Shown here: in pieces, positions 1-64,000 of the stretch
Position numbering within the stretch: position 1 is the stretch's first letter
Layout: the number at the start of each line of letters is the position of its first letter
DNA from: Echinarachnius parma
Lineage: Eukaryota; Echinodermata; Echinoidea; Clypeasteroida; Echinarachniidae
DNA length: 64,000 bases
Reading direction: 5' to 3'
Assembly (NCBI GenBank): GCA_037951105.1
Contig: JBAMJV010002074.1
Location: 1 to 64,000 of the forward strand
Translations under genes and position numbers: made by a program
Notes under the pieces: model-generated
What the model saw: only the letters and a program-made list of their open reading frames with translations
Databases searched by the model: none
Told to the model about the DNA's origin: nothing

Positions 1-425
1 AAACAAGGCCCCTGGTATGATGTGACGATTTACCCATGCGCTAGGAAGTTTGTTAGGCCTATAACGCGCTCTATGTCTTCTGAACGCGGTGAGCGTCGAT
101 CCTCGAGCACGGGACTGAAAATTATGTACTACTGGCGCTTTATTGGAAGGACTTCTTCAAACTGATATAGGTGGCTGCTATTGGCTAAGTGCTATGGGAA
201 CGACCGCTATCGTGCTTCGTCTACTTATCGTTGGATAACATCATTATCATCACACTTATAATAAAACATTATAATAATGAATGATATATCGACACATTGG
301 CTAATGTCGGGTACATCATTTTTCTTTTTTTTTTTTTTGGCCAAACGATTGGGGTGGGGAGGGTGCGGGGGGCTCTGGGCCCACCGTGCCCCCCGTGCCC
401 CCCCCCCCCCGTAGCTACGCCACTG
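1..425. other. non-coding; right end of a CAGTGGCGTAGC-type element
   Basis: No coding exon is visible. Positions 300-410 run from a T tract through GC-rich sequence into a long C tract that ends in GTAGCTACGCCACTG (about 410-424). Read on the minus strand this is CAGTGGCGTAGCTAC followed by poly-G, a terminus commonly seen on hAT-like non-autonomous DNA transposons. The other end was not found, so the element is truncated or lies partly outside the window. Confidence 0.4.
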
Positions 426-429
426 GTAT

Positions 430-1200
430 TACAACTACTAGTCAAATCTGCGTTAAAGTGACCACCTATAAAGGGAAACGAGAAACGATGGCTACTTATG
501 CTAGGTTTACACCCCATGTCCCCCGCGGCGCCCACGGCAGGCCCCGTTTTAGCCACCGTGGCACAAAACAGGGATTGAACGTGAGACAACGGTAATGGGC
601 AAACGTGACTGCCGTTGTATGCGGCGCCAGGATTTTTTAAACCTGTTCAACAAATTTGCCACGGACACCCTATAGCAGGCCGTAGTAAAAACGGGGTGTA
701 ACGCAACAAAACGTGACAGGCCGTAACAAAACTTGGAGGGCTGTCCGTAGTAGCGACGGGACGGACATTCCCGACATCTCACCGGTCCTTTCCCGCTCCC
801 ACTACGGGCGACCTCCAAGTTTTTGTTACCGGCCTATTACGTACTTCTCACGTTTCTGTTCGCGTTCACCCCCCGTTTTACTATGGCCTTGCTAGGCTTC
901 TCATCCGCACCCGTGACTTGCCGTGGCAAAGTGTGTGTGACAGCTTTAAAATCTGGCCCCGTCATCCCAACGGCAACTCGCGGGCCTGTCACGTTATGCC
1001 AAGGTCCGTTCCCCACCGCGTTGTCTCACCGTCCATCTCCCGTTTAGTCCCTCGGTGGCCTGAAAGGTCGGGGCTGCCGTGGCGCCAGGGAACATGGTGT
1101 CAAACGCACCTTCAGTGGGGGGCGAAGGGTGCTTCTCCCTCTCCCCCCCCCCCCCCCTCCCCCCCCCCACGCGCCCGTCACCGGCTACCCGTGACTAGAC
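430..1200. repeat. GC-rich diverged foldback (long imperfect inverted repeat)
   Basis: Two arms of about 300-350 bp, roughly 430-761 and 791-1,200, are imperfect reverse complements around a short loop at 762-790. Landmarks pair in order: CTTGGAGG with CCTCCAAG, GTAGTAAAAACGGGG with CCCCGTTTTACTA, TTTGCCACGG with CCGTGGCAAA, and GAGACAACG with CGTTGTCTC. By eye the arms are about 65-75 percent identical. The block is much richer in GC than its AT-rich surroundings. Short open frames inside it are not convincing genes. It could be an old foldback transposon or an inverted duplication of a GC-rich satellite. Confidence 0.65.
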
Positions 1201-2197
1201 CGTGAGAAAACTTGGCAAGACCTAACAAAACCTTGAATACAGAGGGGAAAATTTGTCAAAATCCTCACGGCGCACTACGTTTTTGGGGCAAATGGGGCCT
1301 TGCCGTACGTGGCCGCCGGGGACATGCCTGTGACCTTCTTTGTCATGTTATATAGACACGGTAACCGTCTAACTGGCGGCCCACTAAGCCAGGTTTGGCT
1401 GTACAACAATTTCAAAGAGCATTGCATTGGATCTATCCATATTGAAACAGAAGTTAGATGAAAACCTGTAATTTGTTGTGTGGGTGTTGTCTTGTTTTCA
1501 TATTTCATAAATACAAAATAGTAGATTTTAACAAAATATGGTTCAAATGAATGAATTTGTATAAAAATTGAGAAGCTGTGTTCAAGTCAATCTTGTTGAG
1601 GCCTCGACCCTATTTAAATACATAGGCAACATTATTTATGAGTTGGCAGACAACGCACAATTACGTACCCTGCATATCTATAGGGCAAGCCCTGAAACTC
1701 CAGTGGAAAGCAAGATCACTCACATACACTCATTGACTTTGCACACAGTTTCTCAATTTGTACAAAAGGTGGTTTGTTGGAACCAAATTTGGATAACTAC
1801 TTTGAAATTAATGACCGATTGTGTGGAATTGAGTTTGGATTACGCACCCCGACTATACACCCCGCAACCTTCACTTTTCAGCTTTCTTCTGCTCCAATTT
1901 GGATAGAATCCATGTAATACTTGTTGAATTACAATCTCGTACATACATACACAATAATGATACTTAGCACAAATAAAAACAGGACGTTCATATTATGAGA
2001 TAATTTTAATGTTTAATTTTAATTAATTATTAGATTTAATTAATTTTAATTATTTTATTTTGTTCTCTGTATAGCTAATGAGTGTATGCTCAATTATTTA
2101 TACTGAACTAGTGCACTAGACACACATGCGCTATTTTCTAATCAGTAGAGTGATTGAATATTCTAAATGTTTGTAATATATGTTATTTGGTTTGTAG
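1201..2197. other. no recognised feature
   Basis: This is AT-rich sequence. I see no coding exon, RNA gene or clear repeat boundary. The short open frame at 1,568-1,906 resembles no family I know. Confidence 0.4.
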
Positions 2198-2294
2198 GGC
2201 CGCCGCCCAACGCGGGAGGTTGATTCGATTGAGGGCCATGGCGGGATAGGAGGATGGAGTGCAATCCCACAGGGACCCCTTTCCGTGGATTCAG
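2198..2294 (+). CDS. possible internal exon, unassigned
   Basis: A GC-rich stop-free stretch of 97 nt (32 codons plus 1 nt) lies between a TTTGTAG acceptor and a CAG/GTAGGG donor in AT-rich surroundings. The frame reads GRRPTREVDSIEGHGG and later GWSAIPQGPLSVDS. It ends in phase 1, which fits the start of the weak candidate exon at 4,780-4,832, which in turn fits the discoidin exon at 6,497. No domain is recognisable, so it may be a chance open frame. Confidence 0.2.
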
Positions 2295-2876
2295 GTAGGG
2301 CAATTTATACAATAATATATTAACAATAGAATTAACATGTATGCTATTATATATTATTTTAAACACTAGGGCAAACAGACCAGAAATATATGATATAAAA
2401 TATAAATGAAACTCGAAGTGAGGATAATGCACAAATAATAACAATCGAGTTTGCAGGTGGACCAACATGTGGAACATCAAATTCGCTTATAATGCGGTCA
2501 TTGGTGATTGATTGTATACGTGCGTATGTTATCCCTTAAATGATTAATGTTAAAAATTCAACAATTAAATGAAGACAATACAAAACAGAACATTACAGCG
2601 TAAGTACATGAGACGAATTTGAATCGAATTCTAATGAAAATGAACGCAAATTGAAGAGAATTGCTTTCAGCAACTGTGACCGACGGAATATTTATTTGTA
2701 AATGACGATAATGTGTGACAAATGACTGAATTGAATGGACTTTTTGTGAAATGCGTCGACAATAGACGAAATTGAAGTTGACATTGGCACATTCTCGGCT
2801 TCTCAGGATGACATTGAGAGTACAACATTATCAATTTGAATGAAAAAAAGTGTTAACATGGACGGGAAAACCCTAT

Positions 2877-3003
2877 ATTATTATATTATAATTTATTCAT
2901 ATTATTATTATTATTCTCATTGTTCTACATTATTATTATTATATTATTATTATTATCTATCATTATCTTATTATCTATTATTATTATTGTTGTTGTTGTT
3001 ATT
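2877..3003. repeat. TAT/ATT trinucleotide microsatellite
   Basis: An imperfect run of TAT and ATT units with a short TTG-rich end at about 2,988-3,000. Translations full of Tyr, Ile and Leu across it are artefacts of the repeat. Confidence 0.9.
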
Positions 3004-3094
3004 CATATTCTCCTCACAGGTTATACTGAGAATGAAATAAGTGCGGTTTACAGCCGTGGCAAACCCAGGGTCGGAACGGGCCTCATGCCCATGG

Positions 3095-3215
3095 GTGGTG
3101 ACATCTTACGAGGTTGGGCTGTAGTCTCGATGGTTTGTCCTTCAGCAAGATCAACTTTGGCAGCGATTTGCGTTGCGATACGCGTAAAATATATATTATT
3201 GAGAAAGTACAAATA
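3095..3215 (+). repeat. fragment of tRNA-derived SINE family
   Basis: It contains GTCCTTCAGCAAGA, the internal segment shared with the full SINE at about 10,545-10,920 and the fragment near 36,345. Both ends are lost. Confidence 0.4.
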
Positions 3216-3250
3216 ATATCATATCCAACCTTAATTATGGCATAGTATAC

Positions 3251-3413
3251 AAATGATGCGCAGGTATGAGTGGGGTCGGTAGAATTGTTTGCACAAGGTA
3301 ACTATGGAACTGTTAAACCCACGAGGCGAAGCCGAGTGGGTTTAGGACTAGTTTCCATAGTTACCGCGTGCAAACAATTCCACCGACCCCACGAAATAAA
3401 CATGCGCATCATC
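3251..3413. repeat. near-perfect palindrome with CGAGGCGAAGCCGAG centre
   Basis: The arms (GATGCGCA...GTGGGGTCGG...GTTTGCAC...GGTAACTATGGAA and their complements) are separated by a short centre at about 3,320-3,335. Some bases are unpaired near both ends. A similar palindrome with a matching centre lies at 13,579-13,695, and both are followed by an AACCAATCAGATT motif. Together they look like copies of one mobile family. Confidence 0.75.
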
Positions 3414-3477
3414 TGTTTTATAGAATGGGCATTGTTACGCCACCCCAAAAAGTCAAAAAATAAAAAATTAGAAAAAT

Positions 3478-3682
3478 TAACCGGATGCATGAAAATAATT
3501 TTACCGGACGCATGAAATTTTTTACCGGACGCATGACATTTTTTTACCGGGACGCATGATAATATTTTACCGGACGCATGAAATTTTTTACCGGACGCAG
3601 ATTTCCGGACCATGAATTTTTTACCGGACGCATGATTTTTTTTACCGGACGCATGACTCTTTTCATGCATCCAGTACAATTA
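3478..3682. repeat. minisatellite, about 20-25 bp unit, roughly 10 copies
   Basis: The unit TTTTACCGGACGCATGA recurs about ten times with small length changes and one damaged copy near 3,597-3,615. Units abut with only T-rich joins, so this is a tandem minisatellite and not a CRISPR array. Minus-strand translation gives a meaningless HASGKKF repeat. Confidence 0.9.
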
Positions 3683-3769
3683 ATTGTCTGCACAAATTTT
3701 GCTCTCAACCAATCAGATTGCAGGGATTTATCAACCCAATCCTATAGTATACGCTATTTCAAGTGTGAA

Positions 3770-3870
3770 GTGTCACAGAGAGGCGTCGATAATTTTTTGC
3801 GATGGGGGGGGGGGGGGGGGGGGGGGGGAGGCAAACATTTTCATTCGGTTGGAGATCTAGTAGCCCCATG
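3770..3870. repeat. GGCGTCGAT terminus with 24-G tract
   Basis: GAGAGGCGTCGATAATTTTT is followed by a run of about two dozen G at 3,805-3,828. The layout matches the left end of the hAT-like element at 5,094 (CAGGGGCGTCGATCC, then poly-G). The opposite end was not located. Confidence 0.45.
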
Positions 3871-3951
3871 TTAGCACACCAAGAATGGTGGACAGGGCAG
3901 AATATAGGTTTTCAAATGATAACACCCCAATAAGCTTCTTGATTTTGCGTA

Positions 3952-4030
3952 TTAACCCCTTGACCACGGGAACCGAGTGGGTTATGTACAAAGTCTATGG
4001 GGGATTTCAAAAAACTAGTAGGGAACTGGG
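3952..4030 (+). repeat. short TTAA-bounded MITE, copy 1 of 4
   Basis: It starts TTAACCCCTTGACCACGGGA and carries the core GTACAAAGTCTATGG. Related copies lie at 20,427-20,506, 37,781-37,850 (reverse) and 53,858-53,934. Confidence 0.6.
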
Positions 4031-4132
4031 GAGGCGATTATAAGAGCTGTCAACAGGATAGTGGATTAACCAGTGTTATATTCTTACAAAAAAGGGTTTT
4101 ATTTAGCACACATTGCAAGCGTATATAGCTGG

Positions 4133-4300
4133 CCTTGAAGGCATGAATGCGTCGACTTGAAGGCATGAATGCGTCGAGTCAAGGGGCACCCACATTAGGG
4201 GCTAATTTATCCAAGGGCTTCGGAAGGTCCACCACCAACTCGGGGTGGTGGTGGACTTTCCGGAAGCCTTTGGATATCGGCATTTTTGCACTCTCAAGAT
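4133..4300. repeat. 22-bp tandem duplication and strong stem-loop
   Basis: CTTGAAGGCATGAATGCGTC occurs twice in tandem (about 4,133-4,178). At about 4,209-4,275 a stem of about 29 bp (ATCCAAGGGCTTCGG...TCCACCACCA and its complement) closes an 8-base loop. Related text recurs near 5,300-5,345 inside the hAT-like element. Confidence 0.7.
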
Positions 4301-5085
4301 GTGGTTTCGTAAAAGCTAACAAGAGTGGACGTTTTAGCGTGCATTCCAATGAGGGAGCGAGAAGCCTTGCATGTGTTGTGTCCAGTGTCTCCTTTATAGA
4401 TCCCTTGATTCTTTGTAGGGGATTGAGCCCCCAGAAACTTGTATACTTCAGTAATTAAACTTCTAAGCTGTTGGTTTATAACCATAAGGATTCACCGAAT
4501 GGGGAACCTTATACTGAAAAAAATGTTCCCATGTTATTTGGCATATGTTTGCACCTCGTTTATTAGCATTCTTTACAATTTGCTTGTTTAGCCAAGGAAT
4601 ACGGATCTTTATTCACTTTAATAGAACTATGACAAACAAAAGATATAGATAAAGTAAAATAACAGGCCAAAGTTGTGTAGAAATTAGTCAAATTTTAACA
4701 CTGACATGGGGTCACAAAGTGCGACCTAAAACGAAAACTATCCAACAAAAAATGCTGATTGTGGTATTATTTTTCACAGTGGAGGATGCCCCACCCGGTG
4801 AACTTAGTCATTCCGTTCCTATATTCCGTGAAGTAATGTATACCGTTCCGTTTTAGTTGGGAAACTCTGTGTATATTGTTGATTAGTTATATGGAAATGA
4901 ACAGAAATTCTAATGTATACAAATTAGTTGTTCAATGGCATTACTGTACTTTGTAATCGCCCCCACATTCTTTGCTATTCTACATTCAGTAGAGATGAGA
5001 AGAGAGATGAACTAACCTCTAGGAACGGCCGCGTGGACTAGGATAGCTAGAGACAGAAGAGAATTGAAATGTCACGAGGAGGGCT
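4300..5085. other. AT-rich non-coding stretch
   Basis: No gene is supported apart from the weak candidate exon at 4,780-4,832. I found no repeat boundary. Confidence 0.4.
4780..4832 (+). CDS. possible short exon of the discoidin gene
   Basis: A good acceptor (polypyrimidine tract then TTTTTCACAG) precedes 53 nt open in phase 1-0, reading EDAPPGELSHSVPIFRE, with a weak donor GTAATG. Its phases fit the candidate exon at 2,198-2,294 upstream and the discoidin exon at 6,497 downstream. The peptide does not look like the middle of a discoidin domain, so this may be chance. Confidence 0.18.
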
Positions 5086-5093
5086 TTGTCCAA

Positions 5094-6397
5094 CAGGGGC
5101 GTCGATCCGTTTTTGATATTGGGGGGGGGGGGGGGGGCGAGATTTGACAAATTTTCCAGAGTGACCACTGAGCTCAAAGCCCTTTTTTTTTGTCATGCCC
5201 GAAAGTTGTATTATGCGCTCATTAAAAGTGGCTTGATGGCTCGAAGACCTGATTTTGGGGGGGGGGGGCACCCACATTGTGGGGCAATAATGGGGGTCCA
5301 GGGGGCGGAGCCCCCGGAAGCTTTTAGATTTCAGACATTTGCAACTCCTATCATGGGTGTAAAAATTGTATAAAGTAGTGAACCTATACTCGTAACGTAT
5401 TTTCAAAGGGCAAAGCAAGGAAAAGATTGAGCCTTGCATGAGATGGATCTACGTGATCCTGTATACTATAGAGCCATCGATATAGTATAGGGCATTGGGC
5501 TCCCATGAAACTAAGCAAGAGCGTCAAAGACTTCTCAAAACTGGAGGGATGACATTGCGAGGAAGCGAAGCGACCGAGCGGGGGAGGGTGTGGGAGGGGG
5601 TGTCCCCCTCCCACAGTACGGGAGCTTTTGTATTTTTGGGCGGGAAATTGTGCGATTTGGTGCACTCCTGAGACAGAAATTTCACGTAATATGAAGTATA
5701 TAAGTATGGAACCAAACTTACATAATGACAAAGGGAGGGGGACAATCTTCACTCCTTTCAAATGTGGGGGGACATGATAATATTCCAATATGATTTGCGT
5801 TCAGCGCATATGGACCGAATTGACTGAAAGATATATTTCAGATTTAAAGATGAAAGTATGATCGAACCAAACATACATAATGACAAAGGGAGGGGGACAA
5901 TCTTCACCACTTTCAAATGTGGGGGGACATGATAATATTCCAATATAATTTGCGTTCAGCGCATATGGACCGAATTGACTGAAAGATATATTTCAGATTA
6001 TTTTATTTTCTGTGACGGTGGGCTATCTATAGATGAGGGTTTAATTAACTTCGTTTGAGAAATTACACTGCCCAAGCCCAACACATGTGAGTTCCCGCAA
6101 TCCAAATGAAACTTGCAATATGATAAACTGTATGCGCGCGAAGCGCGTGGCAAAACAGAGATTTACAGTCCTTTTCAAACTAGAAAACGGCTATTTTGAA
6201 GATTAATTATTGATAAATGTGTCTTTCCCCTCTTTGGCATTATATCACTTGATTTTTGTCTTCCTCATTTTCGGAATTATTGGGGGGGGGGGGCGAAATG
6301 ATATGTTCGCCCCCCCAATATTTTCATTGGGGGGGCGACCGCCCCCCCCCCCCCCCCCCTGCCCCCCCCCCCCCCCCCCCCAGGATCGACGCCCCTG
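5094..6397. mobile_element. non-autonomous hAT-like DNA transposon, 1.3 kb
   Basis: The ends are CAGGGGCGTCGATCC and its exact reverse complement, flanked by the 8-bp direct duplication TTGTCCAA (5,086-5,093 and 6,398-6,405). An 8-bp target duplication with termini starting CAGGGGCG is the classic hAT signature. No transposase frame is present. The inside holds G and C tracts next to both ends, inverted G/C blocks at 6,281-6,380 and a tandem duplication at about 5,705-6,000. It lies in the presumed intron just upstream of the discoidin exon. Confidence 0.85.
5705..6000. repeat. tandem duplication, about 165-bp unit, two copies
   Basis: Starting at about 5,708 and 5,872, two nearly identical units run from CCAAAC(T/A)TACATAATGACA to ATATATTTCAGAT. 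They lie inside the hAT-like element, so they belong to its internal sequence. Confidence 0.85.
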
Positions 6398-6496
6398 TTG
6401 TCCAACGTCTGGATGATAGCCTGATGTAGAGAGATAGATATAGATTGAGTAGAATATTTGTTGACAATTCTGCTCCTCATTTTCCAATTGTTACAG

Positions 6497-6642
6497 ATGT
6501 TCCATGGCAATAACGACCAGAACACCGTGCTCAAAAAGGATTTCCAAATTCCGTACGTGTGTCGCTATGTGCGGATCTATCCTTTGACATTCTACTCACG
6601 CCGGAGCATGCGATTTGAGGTGTACGGTGTACCCTTAACCAG
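6497..6642 (+). CDS. F5/8-type C (discoidin) domain, C-terminal exon
   Basis: The exon has acceptor TTGTTACAG and donor AG/GTAAGT and is 146 nt, phase 0 to 2. Its 48 codons include FHGNNDQNT, RYVRIYP and SMRFEVYGV. These match the end of F5/8 type C (discoidin) domains, whose consensus there is F-x-GN-x-D...aRYIRI-x-P...lR-x-E-x-yG. Such domains bind phospholipid, collagen or carbohydrate outside the cell. The final Cys of many family members is absent; the next exon supplies Ser-Leu-stop. Earlier discoidin exons were not found in the window, so the gene's 5' part is either outside it or the exon is a relic. I cannot name the gene. Confidence 0.7.
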
Positions 6643-6644
6643 GT

Positions 6645-7080
6645 AAGTTAAAGCGATCCATTAACTGTACATTTCAACCAAACTCACTTGAAGCTTTCCC
6701 ACTAGTTTTCTCTTGTACCTTGTAGTTTGGCTTATGGTAACAAAAGAATGAAATGGATTTTGATTTGTCAAATGTCTCCATAATCATGGATATATTTAAG
6801 ATCGAATTTGAGAGCGTCTACTTTACGACGGTTTCCGATCGTAGTCAAGAGTATCTGGATTCGGTACTTACATGTAATCACAATGCACGAACGATTGGGA
6901 TCAATTCAGACATTAATTTTCTCTGTTTTCACTAGGTAAACTTGATTCTTTTTCTATGAAATTCTCACATATCATTCTCAAGAATCTTACAAAGAAATTG
7001 GTATATGATTGAAGTCTCAAACATTACTTTGGGGGAAATATAAAGTTAATGCACCACTTTAACCCACTCAATGCTACATT
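6645..7080 (+). repeat. dispersed repeat family (GATCCATTAAC type), copy 1
   Basis: It starts in GATCCATTAACT and carries TTTCTCTTGTACCTTGTAGT and TGATTGAAGTCTCAAA. Related copies are at about 31,395-32,190 (reverse), 34,735-35,060 (reverse) and 46,785-47,350. No open frame is shared, so it is probably a non-autonomous DNA element. It lies in the intron between the last two discoidin-gene exons. Confidence 0.6.
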
Positions 7081-7646
7081 TGTACAGTTTGAATCTAAAT
7101 TAGGTTTTATTCTTCCAAATTAAACAGCATGAAAATAGATGAAGATGAAGATATAGGTGACGTACTAGATTATTAACTGGGGATGTCGGTATCATATTTG
7201 GTAGTATATGACTCACTAAAATAAGAAATTTGGTTCTATAGTCCAAATTCTTTTATGTAAAGAATGCATTTGTTCTCTTTATCGCTTTATTCGACTTACA
7301 AAGTTATAGAATATTGCGTATCTCAATTCGATAAAGGGCAATCTGGCAAAAAAATTGTTTTCAATCTAAGAAACTTAAGGGGACAAATCTGAGAGCTTGA
7401 GCAAAATTGGTCGAAAAAAAGAAGAAATTTATGGTTCCTTACAAATAACCATTCATCTCTATTTGGATTCAAATTGGCAACGTACTCTGAAAAATGTGTG
7501 GACACATTTTGATAATTATGTATACTAAACACCTCAAAAAAATAACGACACATTTTTATATCATTATTATTTCTCAAATATCGTGTTGAATTCACAGTTC
7601 TTGTCATGTTTCATATACTACATGTATTTGATATTTTCCTCCTCAG

Positions 7647-7653
7647 CTTGTAA
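7647..7653 (+). CDS. terminal micro-exon of the discoidin gene
   Basis: Acceptor TTTTCCTCCTCAG precedes C TTG TAA. Joined to the AG that ends the 6,497-6,642 exon it reads Ser-Leu-stop, ending the protein just after the discoidin domain, which is a common place for such proteins to stop. Possible poly(A) signals follow at 7,803 and 7,857. Confidence 0.5.
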
Positions 7654-7856
7654 TGTGTGATCATCTAACTCACCAAACGGCTTCGGAATGACTGGACTCC
7701 CTGACGACAACGAAGTTGAACGATAATACACTATCATATTTTGTAATTTTCACCGTATACCTATAAAGGGGCGAATGTGAAAGATCGACTTTAATTCCAT
7801 ATAATAAATTATATTTAGGCGATAGTACATTTGCCTCTGCTTTTATGATGTCATTG

Positions 7857-7862
7857 AATAAA
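7857..7862 (+). promoter_or_regulatory. candidate AATAAA poly(A) signal
   Basis: AATAAA lies about 200 bases after the proposed stop of the discoidin gene. A second match is at 7,803. The hexamer alone is weak evidence in AT-rich DNA. Confidence 0.35.
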
Positions 7863-8399
7863 ACGGAATTTTTTTGAAATAACGGGAAACATTTATCATA
7901 TTACTTATTATGAATTTAATTATTAGGCTTCTTCAATTTGGTATGTAATATTTGGTAAAAGGTTGGCAGTGTGGTTGCGTTTATTGTACTACTCTATTTA
8001 AATTTAACGTCGACAATATGGTACAAAACTAAATAAATTATGATAGTGTAATTTTGGAATTGACACGCTTTCTGATCATGCTGATGCATTTTGTTTGACA
8101 TCCTACATGTCCTATGCTTTGGTGAATCTCGAGTTATAGTGGGTCAGATTTTTGAACGATGTACAATTTGAGTCGACACAGGAGGGTCAGAAAGGGCCAA
8201 CATTACAATTAGGAAATGCTCAAAACAAACGATCTAGCACGAAAGAACACTCTTCCAGCTTCAGGTTGAACCCGATTGGAATGGGTTCCTCCCAGCGGTT
8301 CCGTTTTCATTCGCTATTTAATTGAACCATCCCCAAAATGCAAACAACAATGATGGAAAAACCCAAGATTTCCACATGACTTCTAAAATTTGTGACCTA

Positions 8400-8841
8400 T
8401 TAAAGGGGAATTAACCCTTATCCTTTTGACTTACTGGATGTGATGAGAGCATAACTCTTGTCATTTCTAGTCACTTATTTCCTCATGAATATTCCCAATA
8501 ATGAAAAAATATGTTATGGCCCACTGTCGTCTGCTTTCAATGCCAACAGGGGGCGGCCATTTCTTCAACTTCTCGCGGTGAAATGACGTGTCAGGCGGAG
8601 AACACAATAGCGGGTTACGATAATGCTGTTGTGCTCTCCGCCTGCCACGTCATTTCACCGCGAGTAGTTTAAGAAATGGCCGCCTCCTATGGGCATTGAA
8701 AGCAGACGACAGTGGTCCATAAAATATTGATTATTGTTGTAATCGGGAATATTCATGAGGAAATAAGTGACTAGCAATGATAGTAGTTATGCTCTCATCA
8801 CATCCAGTAAGTCAAAAGGATAAGGGTTAATTCCCCTTTAA
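8400..8841. mobile_element. palindromic TTAA-flanked MITE (foldback)
   Basis: Arms of about 200 bp are nearly perfect reverse complements. The ends are TTAAAGGGGAATTAACCCTT and its complement, and the centre near 8,605-8,640 separates GGCGGAGA...CACAA and its mate. TTAA at both ends matches the target site of piggyBac-type elements. It has no open frame. The high arm identity suggests a recent insertion, and a transcript across it would fold into a long hairpin. Confidence 0.9.
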
Positions 8842-10544
8842 GTCCAAACTTTTCTTGTATACTTCTTATGTATGTAGCATAATGTGTACTAATTATGGAA
8901 CTCGTGTGGGAGAGATACAAAGTTTGACAAAAAAGTTGAGATTTGTCTGTTAATTGGGCACCTTTACCCAAACCTGTACTCACTTTCCTCTAATTCTTAG
9001 GAAACACAACGGAATAAGGTGCCACCATAGTTTTGTATACTTTAGAGTGTGTACGTACTGGATGAATTACTGTCAAAAGCCTATCAGACTCATATGGCCT
9101 CCCATACCTGAGTAAACAAAGCATTATCTTCATCAAGGATGTTTGTATTTCCATCATGGATGCTTGTTTTTAGCTACAATTCAAATGTTCCGTGTTTTAT
9201 AATGTAATGTCAATGTTATATTCAACAGAAATAGTCTCCATTACGTTTTACTAAGTTAGCCTAAGTTAACCACCACGGTGGAAATCAACTCAACCATTTT
9301 AATAGCTTTCGTCAACATTCCATGCCCTGTTAACTGCCCCCCGAGACCTAGTGGTATTATAGAGATAATCTCCTCCGGTTACACGAAGTAAACCGATAAG
9401 AACGGTGTAAACGGTGATAAAATTCTACTAGAGGCACGAATCTCTCAACCTCTCCTCAGGCCTGAGAAGCGGATATTTTCTAACTTGGGTGAAACGTAAT
9501 GCCTTATACTGGAAGCATACTGTTCTACTCTAAACAAATAGATGTTTCATCCTGGACGTAACAAGTTCCTGTACAACCATGCTAGATGTTGAGAATGTAT
9601 GCTTTATTCAACATTGATCATTTCTAAACTGCCAACACCATACCTTCGTAATAATTCTTGGAGTGTATAACTATTTGTAAATGTTGCTACAAGTTAAATC
9701 TACAATACGAGCGCTTTAAATTATAGCATTTGTGTGATTTTATTAAAACATTGTCTCTGTACCCATTTAGACTTTGCAATAAATATCATGGACGTGTATG
9801 CACTAGTCAAGGATGTTTGTGGATTGTGGCTTGTATTTTGTTTTTTCTATCCAATTCAATAAGCAAAGATTTGAAAAAGATTGGCAACTGTTTAGTATAC
9901 AGCTATATCACAGCATAAACCAACTCTGTAATATCTAACCATGACTGTTTGTTGTATTATTACAAATATATCAGTTTCTTTGTCTATTTGAACAACAGGA
10001 TTATGTGTGGTAGTTACGGTATCCCTATCCCATTTATTTCAAGAAAAGAATATTCTATTTGAAGGAACATCATTGTATAATTATGGTCAGATAAAATTAA
10101 ATTGCATATCACTTATAATAAATGGCAACGGGGGGAGTGGGAAAATCATTATAAATATAACATTGCATCATTTTGTCTGGTTGAACAAGTACGGTAGCTT
10201 AGTGTATATGATTTGTTTTAACGTTTGTTTCTTTATAATCTTGCTCACAAGTTTCAGTCAGAATCATTAGAATTTATATATACTGTATGTTACAAAATAA
10301 ATACGTTCTTGAAGTGATACGCAATTTATATTATAGTAGTAGTAATGCTCATGGTGTCGTTTTAAAAACATGTATACCTATCGATTTGCTCTGGTGTTTC
10401 CCGGTTTTCAATAAATATTCATTAATACTTGGAAAAAGGCTTTTCTCTTTTCTTTTCAAAAGTCAATAATCTAAACTGGGAGGATGGGTGAGCTATATAT
10501 AGGGCATGGTCCATGTAAAAGAAGGAATAGTGCAGTAAAGTCAC
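8842..10544. other. AT-rich non-coding stretch
   Basis: No exon is supported. A diverged repeat at about 9,240-9,480 matches about 42,990-43,245 in reverse; shared pieces include GTTAACTGCCCCCC and GAGAAGCGG. The remainder shows no structure that I can name. Confidence 0.4.
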
Positions 10545-10920
10545 CTTCTAATTCTGGACGAGATGTGGCGAGATTGGTAGTGTGCGCTTTCCAATCGCGA
10601 GGTCCCGAGTTCGAACCCTGTGTATGCCCACTGCATTTGTCCTTCAGCAAGACAATTCATCTACATTTGCTGCTCTCTACCTATAGTGTATAAATGGGTA
10701 TGGTACTCGATAGGAATGGAGGTGTCTGTAAAGCATGCGAGCACCTATACTAGGTAGCCTGGCTAGAATACTCCCCAGTGAGTTGATAAAGAGTGCTATA
10801 AGTACATGATAATTGTGTGTGTATCCATTGGCCGAGGTAATAATAGCTTGGTAAAGCACTTAGAGATGATGATCAATCATATAAGCTGCTATGTAAATCA
10901 AAATCATTATTAGTATTATT
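10545..10920 (+). repeat. tRNA-derived SINE
   Basis: An A-box-like TGGCGAGATTGGTAGTG (10,565) and a B-box-like GAGTTCGAACCCT (10,607) form a tRNA-like head for RNA polymerase III. A body with GTCCTTCAGCAAGACAATTC follows, and the 3' tail AAAGCACTTAGAGATGATGA ends in ATTATTAGTATTATT. The tail resembles the 3' ends of LINEs that mobilise such SINEs. Fragments of the family lie near 3,095, 34,095 and 36,345. Confidence 0.8.
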
Positions 10921-11276
10921 GACCTCTAGAATGATACGTAGTGGTGTTAATTCCTCTCAATGGGACAAACACATTCCAAGTATGTATGCTTTACTTTTAT
11001 ATACTTGTGGGGTATTTTTTCCTTTGGGGAATAAATCATGGACCCCACTAAGCCTTAAATCGGCGTATTTAGCTTCAAAGAGTTATGTGACAAAATATTG
11101 TGACTGTGCCCCATAAGTGATACTTGAGAATTTGTTTTTTCTAGACACACCCCTACCCTCCCATGCACTCAGAAGGTTGCCTTTTTCGTTGCAAAGATTT
11201 TGTGGAAAAAAACAGTTTGCAGTAGCACTCCTTCAGCCTGTAGTAGCGCAAGTACCCCACAAGTATGCCTGGGTAA

Positions 11277-11320
<44 letters not shown>

Positions 11321-11380
11321 GTGTGTGTGTGTGTGTGTGCGTGTGTGTATGTGTATGTGTGTGTGTGTGCGCGCGCGCAT
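11277..11380. repeat. TG/GC dinucleotide microsatellite
   Basis: About 100 bp of TG repeats ends in GCGCGCGC. Several Cys-Val or Thr-His frames across it are artefacts of the repeat. Confidence 0.97.
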
Positions 11381-11410
11381 TTACTATGAAATGGTACATT
11401 ATAATATAGA

Positions 11411-11895
11411 TTAAAGGGAAAACTTTGTTTTGGTAAGACTGAACTTTAGCAACCAAAACCTGCACAATAACATTAAAAACTAATACTTATAACTCCACCA
11501 TGCTCGGAAGGTATAACAAATTACAAACAACTAAGAAAAAAGTCCATTATCATTCAAAAAGAGCAGTTGAAACACACGAGGGTGCTCTCTATCAACGCAT
11601 CAGTGGTTTCAACAATTTTTTATACAAAATTGTGCATGTGATGTTTTGATCAACAACTATTTAAAAACCTCTTTTGAAAATCTTTGTATAAGCATTTAAG
11701 ATATATTTTTTTAAATCATCGTATAAACCTGGGGCCCCGGGGTTATTCCGATCGGATATATTTATTGATATTTCAGCTGTTTCTGAACTGATTTTTAATC
11801 AAATAAAGTTTATTCTGTCATTAAAATGGTATGCTCTTTCAAATTACCTCACAAAAAATATTTTCTTGAAGCGCCCTCTATACCTAAACTGAACT
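11411..11895. mobile_element. degenerate TTAA-type MITE, copy 2 (reverse)
   Basis: The left end TTAAAGGGAAAACTTTGTTT and the inner part (reverse complement of TAGAGGGCGCT...GACAGAATAAACTT...GGGGCCCC) match the element at 31,499-31,914 in opposite orientation. The right end is worn. Confidence 0.5.
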
Positions 11896-13578
11896 ACAAA
11901 ATGACCAACAAAAATTGTACAAAAGAAAACTCAAAAACTTTTTGTATATAATTCATATATTTCTCAAGTTTGAATTGCAAGAATTGTATAAAAAGATATA
12001 ATACATTACGCATTTATGATAAAGCCTTGATTCTATCTTCACAAACATACATCATTAAAAAGTTGGTAAAAATGATTTGGACCCCATTTTTACGAAAAAG
12101 AAGAAATATACACTAAAACAGGTAACTACGACATTTTTCTGAATAGATATGTTCAACACAACCAATGTTCATACTTCTAGTCAGAGTTATCTATTAAAAA
12201 TGATGGGAACATAATTTTTTAATACTTAAAAACCTATATAAATCAATGGGTGATTATCATAAAAATACAAATGTTATTTTGAAAAAAAAATGGTATAACA
12301 CAAAATAAACAAGGGTGGAAAGGATATGTTAAAAAGGATATGTTAAAATGGTTATGTACAATGACATTATAAAATACAGAAATTTATGAATTGTCTGTTT
12401 ACCAAAAAGATATAACATTCATAGACAAATTATTTTACCAAATTTATTTTTAGAACAAAATAAAAACATATTCATATATTTGTTCATGATTTAACTAAAT
12501 TAAGTATCTATTTTATGTTTTATGAAAAGAAATGGCTTGATTTTTTTTTTCAAACAGACATTAAATTTTTCGTGGAGATGGAAAACACCTGAATACACCC
12601 AATTTAACCCATTGCTTACAGTAAGCAGATGGGACCCAACTTTATGGGTATTGCAAAAGACATAATTTGTGATAAAGAAAATGTTAGTGAAGATTTGTTT
12701 TATATTCAAATGAACCCTCATGTGGATGTAGACAAATTATTTAGATATTCATTGTTTTCTAATTGTATATTTAGCTTTTTGTTTTAATTCAGGGAAATAG
12801 AATAATAAACATTCTGCACAAGTATAACAGAACAGACCACCAATGTTTAACAAATTGCTGAAAGACTGAAAATGAAAAATGTATCATTGGTACAAATTTG
12901 AAAGACTCTAAAATGTACATATCATAATGTAGCACCCATAAACTTTTCAATCAATTACATAACATATACTACAATTATCCAAATACTTGTAGAATGAAAA
13001 AATGGACAATGATAATGTATTCATCCTCAAGAAGATTTTGTAAGGAAAATGTGACAATGACAGTGCAACAAAGTAGAGAACATGATATCTAGAAACCAGG
13101 TGGAATTATGAAATGGACATTATTTAGTAATGTATCTTGTTATGTTTTTTTTGTACAAACGGTGGTAAAAAGTGCACCCACAAGTTCTTTCAGACATAAC
13201 AATATCATTTAGACATATGTGTATATCATTACAGTCTACAGCCAACTGATTACAGCTGCATGTATCTAAAATGCAATTAAAATTGAGTGATTTCCACAAC
13301 AACAAAAAACATTACAATACAGATATATACATGCATTTTAATTGTGTGGTGTAGCAGATGAAGTCAAATGCTTGTAATGATTCAATACATGTGATCTTTC
13401 TACAAAGGCCTGGGGGAACCAACACATATATATATTCCAAAATGTAATGTCATTAAGACATGCATGTGATGCCACTCATAATAAGTATGTACTTGAGAAT
13501 CACACATTACAGGATAGAAACTGTACCTATGGATGTCCATTTGACAGCTGAATTTTGATTTGTTTTATTGTTTATAAA
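11896..13578. other. very AT-rich non-coding stretch
   Basis: Many short A and T runs and no supported exon. It lies downstream of the minus-strand pseudokinase/ECM29-like gene. Nothing further is recognised. Confidence 0.4.
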
Positions 13579-13695
13579 GGGCCAAATAATGCACAATGTG
13601 CGAGTAGAGCCCCTGATATACTGCACCGAGGTCCGCAGGACCGAGTGTGGTATATCCAGGTGACGAGTCGAGCACAGAGTGCATTATTTCGGCCC
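13579..13695. repeat. palindrome related to 3,251-3,413
   Basis: Arms CCAAATAATGCAC...GATATACTGCACCGAGGTCC pair with their complements around a tiny centre at about 13,637. AACCAATCAGATT follows at about 13,901, as it does after the palindrome at 3,251. Confidence 0.7.
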
Positions 13696-14689
13696 ACAAA
13701 TGCACAAGCAAACATGCATTGTTTGTTTTATACAACTTCCCACCTACTGAGCTGCCCCAAAAGCCAATGAATAAATAATTGAATTAAAGCACTATACCTG
13801 CACTCCGGCGAGTGCATCTATAGTACATTTGGTATAGTACGTTTTCTGCAAATGGATGCTACAGTAGTGCAGTCCACTGAATGTCACGTGACCTGATTTG
13901 AACCAATCAGATTACAGAACATTCTTGGAAGTTGTTTAATATGAGATAGTGATCCTTGCAACAATAGTATCTCTGTTTCGAAAGAAATGTATGCAATTTT
14001 CTGCTTGTATTATTAAACCTGGATGTAGGAAATATACAATATTCATTTCAACATGTTTGGATAGGCATACTACATTTGAGCAAACATTTATAATACCATA
14101 CATATAAACATTCTTTAAGGAACGTGCAATTGAAAACAAACAAATATTACTTCTCGATTATTTGCATAAGGTACCATATTTTGAGAGGAAAGACAGGGTA
14201 GACAATGAATTTGAATAAATATATACTCAAACCACACATATATAAAATGCAGCAATATTAATATAATATCATATTTAATAATCATAGCATCATTGCAGTA
14301 AAAAATTCTATACATGTATCTAAAATATAGTTAGACATATTTTTAATGAAATTGTAATAAGAACCATGAGTATGATAAAAAACATAAAAAACAATAAAAA
14401 CATGATACGAACCAAATATGTAATAAAAACAAATATGACAATATGATTTATAGCAAAATAGTACAATGGCACTAAATAAATTTAATGCTCTACATCAAAC
14501 TTCCGCAGTGTAGCATATTTCATTGTAATTATTCAGCCACTGATTGCCATGCTCACATTGTATAATACATGAATATAACATCATTAAGAACATATATCTC
14601 TTCTCGACTGGTTCAGAATATATTCAAGCTGGAAGCTATGGAGAATGTATACTTTATAACAAAATCAAATAATCTTGAAATCTTCAGAA

Positions 14690-15180
14690 AGACAACAAGA
14701 GATCATTTGTGTTGATAATGCCATCCTACATCATGCATCTGTAGCGTCGTTTTTATTTCCAAGTCCAGGGGTGACATCAAAGTTGACCTTTCCTTACATT
14801 CGGCCTTTGGTCCTACTCTGTGTCCAAGTCTGCTGAAAATTAGCCTCGATGCTCAATGTGAATACAGCATGGTCTGCAGTTCCCTAGGCTTAGAACAATG
14901 CAATTGTTTGCGTTGATAATGCAATTATAAATTCTGCAACTGTTATCAGTCATCAAGCCTCAGTATGTCCTCTTTGAATGATTGATGGCCGCCCTTCACC
15001 ATTAGTGTTGATAATGCAATGGTAAATTCTGCATCTGTATCAGTCAGTGGCAAACGTCATCAAACCATCAAAGTATCCTCTCTTTAGAATGATGATAATG
15101 TCATACTCAATTCTGCAACTGTATTGTCAGTGGTAAAAGTCATCAAGCCATCATTACGTGCCCTTAGAAGGATGTCACTT
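14690..15180 (-). repeat. diverged direct repeats in the presumed 3' UTR
   Basis: Units containing TTGATAATGC, AATTCTGCA(A/T)CTGT and GTCATCAA begin near 14,709, 14,910, 15,004 and 15,090 (plus-strand reading). The last one runs into the 18-bp coding repeat near 15,186. A possible AATAAA signal for the minus-strand gene is at 14,752-14,757. Confidence 0.55.
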
Positions 15181-15480
15181 CATCATCAGCATTGATGATG
15201 TCATCAGCATTGATGATGTCATCAAACATGGCCACGGCGTCACTGGCCGTTGCGGTGGAACCACTCTGCGAATGACCCGACGATGGATCCGATGACATGC
15301 TTGGCGCATCGGGGGAGTCGCCCCTGTCCGGGTACGCCCCCAATCCTTGGGGCTCTATGGGAGATGATGAGAGAGAGGAGACGGGTAAGGAAGGAAGGCC
15401 CCTGGAGAACCTAGACAGCCTGAGGGTCTGCAGGATCCGTTTCTGGAGATCCTCTGAGAGGAGAGTGATGACTCCTTGTG
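15164..15480 (-). CDS. exon 19 (last): C-terminal tail
   Basis: The acceptor is TCTGTCCTGCAG. Residues 1,010-1,114 begin QGVITLLSEDLQKRILQTL, continue through a Ser/Pro-rich linker and end in DDIINADDIINADDEVTSF-stop. The DDIINA pair comes from an 18-bp direct repeat. I see no ECM29 similarity in the linker or tail. Confidence 0.75.
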
Positions 15481-18400
15481 CTGCAGGACAGAACAATAAG
15501 CCCCAAAAAAACATTATTAGATTGTTCATGATAATTGTATTTGGTGAAAGGAATAGAGTATAGAGGGTACGTGGGGTAATTAAGGGACTGATTTTTGTTG
15601 AAGTATTGGTTATTTGGTAATGAGGACAGCCATCAATTGCTTCATAATAATTTTTCAGTATGCATTTTAAAAATATAATCTCTAGACCTTTGATAATTAA
15701 TGAGGCTATCAATAATTGACTTGCAATGATGTCGCAGTAAAAATAATTTTAATAAAATAATACAACATGCTATTGTGAGCAACAGCCATTAAGGCGAGAC
15801 ATACATGTAACTCAAATACGGGCATTACAGCACCATAAATGGCTCACAGCGGCGGAAAATCAAGTAGTGCCTCATCTATGTGACACCATCAATCAATAAC
15901 AGGTGCTCATGAAATGTTACTTGTATAGAACTAATCATTTCATTTCAATAGCAAATATAGTTAAATTGAAATAAATGTAATTTCAAACAATTTTGTTCAG
16001 AACAATCGACCACTGATCCTCTGATAATGTGATTGCCTCACAATGATATTTCATTAATATTTTCTTTTTGATTGCAAAAATGTGAGTTTTAAATGCACTT
16101 ATGAATCAAATCAAGTCACAAATATATATGTACATGTATGTATATTATGTTTTGTTTTGTCTTTCATTATCAAGCCACATCTTGTACATTTTCAAAGACA
16201 TGTTTATTGTGTCTGAAACAACATGTCCCTTAAACAACTTTACAAATCAAGAAGCTTACCAACTCTACTGAGTCAAATCTGTCTCTCAAGATATGACAAT
16301 AAAAACAAAATGGAAATGATGCAAAGCAAAGAGAAATAACTGCAAACTTACAATCCCACTGTGAGACAGTCTGCTTGACAATGCTTGCCATTTCTGAAAC
16401 TTGAGGCTGAAAAGAGACATTTAAATAAAGATAATACAAAGATGGTATACAGGGAAACCTGTTATAACAAGGTAGTCGGAACTATCGATTTAACCTCGTT
16501 ATAACCGGAATCTCGCTATAACCGAGCTCGTTATAAACGGTACCTCGTTACAAGCGAACTCGTTATAACGGGGTTTCCCTGTATTATATTAAATCACAGT
16601 GCATCATATCATCATTTGGTGATAATTTAACAAGTATCAAGCCTTTACACATAATATAAATATTATGTACATGTAATATATACAGCTGTGCGTGGTATGT
16701 TGTAAATTATAAGGATATTGCACTTTTCATTGATTGATTGATCCATTTTATTCCAAAAAACAGGTTATAAATCAATTTAAATATTTAGAGCAAATTAATA
16801 ACAAAGATTCAAATTTGGGGAATATTAAGTAAGCTATACATGCATCAGTAAAAGTCATAAGTGCCTTGATACTGCAGTAGATGTATATATGTCTATCAAT
16901 TCATGTACTTGCATATATGTGACCGGCTACATTGAAACCCACCACTTGTCGGAACAAATTTTGAGCTTTATAGCCCGGTCACATATCGACGGATTGCCCA
17001 AAGGGATGTCAAACGGAGAGCTAAATTTTCCATCCGTTCTATACGTTTCTTGTCCGTTCCTTGTCCGGTGATGTACGTTGTTCTATGTTTTGTACATGAA
17101 GCAATGGAGACGATTTTCATCACCGGATAATTTAATTTCGCAAATTGTCTATTCGTTGGGCATACGTTTCCGATATCCGTTGATATCTGACCGAGCCATA
17201 ATATACCTCTTGAACGGGCTATTCATCAGCTTTAATTTGATACCTATTTCATCTAATTTGGATAATATTTGGCAGAGTTATGACAGTTTTATATCTCATA
17301 ATATGTTAAGTTGAAACTGAGATATTGACATTTCAAATATGACAATCACTATTAAAACCATACAGAGTTGTTTTACAAAATCGTGAATATCTTTGCACTG
17401 GATTAATATTTTTTAAATGATTTATTTTGCATTAAAAAGAGCAAACGTTTATCTTGCTGGTTATGTCAAACTGTTCATTTTGACCCTGGGAGTGATTTTC
17501 AACTTTGGAAGCCCATAACTGCAAAACTTATTTACCTACGAGTGGTGGGTTTTGCTATAGCTGGTCACATATATTTATATTTTCAATTGTATTGTACATG
17601 TATGTATACTAATTACCTTGAGATGGTTGCTTTGCCTGAATGTTTCCAGGAGCACAGATAACAATACTGATATTGCCTGTAGAAAAGATAACATTGACAG
17701 AAAGAAAAAATGTTACTTTAAAGGACCTACAGAATACAACGTATGTTGACACTTATTCCATAGTTGAAGACTTGAAACATAGGTATGCCGAAGAAAAATC
17801 CATGAAAATAAACACAGTAGTGATTTAAGACTAGTTTCCTGATGCCAAATCTTACTTAGCAGCCAATTTACGCCCCACCCACATTTAGCGTCCGGAATAG
17901 GCAGCGTGATCGACGTGTGATTGACAATTCATTTGCTTACGTCATGACGCGTCATCTACAGAATTTAGTTCATTAGTCCGGTCTTTAGATGACGTCACAT
18001 TTTGGCGATTTAAAAGGGGCGTTCCCAGGACAATAAGATATTTACTAATACAGTGCCCCCCCCCCCCCCCCCAGGTCCCCATTAGAAATCGATGCTCATT
18101 CCCATTTTGAATAAATCAACATTCTTTTCAGCTTTTTGCCGTGTCCTAGCCACAGATTCTGCACTCCCCGGAGAGCATTCCATCCATATCCATTTACACA
18201 TTGAGTCTATCAACTTACCTCTTGTTCCTCTGAGTTGTTTGTCTTGCTCCTCTCCGCAATGAGGGTGCGTACGGTGCCCCTCAGGTCCCCATTGACCGGC
18301 AAGGATTGACCGAGGGGTGCGGTGGTCTCCTCCAGCCAGGGGTCAAGGGCGGCCGGAGCGGAGGGGCCCTGTAGCGCCGTTGCATAGCAGTCGGCCAGGT

Positions 18401-21400
18401 GGAAGTGGAAAGCTATGTGCTGCTCTCTACTTGGTGCGGAAGTCTACAAAGTATAAATAAAGAAATAATAGTAGTGCTTATAATACTTATAACAGCAACA
18501 ATTAATGATTAACCAAAAAGAGCAGTGAAAATAAATCATATGTTGAGCCTCTGGAAATCTATTTTGATGTGCATAACACAATTGCAATAACAAGTTTTTC
18601 AAATGTTTAAATAAACATTTTTTTTTTCTTTCAGCTCCTATATAGATCTGTAAAAGGCTTAATACAGTTAACAAATATGTTGCCATGGAGATAAAAGGGT
18701 ACATCAACTAACCTTGATTGCGGTCTGCAGGGCTTCCAGCACCAGCTTGCAGTAGGGGAAATCCTTCTCCCCGACCATAGTGTTACCGAGCGCCGAGCAC
18801 GCCTCCTTCTTCACCTCCACCAGGAAGAGCACCGATTCTGCATTGAGAATCTCGCCCAATCTCTGCACCAGGCTCAGCTTCGTCGGACTGTGGGCGCCGC
18901 CGTTGACACTGCCGTTTTTGCTCCGCGTTGAGTCGGTTCCAATGCTCCCGCTTTTGCTCGATGCCGAGTCCCTGCTGGCGCTACTCCCCTTTTTCAAAGA
19001 TGCCTTCCCGTTGGTCTTTCCCCCCTTCGGGAGTGGGATGGGCCCATTGCGTCCAATCTCGCCAATCGCTTTGCACGCCGCCTTCACGATGGTGGGACTG
19101 TTGCTGTCAAGTTTCAATACTGTTTAGCAGAGGGGAGAGAATTTTAGGGGATTAGTAAGAACTGAATAAATACAATAGGAAGCCATTTATAAAGAACCAT
19201 CTGAATCTTTAGTATATTTGGGATACATACAAAATTCCTTCCTAAAATGTATTAATATGCCAGTCTAGTTGTTGGAGCATTTAAAAGTGGTTATACTTTT
19301 GCAGATTTCACGCTTTTCCAGGTACAGCCATAATTTGTCTGTAATTGTTGAGTGTGAATAAAACTTTTACAGTAATGCATTATGGAATAACAAATAATTT
19401 AAAACTCAAGTGCTGCTACATAAGTTGGTTACAAACTATAGAATATGTTGTCTGTGGCATTACTGCAGATGTTTACATGTTTACCCCAATAATCTTTATG
19501 AATGAATCAAGAAATATACAATAATTGATTGATAATAATTAATTATTTAATTAACAGTGCAATCTTTTAGTGGGTTACAGAGAGGAGTATATGTGTAATT
19601 ACCGATGGCTTCTGTGGCCCTCCTGTAGATGTTCTCCTCCAGATGCTGCGAGTCGGTCAGCTTGCTGAAGGTATCTCTGTTGGCAAGGGTCTCCTTCTGC
19701 ATCTGTCTCCCGATGATGAAGCCCAGGGACCAGATCAAGGCTTGGCAACTCTCTGTCGACTGCACATACAAGAATGAAAACCAAAACCAAGGATCAAGAA
19801 AATTAATCATTTTAGTTTGTGATTTCTTACATTCATAGACATATTGATTTTGAAGCCCTGGCTTGTAGAAGGTATCTACAGTGTACCCAATAATTATTTG
19901 GACACCTTGAAAAATCACTTTAATTTAAATGATGCTAGAACAAATTTTGAAGAAAATGTTTGGTAAAAAGCTGCCTAAAATTCATTGTATGTGTTTATTA
20001 GATGCTGCTTTGTTGAAATCAAGATAAAAATTGTTGAAAAATTATCAAAATAGTTAGTTTCCTATTTTTCAGGGTGTCCAAATAATTGTTGGTTACACTG
20101 TATGTTAGCAAGGGTATGTAATGATGGAACCCGGCACCCAGATCACAGCTTGGCAACTCTTCGTTGACTGCAGAGATCAAAATTAATAGATCATTATATA
20201 AAGATATGATTAAGTATTGGTTCTTTCTGACAAAATTTTGGTGACTTTTTCGCTCGGACATCTGAATAAGAATTCCTTCCCGGCCTCCCTCCATGTGCTA
20301 GCATTCTTGTGAAATTCTGATAAAAAAAACATGTTGTCCTTGTCGTGTGGACAGGTAATATGCTCAGGCGATAAATCTTACTCGGGGCTCTAATATCTAA
20401 CCATATACCCGGCAAGAGACTGCTAGTTAACCTATTGACTACGGGAACCAGGTGGGTTGTGTACAAAGTCTATGGAGATTTCAGAATCTCGTAGTGAACG
20501 GGTTAATGGCCGTTAAAAACACTGTGCGAGCAAAGAGTAAACGCATACCACGTTTATAGATTCCCATCATCACACCATACAATCACAACTCGTCACAATG
20601 CATCACCTGCAGGTACGTACACATGGCTCTAAAAAAATGCACCTGGATAGACGGCACACTATATAAATGCTTTGCATAATAACTACTGGAGCTATATAAA
20701 TCAAAATAATACAAATTTGAATGAAATAAAAAAACATAAAAAATGAAATTACCCCTTGGTCCATTCTTGATGTGAATGCGGTGATGGTATCGACCACGAG
20801 GCTAGGGGGTGAGTAGCACAGGACCGCCCCAATCAGCTGGGCAGCATAGAGGCGTATCTCCTCCTCGTCAGAATGTAGCAGCATCTAGAGCAAACATTAT
20901 GGAAAGGAGGATATTGAGATGAGATTAGAACAAGAAGGCAGAAGTAAGGAGGCTAATTTTTTCTGTAAAATATCCCCCCCCTCCTCTGCCTAACAGTAAT
21001 CTGTAATTATTTTACAGTCATTTGCAGTACTTATATATACTGAGATACTTTAGAAATAATGCAAACCTACTTTTCCTACAAACCTAATCCCAAATCTAAA
21101 ATACTACCATAAGACTGAAGTACAATATTAACACAAGGCTTGAAATGAACTTTTGTGGCCCTGTCAGGCATGAAAAAATAGTGACTGGTTAAACTTTTAT
21201 GGCCCAAATCGAGATTTTGGCAGGTCCGGTAAAATAAACAGTCGGTCATTAAAGTTGATTGCCCAACTGGCCAACGCTTAGTCCGAGACCAGATTAAGAT
21301 GGAATGCTTACCTTTAAGCTGTCAACCTTCCTCACAAACTGCTGGGCGAGTTTGTCCGGCGCCATGGCAACCAGCTCCAGAAGCTGGTAGAGGCCGCGCC

Positions 21401-24400
21401 CACCTCCGATGGCCGACACGTACTGCCGCAGCAAGCCCATGTACGTGGCTATGGGCGCCCCCGCATCCCCCGTGTACATCTCGATCTGGTCGTTGACGTA
21501 GTGACTGATGGCGGGACTCTGCTGCACCATCTGGTGGGGCTTGAAGGCGTTGGGCGACACCCCCGCTGAGTAGGCCAGGCACATGCGCAGGTACACCCCA
21601 ACCTGTCGATTGAAAACATGACAATATAGTTGAAGTAAATAAAGATTTTTTAATGAAAAGATCGACGGACATGGGCGTGAACTACCACATTATCTCATAC
21701 TGGCAGTCTTGAAGGCATCATGTGACAACCCAAATGAATACATGTATGCAATGAATTTCTACAGATATAAACAAATATTTGAGGCATAATGACTCTTGTT
21801 GACCGAAAAAAGCAAATATATGGCGTAAATTCTCTAAGCTTTTTTTTCCTTTCAGTGTCTTCTTAATCTAAATCTGCACTTATCGTGAGAATGTGAAATG
21901 TTCTTAGATGCACAGTTTACTGGATGTAGACATGTAAACATTCTGAATATGAAAACATAAATTATGGTCATATATCTGCTATTTAAAACATTGTTTTTTC
22001 TTTATCAAATAGGGTAACAAAAGACATACACTGCATGGAAAATAACAGTTATTTCATCAAAATGAATGGTGATACGTAATGGCAAGAGTACTTACATTTT
22101 CATAGACAAGAGGCTTGAAGGGGATGGTGAAGACCCCCAGAGGTCCCTGTGACTTCTGACTGGAACTCGCTATCCCCAGGTTGTCAAATGCCTGCACAAA
22201 AAAACATCAAATTTAGAACAGTGTAAATGTTAGTCAAAATGTGCCTACAGACCTAGCAGATCATTTATCGAGGAAAAGAATGAAAAGTAATACACCTACA
22301 CCTATAAATATAAAACAAGCTGAACAGATACAGGCTAGCATAAACAAGAACAAAAGTATTGTTTATGAAAAAAAAATTGCTTTAATCAACATACAAAGAA
22401 TAGCAGTTATGGTTGTTCTCGTCATCACAACTTAACCGGAAAAGGTCCTACATCTGGACATTATGATAGCCATCAAAAAGATTTAGTGACTTTTGTTAAA
22501 CAAATATATGATTCATCTTTTAATCAAAAGCAGGCTTGCATAGACATCTTTCCCATGATCATTGATACAAAATATTTATACATTTTAAAGACTTTTTACA
22601 AAATTAACAGCTGTTAGGCACTCTACATAATACAATCTAACCTGTTAAATGTGCAACTAACCTAAGGGATGTGGACAAGAGCTGTAATGGTCTTTGAACA
22701 GACCAGTTAATTTACATACAAATTGTCTACATTGTCAAAATTACAGGCGGTCACAAAATAAATCACACAAGTTACCAGAGGACTGCCCCCCTGCTGTAGC
22801 TATCGCTATAGATGTGTGGCCTTGGGCTAATGAATGGGAGATAGGCGCCGCCTTACGTGACAAAATTGGCACTTTTTTTTAATGATTACCTTTTGCCTGA
22901 TGAAGTTGATGACCTGTGGGAATGGGGGGAGCATCTTGCCCGTGGGAGTGTCAGACTCCATGTCCATCTCTGCTAGTCTCGCCTGCCTGCTGATGATGTT
23001 TGTTGCCTCTGTCCTAACCACCTCTGACCTGGGAAACGTTACAAAATTATAGAAAAGAAATTTATTTTAAAAAGGTGTGCAATTAATAGGCCCACAACAG
23101 ATTGTACAATATACATTTTGTATACATATTATATATCTGTTCTCTTGTGAATAATGTTTTATCTATTTCTCCAAATGTTGCTGTGTCAGGCAGGTAGGAT
23201 GTAGGCCTATGAGGTTTATATTAAACTTGTGGCTCCTTACAGTAATCCCCAACATACATTTTCAATAACAGTTGCCGATGACCTTTTGGGTGAAACAGTC
23301 TGTCTAACTGTATAATATGTAGTGTACAATATAGTAATCTGTAATTTTTATTTTAAACTGATATACCCCAAACTGTTGAGCACTATAAATGTTGTAGATT
23401 AGTGCCCTGAAGTATAAGGATTCATGATTAATCGTAAGACTAATCATTCTATCAATTCATCAATCGTGAATCAATTATGTTATGAGGCCATGATAAGGCT
23501 TATCATTATTTCTTTATTGTGGTTTGTACATGTCATACACCTACTCAAATTTTAAACTATAGATTTGGTGAAATCTTATAAATAAATTAGAGAATTAATT
23601 GAATAGGTGACTTACTCATCCCCACATGCTGATAATAGGGTGTACTTGGAGGCAATGTGATTGCCAGCGAATGCTGTAGCAGCATACTGCACAGCCATCA
23701 ACCTGGCCTGGGGAAGTTCCTGTGATAGAGATGAGTGAATGAGAGGGTATTGGAATATATCAAATAAGAAAATACCACTCTTATTATAATTATGTTATGT
23801 ACAGATATTTTAATATCGTTAAACATTTATTAAAGGATGTTGCTAAAAGAGAATTTATATAGTTTTCATGAGTGGATCAGTACTTACAATCTAGTCATAA
23901 CAATACACTGGTATTTGTTTATAGATTTTATTAAGTTGCCTCCATTGTTGCAAACTGTACAAATACATAACTGTATCATAATGTTCAAAGATCTTTTTTG
24001 GTCAGAATGACAGCCTGAGTTTGTATTAACGATAACTACAATAACAACAAATGTTCCACCAGTTTTAAAGCCTTACATGACTGGCTAATCCCGGCCCCTT
24101 AACTTCTGCCTGCAATGTCAAACATCATTTGTGTAATGCGGGGGGGGGGGGGCATTCCTATTGGAAATTATAGAAGTAGATTTTCTTTCAAATATCATTG
24201 CTATAGAAAAAAAATGCTCATCATATTCAGATCCAATGTAAAATTCTTTACAAAAGTCAGTTTAAAAATATACAACTTTTTGAAGTAAATATTATACTGA
24301 AAATCAATTAGAAAAAGTATCAATGATTGTGGTAGCAAGTTCCTTACCTTGTCAATGTTGCCTACGACCAGCATCTCCACACTGCGGACCTGTGGCGGGG

Positions 24401-27400
24401 TCATGTGACCGTGGTTGTCGCTCAGTTGTTCAAGGACACTGAACACCTCTGCCCGGGTCTCCTTATCCTGTAGATGGAATTAATCAAACATGATTTTTTT
24501 TTTTTTTTCAATTAGTCTTCATTTATTCATAACAAAACATGCAATATTTTATGTGAAAATGTTGTCACTAAGTACGTGAACAACTCTGCCTGCAGTGATA
24601 TAGCCTGATAGGACCGACTTGGGGCACTCTCTACATGTATGTATATCTTTCTGTCATAAAGGATTTCCCCTTTTGTTGTTATTGTTTTTGTCATAATTAT
24701 GGCCTAATTATGGCCCTTAGCTTCAAAATTGTCTGCACATGTGTTTTATTAGTGGTACAGGTAAAGCCATTTATGGCCTTTCACGCTTATTTTAATTCTA
24801 ACTTAAAATTTAAGTTAAATTTAAAATATTTGCTTACCTGTAGTTTAATGCACTGGTATCTCCTTGCTAGTCTTGCAACAAGGCTTTTCAACGTGGGTCT
24901 CTCTGCCGGCTCCAGCTTCAAACAGCTTTGAATGATTTCATATCTGCAGTAGATAAAATAAAATATAGGAATCAGCCTCAATAAAGACAAGCCATGTTTA
25001 GCTTCATTATCAATACTCTTCACTCTATAATATTCTGGAATATTAACAATCAGAAGATAAATATACAACAACCAATATGATGATCTTTAAAATAATGTTG
25101 ATATTTTGAGACCTGCTCAAAAAACATTAAAAATGATGAAAATGTGGGATACTTTTTAGTAATGTCTGTAGCAAAAAAAGGAAACTGACCAGAAAGGAAT
25201 AAAATATTGAAAAGGAGCCATTCAACTGGTACATATTTTATTATCTCTATTACAAATGAATGAAAGAAAAAATAAATCACTTACACATCCTCCAAGCATC
25301 CTTCTGGCTCATTCAGCGTGTAGCCCTCCGTCAGCCGGCCACTCAACTCATCGGCCCGGTAACCTTCAAACGGTTCTCGACCTGCAACAAACCAAACAAT
25401 TACCAAAATAGATTAAACTCAAATTAAGAACCTTGATTACCTGTTCCTTAGATATCTGGGAAACATTTGGTAGGCGGAATGTCTGTGCCATATTTATACT
25501 TGGTCAAAACAATTTATTTCCATTTGAAAATACATTTACAACAAATCTGCAGTAAAACCAAACAGTTTTGGGGAGTTTGATCTTATCTCAAACCCTTCTA
25601 ACGTATTCTATCTTAATAATAAAATGGTGGTATACATGTATGTCCTGGCAGATTCATTACAAACTATTTATTTGAAAGCTAGAAATAAGAACAATTAAGT
25701 TTTTTAGAGAAGGGTGCAAAAGTCATTGGCCTGAATTCTCATCAGTGGCTCAACTTGAGCCTGGCCTAAAAAGACACAAGACTACCGGTAACCAGTTAAC
25801 CCACTTTGCACCAGCAGATCTATTGTCTCATCGCTATGGTCCCCGGAGATATTCTAATGGTTTCCTTTCATTATCCAGTCAATCCCTTGAGTTCTGATTA
25901 TATGCATCAGGACAATTGTCCCTTTGAAATTCAGTCATGGCATAGTCAGTCATGATCAGCCAAGTTGCATCCCGGATTATCCTGGCCACTGTATTGCTGG
26001 TGACATGTTATACTATGACTGAATTTCAAAGGGCCCATTGTCCTGAAGCCTACAATCAGAACTCAAGGGATTGACTGGATAATGAAAGGAAACCAATAGA
26101 ATATCTCCAAGGACCATAGCTACAATTGTACAAAACAATAGGTCTGCTAGTGCAAGTGTTACTGGTAGTCTTTGTCTTTTTAGGCCAGGCTCAAGTTGAG
26201 ACACTGATGAGGATTAAATTAAAGTTACTGATGTACTACGGTATATGCTGTAATAGGTTGATCTTCAAATTTAGTGAAACTCACCAAAAGACATGGTTTC
26301 CCATATCATCACTCCAAGAGACCATCTAGAATACAAGGAAAGTAAAATAAGAGATCAATCATAATTTAGATAGCATTTGCAATTTGAGATATGAATTGAA
26401 GCAGAAATGTGTAACCATGATATATATACTGATAATGTATACAATATACCTCAATGTGGGATAAGTGCTTTCTGTTATCAGATATACAAAATATTAGTAA
26501 ATCATCAGTAAATACTGCTGGATTCCCATAATCACAAACTATTGAATGGGTAATCACATTTACTATTAAACAAATTTGGCAGTGGCAGGTACTATCTATA
26601 GGCCTGTACGGGAAAACGGACGCTCCCGCCTTCACGAGTCCTGGGCAGATGGAGCCCATTAGCCTCGGCAATCCGTCTACGACTTGAGGACCTCACTGTG
26701 TACACGTCCTGGCTATCCAGGCCTTTCCAGACGAACCTCAGTTTAAAGGGTGGAGTCAGTACTGCGCACACTGAACCTCACCTTAAACTTCCACTGCGCA
26801 GGCCAAGGACATATCCACGTCCATAACTGTAAAACTGTAAAATGAACTTTTATCCCCGTCCCAGACAACGGATCCCCCCTCGAAAATGGATTCCCTCGTT
26901 GAATCCTTTCATCGTCCCCGACACCGATCTTACCAAGCCCTGTAGCGATGGGAAAGGGGCGATATCGACAGGTGGAAGATGTCACTGGAAGTCGTAGTCC
27001 CAATCCTGCATGCAGGCGGTTCAGAAGTATGGGTCGTCTTGATGCTGAAAAGTGGAGGCGACAGCATCACCCGGCAGCACCCTGAACGTCCAAGCAGCCT
27101 CACCGAGGGTCAGCACTGCTTGCTCCACATGGGAGATGGGCCTAGAAAAGGTGGCCTAAAAAAAGCTCGTCTCCAATTACCCAGTTGGCGGACCGCGGCC
27201 AACGGGCATCTTCTTCAGCGGCAGGAAACTACAGAAGAAAATGAGGCATTCACCCGCCTCTAAGGGTGATACCGGACATGGACTAAATTTAGCATGCTGG
27301 AACATACGCACCATGCTGGACCTAAAAGACAGTGGTCGCCCCGAACGACGCTCTGCTCTCATAGCGCATGAACTATTGAGACTGAACATCGATATAGCAG

Positions 27401-30400
27401 CTCTCAGCGAGGTACGCCTCCCAGAAGAAGGCAGCCTAAAGGAACATGGTGCTGGATATACCCTCTTCTGGTCTGGCAAACCAGCATCTGAAAGACGTCT
27501 CTCAGGGGTAGGTTTCATGCTCAGAGACGCAATCGCCTCAAAGCTTGAAAGCACACCAACTGGACACACTGACCGTATTATCTCCCTACGTCTCCCACTC
27601 CGCAACAAGCAGTATGCTACACTCTTCAGCGTTTACGCTCCAACACTTCAAGCAGATCCTGTGGAAAAGGAAAAGTTTTACACCGATCTACGCAATCTCC
27701 TTGGGAGCACCCCTGCAGAAGACAAGATCTTCATCCTTGGAGACTTCAATGCGAGAGTGGGCCAGGACTCAGAAGCCTGGAAAGGAGTCCTTGGGAAACA
27801 TGGCGTAGGAAACTGCAATGACAACGGCCGCTTGCTGTTGGAGTTCTGTGCAGAACAACAGTTCTCCATTACAAACACTACCTTTCAGCAAAAAGACCGA
27901 TTGAAAACCACGTGGATGCACCCAAGATCAAAACATTGGCATCTTATTGACTATATTCTGGTGAGGCAGCGGGACCTGAGTGATGTTCTGCATACACGCG
28001 TGATGCCCAGCGCAGAGTGTCACACTGATCATCGTCTCGTTCGCTGCAAACTCAAGCTACACTTCAAGCCCAGACCAAGGAGGGGTGGTCCACCTAGGAA
28101 GAAACTCAAGATCGCCGATCTCCAGTCTACTGAAGTAAAGGCAGACTTCCAGGAAAACCTACAGTCCAAATTTGAGGATAGCTACCAGACAAACCAATCC
28201 CCTGAAGAGCTGTGGGATCAACTGAAAAATGTCATCTTGCAGACCTCAGAAGAAGTTCTTGGATTCACCACCAAAAAGAACAAAGACTGGTTCGATGAAA
28301 ACAACCAAGAAATTCAGCAACTGCTGGCAAAGAAGAGGTCTGCTCACCAAGCGTACCTAAACGACACATCTTGTACTGCAAAAAAATGTGCTTTTCGTCT
28401 TTCCTGCAGCAACCTTCAGCGAAAGCTTAGAGAGATTAAAAACGAGTGGTGGGCAAAGCTTGCAGAGAAAACTCAACAGTGCGCGGACTCTGGTGACTAC
28501 AGAGGGTTCTATGAAGCACTTAAAGCAGTATATGGTCCATCACATCAAGTCCTCAGCCCTTTGCGAAATGCAGATGGAGACACACTGTTAACAGACAAGA
28601 CAGATATTCTAAGTCGCTGGGCAGAACATTTCCAAACACTCTTCAGTACTGACCGCACAGTCCAAGAACCGGCCCTCCTCCAGATCCAACAACTGAGGGT
28701 GAAAACAGAATTGGATGTTATACCAACACTTGAAGAAATAACCAAAGCAATCAAGCAGCTCAAGACTGGGAAAGCCGCCGGTACTGATAGTATCCCATCC
28801 GAGATATGGAAATATGGAGGCCCAGGACTGCACACAAAACTTCATGAGCTCTTCGTTTGCTGCTGGGAGCAGGGAAAACTTCCCCAGGATCTCCGTGACG
28901 CAGTCATCATCACCCTCTACAAAAACAAAGGCGAAAAGTCAGACTGTTCAAATTATCGCGGGATCACACTGCTCTCAACTGCTGGAAAGGTCTTTGCAAG
29001 AATGCTTCTAAATAGACTTGTACCAGCCATTGCAGATGACCTCCTCCCAGAGAGCCAGTGCGGCTTCAGGGCAAACAGGAGCACTACCGACATGGTCTTT
29101 GTCCTTAGACAGCTTCAGGAGAAATGCCGGGAGCAAAATAAAGGACTCTATGTAACATTCGTCGACTTAACAAAAGCATTCGACACCGTGAGCAGGAAGG
29201 GTCTCTGGCAAATCCTTGAAAAAGTTGGATGTCCCCCAAAGTTTCTCAACATGGTCATCCAGCTCCATGACAATCAACGTGGTCAGGTTAGACAGAGAAA
29301 CGACCTCTCAGAATCCTTCCCAATCGACAACGGCGTGAAACAAGGATGCGTCCTTGCACCGACCCTCTTCACCATCTTCTTCAGCATGATGCTTCAACGA
29401 GCTACTAAAGACCTCACAGACCAGGATGGCATTTACATTCGGTATCGCACAGATGGCAGCCTGTTCAACCTGAGACGTCTGCAGGCACACACAAAGACTC
29501 TGGAGAAGATGATTTGTGAACTCCTATTTGCAGACGATGCTGCTCTTGTCGCTCACACTGAGGAAGCACTGCAACACATGACAACCTGCTTTGCTGAGGC
29601 AACACATCTCTTTGGACTTGAAATCAGCCTAAAGAAGACAGAGGTCCTATACCAACCCTCGCCTCAAGAACAACATGATCCCCCGCACGTCACCATTGAC
29701 ACAGCAGAACTGAAAACGGTCCACCAGTTTACCTATCTCGGATGCACCATCACATCAGATGCCAAGATCGATAAAGACATTGACAGCCGGCTTGCAAAAG
29801 CCAGCACTGCTTTTGGTCGACTCCACAAACGAGTTTGGAAAAACAAGCATCTTAAGAAGGACACTAAGATAAGCGTTTACAAAGCAGTGGTTCTCACAAC
29901 ACTTCTGTACGGTGCGGAATCATGGACAATCTATCGCAGGCACATACGACTCCTTGAGCGTTTCCACCAACGCTGTCTTCGCTCCATCCTCAATATCCAC
30001 TGGAGCCAGTTTGTGACAAACAATGAAGTCCTTGAACAGGCAAGGGCCATCAGCATTGAAGCCATGCTACTGAAGACACAGCTTCGTTGGGTAGGACATG
30101 TCTCAAGGATGGATGACCATCGCCTACCAAAAGTCGTTCTGTATGGAGAGTTATCCACTGGCCATCGTGACATAGGTGCTCCAAAAAAGCGCTACAAGGA
30201 CAACCTCAAGAAGTCCCTTGGTGCTTGCCACATAGATCACCGCGAATGGTCTTCTCTCGCTGCAGATCGCAATGCCTGGAGACAAACAGTAAAACAGGCC
30301 GTTTCCTCCTTTGAGACAGACCGCAGGGCTCATCTCGAAGACAAAAGGACCAAACGAAAGAACCGGATAGCTTCAGCATCCACACCAGACAAGACTTTTC

Positions 30401-32902
30401 CCTGCAACCGCTGTGGTCGGACTTGCCTATCCCGCATTGGCTTAGTCAGCCATCAGCGTGCCTGCAACCGTCGTGGACACTGTCCTTCTTGATCTTCGCT
30501 CGCGAAGTTTAGCCAATGATTAAACAAATAAGAAAAGCCTGTAATACAGTTTCTATTAATAGTTGATGATCGAGTATTGTTCATTAAATGACTGAAGTTT
30601 ATAAAGTACCTGGCAAAGTATTTGACCCAAATATGCTTTGAAAAAGGTAGCACCATATACGATAGTGTATAAGAATAATTTGTACCAGTATGATTGTATA
30701 TAAGGACATCAACATTAATTGTGAGGCAAACATGTTTTATGTTATGATGTTAAGAACTTGGCATGTTAATTCATCATCCACAAGTACAATCACAACCTAC
30801 CATAATATTTAATTTACAAATGTAGATGTAATAGTAATCATAATTTTGAGTAAATACTCACACATTGCTCTTCTCCGTGTATGTATTAAACACCAGTGTC
30901 TCATACGCCATCCATCTGGCACTTGAAGGTAATGTCGACTGTTCAAATTAAACAATGACAATATTTGTTTTAAACAATAAAAACAAATTATTGATATATA
31001 TTATTAAAAAAACATATATAAAATAATTGAAACATGCACAATTTAATACAAAATTAAATACATTTAATTAAACGCCAGAATATCATACGCCACTGATCTT
31101 GCATCTGATGGTGCCGTCGGCTGTTCACATTAAACAATTGAATAAGTTTTTTTTTTTTTTAAACATGCTCAAAATAAAAGCCTAAACAAAGCTTTAATAA
31201 ATACATTAATGACTTTGATAATGTTTTCACCAAGTTATGGTTGAATCTATCAAATTCAATATGCAAATGAATTGTGCTAGATGCAACTTGGATGCTTGAC
31301 CCATTTAAGATGGATAGGTAATTGATCAAACAAACATTCTCCATAGACCCAAGCATGTGCATTTGAGGGAACCAGTCCTGAATCGGTCATTATGATGCAT
31401 TAATTAGCTTCGTAAGTTTTGTTTCTTCAGAAAGTGATATCCGAGACCTCAATCATACACCAATATCATTGTAAGATTCTTATGAATGATGTGCAAGTTT
31501 AAAGGGATATTTGAGTTTTGGTATAGAGGGCGCTACACAACAAATTTTGTGAGAATATGAAAAACTGAGTGTCAAATTTGAAAGAGCCTACAATTTGAAT
31601 GACAGAATAAACTTGATTTGATCAAAATTGGTTCAGAAGTGCTTGAAATATCCATAAACATAACTATTTGTAATAATTTTGGGGCCCAACAATAATTCAA
31701 TAATTTTTTTAATGCTTCTAGCTCTTTTCAAAAATGTACAAAAGAGGATTTTAAATAGCTGTTTTTACTTGATTAATTGTAATTTTTTGTATTTATTTCG
31801 AGCATGTTGGAATTATAAATATTGGTTTGTAATGTATTGGTGCAGGTTTTGCTTCCTAAAATTCACTTTGACCAAAACTGTACTCTCTTTACCAAAACTC
31901 AACTATGCCTTTAATTGAAAAATAACACTTTTTTCATTGTGAAAAGTGAGCATTCATATTGGATGTTATCACCTACTGCCCATTGATTTTGCCTACAATA
32001 AAAAGCATGATTTTCAATTCAACCTGTAATATCTCCATAATTAGGGAAACAGCTAGTTGAAAAAAGAAAAAAAACATAATTTCATTCTTCTGGTACCACG
32101 AGCCAAACAACAAAGTACAAGAGAAATGTGAAAGCCCTCAGTAATCTTGGTTCAATTTGATACAAAGTTAATGGATCATTTCAATAATGAACAAAAAAAA
32201 CATGGAAGAAGCAAGCTAGACCACAATTATCAAAGAAATAAGTCAAAGAAAGAAATATTTATGAGGCAATTGACTCTCCAAATGGACTTTGTCAATGTTA
32301 AATTCCATCGTTAAACTTCCGACACAAAAACTTCTCACAGCTATAAAATAAATATTCATATTTTGTGCACACAGAGGCATATGCTAATATACAAGTAAAT
32401 ATTTGAAGATTTTCAAGCACTATTATGTTTTTTTTTCTCCCTCATGTAGAGTCAATATTTATAGATATTTTAACACTGTGGGAACTTACTTTCACAACCC
32501 GTTTTATTTTCTTTGTTGGGGTGTTTAACGTAGTTAATAAAGTGGAAAATCATACATTCTTTCCATGCAGCTGCATGCACAGTACAGTGAACAAAAGACT
32601 TCCAGTTCTGGTTGCAAGCCGCAATTGTTATAATGTGCATAATAGGTATTTGTCTGATACAATAGCACTACTGGCAAGAAATATGTGCTGGTGGCATTGA
32701 AGGTCAATGCAACTTGGGTAACTCATGGATATTTGCAAAAAGATTAGAATCACATTTATAACACATAAACTTAATAACTATAAATTAAAGTATATATACA
32801 CCATCATTTTAAAACTGATCCAAATCCAAAACACTTGAAACATGCAATCTGGCTTTTACATCTTAAAAAACGCACAGCGTTCCTTTAGTGGTGATGCACC
32901 CG

Positions 32903-32940
<38 letters not shown>

Positions 32941-35900
32941 ACTCACGTATATTGGGTATACGGGGGATGTGCCGCTGGGAAGGGTGACTTTTTCAAGAAA
33001 GATCCTTAGACATGGGTCCCCTTTTCATTAAAAAAATCCTTAGACATGGGTCCCTTTTTAAAATTTCCTCTCTTTTATCCGGGATTTTGGGATTTGCCGA
33101 TGCGAAATTGCAAAAATGTTCAAGCTCGCTACGCTCGCTAAAAGAAACCACAAAATTTGCGGGAAATAAACAGCGAACATGCGACGCTGGCGAAAAAAAA
33201 TCCTGAGACATAGGTACCTATTTACAGCAAAAGGACCCTTAGATGTGGGTATGGGTTCGGAGGTCTCAGCTGCACACCCCCATCCGACTATAATCTGAGT
33301 ACCCCCCCCCCCCCCCCCCGGGGTGATGCATACCATTATCACATAAATATTCTCAGTTTGATGTGTCACCAAACCTGAAATCTGGGTCATGTCATCACAA
33401 TATTCAATTCAATTTCACTCCTTTTAAAATAAACCTGGCATCAGTGTTTGTATGGTGAAATTCAACCATTTTATTTGGGTCAACAAAAATTAATTTAGTG
33501 CCAAAAATATCACACAAAAATGCATTTTTGAGTCAAGGACTTTTCTTAACAACATCATTATGCCCTAGATTTCACTTCCTTATTGTTGGAGACATATCTT
33601 TCAAAATGTATCTAAATTCTCATTTTTAAGATTTTAAAAGTACAATGCTGATGCAGATAGAATGTTTAATATTTGTCATTATCAATTTGTGACAAATGCT
33701 TACAATTATTTGATCACACAGTTGTGTAGACAATGCACAGCACTTCTCATAAAAAAATCACTTCAACATCACTGTGTGATTTAAAGCGCAGTAGAGTATA
33801 TATTTATAGTAATGTAGCTGCACTAGATAAATGTTCATATTAATAAACTTCACCAATGTTTCTTGCTCCATTCAAAGAATCTATTAGTTTTAATTCAACA
33901 ATTGTTTCTTGCTTTGTGTTATAATGTTTAAACAAAAGAGTCAAATGTATTACCTAGCCCTCCATAATTTTATTTGTATGTATGTCCAAAGGTTGGTTTA
34001 CCAACAGTTTTCAAGAAATACAAAATCAATTGAATTGTAATGCACATAACAATCAAGCATACATGTATGAACAGTGTGTGTCTCATGATTGGGGTAATGA
34101 AGTAAAGCACTTAGAGATGACTATCAATCTAGGCGCTATATGAATCGAGATCAGTATCATTACAACATTATTTTTTATTCCAACATTAATCAGTGCTGAA
34201 TTGGTTGATACTAACCTCGTTGCCTGCCGCATCTTGGTTTCCTGACCGTCCCTCATCCTTGGTAGCAAAGTCGGTTACCTTGGCAACCAGGTTGTCCGTG
34301 AGCGCAATGTTCCTCACCCCAAGACTGTGCCGTACAATCTAGTGTGAGAAATGCATAAAGTAGCAATGCTGTTATAAATCATTTATATATTATAAGTGAA
34401 GCTCGAAATTAGCAGCACGGGCCTGCTTACATGTGGCCAATACATAAATCAGAATAAGGCCACCAAATTTGATAGATGATTAATTACGATGAATGGGCAA
34501 CCAAATGTAACAGAATTGTTAATTTATGTTTTTCTTTGTTTGGGTCACCAGATTCAGGTTTGGGGCCGCTAGAATTTAGATCTTGTTTAAACCTGCCCGA
34601 CTGGGCCACATGGCAAACTAAAAACAATAACTAGAATTGGTATGATATAATACAGTATGTATACAACTATACATGCAACAACATATTATCAATAAAAATA
34701 CCTACAAGGTGATCTTGTTTCATGAGGTTTTTCCAAAAAAAGATAATTAAGACTTCCATCATACACCAATATCATTGTAATATTCCTCTGAATGGTGTGG
34801 GATAGTTTTTATAGAAAAAGAACACTGTTTTACTAGTGAACACTGAATTTCTAAAAAAATATTTCAGATTACTGCCCATTGATTTTTTACTACAATTCAA
34901 TCATATTATACCTCCATAAGTAGGGAGACATCTGAAAGAATCAAAGCCAATTGCATGCTTACCATAATAACTAAATAACAAGGTACAAGAGAAATATGGA
35001 AGATCCAAGTGATTTTGATTCAATTTGACACAGTTAATGGATCACTTTAAGAGTAGAATTTAAATAAGTCTGCCAATACTCAGCATACATGACAAGAAAT
35101 GTCATTATTTACATTTGCTGTGATATGCTTTATTCTCCCCGCAGTATGTATACCATAAGATTTTATACTTCATCATAAAGCATCAAGATGATAATAACAT
35201 TTATTGATGAGAAAACAACATAAAAAATGAATTGTTATCTGGAAAGCACTTTTATAAAAAAAGAAAACACTTAAACACAAAATATCTGGTTAGTTATAGC
35301 GACATGGTTTACCAATGGACTAAGCATGTAGGGCAAAGTAATTAAGCCAGTTCAAGTATTAGGTCATCTACGTACAGTCATATCAGACATGATAAACAAT
35401 AATACAAATATTTCAGTTCCTTTGACAATTCCGCTTTTTATCAATATCAGGCTCTAGATAGACTAACTTAGGTGGGGCCCAAACAAAAAAAAGTTGCCTA
35501 TTCTTTTCAAAGGAATGTAGCATTCACAGATCAGTAGCAATCTCGAGGGGGCGTGTTGTGACGCAGATGTTTACAAATTTTATGTTAAATGCTGATTTAT
35601 CCACTATTCCATTCAAGGATATTTGATTTTAAAGAGTGCCACGTAATTAACTGTATCATTAACCATAAAACAAACATTGTCTTTTATGGACTATAATTAA
35701 TTAATTATGCCAGGTACTGTATCTGGAATAACAAAAGACCTGGGAAAAAATTGACTATGTCCTTTTATACAGATGGATGTACATGTACATGTATTGTGAC
35801 AGGATAGGATGATTGCATGCTTCTGGGCCTTGGGCACAGAGTCATAGAACCTTACAGAAATATAATGTGCGTAGCGAGCTTAATTGGCAAGTTCTGCTGA

Positions 35901-38900
35901 AATTGTGAGAGTGCGGCAGTTTGTTAGCGTGTCATTTAACGTGCGGTAATAGTACACAAGCTTAATTTCAGCACAGATTACTAGCTAGTCGCAAGCTTGA
36001 GACACACTTATTATATTTCTGTAGGGATGGTTTAGTTCCACTCTAGGTCTATTTTATATGCTAGGGCTAATAGTAAGCAATATATACAGTTTTCTTAATA
36101 ACTTTATATATTTAACTGGGTAAGCATTTATTATTTAGGGTTAGCAATTAAGCCAAGTTTAATTGCAACTAAAATAATATATACATTTCATATTTAGCCC
36201 TGCATCTAAAATAGACTAAGAATGGAACTGGGGAATATGGGACTAAGAAAATTTACAAGGCCCTAATATTCATGTGGAGTTGTTGCATTTCGGGTGCTTT
36301 GCTTCCATTCTTGGGGTCCCATGTTAATAAATGTTAAACTGCTGGCATGGACATCCTTCAGCAAGACATTTAATTCACATTGATGCACTAGCTGAACCCA
36401 GTGGCCTGTTTCATGAAAGGGTCGATCTTAGCTAAGACCATCTTAACTGTCACGTGACTGTGACTGATCTACGGACATACGGATGGCGTTTGTTCCGATC
36501 ACAAAGGACAAGGTTGCTGGAAGTATAATAGCAAAGACGCTTTCATACAACATGTGTTGCCGTAAATGTCAAAGTTATACTAAGGTTGTGTACGTACAGA
36601 GATTAGACCCTTTCATGAAAGGGGGCCCAGGTGTAATGGGGACCTGGTTGGTATTTTGTCCTTGATATGATTTTTGCACCTTATCAGGGCAGTTTATCCA
36701 TGTCGCATCCACTTTTCACTGGAGTTGGGGTAATGAAAAGCAATTAACTATCATTGCTTTTAAAAAGGTGATATTCAAATGCTAATTAACATCTCACCAC
36801 AAATAAATAAAACAAGGTGTCAACAAGTAAAACAAAATATTCATGACTTACTCAAACAATAATCTGTTATTGTTGTTAATTAATTTAAATTAAGTATCTT
36901 AATTCATACTAGGTACCCTGCATAATTGCAGTCATGTTAACCTCTAACCCCAAATCAATAAAAACTGCCTAACAAAAACTATATAAATGGGAGTCCATTG
37001 ACTCATTAATGTCTAGATACATGCATGCATGTACATTATAATGACAGGTTTTGTTCTAATTACAATGCTAGCCCAATTCAACACGCACAGGGTGATAGAG
37101 ACCTTTATAATCATGACATTGACATCTCGGTTATTACATGCATATGATCCAACCAAAATCAATACTGAACACAGTGGCCTTTAAACAGTTTGTAGTGCTC
37201 TTGTTTGTGAGGGAAGTCTGGCATAAAAATTATTTGTCTGTCAAATCACAAATTAATTGTTTACGCTCGCCCACAGCGGTATGATCGGGTCACACATGAT
37301 TGGCAGTGCATGCATTTAGTATAGTAATATGCCGCTGCGAGCTTCCTGCATGAACAAATGTAGCGCTTTATCACAAGTACATCGTGTGTACATATTATGC
37401 ACGTATACCAATGTCAAGGAAATTAGATGTATTAAAAAGAAACCAAATATTGTTTTAGGGGTATTATAAATTAAATTACAAACATGCAGCCCCTCCCAAA
37501 TTAAGATATATGATTGTGTTTAGTGCAGTCTTAAATGTCTATACCTCAGTGTGTATGCAATATGCGCTAGAAATTAACTTTTTTCGCCGGACTAGCAGGC
37601 CTGTTAGTGCTATATAATCACAAGCATTAAGAATAGAGAAAATTACAAAATTTAACTATGCATTTGATTTTTATAGTTAAATAGACTAACAAGATTTTTT
37701 ACAAATCGTTGGTTGAAAAAAGAGAACAGAACTATATAAGTAATGTTTGTACAAGTTTGTAAGTATTTGAGATAATCGTGTTAACCCGTTTTCTAAAATA
37801 TCCATAGACTTTGTACACAACCCACTCGGTTCCCGTAGTCAAGGGATTAACAGTAAAGAGCTATCATATTTAATACAGCACTAGTTTATATAACGTAGTT
37901 ACAAGTTAGATATCTATATTCTCGAGAAAAAAAAAGGTTTTAGATGCAAAACATATCACTTACCCTCTTAGAGGCCAGGTGGGACAGGCCTGAAGCGATG
38001 TCCAGCGAGAACTTGACCAACATGGGCATGAGCGGCGTTGTGATGTTGAAGTCTGCTGCGTGCATGCCCACGGGTTTGTGGACGTCCCGCATCGTCCGCA
38101 GGTAGACGTCCAGTCTGACAGGCTCCATACTCTCAAAGGCAAGATAGATTGGACCTAGTGGAGGGTGAACAAACAATCATTAATCATAAGATTCATGCCA
38201 TATATTATTTAAAATGCAAAAAACGATAGTGCACATGTATGTAAGTCAGAGAAATCCTTACTTATAAGAACCGTAAACCGGGGTGACTTTGGCCACTTTT
38301 TTAGATGCATGTATTTTCATCAAGCCTCACTTTTTAGAACAAATTTCTTATTGTTACAAATATATTCTTAAAGGGTAATGTATAAAATCAGATATTAATT
38401 CTAAAGAGTGAAAAGTGATGACAATATAGCCTTCTCAAAACGCGGCCAAAGTCACCCCGGTTTACGGTACATAATTACATAATAGTTGTGGCCACATTCA
38501 TTTTTACTTTGAGTTTGAAGATTCCTGTTTCATATTTAATTGTTAAAATATTGGGTCTAAATTATTGGAGCTGTGTCTTTGTATGATTTGATAGTTTCTT
38601 TATTTAGATGATTGAGCAATATAAAAGGGCAAAACGGAGAGTACGTTTCCTTTGGTTTCCCAAAACTACCATGGGCCTCATATAACAAATATGCAGAATT
38701 ACAAGGGCGATGATCCACACCTTATTCAATCATATAAATCAAATAACAAAAGAAGAGTATATTTACTTATATTTGTTTACTCTTGGCTGGACGCTTGATT
38801 TATATATATATATAGATTCAATTTTGTTTTATTCTATAACTCTTACTTCACAAATATGTATTTGCATCATTTGTAAGGTAGAATGACCACTAGCTTCACA

Positions 38901-41900
38901 AAATAACGAATATGCATGGTCGGTTACAATATACCATTGATGGGATTTAGTAACATTGTCCAAATCCTCAAAACTTACTTGCAACCCTAGTGGTTCTATC
39001 ATATTCATATTAACAATAAAAGCGCAGAACAGGTTTCGGTTTTTAAAATTTCCATTTCGTTCAAAAGAAATTTACGATTGAAGTGTTCAGATGTTAAACT
39101 GTCTATGGGATCATTATTAAGCAGTGCAAAATGAGATAGTGAATATCACTTTGCATTTTTGCTCATTTCTGGGCCAAAAACATTCAATCAACGTACAAAT
39201 TTGCACACATTACTTTGTGGACATATCAGATCACACCAATACATATTTCATTAATCACTCATCACTTTTGCACTTGTCAACAAAGTTACTAGATCCCTTT
39301 AACCATATTTGAATAGAAAAATACTGCTGAATATGAGCTTGTAGGGAAAGAAAGGATGCACAGTTTACATTTGACTTGACACTTGGTGATTTACATATTT
39401 ATACAGGGCGTGTACACAAAATTATGTTTTGTTCAACAAAGTATATGACTCACATAACACAAGTGTGGCACCATTACAAGAAATCATTCTTTAGCCAAAA
39501 CTTGCAAAAAAGGGATTTTCGTACCGATCGTTTTCACAACAAAGAATTTAGCAATGCGTGACACTGCTAAATTATCAGCTAGAGTGACCACTTCACAAAA
39601 GAGCTACTGGTCAGTTACCATAAAATTAACAATGATGGTATATTGTTATAACAAAAGAAGAGCATATTTACTCATATATATATAATATATGATTTATAGA
39701 TTTATAGATTCCATTTTTATTTAACTCTTACTTCACAAAAATGTATTTGCATCAGTTGCAAGGTAGAATGACAAAAGAACTACTGCATGGTCAGTTACCA
39801 TACCATTAACATTATCATGAGCTTGGGGGGGGGGGGAGAAATAATGCATTGTTTACCTTTGACCGGACAGTTTGTTGTTGATCTATATATTTATAGATCT
39901 GTAATTTGTATAATTCTCACAGCACCAAAATATATTTACATCAATTATCAGCTAGAGTGACCACTTCACTAAAGAGCTACTGGACATGCAGTTACCATAA
40001 AATTAACAATGATGGTATATTGTTATAACTAACAAAAGAATAGCATATATTTACTTATATATATTTACTCTTGGCTGGACACTTGATGATTTTCTATATC
40101 TATAGATTCAATTTCGTTTTACTTCAAAAGTATGTATTGGCATCAATTGCAAGGTAGAATGACCTCTTCACAAAAGATTGAGATTGTGCATGGTCAGTTA
40201 ACTACATGTACATAGGTGTAGGAGGCGAGGGGGGGGGGGGGGGGGGGGCTAGGAGGTTGCAGTCCTCCTGTAATTTGGAAAACAGACATATTCGGGCCCA
40301 ATTCACCAAACTTTCTGGCAAGAGATATTGGGGCAAACTCGTATCATATTCGGGTAAAAGCATGTTATATTCGGGCAAGACTCATAAAAAGCAGGGTAGG
40401 AAATATACGGGGGCTGAGGGCATTTTTGCCCCTTAATTTTTAAAATAGCCCTCTGAAATCAGTAGGTAGCCCCTAAAATTACCATAGCGTATTATGTGAA
40501 TTTGTTTTTGATATCCTTCAGATTGGAAAAGTAGCCCCCTAAAATAAAAAAAAATAATTCCTGCATTGATAAAAAGTATATCACTTTTCGGGGTTACATC
40601 TTGTTTTGCTTGTCAGGTGAAAATGCGGAAGCCCTCCTGGAAAAATGTGTCCCTATATACGCCCATGAGAAAGAATGCATGGCTTCACAATGGAGCTGAT
40701 GGATTCCTTCTATGGATTCAGCGCTACTCTTAAAGCCCCTTCATTTTGTCAAAAGATACATCGATGACAATGCAATCAATACAATCCCTGCCGACCCAAG
40801 CATGCAAATAGCATCTCAGAGTGCTATTCATCTGCACATTCCAGAGGCTTCTTCATTGTCTTCCTGGTGTAAACCAGTCCACTATTGTGATTTCAAGACT
40901 GCCGTTTTTGTATGGGAATTCCTTGTTGACACACTTCACATCAGACTTGCTAATAAGGACAAACCAATGTTGAATCAGATGATTAATCTTAAACAATATC
41001 AGTTGGAGGAATGTGCATGCGCCCACAATACATTTTTTTTTTTTTTTTTTTTTTTTGAAGGGGAAAATTATGCTGTCTACAGATGATTCATATATTTAGA
41101 TATGACAAAAACAAACAATGATTCTTTAGAAATATCTCAAATTGCAGAGGTATTATAATTATAATAACCGTTAGTTAATACGTTTTATTTTTGTTTTATC
41201 ATTAAATATGTATGTGTTAATGGTTGATTATGCGAGAAAGTTTTGTTATGTTTTAAACTGACCTGTTGATATACATGTATATATATTCATGCAAATTATA
41301 TTTTGTGCTCAACATATGAAGACTACCTTATGAAGGTAGTCTTGTTGTTATACTTAATATCATCATCATTACACTCAATCATATATACAGGGTGGCCCAG
41401 AAATAACGGAACGGGGCACTTCCCAAAATAAAGTAACAAAATGAAAATGTCCATCGGATAGGATGTCCTTTCCAATGAACAACGATACCAAGAAAACTTA
41501 TTTTGGACGTGTAGTTTTTGTTTTAGGGCGCTTTGAGTGAGACCATGTCAGGTTCCTATTTTTGTCAATTTTTACTAAGTCAGTGCCTGATAAATGAGAC
41601 TTATTGCCCTACATACCATTGTACACGCGAGTATTCAGCGCGCCATTGTTAGTGTGCATTCAGCTGTGTGCCGAGCGGTGCCGAGAGAATGAACATAATT
41701 GGTAAATAGTATGGCGGGCAGTAAGTCTCATTTATCAGACACTGACTTGGTAAAAATTGACAAAAATAAGAACCTGACATGGTCTCACTCAAAGCGCCCT
41801 AAAACAAAAACTACACGTCCAAAATTAGTTTTCTTGGTATCGTTGTTCACTGGAAAGGACACCCTATCCGATGGACATTTTCATTTTGTTACTTTATTTT

Positions 41901-44900
41901 GGGAAGTGCCCCGTTCCGTTATTTCTGGGCCACCCTGTATATATTACTCAAAATATATAAAATGCGATGTGATGACCAATGCCTTGGTTATTATGTGCGA
42001 TCTCCCACAAGACGGAAAAGTTTGTCATTATTTTCCCATATATAGGGGAATACTACAATTTTGACATTCTTATTATAATTATAACTATAATTAGTATTAT
42101 CAATTTCCTTTTTATAATCATTAATATTATCATTATCATATAACTGCTCCCCAATGATGGAGCTACCTTGTCCTATAAAACTAATGACCATCGTTGCCAT
42201 GAGAATTAAATTATATATTCATACATCATTGATAATGACTTTGTAAAATGCTTTTCAGGCAATTATGAAACAACTTTTGTCAAAAATCAAATCGTCAATG
42301 TGTATGTACAAATTATAGTGGGTAGGAAGAGATGTTGATATATATTGTACCCATCTTACATCAGTCTGGCCTATAGTGGCAACAAAGTTATCTATTCTCT
42401 ATAATATATGATAGGCACTTCATCAATACTAGGAATTAAATTTTTCCACTTGTGGCCCAGTAGGGCAAGTAAATATCTAGATTTTTTTCATTTGAGTGGC
42501 CCGTAACCTGTATCTAGTGCCCCAAAACAAAGAAAAACATTTCAAATTTGTTTATTGATCACCCATTTTAGGGAAATGAAATTTAGCATTTTTAAATCTT
42601 GGCGGTCCGAAGCTAGTTTTAAATGGTCGCGGCACAGGTGGTCATGTGCTGATTTCGAGCATATTACTTCAAATTTAATGCAAAAATTAACGTTAAATGA
42701 ACATACCTGATGATCGTGTGCAAGCTCCAATGAGACCGAGGATGTTGCTGTGCCGACTCGCTCTAGTAAGGATACCCAACTCTGCCAGCATTCGCTTCTT
42801 ATCCGCTGGTACTAAAGAATAAAAAAAAGTAAAGTCACATTTTAAGTCAAAATTAACCCCTTGCTAAAAACTGACCCTGGTATGCTACATTGTATGTTCA
42901 AAGGGAACAGGGTTAACGGAGGAATTGTGAGATTTTGTAAAGTGTTAATTGTCTTTTGTATGCAGTTGATAAGGAAATCTCATGACGTGATTCCATCGCT
43001 TAGAGAAAACCGCTTCTCAGGGTCTGACAAGCGGTATGATATTTCAGGTCTCAAGCCTGCATCGAGTAGATTTGTATCACTGTTGACATTTTCTTATCAC
43101 TAGCCCCTCTCTCTGTGATAGCACTGGGCCTCTGGGGGGCAGTTAACACAGCTGGGATTGTTGACAGTAGTTGATAAAACTGTCAGAAACTGATAAGAAT
43201 GTGACCGAGTTGATTACCACGATGGTGGAAATCAACGATAGAATCACCTAATGAATCATAATTTTCTTCATTTCTATTTTCTGCAGTTAATAATTGAGTG
43301 ACATTGTTTAACGGTTCTTAAAAAACACATCTAAAACTCAAATTTTGAAATATACACATTTTGAACAATGTTTCATTGTCTTCATTCCATATTTATTCCA
43401 TTTGTTTCTAGTCAGCTTTTCCTGGTATTTATATGCATAACACACAGCAACTTCTAAGGATAAAGGAATATCAAATACATAATCTTGAAATCCAAGACAG
43501 TGATTACTATGGTGGTTGAATCCAATAATGGTATCTTAATTTTAGATTGTATAAATGATATATATAAGATACATATTAAAACAATTAGACATAATTATGC
43601 TATGAAAGAGGAAATATACTACATAATATGCTCAGAAAACATGGTTAATGGAAAAGTGTTTTGTAGTTTACACAGTATTTGATATAGAATACACTTAGAG
43701 CCAGACCTGCATTATAGGCCTGGGACGAATACATAATTTGCCATTCGAATATTCAACAAGAAAGGTATTCGGAAAGTTTGTTTTCTTATTTTATTACGCT
43801 GCACCCTATGTAACAGTCTGAAAACTATAAATAAAAAAAGTAAAGGAGCCCTGTATATACTCTTACTAAATTAATGTGGATTGTTTTAAATATATAATAT
43901 AACAAAACACTACAAAACAAACTTGCTTCAATGTGTTGATAACTCTTTAATTCAATCACATTTTAGATATACAAAATTTATACATACATTATCGTATAAA
44001 TAAACATATCGTGCCAGGGATTTTAATGCTCTATGGCATTTGTGTGTATTGTAACTCGCAAAAATGCGAGCTTGGCAAGTTAGGAGTTAAACAAATATTA
44101 AACTGTAGCTATCGGGTGCACACTTTTTAAAACTCAAATGTTTGAATAGTATAGTAAAAAAAAGCTCAGCTATTTGAATTATTTGAATATTCAAATAGTT
44201 GTCCCAGGCCTAATTAGTGACCACCTATCTAAAGAGGTCGCCTCACTTGTGGGAGTCAACAAGTAGTCACTTTTTGTGTCTCTGATCGGGGGATGGTCAC
44301 TATAGTCAACTGTGACTGCATGAATTGCCACAGATTTGAATGTTGAAAATAGCTTTCATGAAATATTAAAGAAAAAGAAGTAGCATTTATAAGTTCTGAA
44401 ATAAAAATGATGACATAAATTCTTACCTTTTTGTTTCTTGACGTCAGCACTGACAGACTGCTGGCTGCTGAGGAACACCTTGCCAAAGTGCATCTGACCG
44501 AACCTGCCCGACTGCTTCACGTTGCCGACGACGAGCTTCTCCCTTGGGATCTCCCAGAAGCCCTGTCCTCCAGGACCATCCGGCCTGTCAATGCCCAGGG
44601 CCATGGCGGAGACCGAGGGGTTGGCTGGGAGCCCTTCGCCCGGCTGCGACTCAACATCAAAGGTGACATTGTCCTGCGGGAGAGATTGAGTTGAGTTAGT
44701 GGCAGAGAGACGGCGACGGGCCTTGCGGCCACCCAAGCCGAAGATCTTTGAGAGAGACGAGCTCTTGCCGGGGAAGCGCCGGAAGATGTTGAGGCTCTGC
44801 AGCGAGGAGCTGCGCTTCATCTTAACGCTACCGTTACCGTTCATGTCCCCGTTTATGTGTCCCCCATTCATGCCGAGTTGCGTCTGTCCCGCATTAGAGG

Positions 44901-44988
44901 ACCTCAACACACTGTCATCAACACTCATTTCAATCCGGTTTGGATTCCCGGCAATACCATTTGACCTGGAGTGGCGACTCCGCGACAT
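15164..44988 (-). CDS. pseudokinase-ECM29-like HEAT-repeat chimeric protein (19 exons)
   Basis: Nineteen minus-strand exons (listed separately) join with matching phases to 3,345 nt, or 1,114 residues plus stop. Residues 1-157 are Ser-rich and polar with no signal peptide. About 158-434 is a tyrosine-kinase-like domain: glycine loop SGRFGQMHFG, Lys184, helix C Glu198, DFA and WMAYE in place of DFG and WMAPE, SNVWSLGVMIWE, and EPAERP. The HRD motif is R289-H290-S291, so the catalytic Asp is lost and the protein is probably a pseudokinase. About 435-1,000 matches in order a central part of ECM29, the HEAT-repeat scaffold of the 26S proteasome (YLRMCLAYSAG, KAIGEIGRNGP, FIIGRQ). ECM29's N- and C-terminal thirds are missing. 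An acidic tail ends the protein. A role linking signalling to proteasomes is inference. Alternatives are two genes or a pseudogene, but the absence of stops and frameshifts argues against both. Confidence 0.85.
16352..16406 (-). CDS. exon 18
   Basis: Acceptor TCTCTTTTCAG and donor ATT/GTAAGT. The 55 nt encode residues 992-1,009 (PQVSEMASIVKQTVSQWD) and end in phase 1, as exon 19 requires. Confidence 0.65.
16450..16581. mobile_element. 132-bp MITE with CAGGGAAACC termini
   Basis: CAGGGAAACC at the left is mirrored by GGTTTCCCTG at the right, with TA on both sides. Internal TCGTTATAA units repeat. This fits a Tc1/mariner or pogo-type MITE in the intron between exons 18 and 17. Confidence 0.75.
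16914..17573. mobile_element. MITE carrying a nested second MITE
   Basis: The outer ends TATATGTGACCGGCTAC and GCTATAGCTGGTCACATATA are inverted repeats that also share the CCCACCACT sequence. The inner block, about 16,971-17,200, has its own ends GCCCGGTCACATATC and GATATCTGACCGAGCC. A relative of the inner element is at about 55,987-56,155. Confidence 0.65.
18060..18075. repeat. poly-C tract
   Basis: A run of C follows CAGTG in the intron between exons 18 and 17. It is one of many long G or C homopolymers in the window. Confidence 0.9.
18219..18443 (-). CDS. exon 17 (end of ECM29-like region)
   Basis: Acceptor ACTTTGTAG and donor GAG/GTAAGT. The 225 nt are phase 0-0 and encode residues 917-991. 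QHIAFHFHLADCYATAL followed by AALDPW aligns with the ECM29 segment that reads roughly IELQFTIGEAI...AARDAW. Similarity fades after this point. Confidence 0.85.
18713..19119 (-). CDS. exon 16 (ECM29-like HEAT repeats with insert)
   Basis: Acceptor CTGCTAAACAG and donor AAG/GTTAGT. The 407 nt encode residues 781-916. KAACKAIGEIGRNGPIPLP is the strongest ECM29 match in the gene. A low-complexity Ser/Lys/Gly insert of about 50 residues comes next, then ECM29-like KLSLVQRLGEIL...GEKDFPYCKLVLEAL. Confidence 0.92.
19603..19759 (-). CDS. exon 15 (ECM29-like)
   Basis: Acceptor TATGTGCAG and donor G/GTAATT. It covers residues 729-780: STESCQALIWSLGFIIGRQM then ENIYRRATEAI, matching the ECM29 stretch LALGFTVGRYL...ATETIG. 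A decayed copy of this exon lies upstream in the gene at 19,858-20,169. Confidence 0.9.
19858..20169 (-). pseudogene. decayed duplicate of exon 15, split by a MITE
   Basis: 20,103-20,169 repeats the start of exon 15 with its acceptor (CTGCAG then TCAACGAAGAGTTGCCAAGC), and 19,858-19,876 carries the piece with GAAGGTATC. The frame reads STKSCQAVIW and meets a stop after about 19 codons, so it is not a usable exon. A TA-flanked MITE sits between the two parts. Confidence 0.8.
19879..20100. mobile_element. 222-bp Tc1/mariner-type MITE
   Basis: The ends are CAGTGTACCCAATAATTATT at the left and a near-perfect mirror ending GGTTACACTG at the right, each bordered by TA (19,877-19,878 and 20,101-20,102). 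The inverted repeats extend about 30 bp. It has no open frame. Confidence 0.88.
20427..20506 (+). repeat. short TTAA-bounded MITE, copy 2 of 4
   Basis: It opens TTAACCTATTGACTACGGGA, has the core GTACAAAGTCTATGGAGATT and closes GAACGGGTTAA. It is the most complete of the four copies. Confidence 0.65.
20753..20884 (-). CDS. exon 14 (ECM29-like)
   Basis: Acceptor GCTCTAG and donor GGG/GTAATT. The 132 nt are phase 0-0 and encode residues 685-728 (MLLHSDEEEIRLYAAQLIGA...). They align with the ECM29 segment containing KEEMRELAALFYS. Confidence 0.88.
21312..21602 (-). CDS. exon 13 (ECM29-like core)
   Basis: Acceptor ATCGACAG and donor AAG/GTAAGC. The 291 nt are phase 0-0 and encode residues 588-684. 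VGVYLRMCLAYSAGVSP, ATYMGLLRQYVSAIGG and LLELVAMAPDKLAQQFV match ECM29's YLRMCLAHSAGVVP, IYIGLLQQLLAGVGG and LLEAVSVYPEKLATKFV. This exon makes the family assignment secure. Confidence 0.95.
22096..22191 (-). CDS. exon 12 (ECM29-like)
   Basis: Acceptor TTTGTGCAG and donor AAT/GTAAGT. It covers residues 556-587 in phase 0-0. The end, VFTIPFKPLVYEN, matches the ECM29 stretch VLPFNPAAFGEI directly before YLRMCLA. Confidence 0.9.
22890..23028 (-). CDS. exon 11 (ECM29-like)
   Basis: Acceptor TTTCCCAG and donor AAG/GTAATC. It covers residues 509-555. The end, LPPFPQVINFIRQK, corresponds to ECM29's MPSFPEMVYYIQEK. Confidence 0.9.
23616..23719 (-). CDS. exon 10 (ECM29-like)
   Basis: Acceptor TCTATCACAG and donor GA/GTAAGT. 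It covers residues 475-508: RLMAVQYAATAFAGNHIASK then YTLLSACGDE, matching ECM29's [20 protein letters not shown] and LLLLAAGD. Confidence 0.93.
24348..24467 (-). CDS. exon 9 (first ECM29-like exon)
   Basis: Acceptor TCCATCTACAG and donor AAG/GTAAGG. The 120 nt are phase 0-0 and encode residues 435-474 (DKETRAEVFSVLEQLSDNHG...). It aligns weakly with the ECM29 segment containing PETRLAIQEALSMM. Its phase fits kinase exon 8 exactly. Confidence 0.88.
24838..24943 (-). CDS. exon 8 (end of pseudokinase domain)
   Basis: Acceptor CTACTGCAG and donor CAG/GTAAGC. It covers residues 399-434: YEIIQSCLKLEPAERPTLKS then VARLARRYQCIKLQ. The C-L-x3-P-x2-RP pattern is kinase subdomain XI. The exon has no stop and ends at a clean phase-0 donor, so the kinase is not the end of the protein. 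Confidence 0.93.
25285..25381 (-). CDS. exon 7 (kinase subdomain X)
   Basis: Acceptor TTGTTGCAG and donor GT/GTAAGT. It covers residues 367-398 (GREPFEGYRADELSGRLTEG...), the usual kinase stretch G-x-P-F/Y-x-G...L-x-x-G-Y. Confidence 0.92.
25731..26215. mobile_element. foldback MITE with arms of about 200 bp
   Basis: GGCCTGAATTCTCATCAGTG...GCCTGGCCTAAAAAGACA at the left is mirrored by TGTCTTTTTAGGCCAGGC...ACTGATGAGGATT at the right. The loop is about 25,946-26,009. The arms differ by small changes only. It lies in the intron between exons 6 and 7. Confidence 0.88.
26285..26325 (-). CDS. exon 6 (kinase subdomain IX)
   Basis: A 41-nt exon with acceptor TATTCTAG and donor G/GTGAGT. With the GT from exon 5 it reads VWSLGVMIWETMSF, the tyrosine-kinase DVWSFGVxxWE motif, with Asn in place of the preceding Asp (SNVWSLG). 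Confidence 0.92.
26609..30536 (+). mobile_element. full-length non-LTR retrotransposon (LINE)
   Basis: An intact ORF (27,241-30,492) is preceded by about 630 bp of less AT-rich leader and followed by a short tail TGATTAAACAAATAAGAAAA. GCCTGTA on each side (26,602-26,608 and 30,537-30,543) is a plausible 7-bp target duplication, though short. It is inserted antisense in the host-gene intron between exons 6 and 5. Confidence 0.75.
27241..30492 (+). CDS. endonuclease-reverse transcriptase of a LINE
   Basis: This single 1,083-codon frame encodes what a LINE needs to copy itself by target-primed reverse transcription. Residues 14-270 form an apurinic/apyrimidinic-type endonuclease (LACWNIRTML, ALSEVR, LGDFNARVG near 165, TDHRLV near 261). 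About 500-800 is the reverse transcriptase: VTFVDLTKAFDT near 640, GVKQGCVLAPTLF, and the catalytic ELLFADDAALVA near 762. A C-terminal region follows, then a C2HC finger (CNRCGRTC...HQRAC, about 1,053-1,075). There is no stop or frameshift, so the copy is young or still active. It resembles the many animal proteins labelled craniofacial-development-protein-2-like, which are LINE products. I cannot fix its clade. Start choice: the first ATG gives a frame beginning just before the endonuclease. No separate ORF1 is seen. Confidence 0.95.
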   Translation: MRHSPASKGDTGHGLNLACWNIRTMLDLKDSGRPERRSALIAHELLRLNIDIAALSEVRLPEEGSLKEHGAGYTLFWSGKPASERRLSGVGFMLRDAIASKLESTPTGHTDRIISLRLPLRNKQYATLFSVYAPTLQADPVEKEKFYTDLRNLLGSTPAEDKIFILGDFNARVGQDSEAWKGVLGKHGVGNCNDNGRLLLEFCAEQQFSITNTTFQQKDRLKTTWMHPRSKHWHLIDYILVRQRDLSDVLHTRVMPSAECHTDHRLVRCKLKLHFKPRPRRGGPPRKKLKIADLQSTEVKADFQENLQSKFEDSYQTNQSPEELWDQLKNVILQTSEEVLGFTTKKNKDWFDENNQEIQQLLAKKRSAHQAYLNDTSCTAKKCAFRLSCSNLQRKLREIKNEWWAKLAEKTQQCADSGDYRGFYEALKAVYGPSHQVLSPLRNADGDTLLTDKTDILSRWAEHFQTLFSTDRTVQEPALLQIQQLRVKTELDVIPTLEEITKAIKQLKTGKAAGTDSIPSEIWKYGGPGLHTKLHELFVCCWEQGKLPQDLRDAVIITLYKNKGEKSDCSNYRGITLLSTAGKVFARMLLNRLVPAIADDLLPESQCGFRANRSTTDMVFVLRQLQEKCREQNKGLYVTFVDLTKAFDTVSRKGLWQILEKVGCPPKFLNMVIQLHDNQRGQVRQRNDLSESFPIDNGVKQGCVLAPTLFTIFFSMMLQRATKDLTDQDGIYIRYRTDGSLFNLRRLQAHTKTLEKMICELLFADDAALVAHTEEALQHMTTCFAEATHLFGLEISLKKTEVLYQPSPQEQHDPPHVTIDTAELKTVHQFTYLGCTITSDAKIDKDIDSRLAKASTAFGRLHKRVWKNKHLKKDTKISVYKAVVLTTLLYGAESWTIYRRHIRLLERFHQRCLRSILNIHWSQFVTNNEVLEQARAISIEAMLLKTQLRWVGHVSRMDDHRLPKVVLYGELSTGHRDIGAPKKRYKDNLKKSLGACHIDHREWSSLAADRNAWRQTVKQAVSSFETDRRAHLEDKRTKRKNRIASASTPDKTFPCNRCGRTCLSRIGLVSHQRACNRRGHCPS
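30862..30938 (-). CDS. exon 5 (kinase subdomain VIII)
   Basis: Acceptor GTTTAATTTGAACAG and donor GT/GTGAGT. It covers residues 328-352, including SSARWMAYETLVFNTYTEKS. It corresponds to the tyrosine-kinase P-x-(K/R)-WMAPE segment, with Tyr in place of Pro (WMAYE). Confidence 0.92.
31065..31140 (-). pseudogene. decayed duplicate of exon 5
   Basis: An acceptor TGTTTAATGTGAACAG, nearly the same as exon 5's, precedes PTAPSDARSVAYDILAFN-stop. Compare STLPSSARWMAYETLVFN in exon 5. Homology ends near the stop and no donor is seen. It lies between exons 4 and 5 and is probably a dead tandem copy. Confidence 0.8.
31395..32190 (-). repeat. GATCCATTAAC-family repeat, copy 2, split by a MITE
   Basis: The flanks 31,395-31,498 and 31,915-32,190 match the reverse of copy 1 (6,645-7,080), ending ...TTAATGGATCA. 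The TTAA-type MITE at 31,499-31,914 interrupts it. Confidence 0.55.
31499..31914. mobile_element. TTAA-flanked MITE, about 416 bp
   Basis: TTAAAGGGATATTTGAGTTT at the left is mirrored by AAACTCAACTATGCCTTTAA at the right, giving inverted repeats of about 30 bp with TTAA at both ends. This suits a piggyBac-type non-autonomous element. A worn reverse copy is at 11,411-11,895. Confidence 0.8.
32899..33323. mobile_element. element bounded by poly-G and poly-C tracts
   Basis: A run of 36 G (32,904-32,939) then TACTCA opens it. TGAGTA then 18 C (33,302-33,319) closes it. So the termini are inverted repeats made of a homopolymer plus TACTCA. GTGATGCA occurs on both sides (32,891-32,898 and 33,323-33,330), which suggests an 8-bp target duplication. 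Inside, ATCCTTAGACATGGGTCCC repeats. No gene. Confidence 0.65.
34095..34160 (+). repeat. SINE/LINE 3'-tail fragment
   Basis: AAAGCACTTAGAGATGA followed by GGCGCTATATGAATC matches the tail of the SINE at 10,545-10,920. Confidence 0.55.
34216..34338 (-). CDS. exon 4 (catalytic loop and activation segment)
   Basis: Acceptor ACACTAG and donor GAG/GTTAGT. It covers residues 287-327. IVRHSLGVRNIALTDN stands where active tyrosine kinases have (V/I)HRDLAARN: the HRD triad is RHS, while Asn296 is kept. VTDFATKDEG stands for the DFG motif, with Asp309 kept and Gly changed to Ala. Confidence 0.92.
34735..35060 (-). repeat. GATCCATTAAC-family repeat, copy 3
   Basis: It contains CATACACCAATATCATTGTA and AACAAGGTACAAGAGAAATA and ends TTAATGGATCACTTT, matching copy 2. 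Confidence 0.55.
35850..36025. mobile_element. 176-bp MITE
   Basis: CCTTACAGAAATATAATGTG at the left and its near mirror TTATTATATTTCTGTAGG at the right are terminal inverted repeats. No coding content. Confidence 0.6.
36029..36236. mobile_element. inverted-repeat element next to the preceding MITE
   Basis: TTTAGTTCCACTC...GTCTATTTTATATGC...AGGGCTAA at the left is mirrored by TTAGCCCTGCATC...AAATAGAC...GGAACTGGGG at the right. The middle is AT-rich. Confidence 0.55.
36404..36626. mobile_element. inverted-repeat element, about 220 bp
   Basis: GTTTCATGAAAGGGTC at the left is mirrored by GACCCTTTCATGAAA at the right. The short open frame at 36,483-36,665 crosses its end and is not a gene. Confidence 0.5.
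37781..37850 (-). repeat. short TTAA-bounded MITE, copy 3 of 4
   Basis: It is the reverse orientation of the copy at 20,427: it starts TTAACCCG, carries CCATAGACTTTGTACACAAC and ends AAGGGATTAA. Confidence 0.6.
37964..38154 (-). CDS. exon 3 (kinase hinge and helices D-E)
   Basis: Acceptor CCACTAG and donor AGG/GTAAGT. It covers residues 223-286: PIYLAFESMEPVRLDVYLR is the hinge region and KFSLDIASGLSHLASKR is the receptor-tyrosine-kinase-like helix E before the catalytic loop. Confidence 0.93.
38271..38467. mobile_element. 197-bp MITE
   Basis: CCGTAAACCGGGGTGACTTT and its exact mirror at 38,448-38,467 are the termini. The middle is AT-rich. It lies in the intron between exons 2 and 3. Confidence 0.85.
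38740..40215. repeat. diverged tandem repeats of about 180 bp, at least four copies
   Basis: Units carrying CTCTTGGCTGGAC, ATAGATTCAATTT, CAAGGTAGAATGAC and GGTCAGTTACCAT recur near 38,760, 39,660, 39,860 and 40,030, with partial copies between. All are in the intron between exons 2 and 3. Confidence 0.6.
40712..41035 (+). other. unrecognised 108-codon open stretch before a T tract
   Basis: The frame (MDSALLLKPLHFVKRYIDD...) has a fairly protein-like composition in AT-rich intron sequence and runs into a tract of about 25 T. I recognise no family and no splice-site support. It may be a transposon-derived fragment. Confidence 0.2.
41388..41937. mobile_element. 550-bp palindromic mariner-type MITE
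   Basis: CAGGGTGGCCCAGAAATAAC opens arms of about 230 bp that are almost perfectly mirrored at the right end, with TA on both sides. The loop, about 41,620-41,720, contains the only unique sequence. It lies in the intron between exons 2 and 3. Confidence 0.92.
42707..42811 (-). CDS. exon 2 (kinase helix C region)
   Basis: Acceptor TTATTCTTTAG and donor G/GTATGT. It covers residues 188-222: DKKRMLAELGILTRASRHSN then ILGLIGACT. Glu198 is the likely helix C glutamate, and RHSNILGLIGAC matches the kinase HPNIVxLLGxC segment. Confidence 0.93.
42990..43245 (-). repeat. dispersed repeat, reverse copy of about 9,240-9,480
   Basis: Both contain GAGAAGCGG, GTTAACTGCCCCCC and a GGTGGAAATCAAC motif. 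They are diverged and the boundaries are unclear. Confidence 0.45.
43715..44212. mobile_element. MITE with TAGGCCTGGGAC termini, about 500 bp
   Basis: TAGGCCTGGGAC at the left is mirrored by GTCCCAGGCCTA at the right. Just inside both ends are CGAATATTC or GAATATTC motifs. It lies in the intron between exons 1 and 2. Confidence 0.65.
44427..44988 (-). CDS. exon 1: N-terminus and start of pseudokinase domain
   Basis: The ATG at 44,988 (context CTAAAAATGT) has an in-frame TAA 15 bases upstream, so it is the true start if no upstream coding exon exists. Residues 1-157 are polar with Ser/Arg-rich stretches (RSSSLQSLNIFRRFP). The kinase part begins WEIPREKLVVGNVKQSGRFG and ends at ADVKKQK, where Lys184 fits the ATP-anchoring lysine. 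The donor is G/GTAAGA. No signal peptide or membrane segment is visible. Confidence 0.88.
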
Positions 44989-46200
44989 TTTTAGTTGTTG
45001 TTATCCAGAGGCAGCAGAGGTTAAAACAAGTTGTACTGAAATCCAACGCAATGGTATAGTGCATTACATAACTTCACATCAAGAAGACTGTAATAAGCAT
45101 TAATAGCACAAGCCCATATTCGATGTTAATGCTCTGCAACAGTCGCAATACAACACACACAATGATAATCCTGGTTTATGAGTCAATTCCATAATTGCAT
45201 AAAAGGCAGAAATATGTCATTATCATCCCACGCAACGACTGAGTAATCAGCGTGTAACCCGCACACACCCATTCCAAATACTCTCCCCCCCAAAAAAACG
45301 ACCCGCGTTTTGTGTCAACATAAGGCCAAAGACCTTGCAGTACTAGAGCTCCAGATTCACACGCTTAGGCAATCACCATCAGGCCTATGAACACGAACAG
45401 TTTAAGCTGCTCGAACTGTTGAGTTAATTTACCCCTTACTCCTCTCTGTCTCGTCGCGCATGACATCCCCCTAGGGCGGGCATTGTTCTCAGACAATGGG
45501 GGAGATCATAGGCTGGTTTACCATCCATGGTAGCAGGGACAGAGTCAACAGAGCGTGCAGAAAACTAAACGTCCTGGTTTGTATGCACTTTTTAGTCTTC
45601 AGACGGAACAGACTGCAGTATTAAGCAAATTCTTTTAGGAAGACCAATAACTTATGTTAGCATAGAGAATGCAGTGGGATTATAGGTGTATCACTTTCGG
45701 GCCCAGTATGTTACATCTACAGAGTCAAACATTAAATACAAAAATTGTTATTTAGGATAATTATTACAGTGCAGACTCAAAATCTGTTCTGAATTATAAT
45801 TTTATTTTCTCAAGAGTATCCTACAATAGACCCATCAAGATCCAGTGGTCCCAAAGATATACTAAGGCTCTGGTCTATGTAGAATGGGTGTTATAGTTGG
45901 ATACCATGTATTTTATGCTGAAAACATTACAAAAATGTACATATTTAACACTAACTTGTGACAATTTAGTGTGTTAATGTGAGAATTTGATGTTTGGAAA
46001 TAATCTGATAATCCGAATTTATGGATTTTGAGTAAAGTCGCAATATATAAATAAAGCATATAACATAAATCAATTAAGGACTGGACTACAATTAATAAGG
46101 GATCTATAAAGACAATGCTAACACATTCCTGAACTGCAAGGTTTCGAAAGCTTCCCCATGCAGCACTAAGACTGATAGAAGAAACATCACTAGTATTTTT
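44989..46200. other. 5' flank of the pseudokinase/ECM29-like gene
   Basis: The 5' UTR and promoter should lie here. I see no convincing TATA box or CpG-rich block. Confidence 0.35.
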
Positions 46201-46319
46201 CTCACACAAACTGGTTTTGATCGGGTGCAGAGTTCACATTATCTACACTTTCTGTGCAAATATATGCCTCTTACACAGACAAGAGCTATCCTTGGGTCGA
46301 GAGTAAACACTTCATACTG

Positions 46320-46780
46320 CAGAAATGGTTTCTCATCTTTATTCAAAAACTCCTTCTTGAGAATAGCACACAAGCTTTCCATATATCATATTGTTACGTC
46401 CATTTTTATTCTCTTTTCTTTTCTTTTTTTACAGATAGGAATCCTCATCTTTATTTATCTTCTCCTGATAGCAGACAAGTTTTACAAGCTTTTCATTGTC
46501 CTTTTTAATGTCCAACATATTTCTTTTAATATATTTGTTTTTATACAAAAATGTTGAATCAACTTTATTCAACTTCTCTTGATAGCAGACTAGTCTAACA
46601 AGCTTTCCATTGTCTTTGTTGATATCTAACATATATATATATTTTTTTTTTTTTAAATACAAAAATGTTTTTTTGTTATCTTTATTCATCTTCTCTTGAT
46701 AGCAGACTAGTTTTTACAAGCTTTCTATTGTATTTTTTGATTTTCAACATTTTGTTTTTTTTTAAATACAGATATTAGGT
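46320..46780. repeat. tandem repeat of about 118 bp, about four copies
   Basis: The unit holds ATCTTTATTCA, CTTCTC(T/C)TGATAGCAGAC and ACAAGCTTT(C/T)CATTGT. A lone half-copy at 47,346-47,395 suggests the array was split by the repeat at about 46,785-47,345. Confidence 0.8.
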
Positions 46781-46784
46781 TGTT

Positions 46785-47350
46785 ATCTTAAAGTGACAAA
46801 GGTAAAGTGTCTAACTCCATGAATAATACTTGGAGCTTCCTCGTTTCTCTTCTGCCGTGTTGTTTAGCTTATGGTAAGAGAAGAATAAAATAGGGTTCGG
46901 TTTTTTCAAATGTCCCTTTAGTATGAAGATAATTATCATTGAAAATCATTATTTAAAAAGCGACGGTTAGCTAACGGTATTGATAAAAAGTACAATTGAC
47001 GTCGCTGAATACGTCCTGCCAGCGCGCGTGATAAATTTTCCCGACCCACTGAACTTTGAGCCTAGTGTGCGCAAATTCCATGAATTCCGTACCGTCTGTA
47101 GCTATACAAGGGTGGGATATCGTCAAGATCAAACGGATGATTTTTACTGCAACAAATCTACAACAGACCATCAGTATTCGGTGATAAAATATGAACTCAA
47201 TAGTCGTCTTTTCACTAGGAAAACAGTGTTCGTTTTCTTTCAAACTTTCACAAATCTTTCAATTCTATTTTACAATGATATTGATATAGGATTGAAGTCT
47301 CAAATGTCAGTTTGTGCAATATCTGACACTTTACACGGATCACTTTAAAT
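46785..47350 (+). repeat. GATCCATTAAC-family repeat, copy 4
   Basis: It shares GTTTAGCTTATGGTAA, ATTGAAGTCTCAAATGT and a GGATCACTTTAA end with the other copies. It contains no gene. Confidence 0.5.
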
Positions 47351-47425
47351 CTTCTCATCTTGATAGTAAACTAGCGTACAAGATTTGTAATGGGTTCTGA
47401 AAACATGTTATTCATAGCAACCTTA

Positions 47426-49440
47426 GGGCAATTCCAAGCAAACGCCGTGACGGTCAGAGGGTGTTTCTCACAATGAAAGTCCAAATAACTCATAAAATCT
47501 AAATATCTAGAACCAACTTTTGATATGCATCTGTAACCACTATCCTGCCAATAATTTACAATAGGCAAGAAAACCAAAATTCCCAATAAATTATTAATTA
47601 TGAATATCAATATCTGCCGTAACGCCGTGACGGCAAAAAGACATGGGTTTCTTACATGCTAAGAAACTAAGTAAACTCTGTGAACTACAGGAACATTTTG
47701 CACTTTTGTCACATTGATTCTTTGTACTAGACATCAAGCTAGAACATCCAAATAAAAATGTAGAAAAAATCCAATGCTCATAGTAAATATGATATCATAA
47801 ATGTATCTATGCACTGTAACGCCGTGACTGTAACGCCGTGACCTCTGAATTGTACATGTTATATATATGGGAGATATTAAAGAGATGAATAATATGATAT
47901 AATTTTAATGTAGTGATCCAGAATCAATAAAGAACTAGATGAATGGGTGATATAACCAAGATGCTATTAAATGATCATCCGCATGACACAAATTTGCAGC
48001 ACAGCGCCCTCTATTGATCAAAAAATCTTTTAGGACATAATTGAAATTCTTATCTATTTCAGAAGTTAGTTAATGGAACCATCAAATATTAAAACCAAAA
48101 TACATATACTTAAATGTAACATTGAAATATGAGACCTTTGACATCTGACCTTTGACCTTGTTTCTCAAAATAACATACAAATGTTTAATTTTTGGTCTGC
48201 ACAGTGCATATTTGCAAGTGATTTGTTTCATGTAACATGATTTCAGAGTTAGTAAATGTTTGTTTTTTAATTGGTAATTATCCGAGTGACCTTTGACCTG
48301 TGCCCCAAACAGTTTCAGAAAATTGTCTTTTACCTACAGTACTCTTTCTAACATTGATTCTGGAACTTAATTGTGAGAACAAAAAACAACAACAATATTT
48401 TGACCTGTTGACCTATGACCTCCCATGACCCCATTCCCTAATCAGGTCATATACTTCACTGGACGCATACCAGTATTATTATCATGTTATCCTTCAAGGA
48501 TTCTCAAACTATCTTGATAATAATATAATTTTTGCATATTTGTTAGCTATGTGACCTTTGACCTTTGACCTCATGGACCAAAATCATATCCAATAATCCG
48601 TACCTCTAAATACATGGATTGTACAAAGTTTGAACGAAATCCATCCAACGATTCTTGAGATATTGCAAAAAAAAAGAACACTGATGTACAGATCACATAC
48701 AGACAGACGGACATACAACCAATACACATACATGACTCAGGTAACTTTGAGATGGAAACATTATCAACTGACCCTATTCATATAATTATAGCATGAGCAA
48801 TGCCCAAGCATACCTACAAAAAATATCTTACACTATTTGATTATGTCTACTGTGTTATGTCAATGGGAATCCAGTAGGTAGCGTCACGGCGTTACACAAA
48901 ACGTAACACCGTGACCAAAGTGATATTGATTATATTAATAAGTGGTAAAAGATAATGCTGCTATTCAGCATGCATATTATAGCTCTATGGGCTAATACAG
49001 AGAAAACAAAAAATTATTTCATTCCCATTCATATTTTTCCAGAAATATTAAAAATATATGTTTTTAGTGTAACGCCGTGACATATTAATGATTGTAAATG
49101 AGACAGTCACTGAAGCGGAACGAAGAGCGAAAATGACGAAATTGATATCTTTCTGAAAAATTGAAGCAATGATCCTATCAACACTGAAATAAAATGTTAT
49201 GAAAACTCCTTTTCGCAGTTCTTTTATGCTTAATATTTAATTGAATGTTTTGTGAAAATAACTGAAAATTAATTTATGCTATATATTAACAATAAAATAA
49301 TAGTTTACAATTTTTTTTTTCAAAAACAAAATACATTTTTGGAAAGTTCAATCTTTTAGCTTTCATTTGATACCAAATTTGTTATGGTACAATGAATTTG
49401 AAAAATCAGTGGTTATGTCAATGTTTGCTTGGAATTGCCC
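47426..49440. mobile_element. 2.0-kb non-autonomous DNA element with GCCGTGAC motifs
   Basis: The termini GGGCAATTCCAAGCAAAC and its exact mirror are flanked by CTTA on both sides (possible TTA or CTTA target duplication). GCCGTGAC occurs at 47,444, 47,624, 47,821, 47,834 and 49,074, and inverted at 48,882, usually preceded by TAAC. TGACCTTTGACC motifs at 48,146-48,572 and a stretch reading GTTTGAACGAAATCCATCC belong to an older repeat inside. No transposase frame. Confidence 0.75.
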
Positions 49441-52140
49441 CTTACCAAAAATACCTGTACAAATAATAGTTAATTGGAGATAATGTTATCAAACCTGCTT
49501 AAAAACAATGAAATGATAAGAAACGTGGGTAACTGTAATCATATATCTTCAAATATATACCTTAAATGTATGCAATGAGAAGGGCAATTCAATAGACAAC
49601 ACTACATGTATGTGTTGTCTAGGATGATAGCTAGGTTTATCTTTAAAATGACAATTACATTTATCGGTTTGTGTATGTATTTCTGGTACACATTGCGAAA
49701 AAAAAGAATATTACAGAAACTTTGCGCACACAATGTTCAGGTACTCCTGTGATCTTTGGATAGTTTTTATTTAACAGTTTTAACAGTAAACCAAAATTAT
49801 TTAATTTTTTGTCCTAGTAGTATACACATCAAATCAATAGTTCTACCAAAAGAAAATCATATTTGTCTATACAGACTGCTAACAATCAATATGACTAACA
49901 CAATGAAAAACAATATAAGGGTGTGTCTGTCATATTGTACAAACACTAAGTAAATAAAACCTCTTCACTATTCACTACTAAATGTTACAACTGGATTTGT
50001 GTACATACCCATGGATTCAGTACTATTTCCATTTTCGTTGATATTCGTTATCACACTTGAGCACATGCAAATCATATTTTATCTGGAGAGTTTAATATCC
50101 AAATGGTACATTGCACTCCTCACTATAACAATTTCTACATATTATATGAATTAGCACTTTCATGTTCATTCATGCGGTTTGTTCTGAAAAGAACTTATCT
50201 AAATTTGCATTCTTCTATCTTGAGTTATTTTTACAAATTTTGAATTTACTTAATTCATTCTAATCCATTCAAGCTTGTATTGCTTAAATGGTAAGGGTAC
50301 GTTAATGGTGCACGTACGTCATCATATTTGTTAATAATTTGTACAAGTCAATGTCATCAAATTCTTGTTCATTCATCTATGCATGAACTTGGGTTAAAAT
50401 ACACATAGTATGCCGGGTTTTCTTTTGATTATTCACAACTGAACTAATTTGTAACCTTTTAGGCTTTGAATTTGGCTTTGATAACAAAAAGAGACAAATG
50501 CCGCCTACACCCAATTGTGTGATCCACAGTTATGTAAATAAAATTTAAGACTCCATATTTCTTTCACTCTGATTTTTTTGTTACATACTCATCCCATTGT
50601 TTAATTGTTTGGTTTATAATTTTGCACTTGTTATACTAGTAAGAAATATGTGTAAGTGGGCTGATTCTGACATGCCTTCTTGAACACACAAAATGTTGGT
50701 CATTCATTTTTCAAATTCCTTTCTCGTTTCGCTTAGTGCATTAAACAAATATTGCTGGAAATAACCGGTAATCGACCCAAGTACATGTTGGAACATAGAC
50801 TGCAACTGAAACTTATCCAAGGCCTAAATCCTGTTCCTTTCACGAGTTTACAATGTGTTTCCATTATCTTTTTCTCCTTTATTTATCTATCTGTATTTAA
50901 TCAACATTATTTGATTAATACTGTTTTCCCCTTTCTTTCGTTTATTTATTTGCATGTCTAATTACGCATTGAATGCATATTGCAAAGAGAATCTATGGAT
51001 ATATCTAATTTTGCTTCCCCATTTTAATAGGATACATCCCTCTTTTTTTCGCTGCAAAGTGATGACATAAAAGTAACAATTGCTGCATATTTCAATAGTA
51101 GTTCTGTATTCTACTCTAACCTACTATTCAGGCCCACAACTGAATGCATGGATTTAACTCAAAGATAAACACACACACAAGACGCTTTACAACCTATACA
51201 TAAATTTTAAAGAAAAAAAATAATAACTTAAATTATGAGGCAATTTGCTGTTTACATATATTTGCTGTCATTGTTCGGCAGTACACTTTTGCCGACCCAT
51301 TACACAGCTACAATTATTTGCGGTTTTCAAAAGCGGAATATTTCTATTTGTCAAATAAAAAAGGCATCAATAAGGAAATTACTCTGGCATGAACTGCTGA
51401 GGGTTCTCTGGTAAGCAATTCAAATACCACCCAAGAGGGCAGTATTGTTGTAGCTATCCTTATCAAGATTGGCTGATTCGGCAGTGAATTAAATAAATCT
51501 GGATACATACTCTCTCTTATAGTATAATTCCATACATTTTGCCCTTTCTGTACCAATTGCATATTAACCTGAATCAGTGGGTGTCATGTTTCAAATCGAT
51601 GGGAATCATAGTTTTAATAAGCAACAGGTTTTTACTTTTATTAATGCAGACCATTTTATTAAATGCATCATTGTTCACACTCTATGTCTGATCATTATGT
51701 GTGGATATACATACTGTATGTTACTTGATAAGTAACCAGTGAACAAAATTACTTGTAACTGACAATTTAATACACATCTTATCTTATCTAAATTTCACTC
51801 AACATACATGCGATTTCATAAATCTGTAATAACACAATATGCATACAAACACATTCACACTTATAACTGAAATTTAAAAATTACCAATTGACCATCAAAT
51901 TCTCTCTTTCACATTCCCTTTGACATGCACCCCACTTTCTCTATGATATATCTCACTCTCTTTCACATACATAATATACATACACACATTAATAAACAAA
52001 ATAATTCTCAGATATTACACATTATCTCCTACCCCTCTCTCTCTTTCAAAGAATCACACTACCACGCCCATGCACCAACATCACCACCACCACCATCAGT
52101 AACAACACCACCATCAACAACACCACCAACAATAACACCA
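49441..52140. other. AT-rich non-coding stretch
   Basis: No exon is supported. The last exon and 3' UTR of the minus-strand mucin gene could lie in the right part of this stretch. Nothing else is recognised. Confidence 0.35.
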
Positions 52141-52145
52141 TCACT
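52072..52145. repeat. CAC/AAC-rich trinucleotide repeat
   Basis: Imperfect ACC, ATC and AAC units. On the minus strand one frame would read Gly/Val/Asp-rich, so a coding role as mucin tail cannot be excluded but is unproven. Confidence 0.7.
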
Positions 52146-52344
52146 GTTGCCGCGGCAACCAAACCAAGACCCATGGATGAGGCTGTCTGGGAGTCACAGA
52201 TGAGATGAAACACCATTCATTTATTCTTGAAATGCAGGTAGATATCCCTCTCCCATTCTTCCTATATCTCTCTTTCTTCATACACACACAAACATCTTTC
52301 AGAAATGGAATTATGTTACAAATGAAGATGAGCAAAGGAAATAG

Positions 52345-52415
52345 AGTTTCCTTAGAATTCGAACTAGAACTCCGGATTGCTAGACCAATGCTCTATCAAC
52401 TGAGCTAGAAAACCC
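52345..52415 (-). repeat. tRNA-like sequence (SINE head or tRNA relic)
   Basis: The minus strand reads TAGCTCAGTTGATAGAGC (D arm and A box) and AGTTCGAATTC (weak B box), with a possible acceptor pairing GGGTTT/AAACTC. The T arm and anticodon stem do not pair well, so a tRNA-derived SINE or decayed tRNA is likelier than a working tRNA. Confidence 0.5.
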
Positions 52416-52524
52416 TTGTTATGTTTGCTCGTCCCTGATACCCCCTTTTTAAAAGAAGAGCGTATTTAGCAAAATTCATTACCGTGTAAAAAAGGGAACT
52501 ATGAATAGTAAGAATCACACTCAC

Positions 52525-52715
52525 CCTAATTCCAAATCCATAGCGCCCGCCAACCTCGGCGTCCTTGAATGGCAGTCTGACGGAGTCACGACGTCGGAGC
52601 ACCATGATGATGACGAGGATGAAGAGGACGAAGGCGACGATGGCTACGAACACCAGAACCCAGATGAGAATCGAAGTTGGTAGTGTCGATCGCACTGCAC
52701 CAACATCCGGAGTGG
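52525..52715 (-). CDS. mucin exon: transmembrane segment
   Basis: Acceptor ATAAAACAG and donor AGG/GTGAGT. After ATPDVGAVRSTLPTS comes a hydrophobic run of about 25 residues (ILIWVLVFVAIVAF...VIIMVL), then the stop-transfer RRRDSVRLPFK and DAEVGGRYGFGIR. It enters in phase 1 and ends in phase 0. Confidence 0.9.
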
Positions 52716-55700
52716 CTGTTTTATTTCATCATGAACAGAAGGAAAGAACATGAGAACATGTACATAAATTTACAAATTAATTGCTTTTCTCGTGACAATT
52801 AGGATGAATACTACCATTTTGTTGGTACTAACTGCACAATGTTTTATCTCAGCAAGAACTGAAATTAACAATTTATACAAACTCTTAACATTATATTTTT
52901 CTTCAACTTTTAAACTATTTCATTAATTGAGAATATGATGCAAACCTCTGCATCCTTGTTCATTTTTTCTGAACATCCAGCTTTTTAACATTCAGATTGA
53001 CACATTAAAAAAATAAGACAATGCGATAATGTGCAAACAATATTTATGAAATTACATAATGCATCAGTTTATGGCTTTAGTATGTCTCAAATTGTGTAAA
53101 CTGTGTTTTGGGGGATTGGGTTATATTTCTTTACTTTTGGAGTAAGAGAAAATCTAAGAATATATCTTATTTAATTTATACCTTCTAGAGTCTGTACTCC
53201 CTTCTGCAAAGAAATGATCTGTGTGTCATCAGCGTAAACGGCCAACAGCCGAATAAAGTATAGTGTGTCTGCCTCCAGACCGGTGATGGTAAACTCCCGG
53301 ACATTGGGACCGACGAGACTAGAGGAGCTCCAGCTATCTGGCCCTTGGGATCTGGTCTCAAAGACAAAACCTCGGAAGTCCCCATCTTGGTCCCCTGGAT
53401 AGGTCCAGGAGAGGGTTATCTCTGTATCGGTCTTCTGAACGAGGTCCAGAACCAACAGTGAGGCTGGAGATGAATGAAATAGAAAAGTACATCACAACAA
53501 CCGCACATTATTGTAAAGGACTTGTCCCCAAAATACTCACGATTGAGGTCTATCATGAAGAATGCATCTTATAAGAAAATTAAATGGTCTTGAACTGCAT
53601 GAATAAACTGCTATGTAAAAAAAAAATTGTTGTTTTTTCGAAAATGACCCACATCCAAGATGGAAGACTTCAATGAAAGAGTGAGCAGAAAGAAATCGTA
53701 AATACACATTTGAGATGAATAGAAACACTTTCATACAATATTTTCTGACTTGTAAATGTATTTCAAAGCAGGCAGACGGCTCAGTCAACAAGATTTTCAG
53801 CTCCAATTGATCATGTTAATGAAATTAATCAATATTAATATCAAAATCAATAATGTATTAACCCCTTGACTATGGGAACCGGTGGGTTGTGTGCAAAGTC
53901 TATGGAGATTTCAGAATCTCAAACAGAACTGGTAAAGATACTTTCATATTTAGTGTAAATTCCTGTTACTTGAATTTCCCAATCACCTAATAAATAAATG
54001 TATATTTTGTATACTGTAAACGTTATTTTCGCGTGATTAATATTTCGCGCTGAGCCACACAAAAACACATTAGCGGCTTTTTAATTTTGCGGCAGAGCAA
54101 GTGTTCACAGGCATTGCAAATCGCGCATTTATATTCGCGGACGCCGACTTCAGCGCAAAATCGCGAAAATTAACGCACCGCAAACATTACCACGTTTACA
54201 GTATATATTAACTATCTCTTCAAATGAGAGTGAACAGCCGTTACTTACATTGTTCACATGTAGGTCCATTATATCCATCAAGGCACCTGGGAATACAAAA
54301 GGAACATGCAATAATAATGAATTATAATTGAAAAATGTACATGAAAATTTAGTCAAATGTATCTTATAAGCACCGAATATAACCGCTTAGTAAATTTAGG
54401 ACATCTTCCATGTCAGAAACATTTACAATACAAACATTTACTACTTATTTGTTTTTAGGAATTGCATTATCTGATTGGACATCAAAATTCCACGCAAAAA
54501 TGCAAAATTGTAAAGAAAACACTGATCAAGCCAGTGATACAGGACAAAATTGAGTGTCAAGTTATAAGGCAAGCAGAAAAGAGTAATAATAATAGGTTGC
54601 TCTTCTATAGATACAGGACAAAATTGAGTGTCAAGTTATAAGGCAAGCAGAAAAGAGTACCCGGTACTTACTAGAGTCTGCATTACTTTTTAACATCATA
54701 AATGCAGCTTGTCTGATATCTTAGTGGTCACATGCATAAAGCTATGTGCAAAAAAATAGCCAGGCAAATTATAGCCTACATAGAGTCAAACTGCCTATAG
54801 TGGCTCTCAAGAGTGATCCCCTGCAGATGAAAGGAATGTTGTGTTACCCGTCTATACGTCGTTGTTTATTCATTGTGGATGACTATACACACATTTGACT
54901 GTACAGCGTTATGTAACCTGTCCACGGAGGTTACCTGTCTACAGTAGCCTCTTTTTTGTTTCCTTTTGGGGGTCGCTTTACACAAGTTTGACTGTATAGC
55001 TTATAGCGATAGCAGGAATAGTACTTACGTGCAAGAGAAGGAGTTATATCCACTGCCCGCACAGGTTGCTCCATTCAGACAGGGTTGGTCCATACCACAC
55101 GTGTCTTTGGCTGTAGTAGTATGAGAAACAAGAAAATCTTATAGGTTGTACCCTCTGCTACTTCATGCCAAATGTTTAGATAATAATCATTTATAATTCT
55201 AGAAGCACTTATAAAAGTACAAAGTACAACAAAGTGAAATAAGTGAATTTCACCTTCTTAAACCTATACCCATGGCAACTACCAAAAAAGCAAGAGGCAA
55301 AACATTAATACCATAACATTTTGCTCGCAATAATTATTGAAATAAAAAATATGTAGACAATAGGGCAAACATTAAATTAAAGGAGGATAATAAAGAGGCT
55401 TAAATCTACACATGACAGTTACCATCTACTGTGAATCTTTCTAGTGTGAAGACATTTCTGCTTTGGGAGTCAATCAGAAACGTGCTCTCGATGATCTGTG
55501 CACTGAAGATCTGTATGGCTTTTGCGACAGCTTGTGCTTCGGCGACTCCCGTCACGTTGAACGCCATGTCAGTGATGATGCTGCCATTAGTTACTCTCGT
55601 TACCCGACAACTTACACCTCCAGTGTTGATGGAGCGATCCTCGAAGTACTGCAACAGCTAAAAAAAGTAAAGTGAAAGTTATGGTAAATGTTATTATCTA

Positions 55701-58700
55701 TATAGCTTCGATTAAGTTCACCCTACATATTAAAGGGCAGATTACATACCCTGATAAAGAGATATTTTCAATATGACGGAATAAGAATAAGTGGAATCAT
55801 CACCAAACATATACGCAAAATCGGTGAAGAAGTGAGATAGTGCATGACTATTTAAAATGTATATTTCTATAAAATAAATTGCCACTGACTGCACTTTTCA
55901 TATTTGTTCTTTGTTTTGTACATTATGCTATAGAAAACATGGTTGTTGCTTTTTTTTCATTGCTAGAGAATTGCATAGTTATTGTTAAAGGTGTTGTCAC
56001 ATATCACCTGATATCGTAAATGGATGCCCGATGGATAGAAAATTTGTGAAATCAAGTTATTTGGCGGTAAATGTGGTCTCCATTGCTGCATGCATAAACA
56101 AATTCCGCCGGATAGAACAGCTAATACTATCCCGTGATATGTGACAAGGGCTTCAGGTCTATGCATTACCTTACACTAAAATTATTCCTCCGTGAAAATA
56201 CTTACAGCATTGCATAAATCCAACTGGTAGTCTCTGAACACTCGACTGTTCCGGTCTTGTAGCGCGGAAGAAACGAATGCATTTCTGCCATTTATTTCAA
56301 CAACGGCTGCCGTAGCTGTAATTTCTTCCACATCTAAATAAACATATCAAGATAATGAATGAGTTAAATACAGATCTATTGCTTCACAATAGAAATTTAT
56401 CAAAAAATAACTGACACTGATGTTTTTCTGACTAAAAAGTAAACACTAAGCACAATACTTTTAAATATGTCTTTCAAAATGTGCAAATTGAATACAAGGA
56501 AAGTTTGTTGTTTAACATAAATGTGGAAAGATAGCTTTCCAGTAGTCTACACAAAAATAACCTATGAAGCTATTAGAACATTGAGAAGAAAATGTGACAT
56601 TTTCAATACCATTACTATTTCCTACTCTTCATGTACTACACCTTGTTTATTTATACATGTACGCTTGTACAACAAGTTTTAATATCACTTGAGAGCTGAA
56701 ATTTGGAAACTTCAGGACTACCCAAACCAGAAAATTAAAATACTGCAACTTGTTAGCATTTCGTTATGACAGGCCATATCAGATTATGTTTAAGACAATT
56801 TTGATATATCAATACGACACAAACTTTTCTAACCCACAACAGATAAACATATTTTACATGTATGTATGCTGATATACATAAATAGAGTAAACACGAGAAC
56901 CAATGCTAGTAATTAACTTGTTGCCTTGTGGCCCAGTTGGGCAAGTTAAAACAAGACTTTCCTGAAACCTGAATCGGATGGCCCCAAACAAGGAAAACAA
57001 TAAAAAGTCTGCTATATTTTATCAATGGAATTCGGTGGTCAACCTTTGGGAGGTAGTTATTAGAGACCCCAGGCTTATTTTGAGCATTGACAAGTACAAT
57101 GTATTACTTCATATACTTACACTGACTTGGTGTAGGACCTCCAGGATATGCTGTAGTTGACTGGTGTCGTGTAGGAGCACTGTCACTTGTGGCTGGTTGT
57201 CCAGTTGCCCTGGTTGGTGTTCTGCCCTGTGTGGTAATATCCCTTGACCTAGTGGTAGCTTCTTGTCTGTTGGTGGTAGCTGGTTTTTCAGAATCTGTAG
57301 TGCCCACGGATGATTCTCCGGTCTGTGTTGTGACATCACGGGGTCTTGTGGTAGCATCTTGGCTCCTAGTGGTAGGTAACTTGTTAGAATCTGTAGTGCC
57401 ACCAGTACTGTCTCTACTTTGTGTGGTGACAACTCGTGGTCTAGTGGTAGCTTCTTGTCCACGGGTGGTAGCCGACTTCACAGAATCTGTAGTGGCACCA
57501 GATGATTCTCTACTTTGTGTGGTGACATCACCTGACCTAGTGGTAAGTTCTTGTCCACGGGTGGTAGCCAACTTCCCAGAATCTGTAGTGGCACCAGATG
57601 ATTCTCTACTTTGTGTGGTGACATCACCTGCCCTCGTGGTAGCCGACTTTGCAGAATCGGTAGTGGCACCTCCTGATTCTGTGGTGGAATCATGCAACCT
57701 GGTGGTAGCGGACTCAGTAGAGCCACTCATTGATGATTTACTTTGAGTGGTGGAATCACGATGTCTAGTGGTAGCATCTTGTCCACTGGTGGTAGCCGAC
57801 TTTGTAGAATCTGTGGTGCCACCCGTTAATTCTCTACCTTGTGTGGTGACATCACTTAACCTAGTGGTAGCTTGTCTTCTGGTGGTTACTGACTCTGTAC
57901 TGCCATTTGTCAATTCTTGTGTGGTGGCAGCAGGACGAGTCGTCACAATTTTGTCTGTTGCCATCTCTGTTGAAGCATCTGAAGATGTAGGTAACATGGT
58001 TTCAACCGCCATTGTTGTAACAGTTTCCTCTTCAATGACAGTTGTGACAACATCTGTGATAACAGTTGTAGAAATAACAGAAGAAACATTTGTGAACACA
58101 TCTGTTACTAGATCTGTGAACAGGTCTGTGATATCTGCCATCTCTGTGACTGCGGCTGAAGTTGTTGGTGTTATTGCTGGAGTCCCCATTGTGGTTATAT
58201 ATTCCTCCTCTACAATAGTTGTAAGAACATCTGTAATGATGTCAGGAGAAACATCTGTTACAACATCTGTAACCAATTCTGTGATATCAACCATCTCTGT
58301 TGGTGCCACTGATGCAGTTGGTTCTATTGTTGGATTCTCCATTGTGGTAGCGGAGTCCTCTTCAATGACAGTTGTGAGTACATCAGTGAAAATATCTGAA
58401 GAAACATCTGTGGACACATCTGTTACAGCAGCTGTAATATCTTCGGTCATGAGATCTGTTGCAACAGATGAATCAGTTGGTATCAACGAGTAATTCTCAA
58501 TTATTGTGATGTTTTCTTCTTCTACTACAGTTGTGAAAACATCTGTGACAATTTCAGTGATATCTTCCATCACTGACGTCGTTGGCATCATTGATGAATT
58601 CTCTACAGTGGTTACAGCTTCCTCTTCGATGACAGTTGTGAGAAAATCTGTTATAAAATCTGTTACAACTTCCATTTCTGTGACTACTACTGAAGAAGTT

Positions 58701-61700
58701 GGTGACATTGTTAGATTCTCTTTTGTGGTAACATATTCTTCTTCTGTCACAGTTGTAAATTCATCTGTCAAGACATCTGTGTAAACTTCAGTGATATCGT
58801 CCATGTATGTGGCCAAAATTGAAGAAGTAGGGACCATTGTTGGATTCTCCAGTGTGGTAACCATTTCCTCTACGATATCAGTTGTGAGGACATCTGTGAA
58901 GACATCCGTGTAAACCTCTGTAATATATTCCATCTCTGTTGACACAGCAAAAGATGTTGGTATGGTTGTTGGATTCTCTGTTGTGGTTACTTGTTCTTCT
59001 TCACTAAGAGTTGTTACAACATTGGTGAAAACATCTGTTACAACATTTGTCATAATATCCATCTCTGTTGCCACAACTGAAGAGGCTGGCATCATTGTTG
59101 GATTTTCCAGTGTGGTAACCATTTCATCTTCTACATCAGTTGTAAGAATATCTGTTAAGACATCTGTGTAAACCTCAGTAATATCTTCCATATCTGTGAC
59201 TGCATCTAATGCTGTTGTTGAACTACCCATAGTGGTAACAGTATCCTTTACTGTGGTAGGTGAGAGAACATCTGTGAAGACATCTGTGAAGACAACTGTT
59301 ACAACTTCTGTTACTAGATCTGTGGCAGGATCTACATCGGTTGATTTGGTAATCAGTTCCTCTTCCAGGACAGTTGTGAGATCATCTGTTAAGACATTTG
59401 TGACAACATCTGTGACATCCTCCATGTTTGTGGCTGCTTCAGAAGCAGGAGTGGTCATAGTAGCCTGGTTTGGATCAATAGTTTTCAGCTCATCTGATGT
59501 TGGATTTACAACAGTGGTAAAATTGTCCTCTTCCCTAAAAGTTGTGAAAACATCAGTTAAGATTTCAGTAAATACATCTGTGTAAACACTGGTGATTTCT
59601 TCTGCATCTGAAATGGCATCTGAAGTAGATGTTGTCATGGTTGGGTTCTCTGCCGTGGTAAAAGTTTCCTCTTCTATGGTAGTTGTGACATCTGCAGAAT
59701 CATCTGTTGAACCTTGCGTTGCAACATCTGTCAAGACATCCGTGAAAACGTCTGTAATTTCTCCCAACTCTGTGGCCATATTTGAAGTAGGGGCCATTGA
59801 TGGATTTTCTTCAGTTGAAATTGTTTTCTTTTCCAGATCAGTTGTGAGGATATCTGTTAGGACATCTGTGTAAACTTCAGTATAATATTCCATCTCTGTT
59901 ACCACACCTGAAGAGGTTGCAGACATCGTTGCATTCTCCAGTGTGGTTACAATTTCCTCTTCTCTGACAGTTGTTAAAACATCTGTGTAAATATCTGTTA
60001 CAACATTCGTCATAATATCCGTCTCTGTTTGTACAACTGAAGAGGTTGGTGTCATTGTTGGATTTTCCAGTGTGGTAATCATTTCTTCTTCCACCTCAGT
60101 TGTAAGAACATCCGTTAAGACATCTGTTAAGACATATGTGTAAACTTCTGTTATATCTTCCATCTCTGTTACCACATCTGAAGAGGTTGGTGTAATTGGT
60201 GGGTTCTCCAGTGTGGTAATATCTTCCTCTTCTCTAACAGTTGTCAATACATCGGTGAAGAGATCTGTGTAAACATCAGTGACCACCTCTGTCACGACAG
60301 CAGGAGTTGCTGGAGATGTACTTGGTCCACCCTCTTCACTAGAAGTAGTAAACATAGTGCCAGTTGTTTGTGAGTCAGATGTGAACTCGGTGGGTACATC
60401 TGTATTTGTAGACCCATCTTTTGATGTTGCAGATATATCTGTTGTTACTTCCCCCTGACTTGTGACCTCAAGCATGGTATCTTTGGTTGTCATTTCCTCT
60501 GTCAATTCTTCCATGGATGTAGTATATCTTTCTTCCTTTGAAGTAGATATCATACTGTCAGTGACTGTTGTTGGAAAGTCTGATGTAACCTCGGTGGGAG
60601 CATCAGTATCTGTAACTCCATCTTCTGATGTTGCAGATATATCTGTTGTTACGTCCCTCTGACTTGTGACCTCTAGCATGGTATCTTTCGTTGTCAATTC
60701 TTCCATGGATGTAGTGTATTCCAATTCTCCTTCTTTTGAGGTAGCAATCAGACTATCAGTAGATGTTGTTGGAGAGTCTGTTGTAATCTCAGTAGGAGCA
60801 TCAGTATCTGTAACTCCAACTTTTGTTGTTGCAGATTCATCTGTTGTTACTTCCCCCTGACTTGTGACCTCTAGCATGGTATCTTTGGTTGTCATTTCCT
60901 CAGTCAATTCTTCCATGGATGTAGTATATCTTTCTTCCTTTGAAGTAGATATCATACTGTCAGTGACTGTTGTTGGAAAGTCTGATGTAACCTCGGTGGG
61001 AGCATCAGTATCTGTAACTCCATCTTTTGATGTTGCAGATATATCTGTTGTTAAGTCCCTCTGACTTGTGACCTCTATCATGGTATCTTTGGTTGTCATT
61101 TCCTCAGTCAATTCTTCCATGGATGTAGTATATCTTTCTTCTTTTGAAGTAGTATATCTTTCTTCTTTTGAAGTAGATATCATACTGTCAGTGACTGTTG
61201 TTGGAAAGTCTGATGTAACCTCGGTGGGAGCATCAGTATCTGTAACTCCATCTTTTGATGTTGCAGATATATCTGTTGTTACGTCCCTCTGACTTGTGAC
61301 CTCTATCATGGTATTTTTGGTTGTCATTTCCTCAGTCAATTCTTCCATGGATGTAGTGTATTCCCGTTCTCCTTCTTTTGAGGTAGCAATCAGACTATCA
61401 GTAGATGTTGTTGGAATGTCTGTTGTTATCTCAGTAGGAGCATCAGTATCTGTAACTCCAGCTTTTGTTGTTACAGATTCATCTGTTGTAACTTCTACCC
61501 AACTTGTAACCTCTGGCATGGTATCTTTGGTTGTCATTTCCTCAGTCAATTCATCCATGGATGTAGTATATCTTTCTTCTTCTTCCTTTGAAGTAGATTT
61601 CATACTATCAGTGACAGTTGTTGGAAAGTCTGATGTGATCTCAGTAGGAGCATCAGTATCTGTAACTCCATCTTTTGTTGTTGCAGATTGATCTGTTGTA

Positions 61701-64000
61701 ACTTCTACCCGACTTGTAATCTCTGACATAGTATCTTGAGTTGTCCAATTTTCTGTTGTTTCATCCATGGCTGCAGAAGTACTTTGTTCTCTTCCTCTTG
61801 AAGTAGTAACCATACTATCAGTAGATGTTGTTGCAGAGTCTGTTATCTCAGTAGGAGCATCAGTATCTGCAACTCGAGTACTTGCTGTTGCAGATACATC
61901 TGTTGTCACCTCCCGCTGACTTGTGCTTTCTGACATGGTATATGTGGTTGTAGCTTCCTCTGTCTGTTCACCCATAGATGTCATTGGAGCAATTGAAGTA
62001 GTACCTTCTCTTGAAGTGACAGTTTTTGATGTTACCTCGGTGGGAGCATCAGCATCTGTAACTCGATCTCTTGTTGTTGCAGCTACATCCGTTGTCACTT
62101 GCCCCCGACTTGTACTATCTGACACTGTATCATTGATTGTCCAATTTTCTGATGTTTCATCCATGATTGCAGAAGTACTTTGTTCTCTTTCTTTTGAAGT
62201 AGTAACCATACTATCAGTAGATGTTATTGGAGAGTCTGTTGTTATCTCAGTAGGAGCATCAGTAACTGTAACTCCATCTTTTGTCGTCGCAGATACATCT
62301 GTTGTCACCTCCCGCTGACTTGTACTATCTGACACTCTATCATTGGTTGTCCAATTTTCTGTTGTTTCATCCCCGATTGCAGAAGTACTTTGTTCTCTTT
62401 CTTTTGAAGTAGTAACCATACTATCAGTAGATGTTATTGGAGAGTCTGTTGTTATCTCAGTAGGAGCATCAGTATCTGTAACTCCATCTTTTGTCGTTGC
62501 AGATACATCTGTTGTCACCTCCCGCTGACTTGTACTATCTGACACTGTATCATTGGTTGTCCAATTTTCTGTTGTTTCATCCATGATTGCAGAAGTACTT
62601 TGTTCTCTTTCTTTTGAAGTAGTAATCATACTATCAGTAGATGTTATTGGAGAGTCTGTTGTTATCTCAGTAGGGGCATCAGTATCTGTAACTCCATCTT
62701 TTGTTGTTGCAGATACATCTGTTGTCACCTCCCGCTGACTTGTACTATCTGACACTGTATCATTGGTTGTCCAATTTTCTGTTGTTTCATCCATGATTGC
62801 AGAAGTACTTTGTTCTCTTTCTTTTGAAGTAGTAATCATACTATCAGTAGATGTTATTGGAGAGTCTGTTGTTATCTCAGTAGGGGCATCAGTATCTGTA
62901 ACTCCATCTTTTGTTGTTGCAGATACATCTGATGTAACCTCTTCCTGACTTGTACTCACTGACATGGTCTCTTGAGTTGTCAAATTTTCTGATGTTTCAT
63001 CCATGGTTGTAGAAGTACTTTGTTCTCTTTCTTTTGAAGTAGTAACCATGTTATCAGTAGATGTTGTTGGAGAGTCTGTTGTAATCTCAGTAGGGGCATC
63101 GGTATCTGTAACTTGATCTTTTGTTGTTGCAGATACATCTGATGTAACCTCTTCCTGACTTGTACTCACTGACACTGTGTCTTTAGTTGTCCAATTCTCT
63201 GTCAATTCTTGCATAGATGTTGTAGTCATTTGGTCTCCTTCCTTTGAAGTTGCTACCATACTATCAGTAACTGTTATTGGATAATCTGATGTTATCTCAG
63301 TTGGCGAATCAGTATTTGTAACACCACCCTTTGATGTTACAGATATTTCTGTAGTTCCATCCATGAATGTTGTAGAATTTTGTTTTGCTTCCCTCGAAGT
63401 AGCTTCCATACTATCAGTAGTTGTTGTTGGGAAGTCGGATGTAATCTCAGCAGGCGCATCCGTTTCTGTAACACCATCCTTTGATGTTGCAGATATATCT
63501 GTCGTCACTGCTCCCTTACTTGTACTCTCTGACATTGTACTTTTAGTCGTCCATGTAGAGGCATCGGTAACTTTACTCCTATCTTTCGTTGTTGCGAGAG
63601 ATTCGTTGACAAAAGTACTGGTTGTAACTGAAGTCAAGATAATTTCATCTGTGGTGACATCTTCACCTTCTGTAACAGTGGTTGAGCTTTTAATGTCATC
63701 TGTAACGTCTTCAGTTTGTTCAGTGGCTCCTTCTGTTGAAAGTGAATCTGATGTCGTTTGGGATTCTGGACCTACTGTCTGAGTTGACACTTCAACCATT
63801 TCATTAGTTGTAGCAGGCATACCGGGGGTTCTTCTACTCGTAGGCTCATCGGTAGTGCTCATACTTTTATCTGTTGTATAGAGAATATCAGGATCAACTG
63901 TTATCCCTTCATCATCGGTTTGTTCTGCCACAGAAGTAGCCCAATAAGTGGTCGACTGTAATGCAGGTTCCACTGTCCGAGTTGATGTATCAATAATTGT
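52525..64000 (-). CDS. transmembrane mucin with SEA, EGF and FN3 domains (5' partial)
   Basis: Seven minus-strand exons agree in phase. In order they encode a Thr/Ser/Asp-rich repeat region of at least 2,290 residues, a SEA domain over two exons, an EGF-like domain over two exons, one fibronectin type III domain, and a membrane helix with a short basic-start tail. This is the plan of a large cell-surface mucin: an O-glycosylated brush, a SEA module that often cleaves itself after folding, adhesive domains and an anchor. The first exons and signal peptide are beyond position 64,000. The last coding exon is unresolved: acceptors near 52,187-52,192 offer short endings (one reads PHPWVLVWLPRQQ-stop), none convincing. 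I cannot name an orthologue. Confidence 0.87.
53182..53463 (-). CDS. mucin exon: fibronectin type III domain
   Basis: Acceptor ATTCATCTCCAG and donor G/GTATAA. It encodes 93 full codons: EITLSWTYPGDQDG, GFVFETRS, EFTITGLEADTLYFIRLLAV. The Trp near the start and the G-L-x-A-x-T-x-Y-x-x-R-L pattern are diagnostic of FN3. Confidence 0.9.
53858..53934 (+). repeat. short TTAA-bounded MITE, copy 4 of 4
   Basis: It starts TTAACCCCTTGACTATGGGA, with the core GTGCAAAGTCTATGGAGATT. It lies in the mucin intron before the FN3 exon. Confidence 0.6.
54014..54201. mobile_element. 188-bp MITE with CTGTAAACG termini
   Basis: CTGTAAACG and its mirror CGTTTACAG are bordered by TA. Inner TTTTCGCG and CGCGAAAA also pair. 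It is a Tc1/mariner-type MITE in a mucin intron. Confidence 0.85.
54249..54286 (-). CDS. mucin exon: second half of EGF-like domain
   Basis: A 38-nt exon with acceptor GTATTCCCAG and donor T/GTAAGT. Joined to the preceding exon it reads TCLDGYNGPTCEQ, the C-x-x-G-Y-x-G-x-x-C end of an EGF module. Confidence 0.85.
54536..54659. repeat. 50-bp perfect direct repeat
   Basis: The 50 bases from GATACAGGACAAAATTGAGT to AAGAGTA occur identically at 54,536-54,585 and 54,610-54,659, which points to a recent tandem duplication in an intron. Confidence 0.9.
55029..55110 (-). CDS. mucin exon: first half of EGF-like domain
   Basis: Acceptor CTACTACAG and donor AC/GTAAGT. It reads CGMDQPCLNGATC then SGYNSFSC. 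The cysteine spacing and the PCLNGATC block are typical of EGF-like domains. Confidence 0.88.
55423..55657 (-). CDS. mucin exon: SEA domain, main part
   Basis: Acceptor TTTTTTTAG and donor G/GTAACT. The 78 full codons include LLQYFEDRS, GGVSCRVTRVTNGSIITDMA and VAKAIQIFSAQI. NGSIIT sits where SEA domains have the self-cleavage motif G-S-V-V-V, so cleavage after Gly is possible. Confidence 0.88.
55987..56155. mobile_element. MITE with TGTCACATATCAC termini
   Basis: TGTCACATATCAC at the left is mirrored by GTGATATGTGACA at the right. It is related to the inner element at about 16,971-17,200. Confidence 0.65.
56206..56333 (-). CDS. mucin exon: SEA domain, N-terminal part
   Basis: Acceptor TTATTTAG and donor GCT/GTAAGT. 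It reads VEEITATAAVVEINGRNAFV then ALQDRNSRVFRDYQLDLCNA. The L-x-D-x-x-S-x-x-F pattern is the SEA start. It enters in phase 1 and ends in phase 0. Confidence 0.87.
57121..64000 (-). CDS. mucin exon: giant Thr/Ser-rich repeat region (open at edge)
   Basis: The frame is open from the right edge to donor CAGT/GTAAGT without a stop, at least 2,293 codons. From N- to C-terminus there are three repeat zones. About 60,420-63,300 holds units of about 70 residues (GVTDTDAPTEITTDSPITST...). About 57,960-60,330 holds units of roughly 40-50 residues with (T/V)EVYTDVLTD(V/I)LTT and EENPTM-like blocks. About 57,190-57,950 holds units of about 30 residues with ATTDS...ATTRGQE...VTTQS. Thr and Ser dominate with regular acidic residues, as in mucin O-glycosylation regions. 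There is no signal peptide here, so the true start is outside the window. Confidence 0.9.
60420..63300 (-). repeat. tandem coding repeats, about 200-210-bp unit
   Basis: Roughly 13-14 units in register with the reading frame. The three units at about 62,343-62,972 are nearly identical with a 210-bp period; outer units are more diverged. A 24-bp internal duplication (EERYTTSK twice) lies at about 61,137-61,184. Confidence 0.92.

Follow-up and report, generated by a model that had tools for sequence, protein, structure and literature searches.

A predicted gene of Echinarachnius parma joining a tyrosine-kinase-type pseudokinase to the middle part of ECM29

In the present study, we analyzed a 64-kb stretch of DNA from Echinarachnius parma, hereafter called the window, which corresponds to positions 1 to 64,000 of contig C2073, and found a gene model in which a tyrosine-kinase-like domain lacking its catalytic residues is followed in the same reading frame by a segment resembling the middle of ECM29. 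The genome searched comprised 1.2 Gb on 14,790 contigs. Bindin (PF02084) was matched twice, on a single contig, with E 1.2e-33 for the better match, as would be expected of an echinoderm. The reading that we prefer, with a probability of roughly 0.4, is that this is a genuine protein-coding gene composed of a tyrosine-kinase-type gene and a duplicate of the middle of ECM29, the product of which acts as a non-catalytic adaptor. According to this reading, a tyrosine-kinase-type gene would have become fused to a copy of the middle of ECM29 that arose by duplication at the DNA level, giving a product of approximately 1,134 aa that would consist of a basic N-terminus, an FGFR/VEGFR-like pseudokinase, ECM29-type ARM/HEAT repeats, and an acidic tail. 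The pseudokinase may dock on tyrosine-kinase signaling complexes, perhaps switched by a nucleotide, and the ECM29-derived arm may hold proteasomes or other partners of ECM29 at those complexes, or compete with ECM29. An adaptor is the most economical reading because the pseudokinase and the ECM29 segment are both maintained, as described below.

The gene lies on the minus strand (44988..15164), and its 20 exons translate in the window as a single open frame of 1,134 aa closed by a TAA stop (Table 1). All of its introns, which range from 269 to 4,552 bp in length, are of the GT-AG type with consistent phases, and an in-frame stop is located 5 codons 5' of the start ATG. A preliminary description had given the same coordinates with 19 exons and 1,114 residues; its coordinates and its claim of consistent phases without an internal stop hold in the present model, whereas its exon count and protein length were slightly short. 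That description had also placed a tyrosine-kinase-like domain and the middle of ECM29 in one gene, and both Pfam domains were recovered by HMMER with high significance.

Table 1. Exons of the fusion gene and the intron at its junction, with positions in the window.
Feature	Position	Strand	Content
Exon 1	44427..44988	-	start codon, basic/Ser-rich N-terminus, Gly-rich loop (aa 159-164), beta3 Lys K184
Exon 2	42707..42811	-	alpha-C helix region, Glu E198 retained
Exon 3	37964..38154	-	kinase-like
Exon 4	34216..34338	-	RHSLGVRN for HRDxxxxN (aa 289-296), DFA for DFG (aa 309-311)
Exon 5	30862..30938	-	AYE for APE; Asn for alpha-F Asp (last full codon)
Exon 6	26285..26325	-	kinase-like C-lobe
Exon 7	25285..25381	-	kinase-like C-lobe
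Exon 8	24838..24943	-	kinase-like domain ends; donor phase 0
Intron 8 (fusion junction)	24468..24837	-	370 bp; common to three contigs
Exon 9	24348..24467	-	ECM29-like part begins; aligned to the final portion of canonical ECM29_N
Exon 10	23616..23719	-	ECM29-like
Exon 11	22890..23028	-	ECM29-like
Exon 12	22096..22191	-	ECM29-like
Exon 13	21312..21602	-	ARM_ECM29 starts (aa 599)
Exon 14	20753..20884	-	ARM_ECM29
Exon 15	19603..19759	-	ARM_ECM29
Exon 16	18713..19119	-	ARM_ECM29 ends (aa 802); corresponding part split in the canonical gene
Exon 17	18219..18443	-	ECM29-like
Exon 18	17617..17676	-	ECM29-like; following intron without counterpart in the canonical model
Exon 19	16352..16406	-	ECM29-like
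Exon 20	15164..15480	-	final ECM29-like residues, then Ser-rich and acidic tail, TAA stop

Regarding the kinase-like half, hmmscan against Pfam assigned aa 159-424 to PK_Tyr_Ser-Thr (169 bits, E 1.6e-49), and aa 1-434 matched 1,334 distinct solved sequences, among the best 60 of which the first was an EGFR chain, which matched twice, and the rest were FGFR2, FGFR4, and VEGFR2. This part aligns over its full length with receptor tyrosine kinases of the FGFR/VEGFR class (best 60 of the 1,334); unlike them, it has no catalytic Asp, no DFG Gly, and no activation-loop Tyr. In the alignment with FGFR2, RHSLGVRN stands in place of HRDLAARN, DFA in place of DFG, AYE in place of APE, and Asn in place of the alpha-F Asp, and the loop between DFA and AYE contains no tyrosine; the names of these motifs follow the motif table in the part of PMC7586955 that was consulted. 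The features of an active tyrosine kinase, namely, the HRD Asp, the DFG Gly, the alpha-F Asp, and the activation-loop Tyr, are thus all missing, and the term pseudokinase, which had been used in the preliminary description, is borne out; judged from its sequence, the domain is a pseudokinase. The third copy of the gene, described below, has QHS at the catalytic-loop site where the gene in the window has RHS. Three residues are retained, namely, K184 (beta3 Lys), E198 (alpha-C Glu), and the Asp of DFG, so that nucleotide switching is perhaps possible.

HER3 is a receptor, as are EphB6 and EphA10, whereas no transmembrane segment is apparent by eye in the model of the fusion protein, which is probably cytosolic. 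Similar to the fusion protein, these three pseudokinases have the catalytic-loop Asp replaced, and a scaffold or allosteric role is regarded as likely for them in the consulted part of PMC7586955. In a search of the genome with the kinase half, 30 matches were obtained, and those outside the copies of the fused gene were 24-39% identical, the two best being located on C4816 and C5339 (30% over aa 146-424); we take the match on C4816 to be ROR-like from its appearance. No close kinase-only parent was present among the 30 matches; this search scored 97 of 131 candidates, exon by exon, and a spliced distant parent would score low, while a close parent would not easily be missed.

The other half carries ARM_ECM29 (PF23702) at aa 599-802 with 200.7 bits (E 2.8e-59; profile positions 1-212 of 212; cut-off 27), and its similarity to ECM29 extends from exon 9 (aa 435) to approximately the start of exon 20. 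ECM29_N (PF13001) and HEAT_ECM29 (PF24492) had no match in the 1,134-aa protein at E 0.01, in agreement with the previously claimed absence of the end parts of ECM29, and exons 9-10 align with the last part of ECM29_N. The ECM29 half had no match at E 0.01 among solved structures. Similar to ECM29/KIAA0368, a proteasome adaptor and scaffold, the fusion protein thus has ARM_ECM29 over the full profile; it differs in the pseudokinase that precedes the ECM29-like part and the acidic tail that follows it, in the two ECM29 families not found, and in its low identity, as set out below.

A separate ECM29 gene, for which a check had been proposed, was detected on contig C7007, the exons of which match all three ECM29 Pfam families. 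In profile searches of the contigs, all 5 matches of ECM29_N and all 3 of HEAT_ECM29 were on C7007, and the 9 matches of ARM_ECM29 comprised 3 on C7007 and 2 each on C2073, C3675, and C5236. On C7007, the matches span 73457 to 36474 in collinear order on the minus strand, with some stretches of the profiles lacking a match, and this canonical gene is likely to be complete. The canonical gene also carries partial copies of its own exons (C7007:46500-50900 and 54488-63030, minus strand); a HEAT exon, for instance, occurs eight times between 50814 and 49379, a stretch over part of which TRF reports a period of 186. Most of the later copies have no acceptor and look like decaying duplicates. Canonical ECM29 matches were confined to one contig, while the fused gene is present in three copies.

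The middle of the canonical gene was modeled exon by exon, with a small exon before cH missing and a partial codon dropped there, and 181 of the 585 pairs aligned between this model and aa 435-1066 of the fusion protein were identical (31%). The alignment score was 568, while 200 shuffles gave a mean of -106, a standard deviation of 20, and a maximum of -46, which indicates that the likeness to ECM29 is not due to chance. Exons 9-20 are separated by 11 introns, 8 of which share both column and phase with introns of the canonical gene; those after exons 15 and 16 have the canonical phase but lie 12 and 4 columns away, respectively, where the alignment contains gaps, and that between exons 18 and 19 has no canonical counterpart. 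These shared positions are not fully independent evidence because the gene of the window was in view when the exon borders of the canonical gene were drawn by eye, and because four canonical donors (after cA, cC, cF, and cJ) depart from the common GTRAG type. Based on the 31% identity and the shared introns, the ECM29 half is best interpreted as the product of an old duplication, at the DNA level, of the middle part of the canonical gene. A retrocopy or processed pseudogene is ruled out by the 20 exons, the intron positions shared with ECM29, and purifying selection.

The gene is not confined to the window. Contig C5236 carries exons 1-20 without an indel, with AG at 19 of 19 acceptors and GT at 19 of 19 donors. 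Exons 7-18 (12 of 20) are present on C3675 with acceptors and donors likewise intact, exon 7 being near the contig end, and exons 1-5 are present on C3939, where exon 5 is 1.4 kb from the contig end and four amino-acid changes without gaps were observed (last base of exon 1 left out). C3675 and C3939 are probably one broken third copy, in which exon 6 was not seen on either contig. A tblastn search at E 1 over all 56,635 bases of C3675 gave no match after aa 1011, although the contig continues beyond that point, suggesting that exon 20 (105 aa) is absent there, while exon 19 (18 aa) could have escaped the search. Over exons 7-18, differences per 1,934 sites were 25 between C5236 and C3675, 31 between the window and C5236, and 30 between the window and C3675; three copies at nearly equal distances cannot all be alleles of one diploid, and one of them may have duplicated recently, or sequences of several individuals may be pooled in the assembly. 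With the whole gene found again on C5236 and the junction between exons 8 and 9 also on C3675, the assembly join that had been considered earlier was not observed, and a chimeric assembly is ruled out by the presence of the junction on three contigs.

Intron 5 harbors the frame of a non-LTR retrotransposon with an endonuclease and a reverse transcriptase (27160-30492, plus strand). C5236 has no megablast match longer than 300 bp across 26216-30698, yet exon 6, which lies inside this interval, is present there, and the insertion thus seems to differ between copies.

The comparison of copies shows that both halves are maintained as protein. Between the window and C5236, over 1,134 codons, dN/dS was 0.061 (Sd 36.5, Nd 7.5, dS 0.047, dN 0.0029; binomial p 5e-16), with values of 0.027 for exons 1-8 (p 1e-6) and 0.076 for exons 9-20 (p 9e-12); between the window and C3675, it was 0.021 over exons 7-18 (p 5e-16). 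In megablast-aligned introns, mismatches amounted to 1.7% (338/19,563) for C5236 and 3.0% (145/4,909) for C3675, and those in exons to 1.3% and 1.4%, respectively; intron mismatch is lower than dS, presumably because poorly aligned introns were left out, and the claim of selection rests on dN/dS.

The foremost alternative, which we consider somewhat unlikely, is that the fusion is expressed, but that its ECM29-derived repeats have acquired a new partner, the protein being a pseudokinase scaffold without a role at the proteasome. The low identity to the canonical copy and the two ECM29 families without a match are in line with this alternative, and selection on both halves fits it equally well. 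On the other hand, the fusion protein scores higher on ARM_ECM29 than the partial canonical model (167.2 bits, with 13 profile positions and one small exon missing), which suggests that residues typical of the family have been retained. At 31% identity, the ECM29 piece is a divergent paralogue, the proteasome contacts of which may be lost, and proteasome binding is not to be assumed; a contact of the fusion protein with proteasomes and its control by the pseudokinase would both be inferences from sequence. A further reading, namely, a signal-gated recruiter in one chain, the pseudokinase of which would sense or join FGFR/VEGFR-type complexes while the ECM29 segment would bring, hold, or inhibit proteasomes there, is regarded as doubtful.

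Yeast ECM29 has been described as a quality-control factor of the proteasome that binds Rpt5 of the regulatory particle and the alpha7 tail of the core particle (consulted part of PMC4908598). The fusion protein may be a competitor of canonical ECM29, a truncated piece that would occupy shared partners at times set by the pseudokinase. It contains the middle of ECM29 without its ends, and the canonical gene is present in the same genome, as expected for a competitor; however, the same part of PMC4908598 does not assign parts of ECM29 to partners, and we regard this possibility as quite unlikely.

The junction itself bears on whether the two halves are expressed together. In the canonical model, the position corresponding to the start of exon 9 lies within a longer coding exon, and the donor, acceptor, and phase of intron 8 are common to C2073, C5236, and C3675. 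Upstream of exon 9, the frame is closed by a stop after five codons with no ATG in between, and aa 435-455, which precede the first Met (aa 456), align with canonical ECM29; exon 9 must therefore be spliced to a phase-0 donor, the nearest being that of exon 8. The fusion is predicted to be expressed as one mRNA. A kinase-only isoform would be compatible with intron 8, which contains three AWTAAA motifs in its 370 bp, compared with 56 in 26,420 bp for the introns as a whole. If exon 8 is read through, the 17th codon is a stop, and the 51 nt concerned are identical in the three copies; mismatches in this intron (2/370 with C5236 and 4/369 with C3675) are also below the intron average. Two products, with a kinase-only transcript ending in intron 8 and a fused form that is minor or absent, nevertheless appear to be improbable: exon 9 lacks an independent start, the acceptor and reading frame of this exon are preserved in all three copies, and exons 9-20 are themselves under selection.

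Upstream of the fusion gene, on the minus strand at 52000-64000, the window contains a separate large cell-surface gene with a very long Thr/Ser-rich mucin-like exon, SEA (E 2.9e-6), EGF-like, and FN3 (E 3e-9) domains, and a transmembrane exon recognized by eye. Between the two genes, at approximately 46579-49779, there was no megablast match longer than 300 bp on the part of C5236 examined, which is probably an insertion difference. The exons at 52-64 kb may be considered as the ectodomain of a receptor with a pseudokinase-ECM29 tail, given that the mucin-like gene is next upstream on the same strand and its transmembrane exon has a donor. This is very improbable: the ATG of exon 1 is immediately preceded by the in-frame stop, the transmembrane exon has a phase-0 end, which does not fit the three acceptor-like AGs listed within exon 1, as these would require phase 2 for a join without intermediate exons, and by eye a phase-0 acceptor leading to a stop is located approximately 340 bp past the transmembrane exon. 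An unexpressed pseudogene or an assembly join, as may be suspected from a truncated copy of a known gene with a retroelement in intron 5, is scarcely credible, with the junction on three contigs, a frame open across 20 exons, dN/dS of 0.02-0.08, and GC3 of 64% in one half and 70% in the other, compared with 36% GC in the introns, and there is no sign of the pseudogene that the preliminary description had allowed for.

In the titles and beginnings of abstracts consulted on ECM29, pseudokinases, and the sea urchin kinome, no report of a kinase-ECM29 fusion was found. The main text of PMC7586955 does not contain the words HEAT, ECM29, or proteasome, and that of PMC8662651, on the holozoan tyrosine kinome, does not mention ECM29 or HEAT. 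An automatic annotation of the fusion gene may exist in echinoderm gene databases. Within the literature consulted in this manner, the gene represents a union of known domains for which we found no report.

ECM29 has been shown to link proteasomes to motors, vesicles, and the centrosome (consulted part of PMC8155528). The local placement and regulation of proteasomes are an open question, in which ECM29 is one known placement factor, and a protein maintained by selection in which an ECM29 segment is combined with a pseudokinase would suggest the coupling of signaling and proteasome placement. Taken together with the adaptor reading, the fusion may directly link cell signaling to protein destruction, and it offers a testable handle for assigning the parts of ECM29 to their partners.
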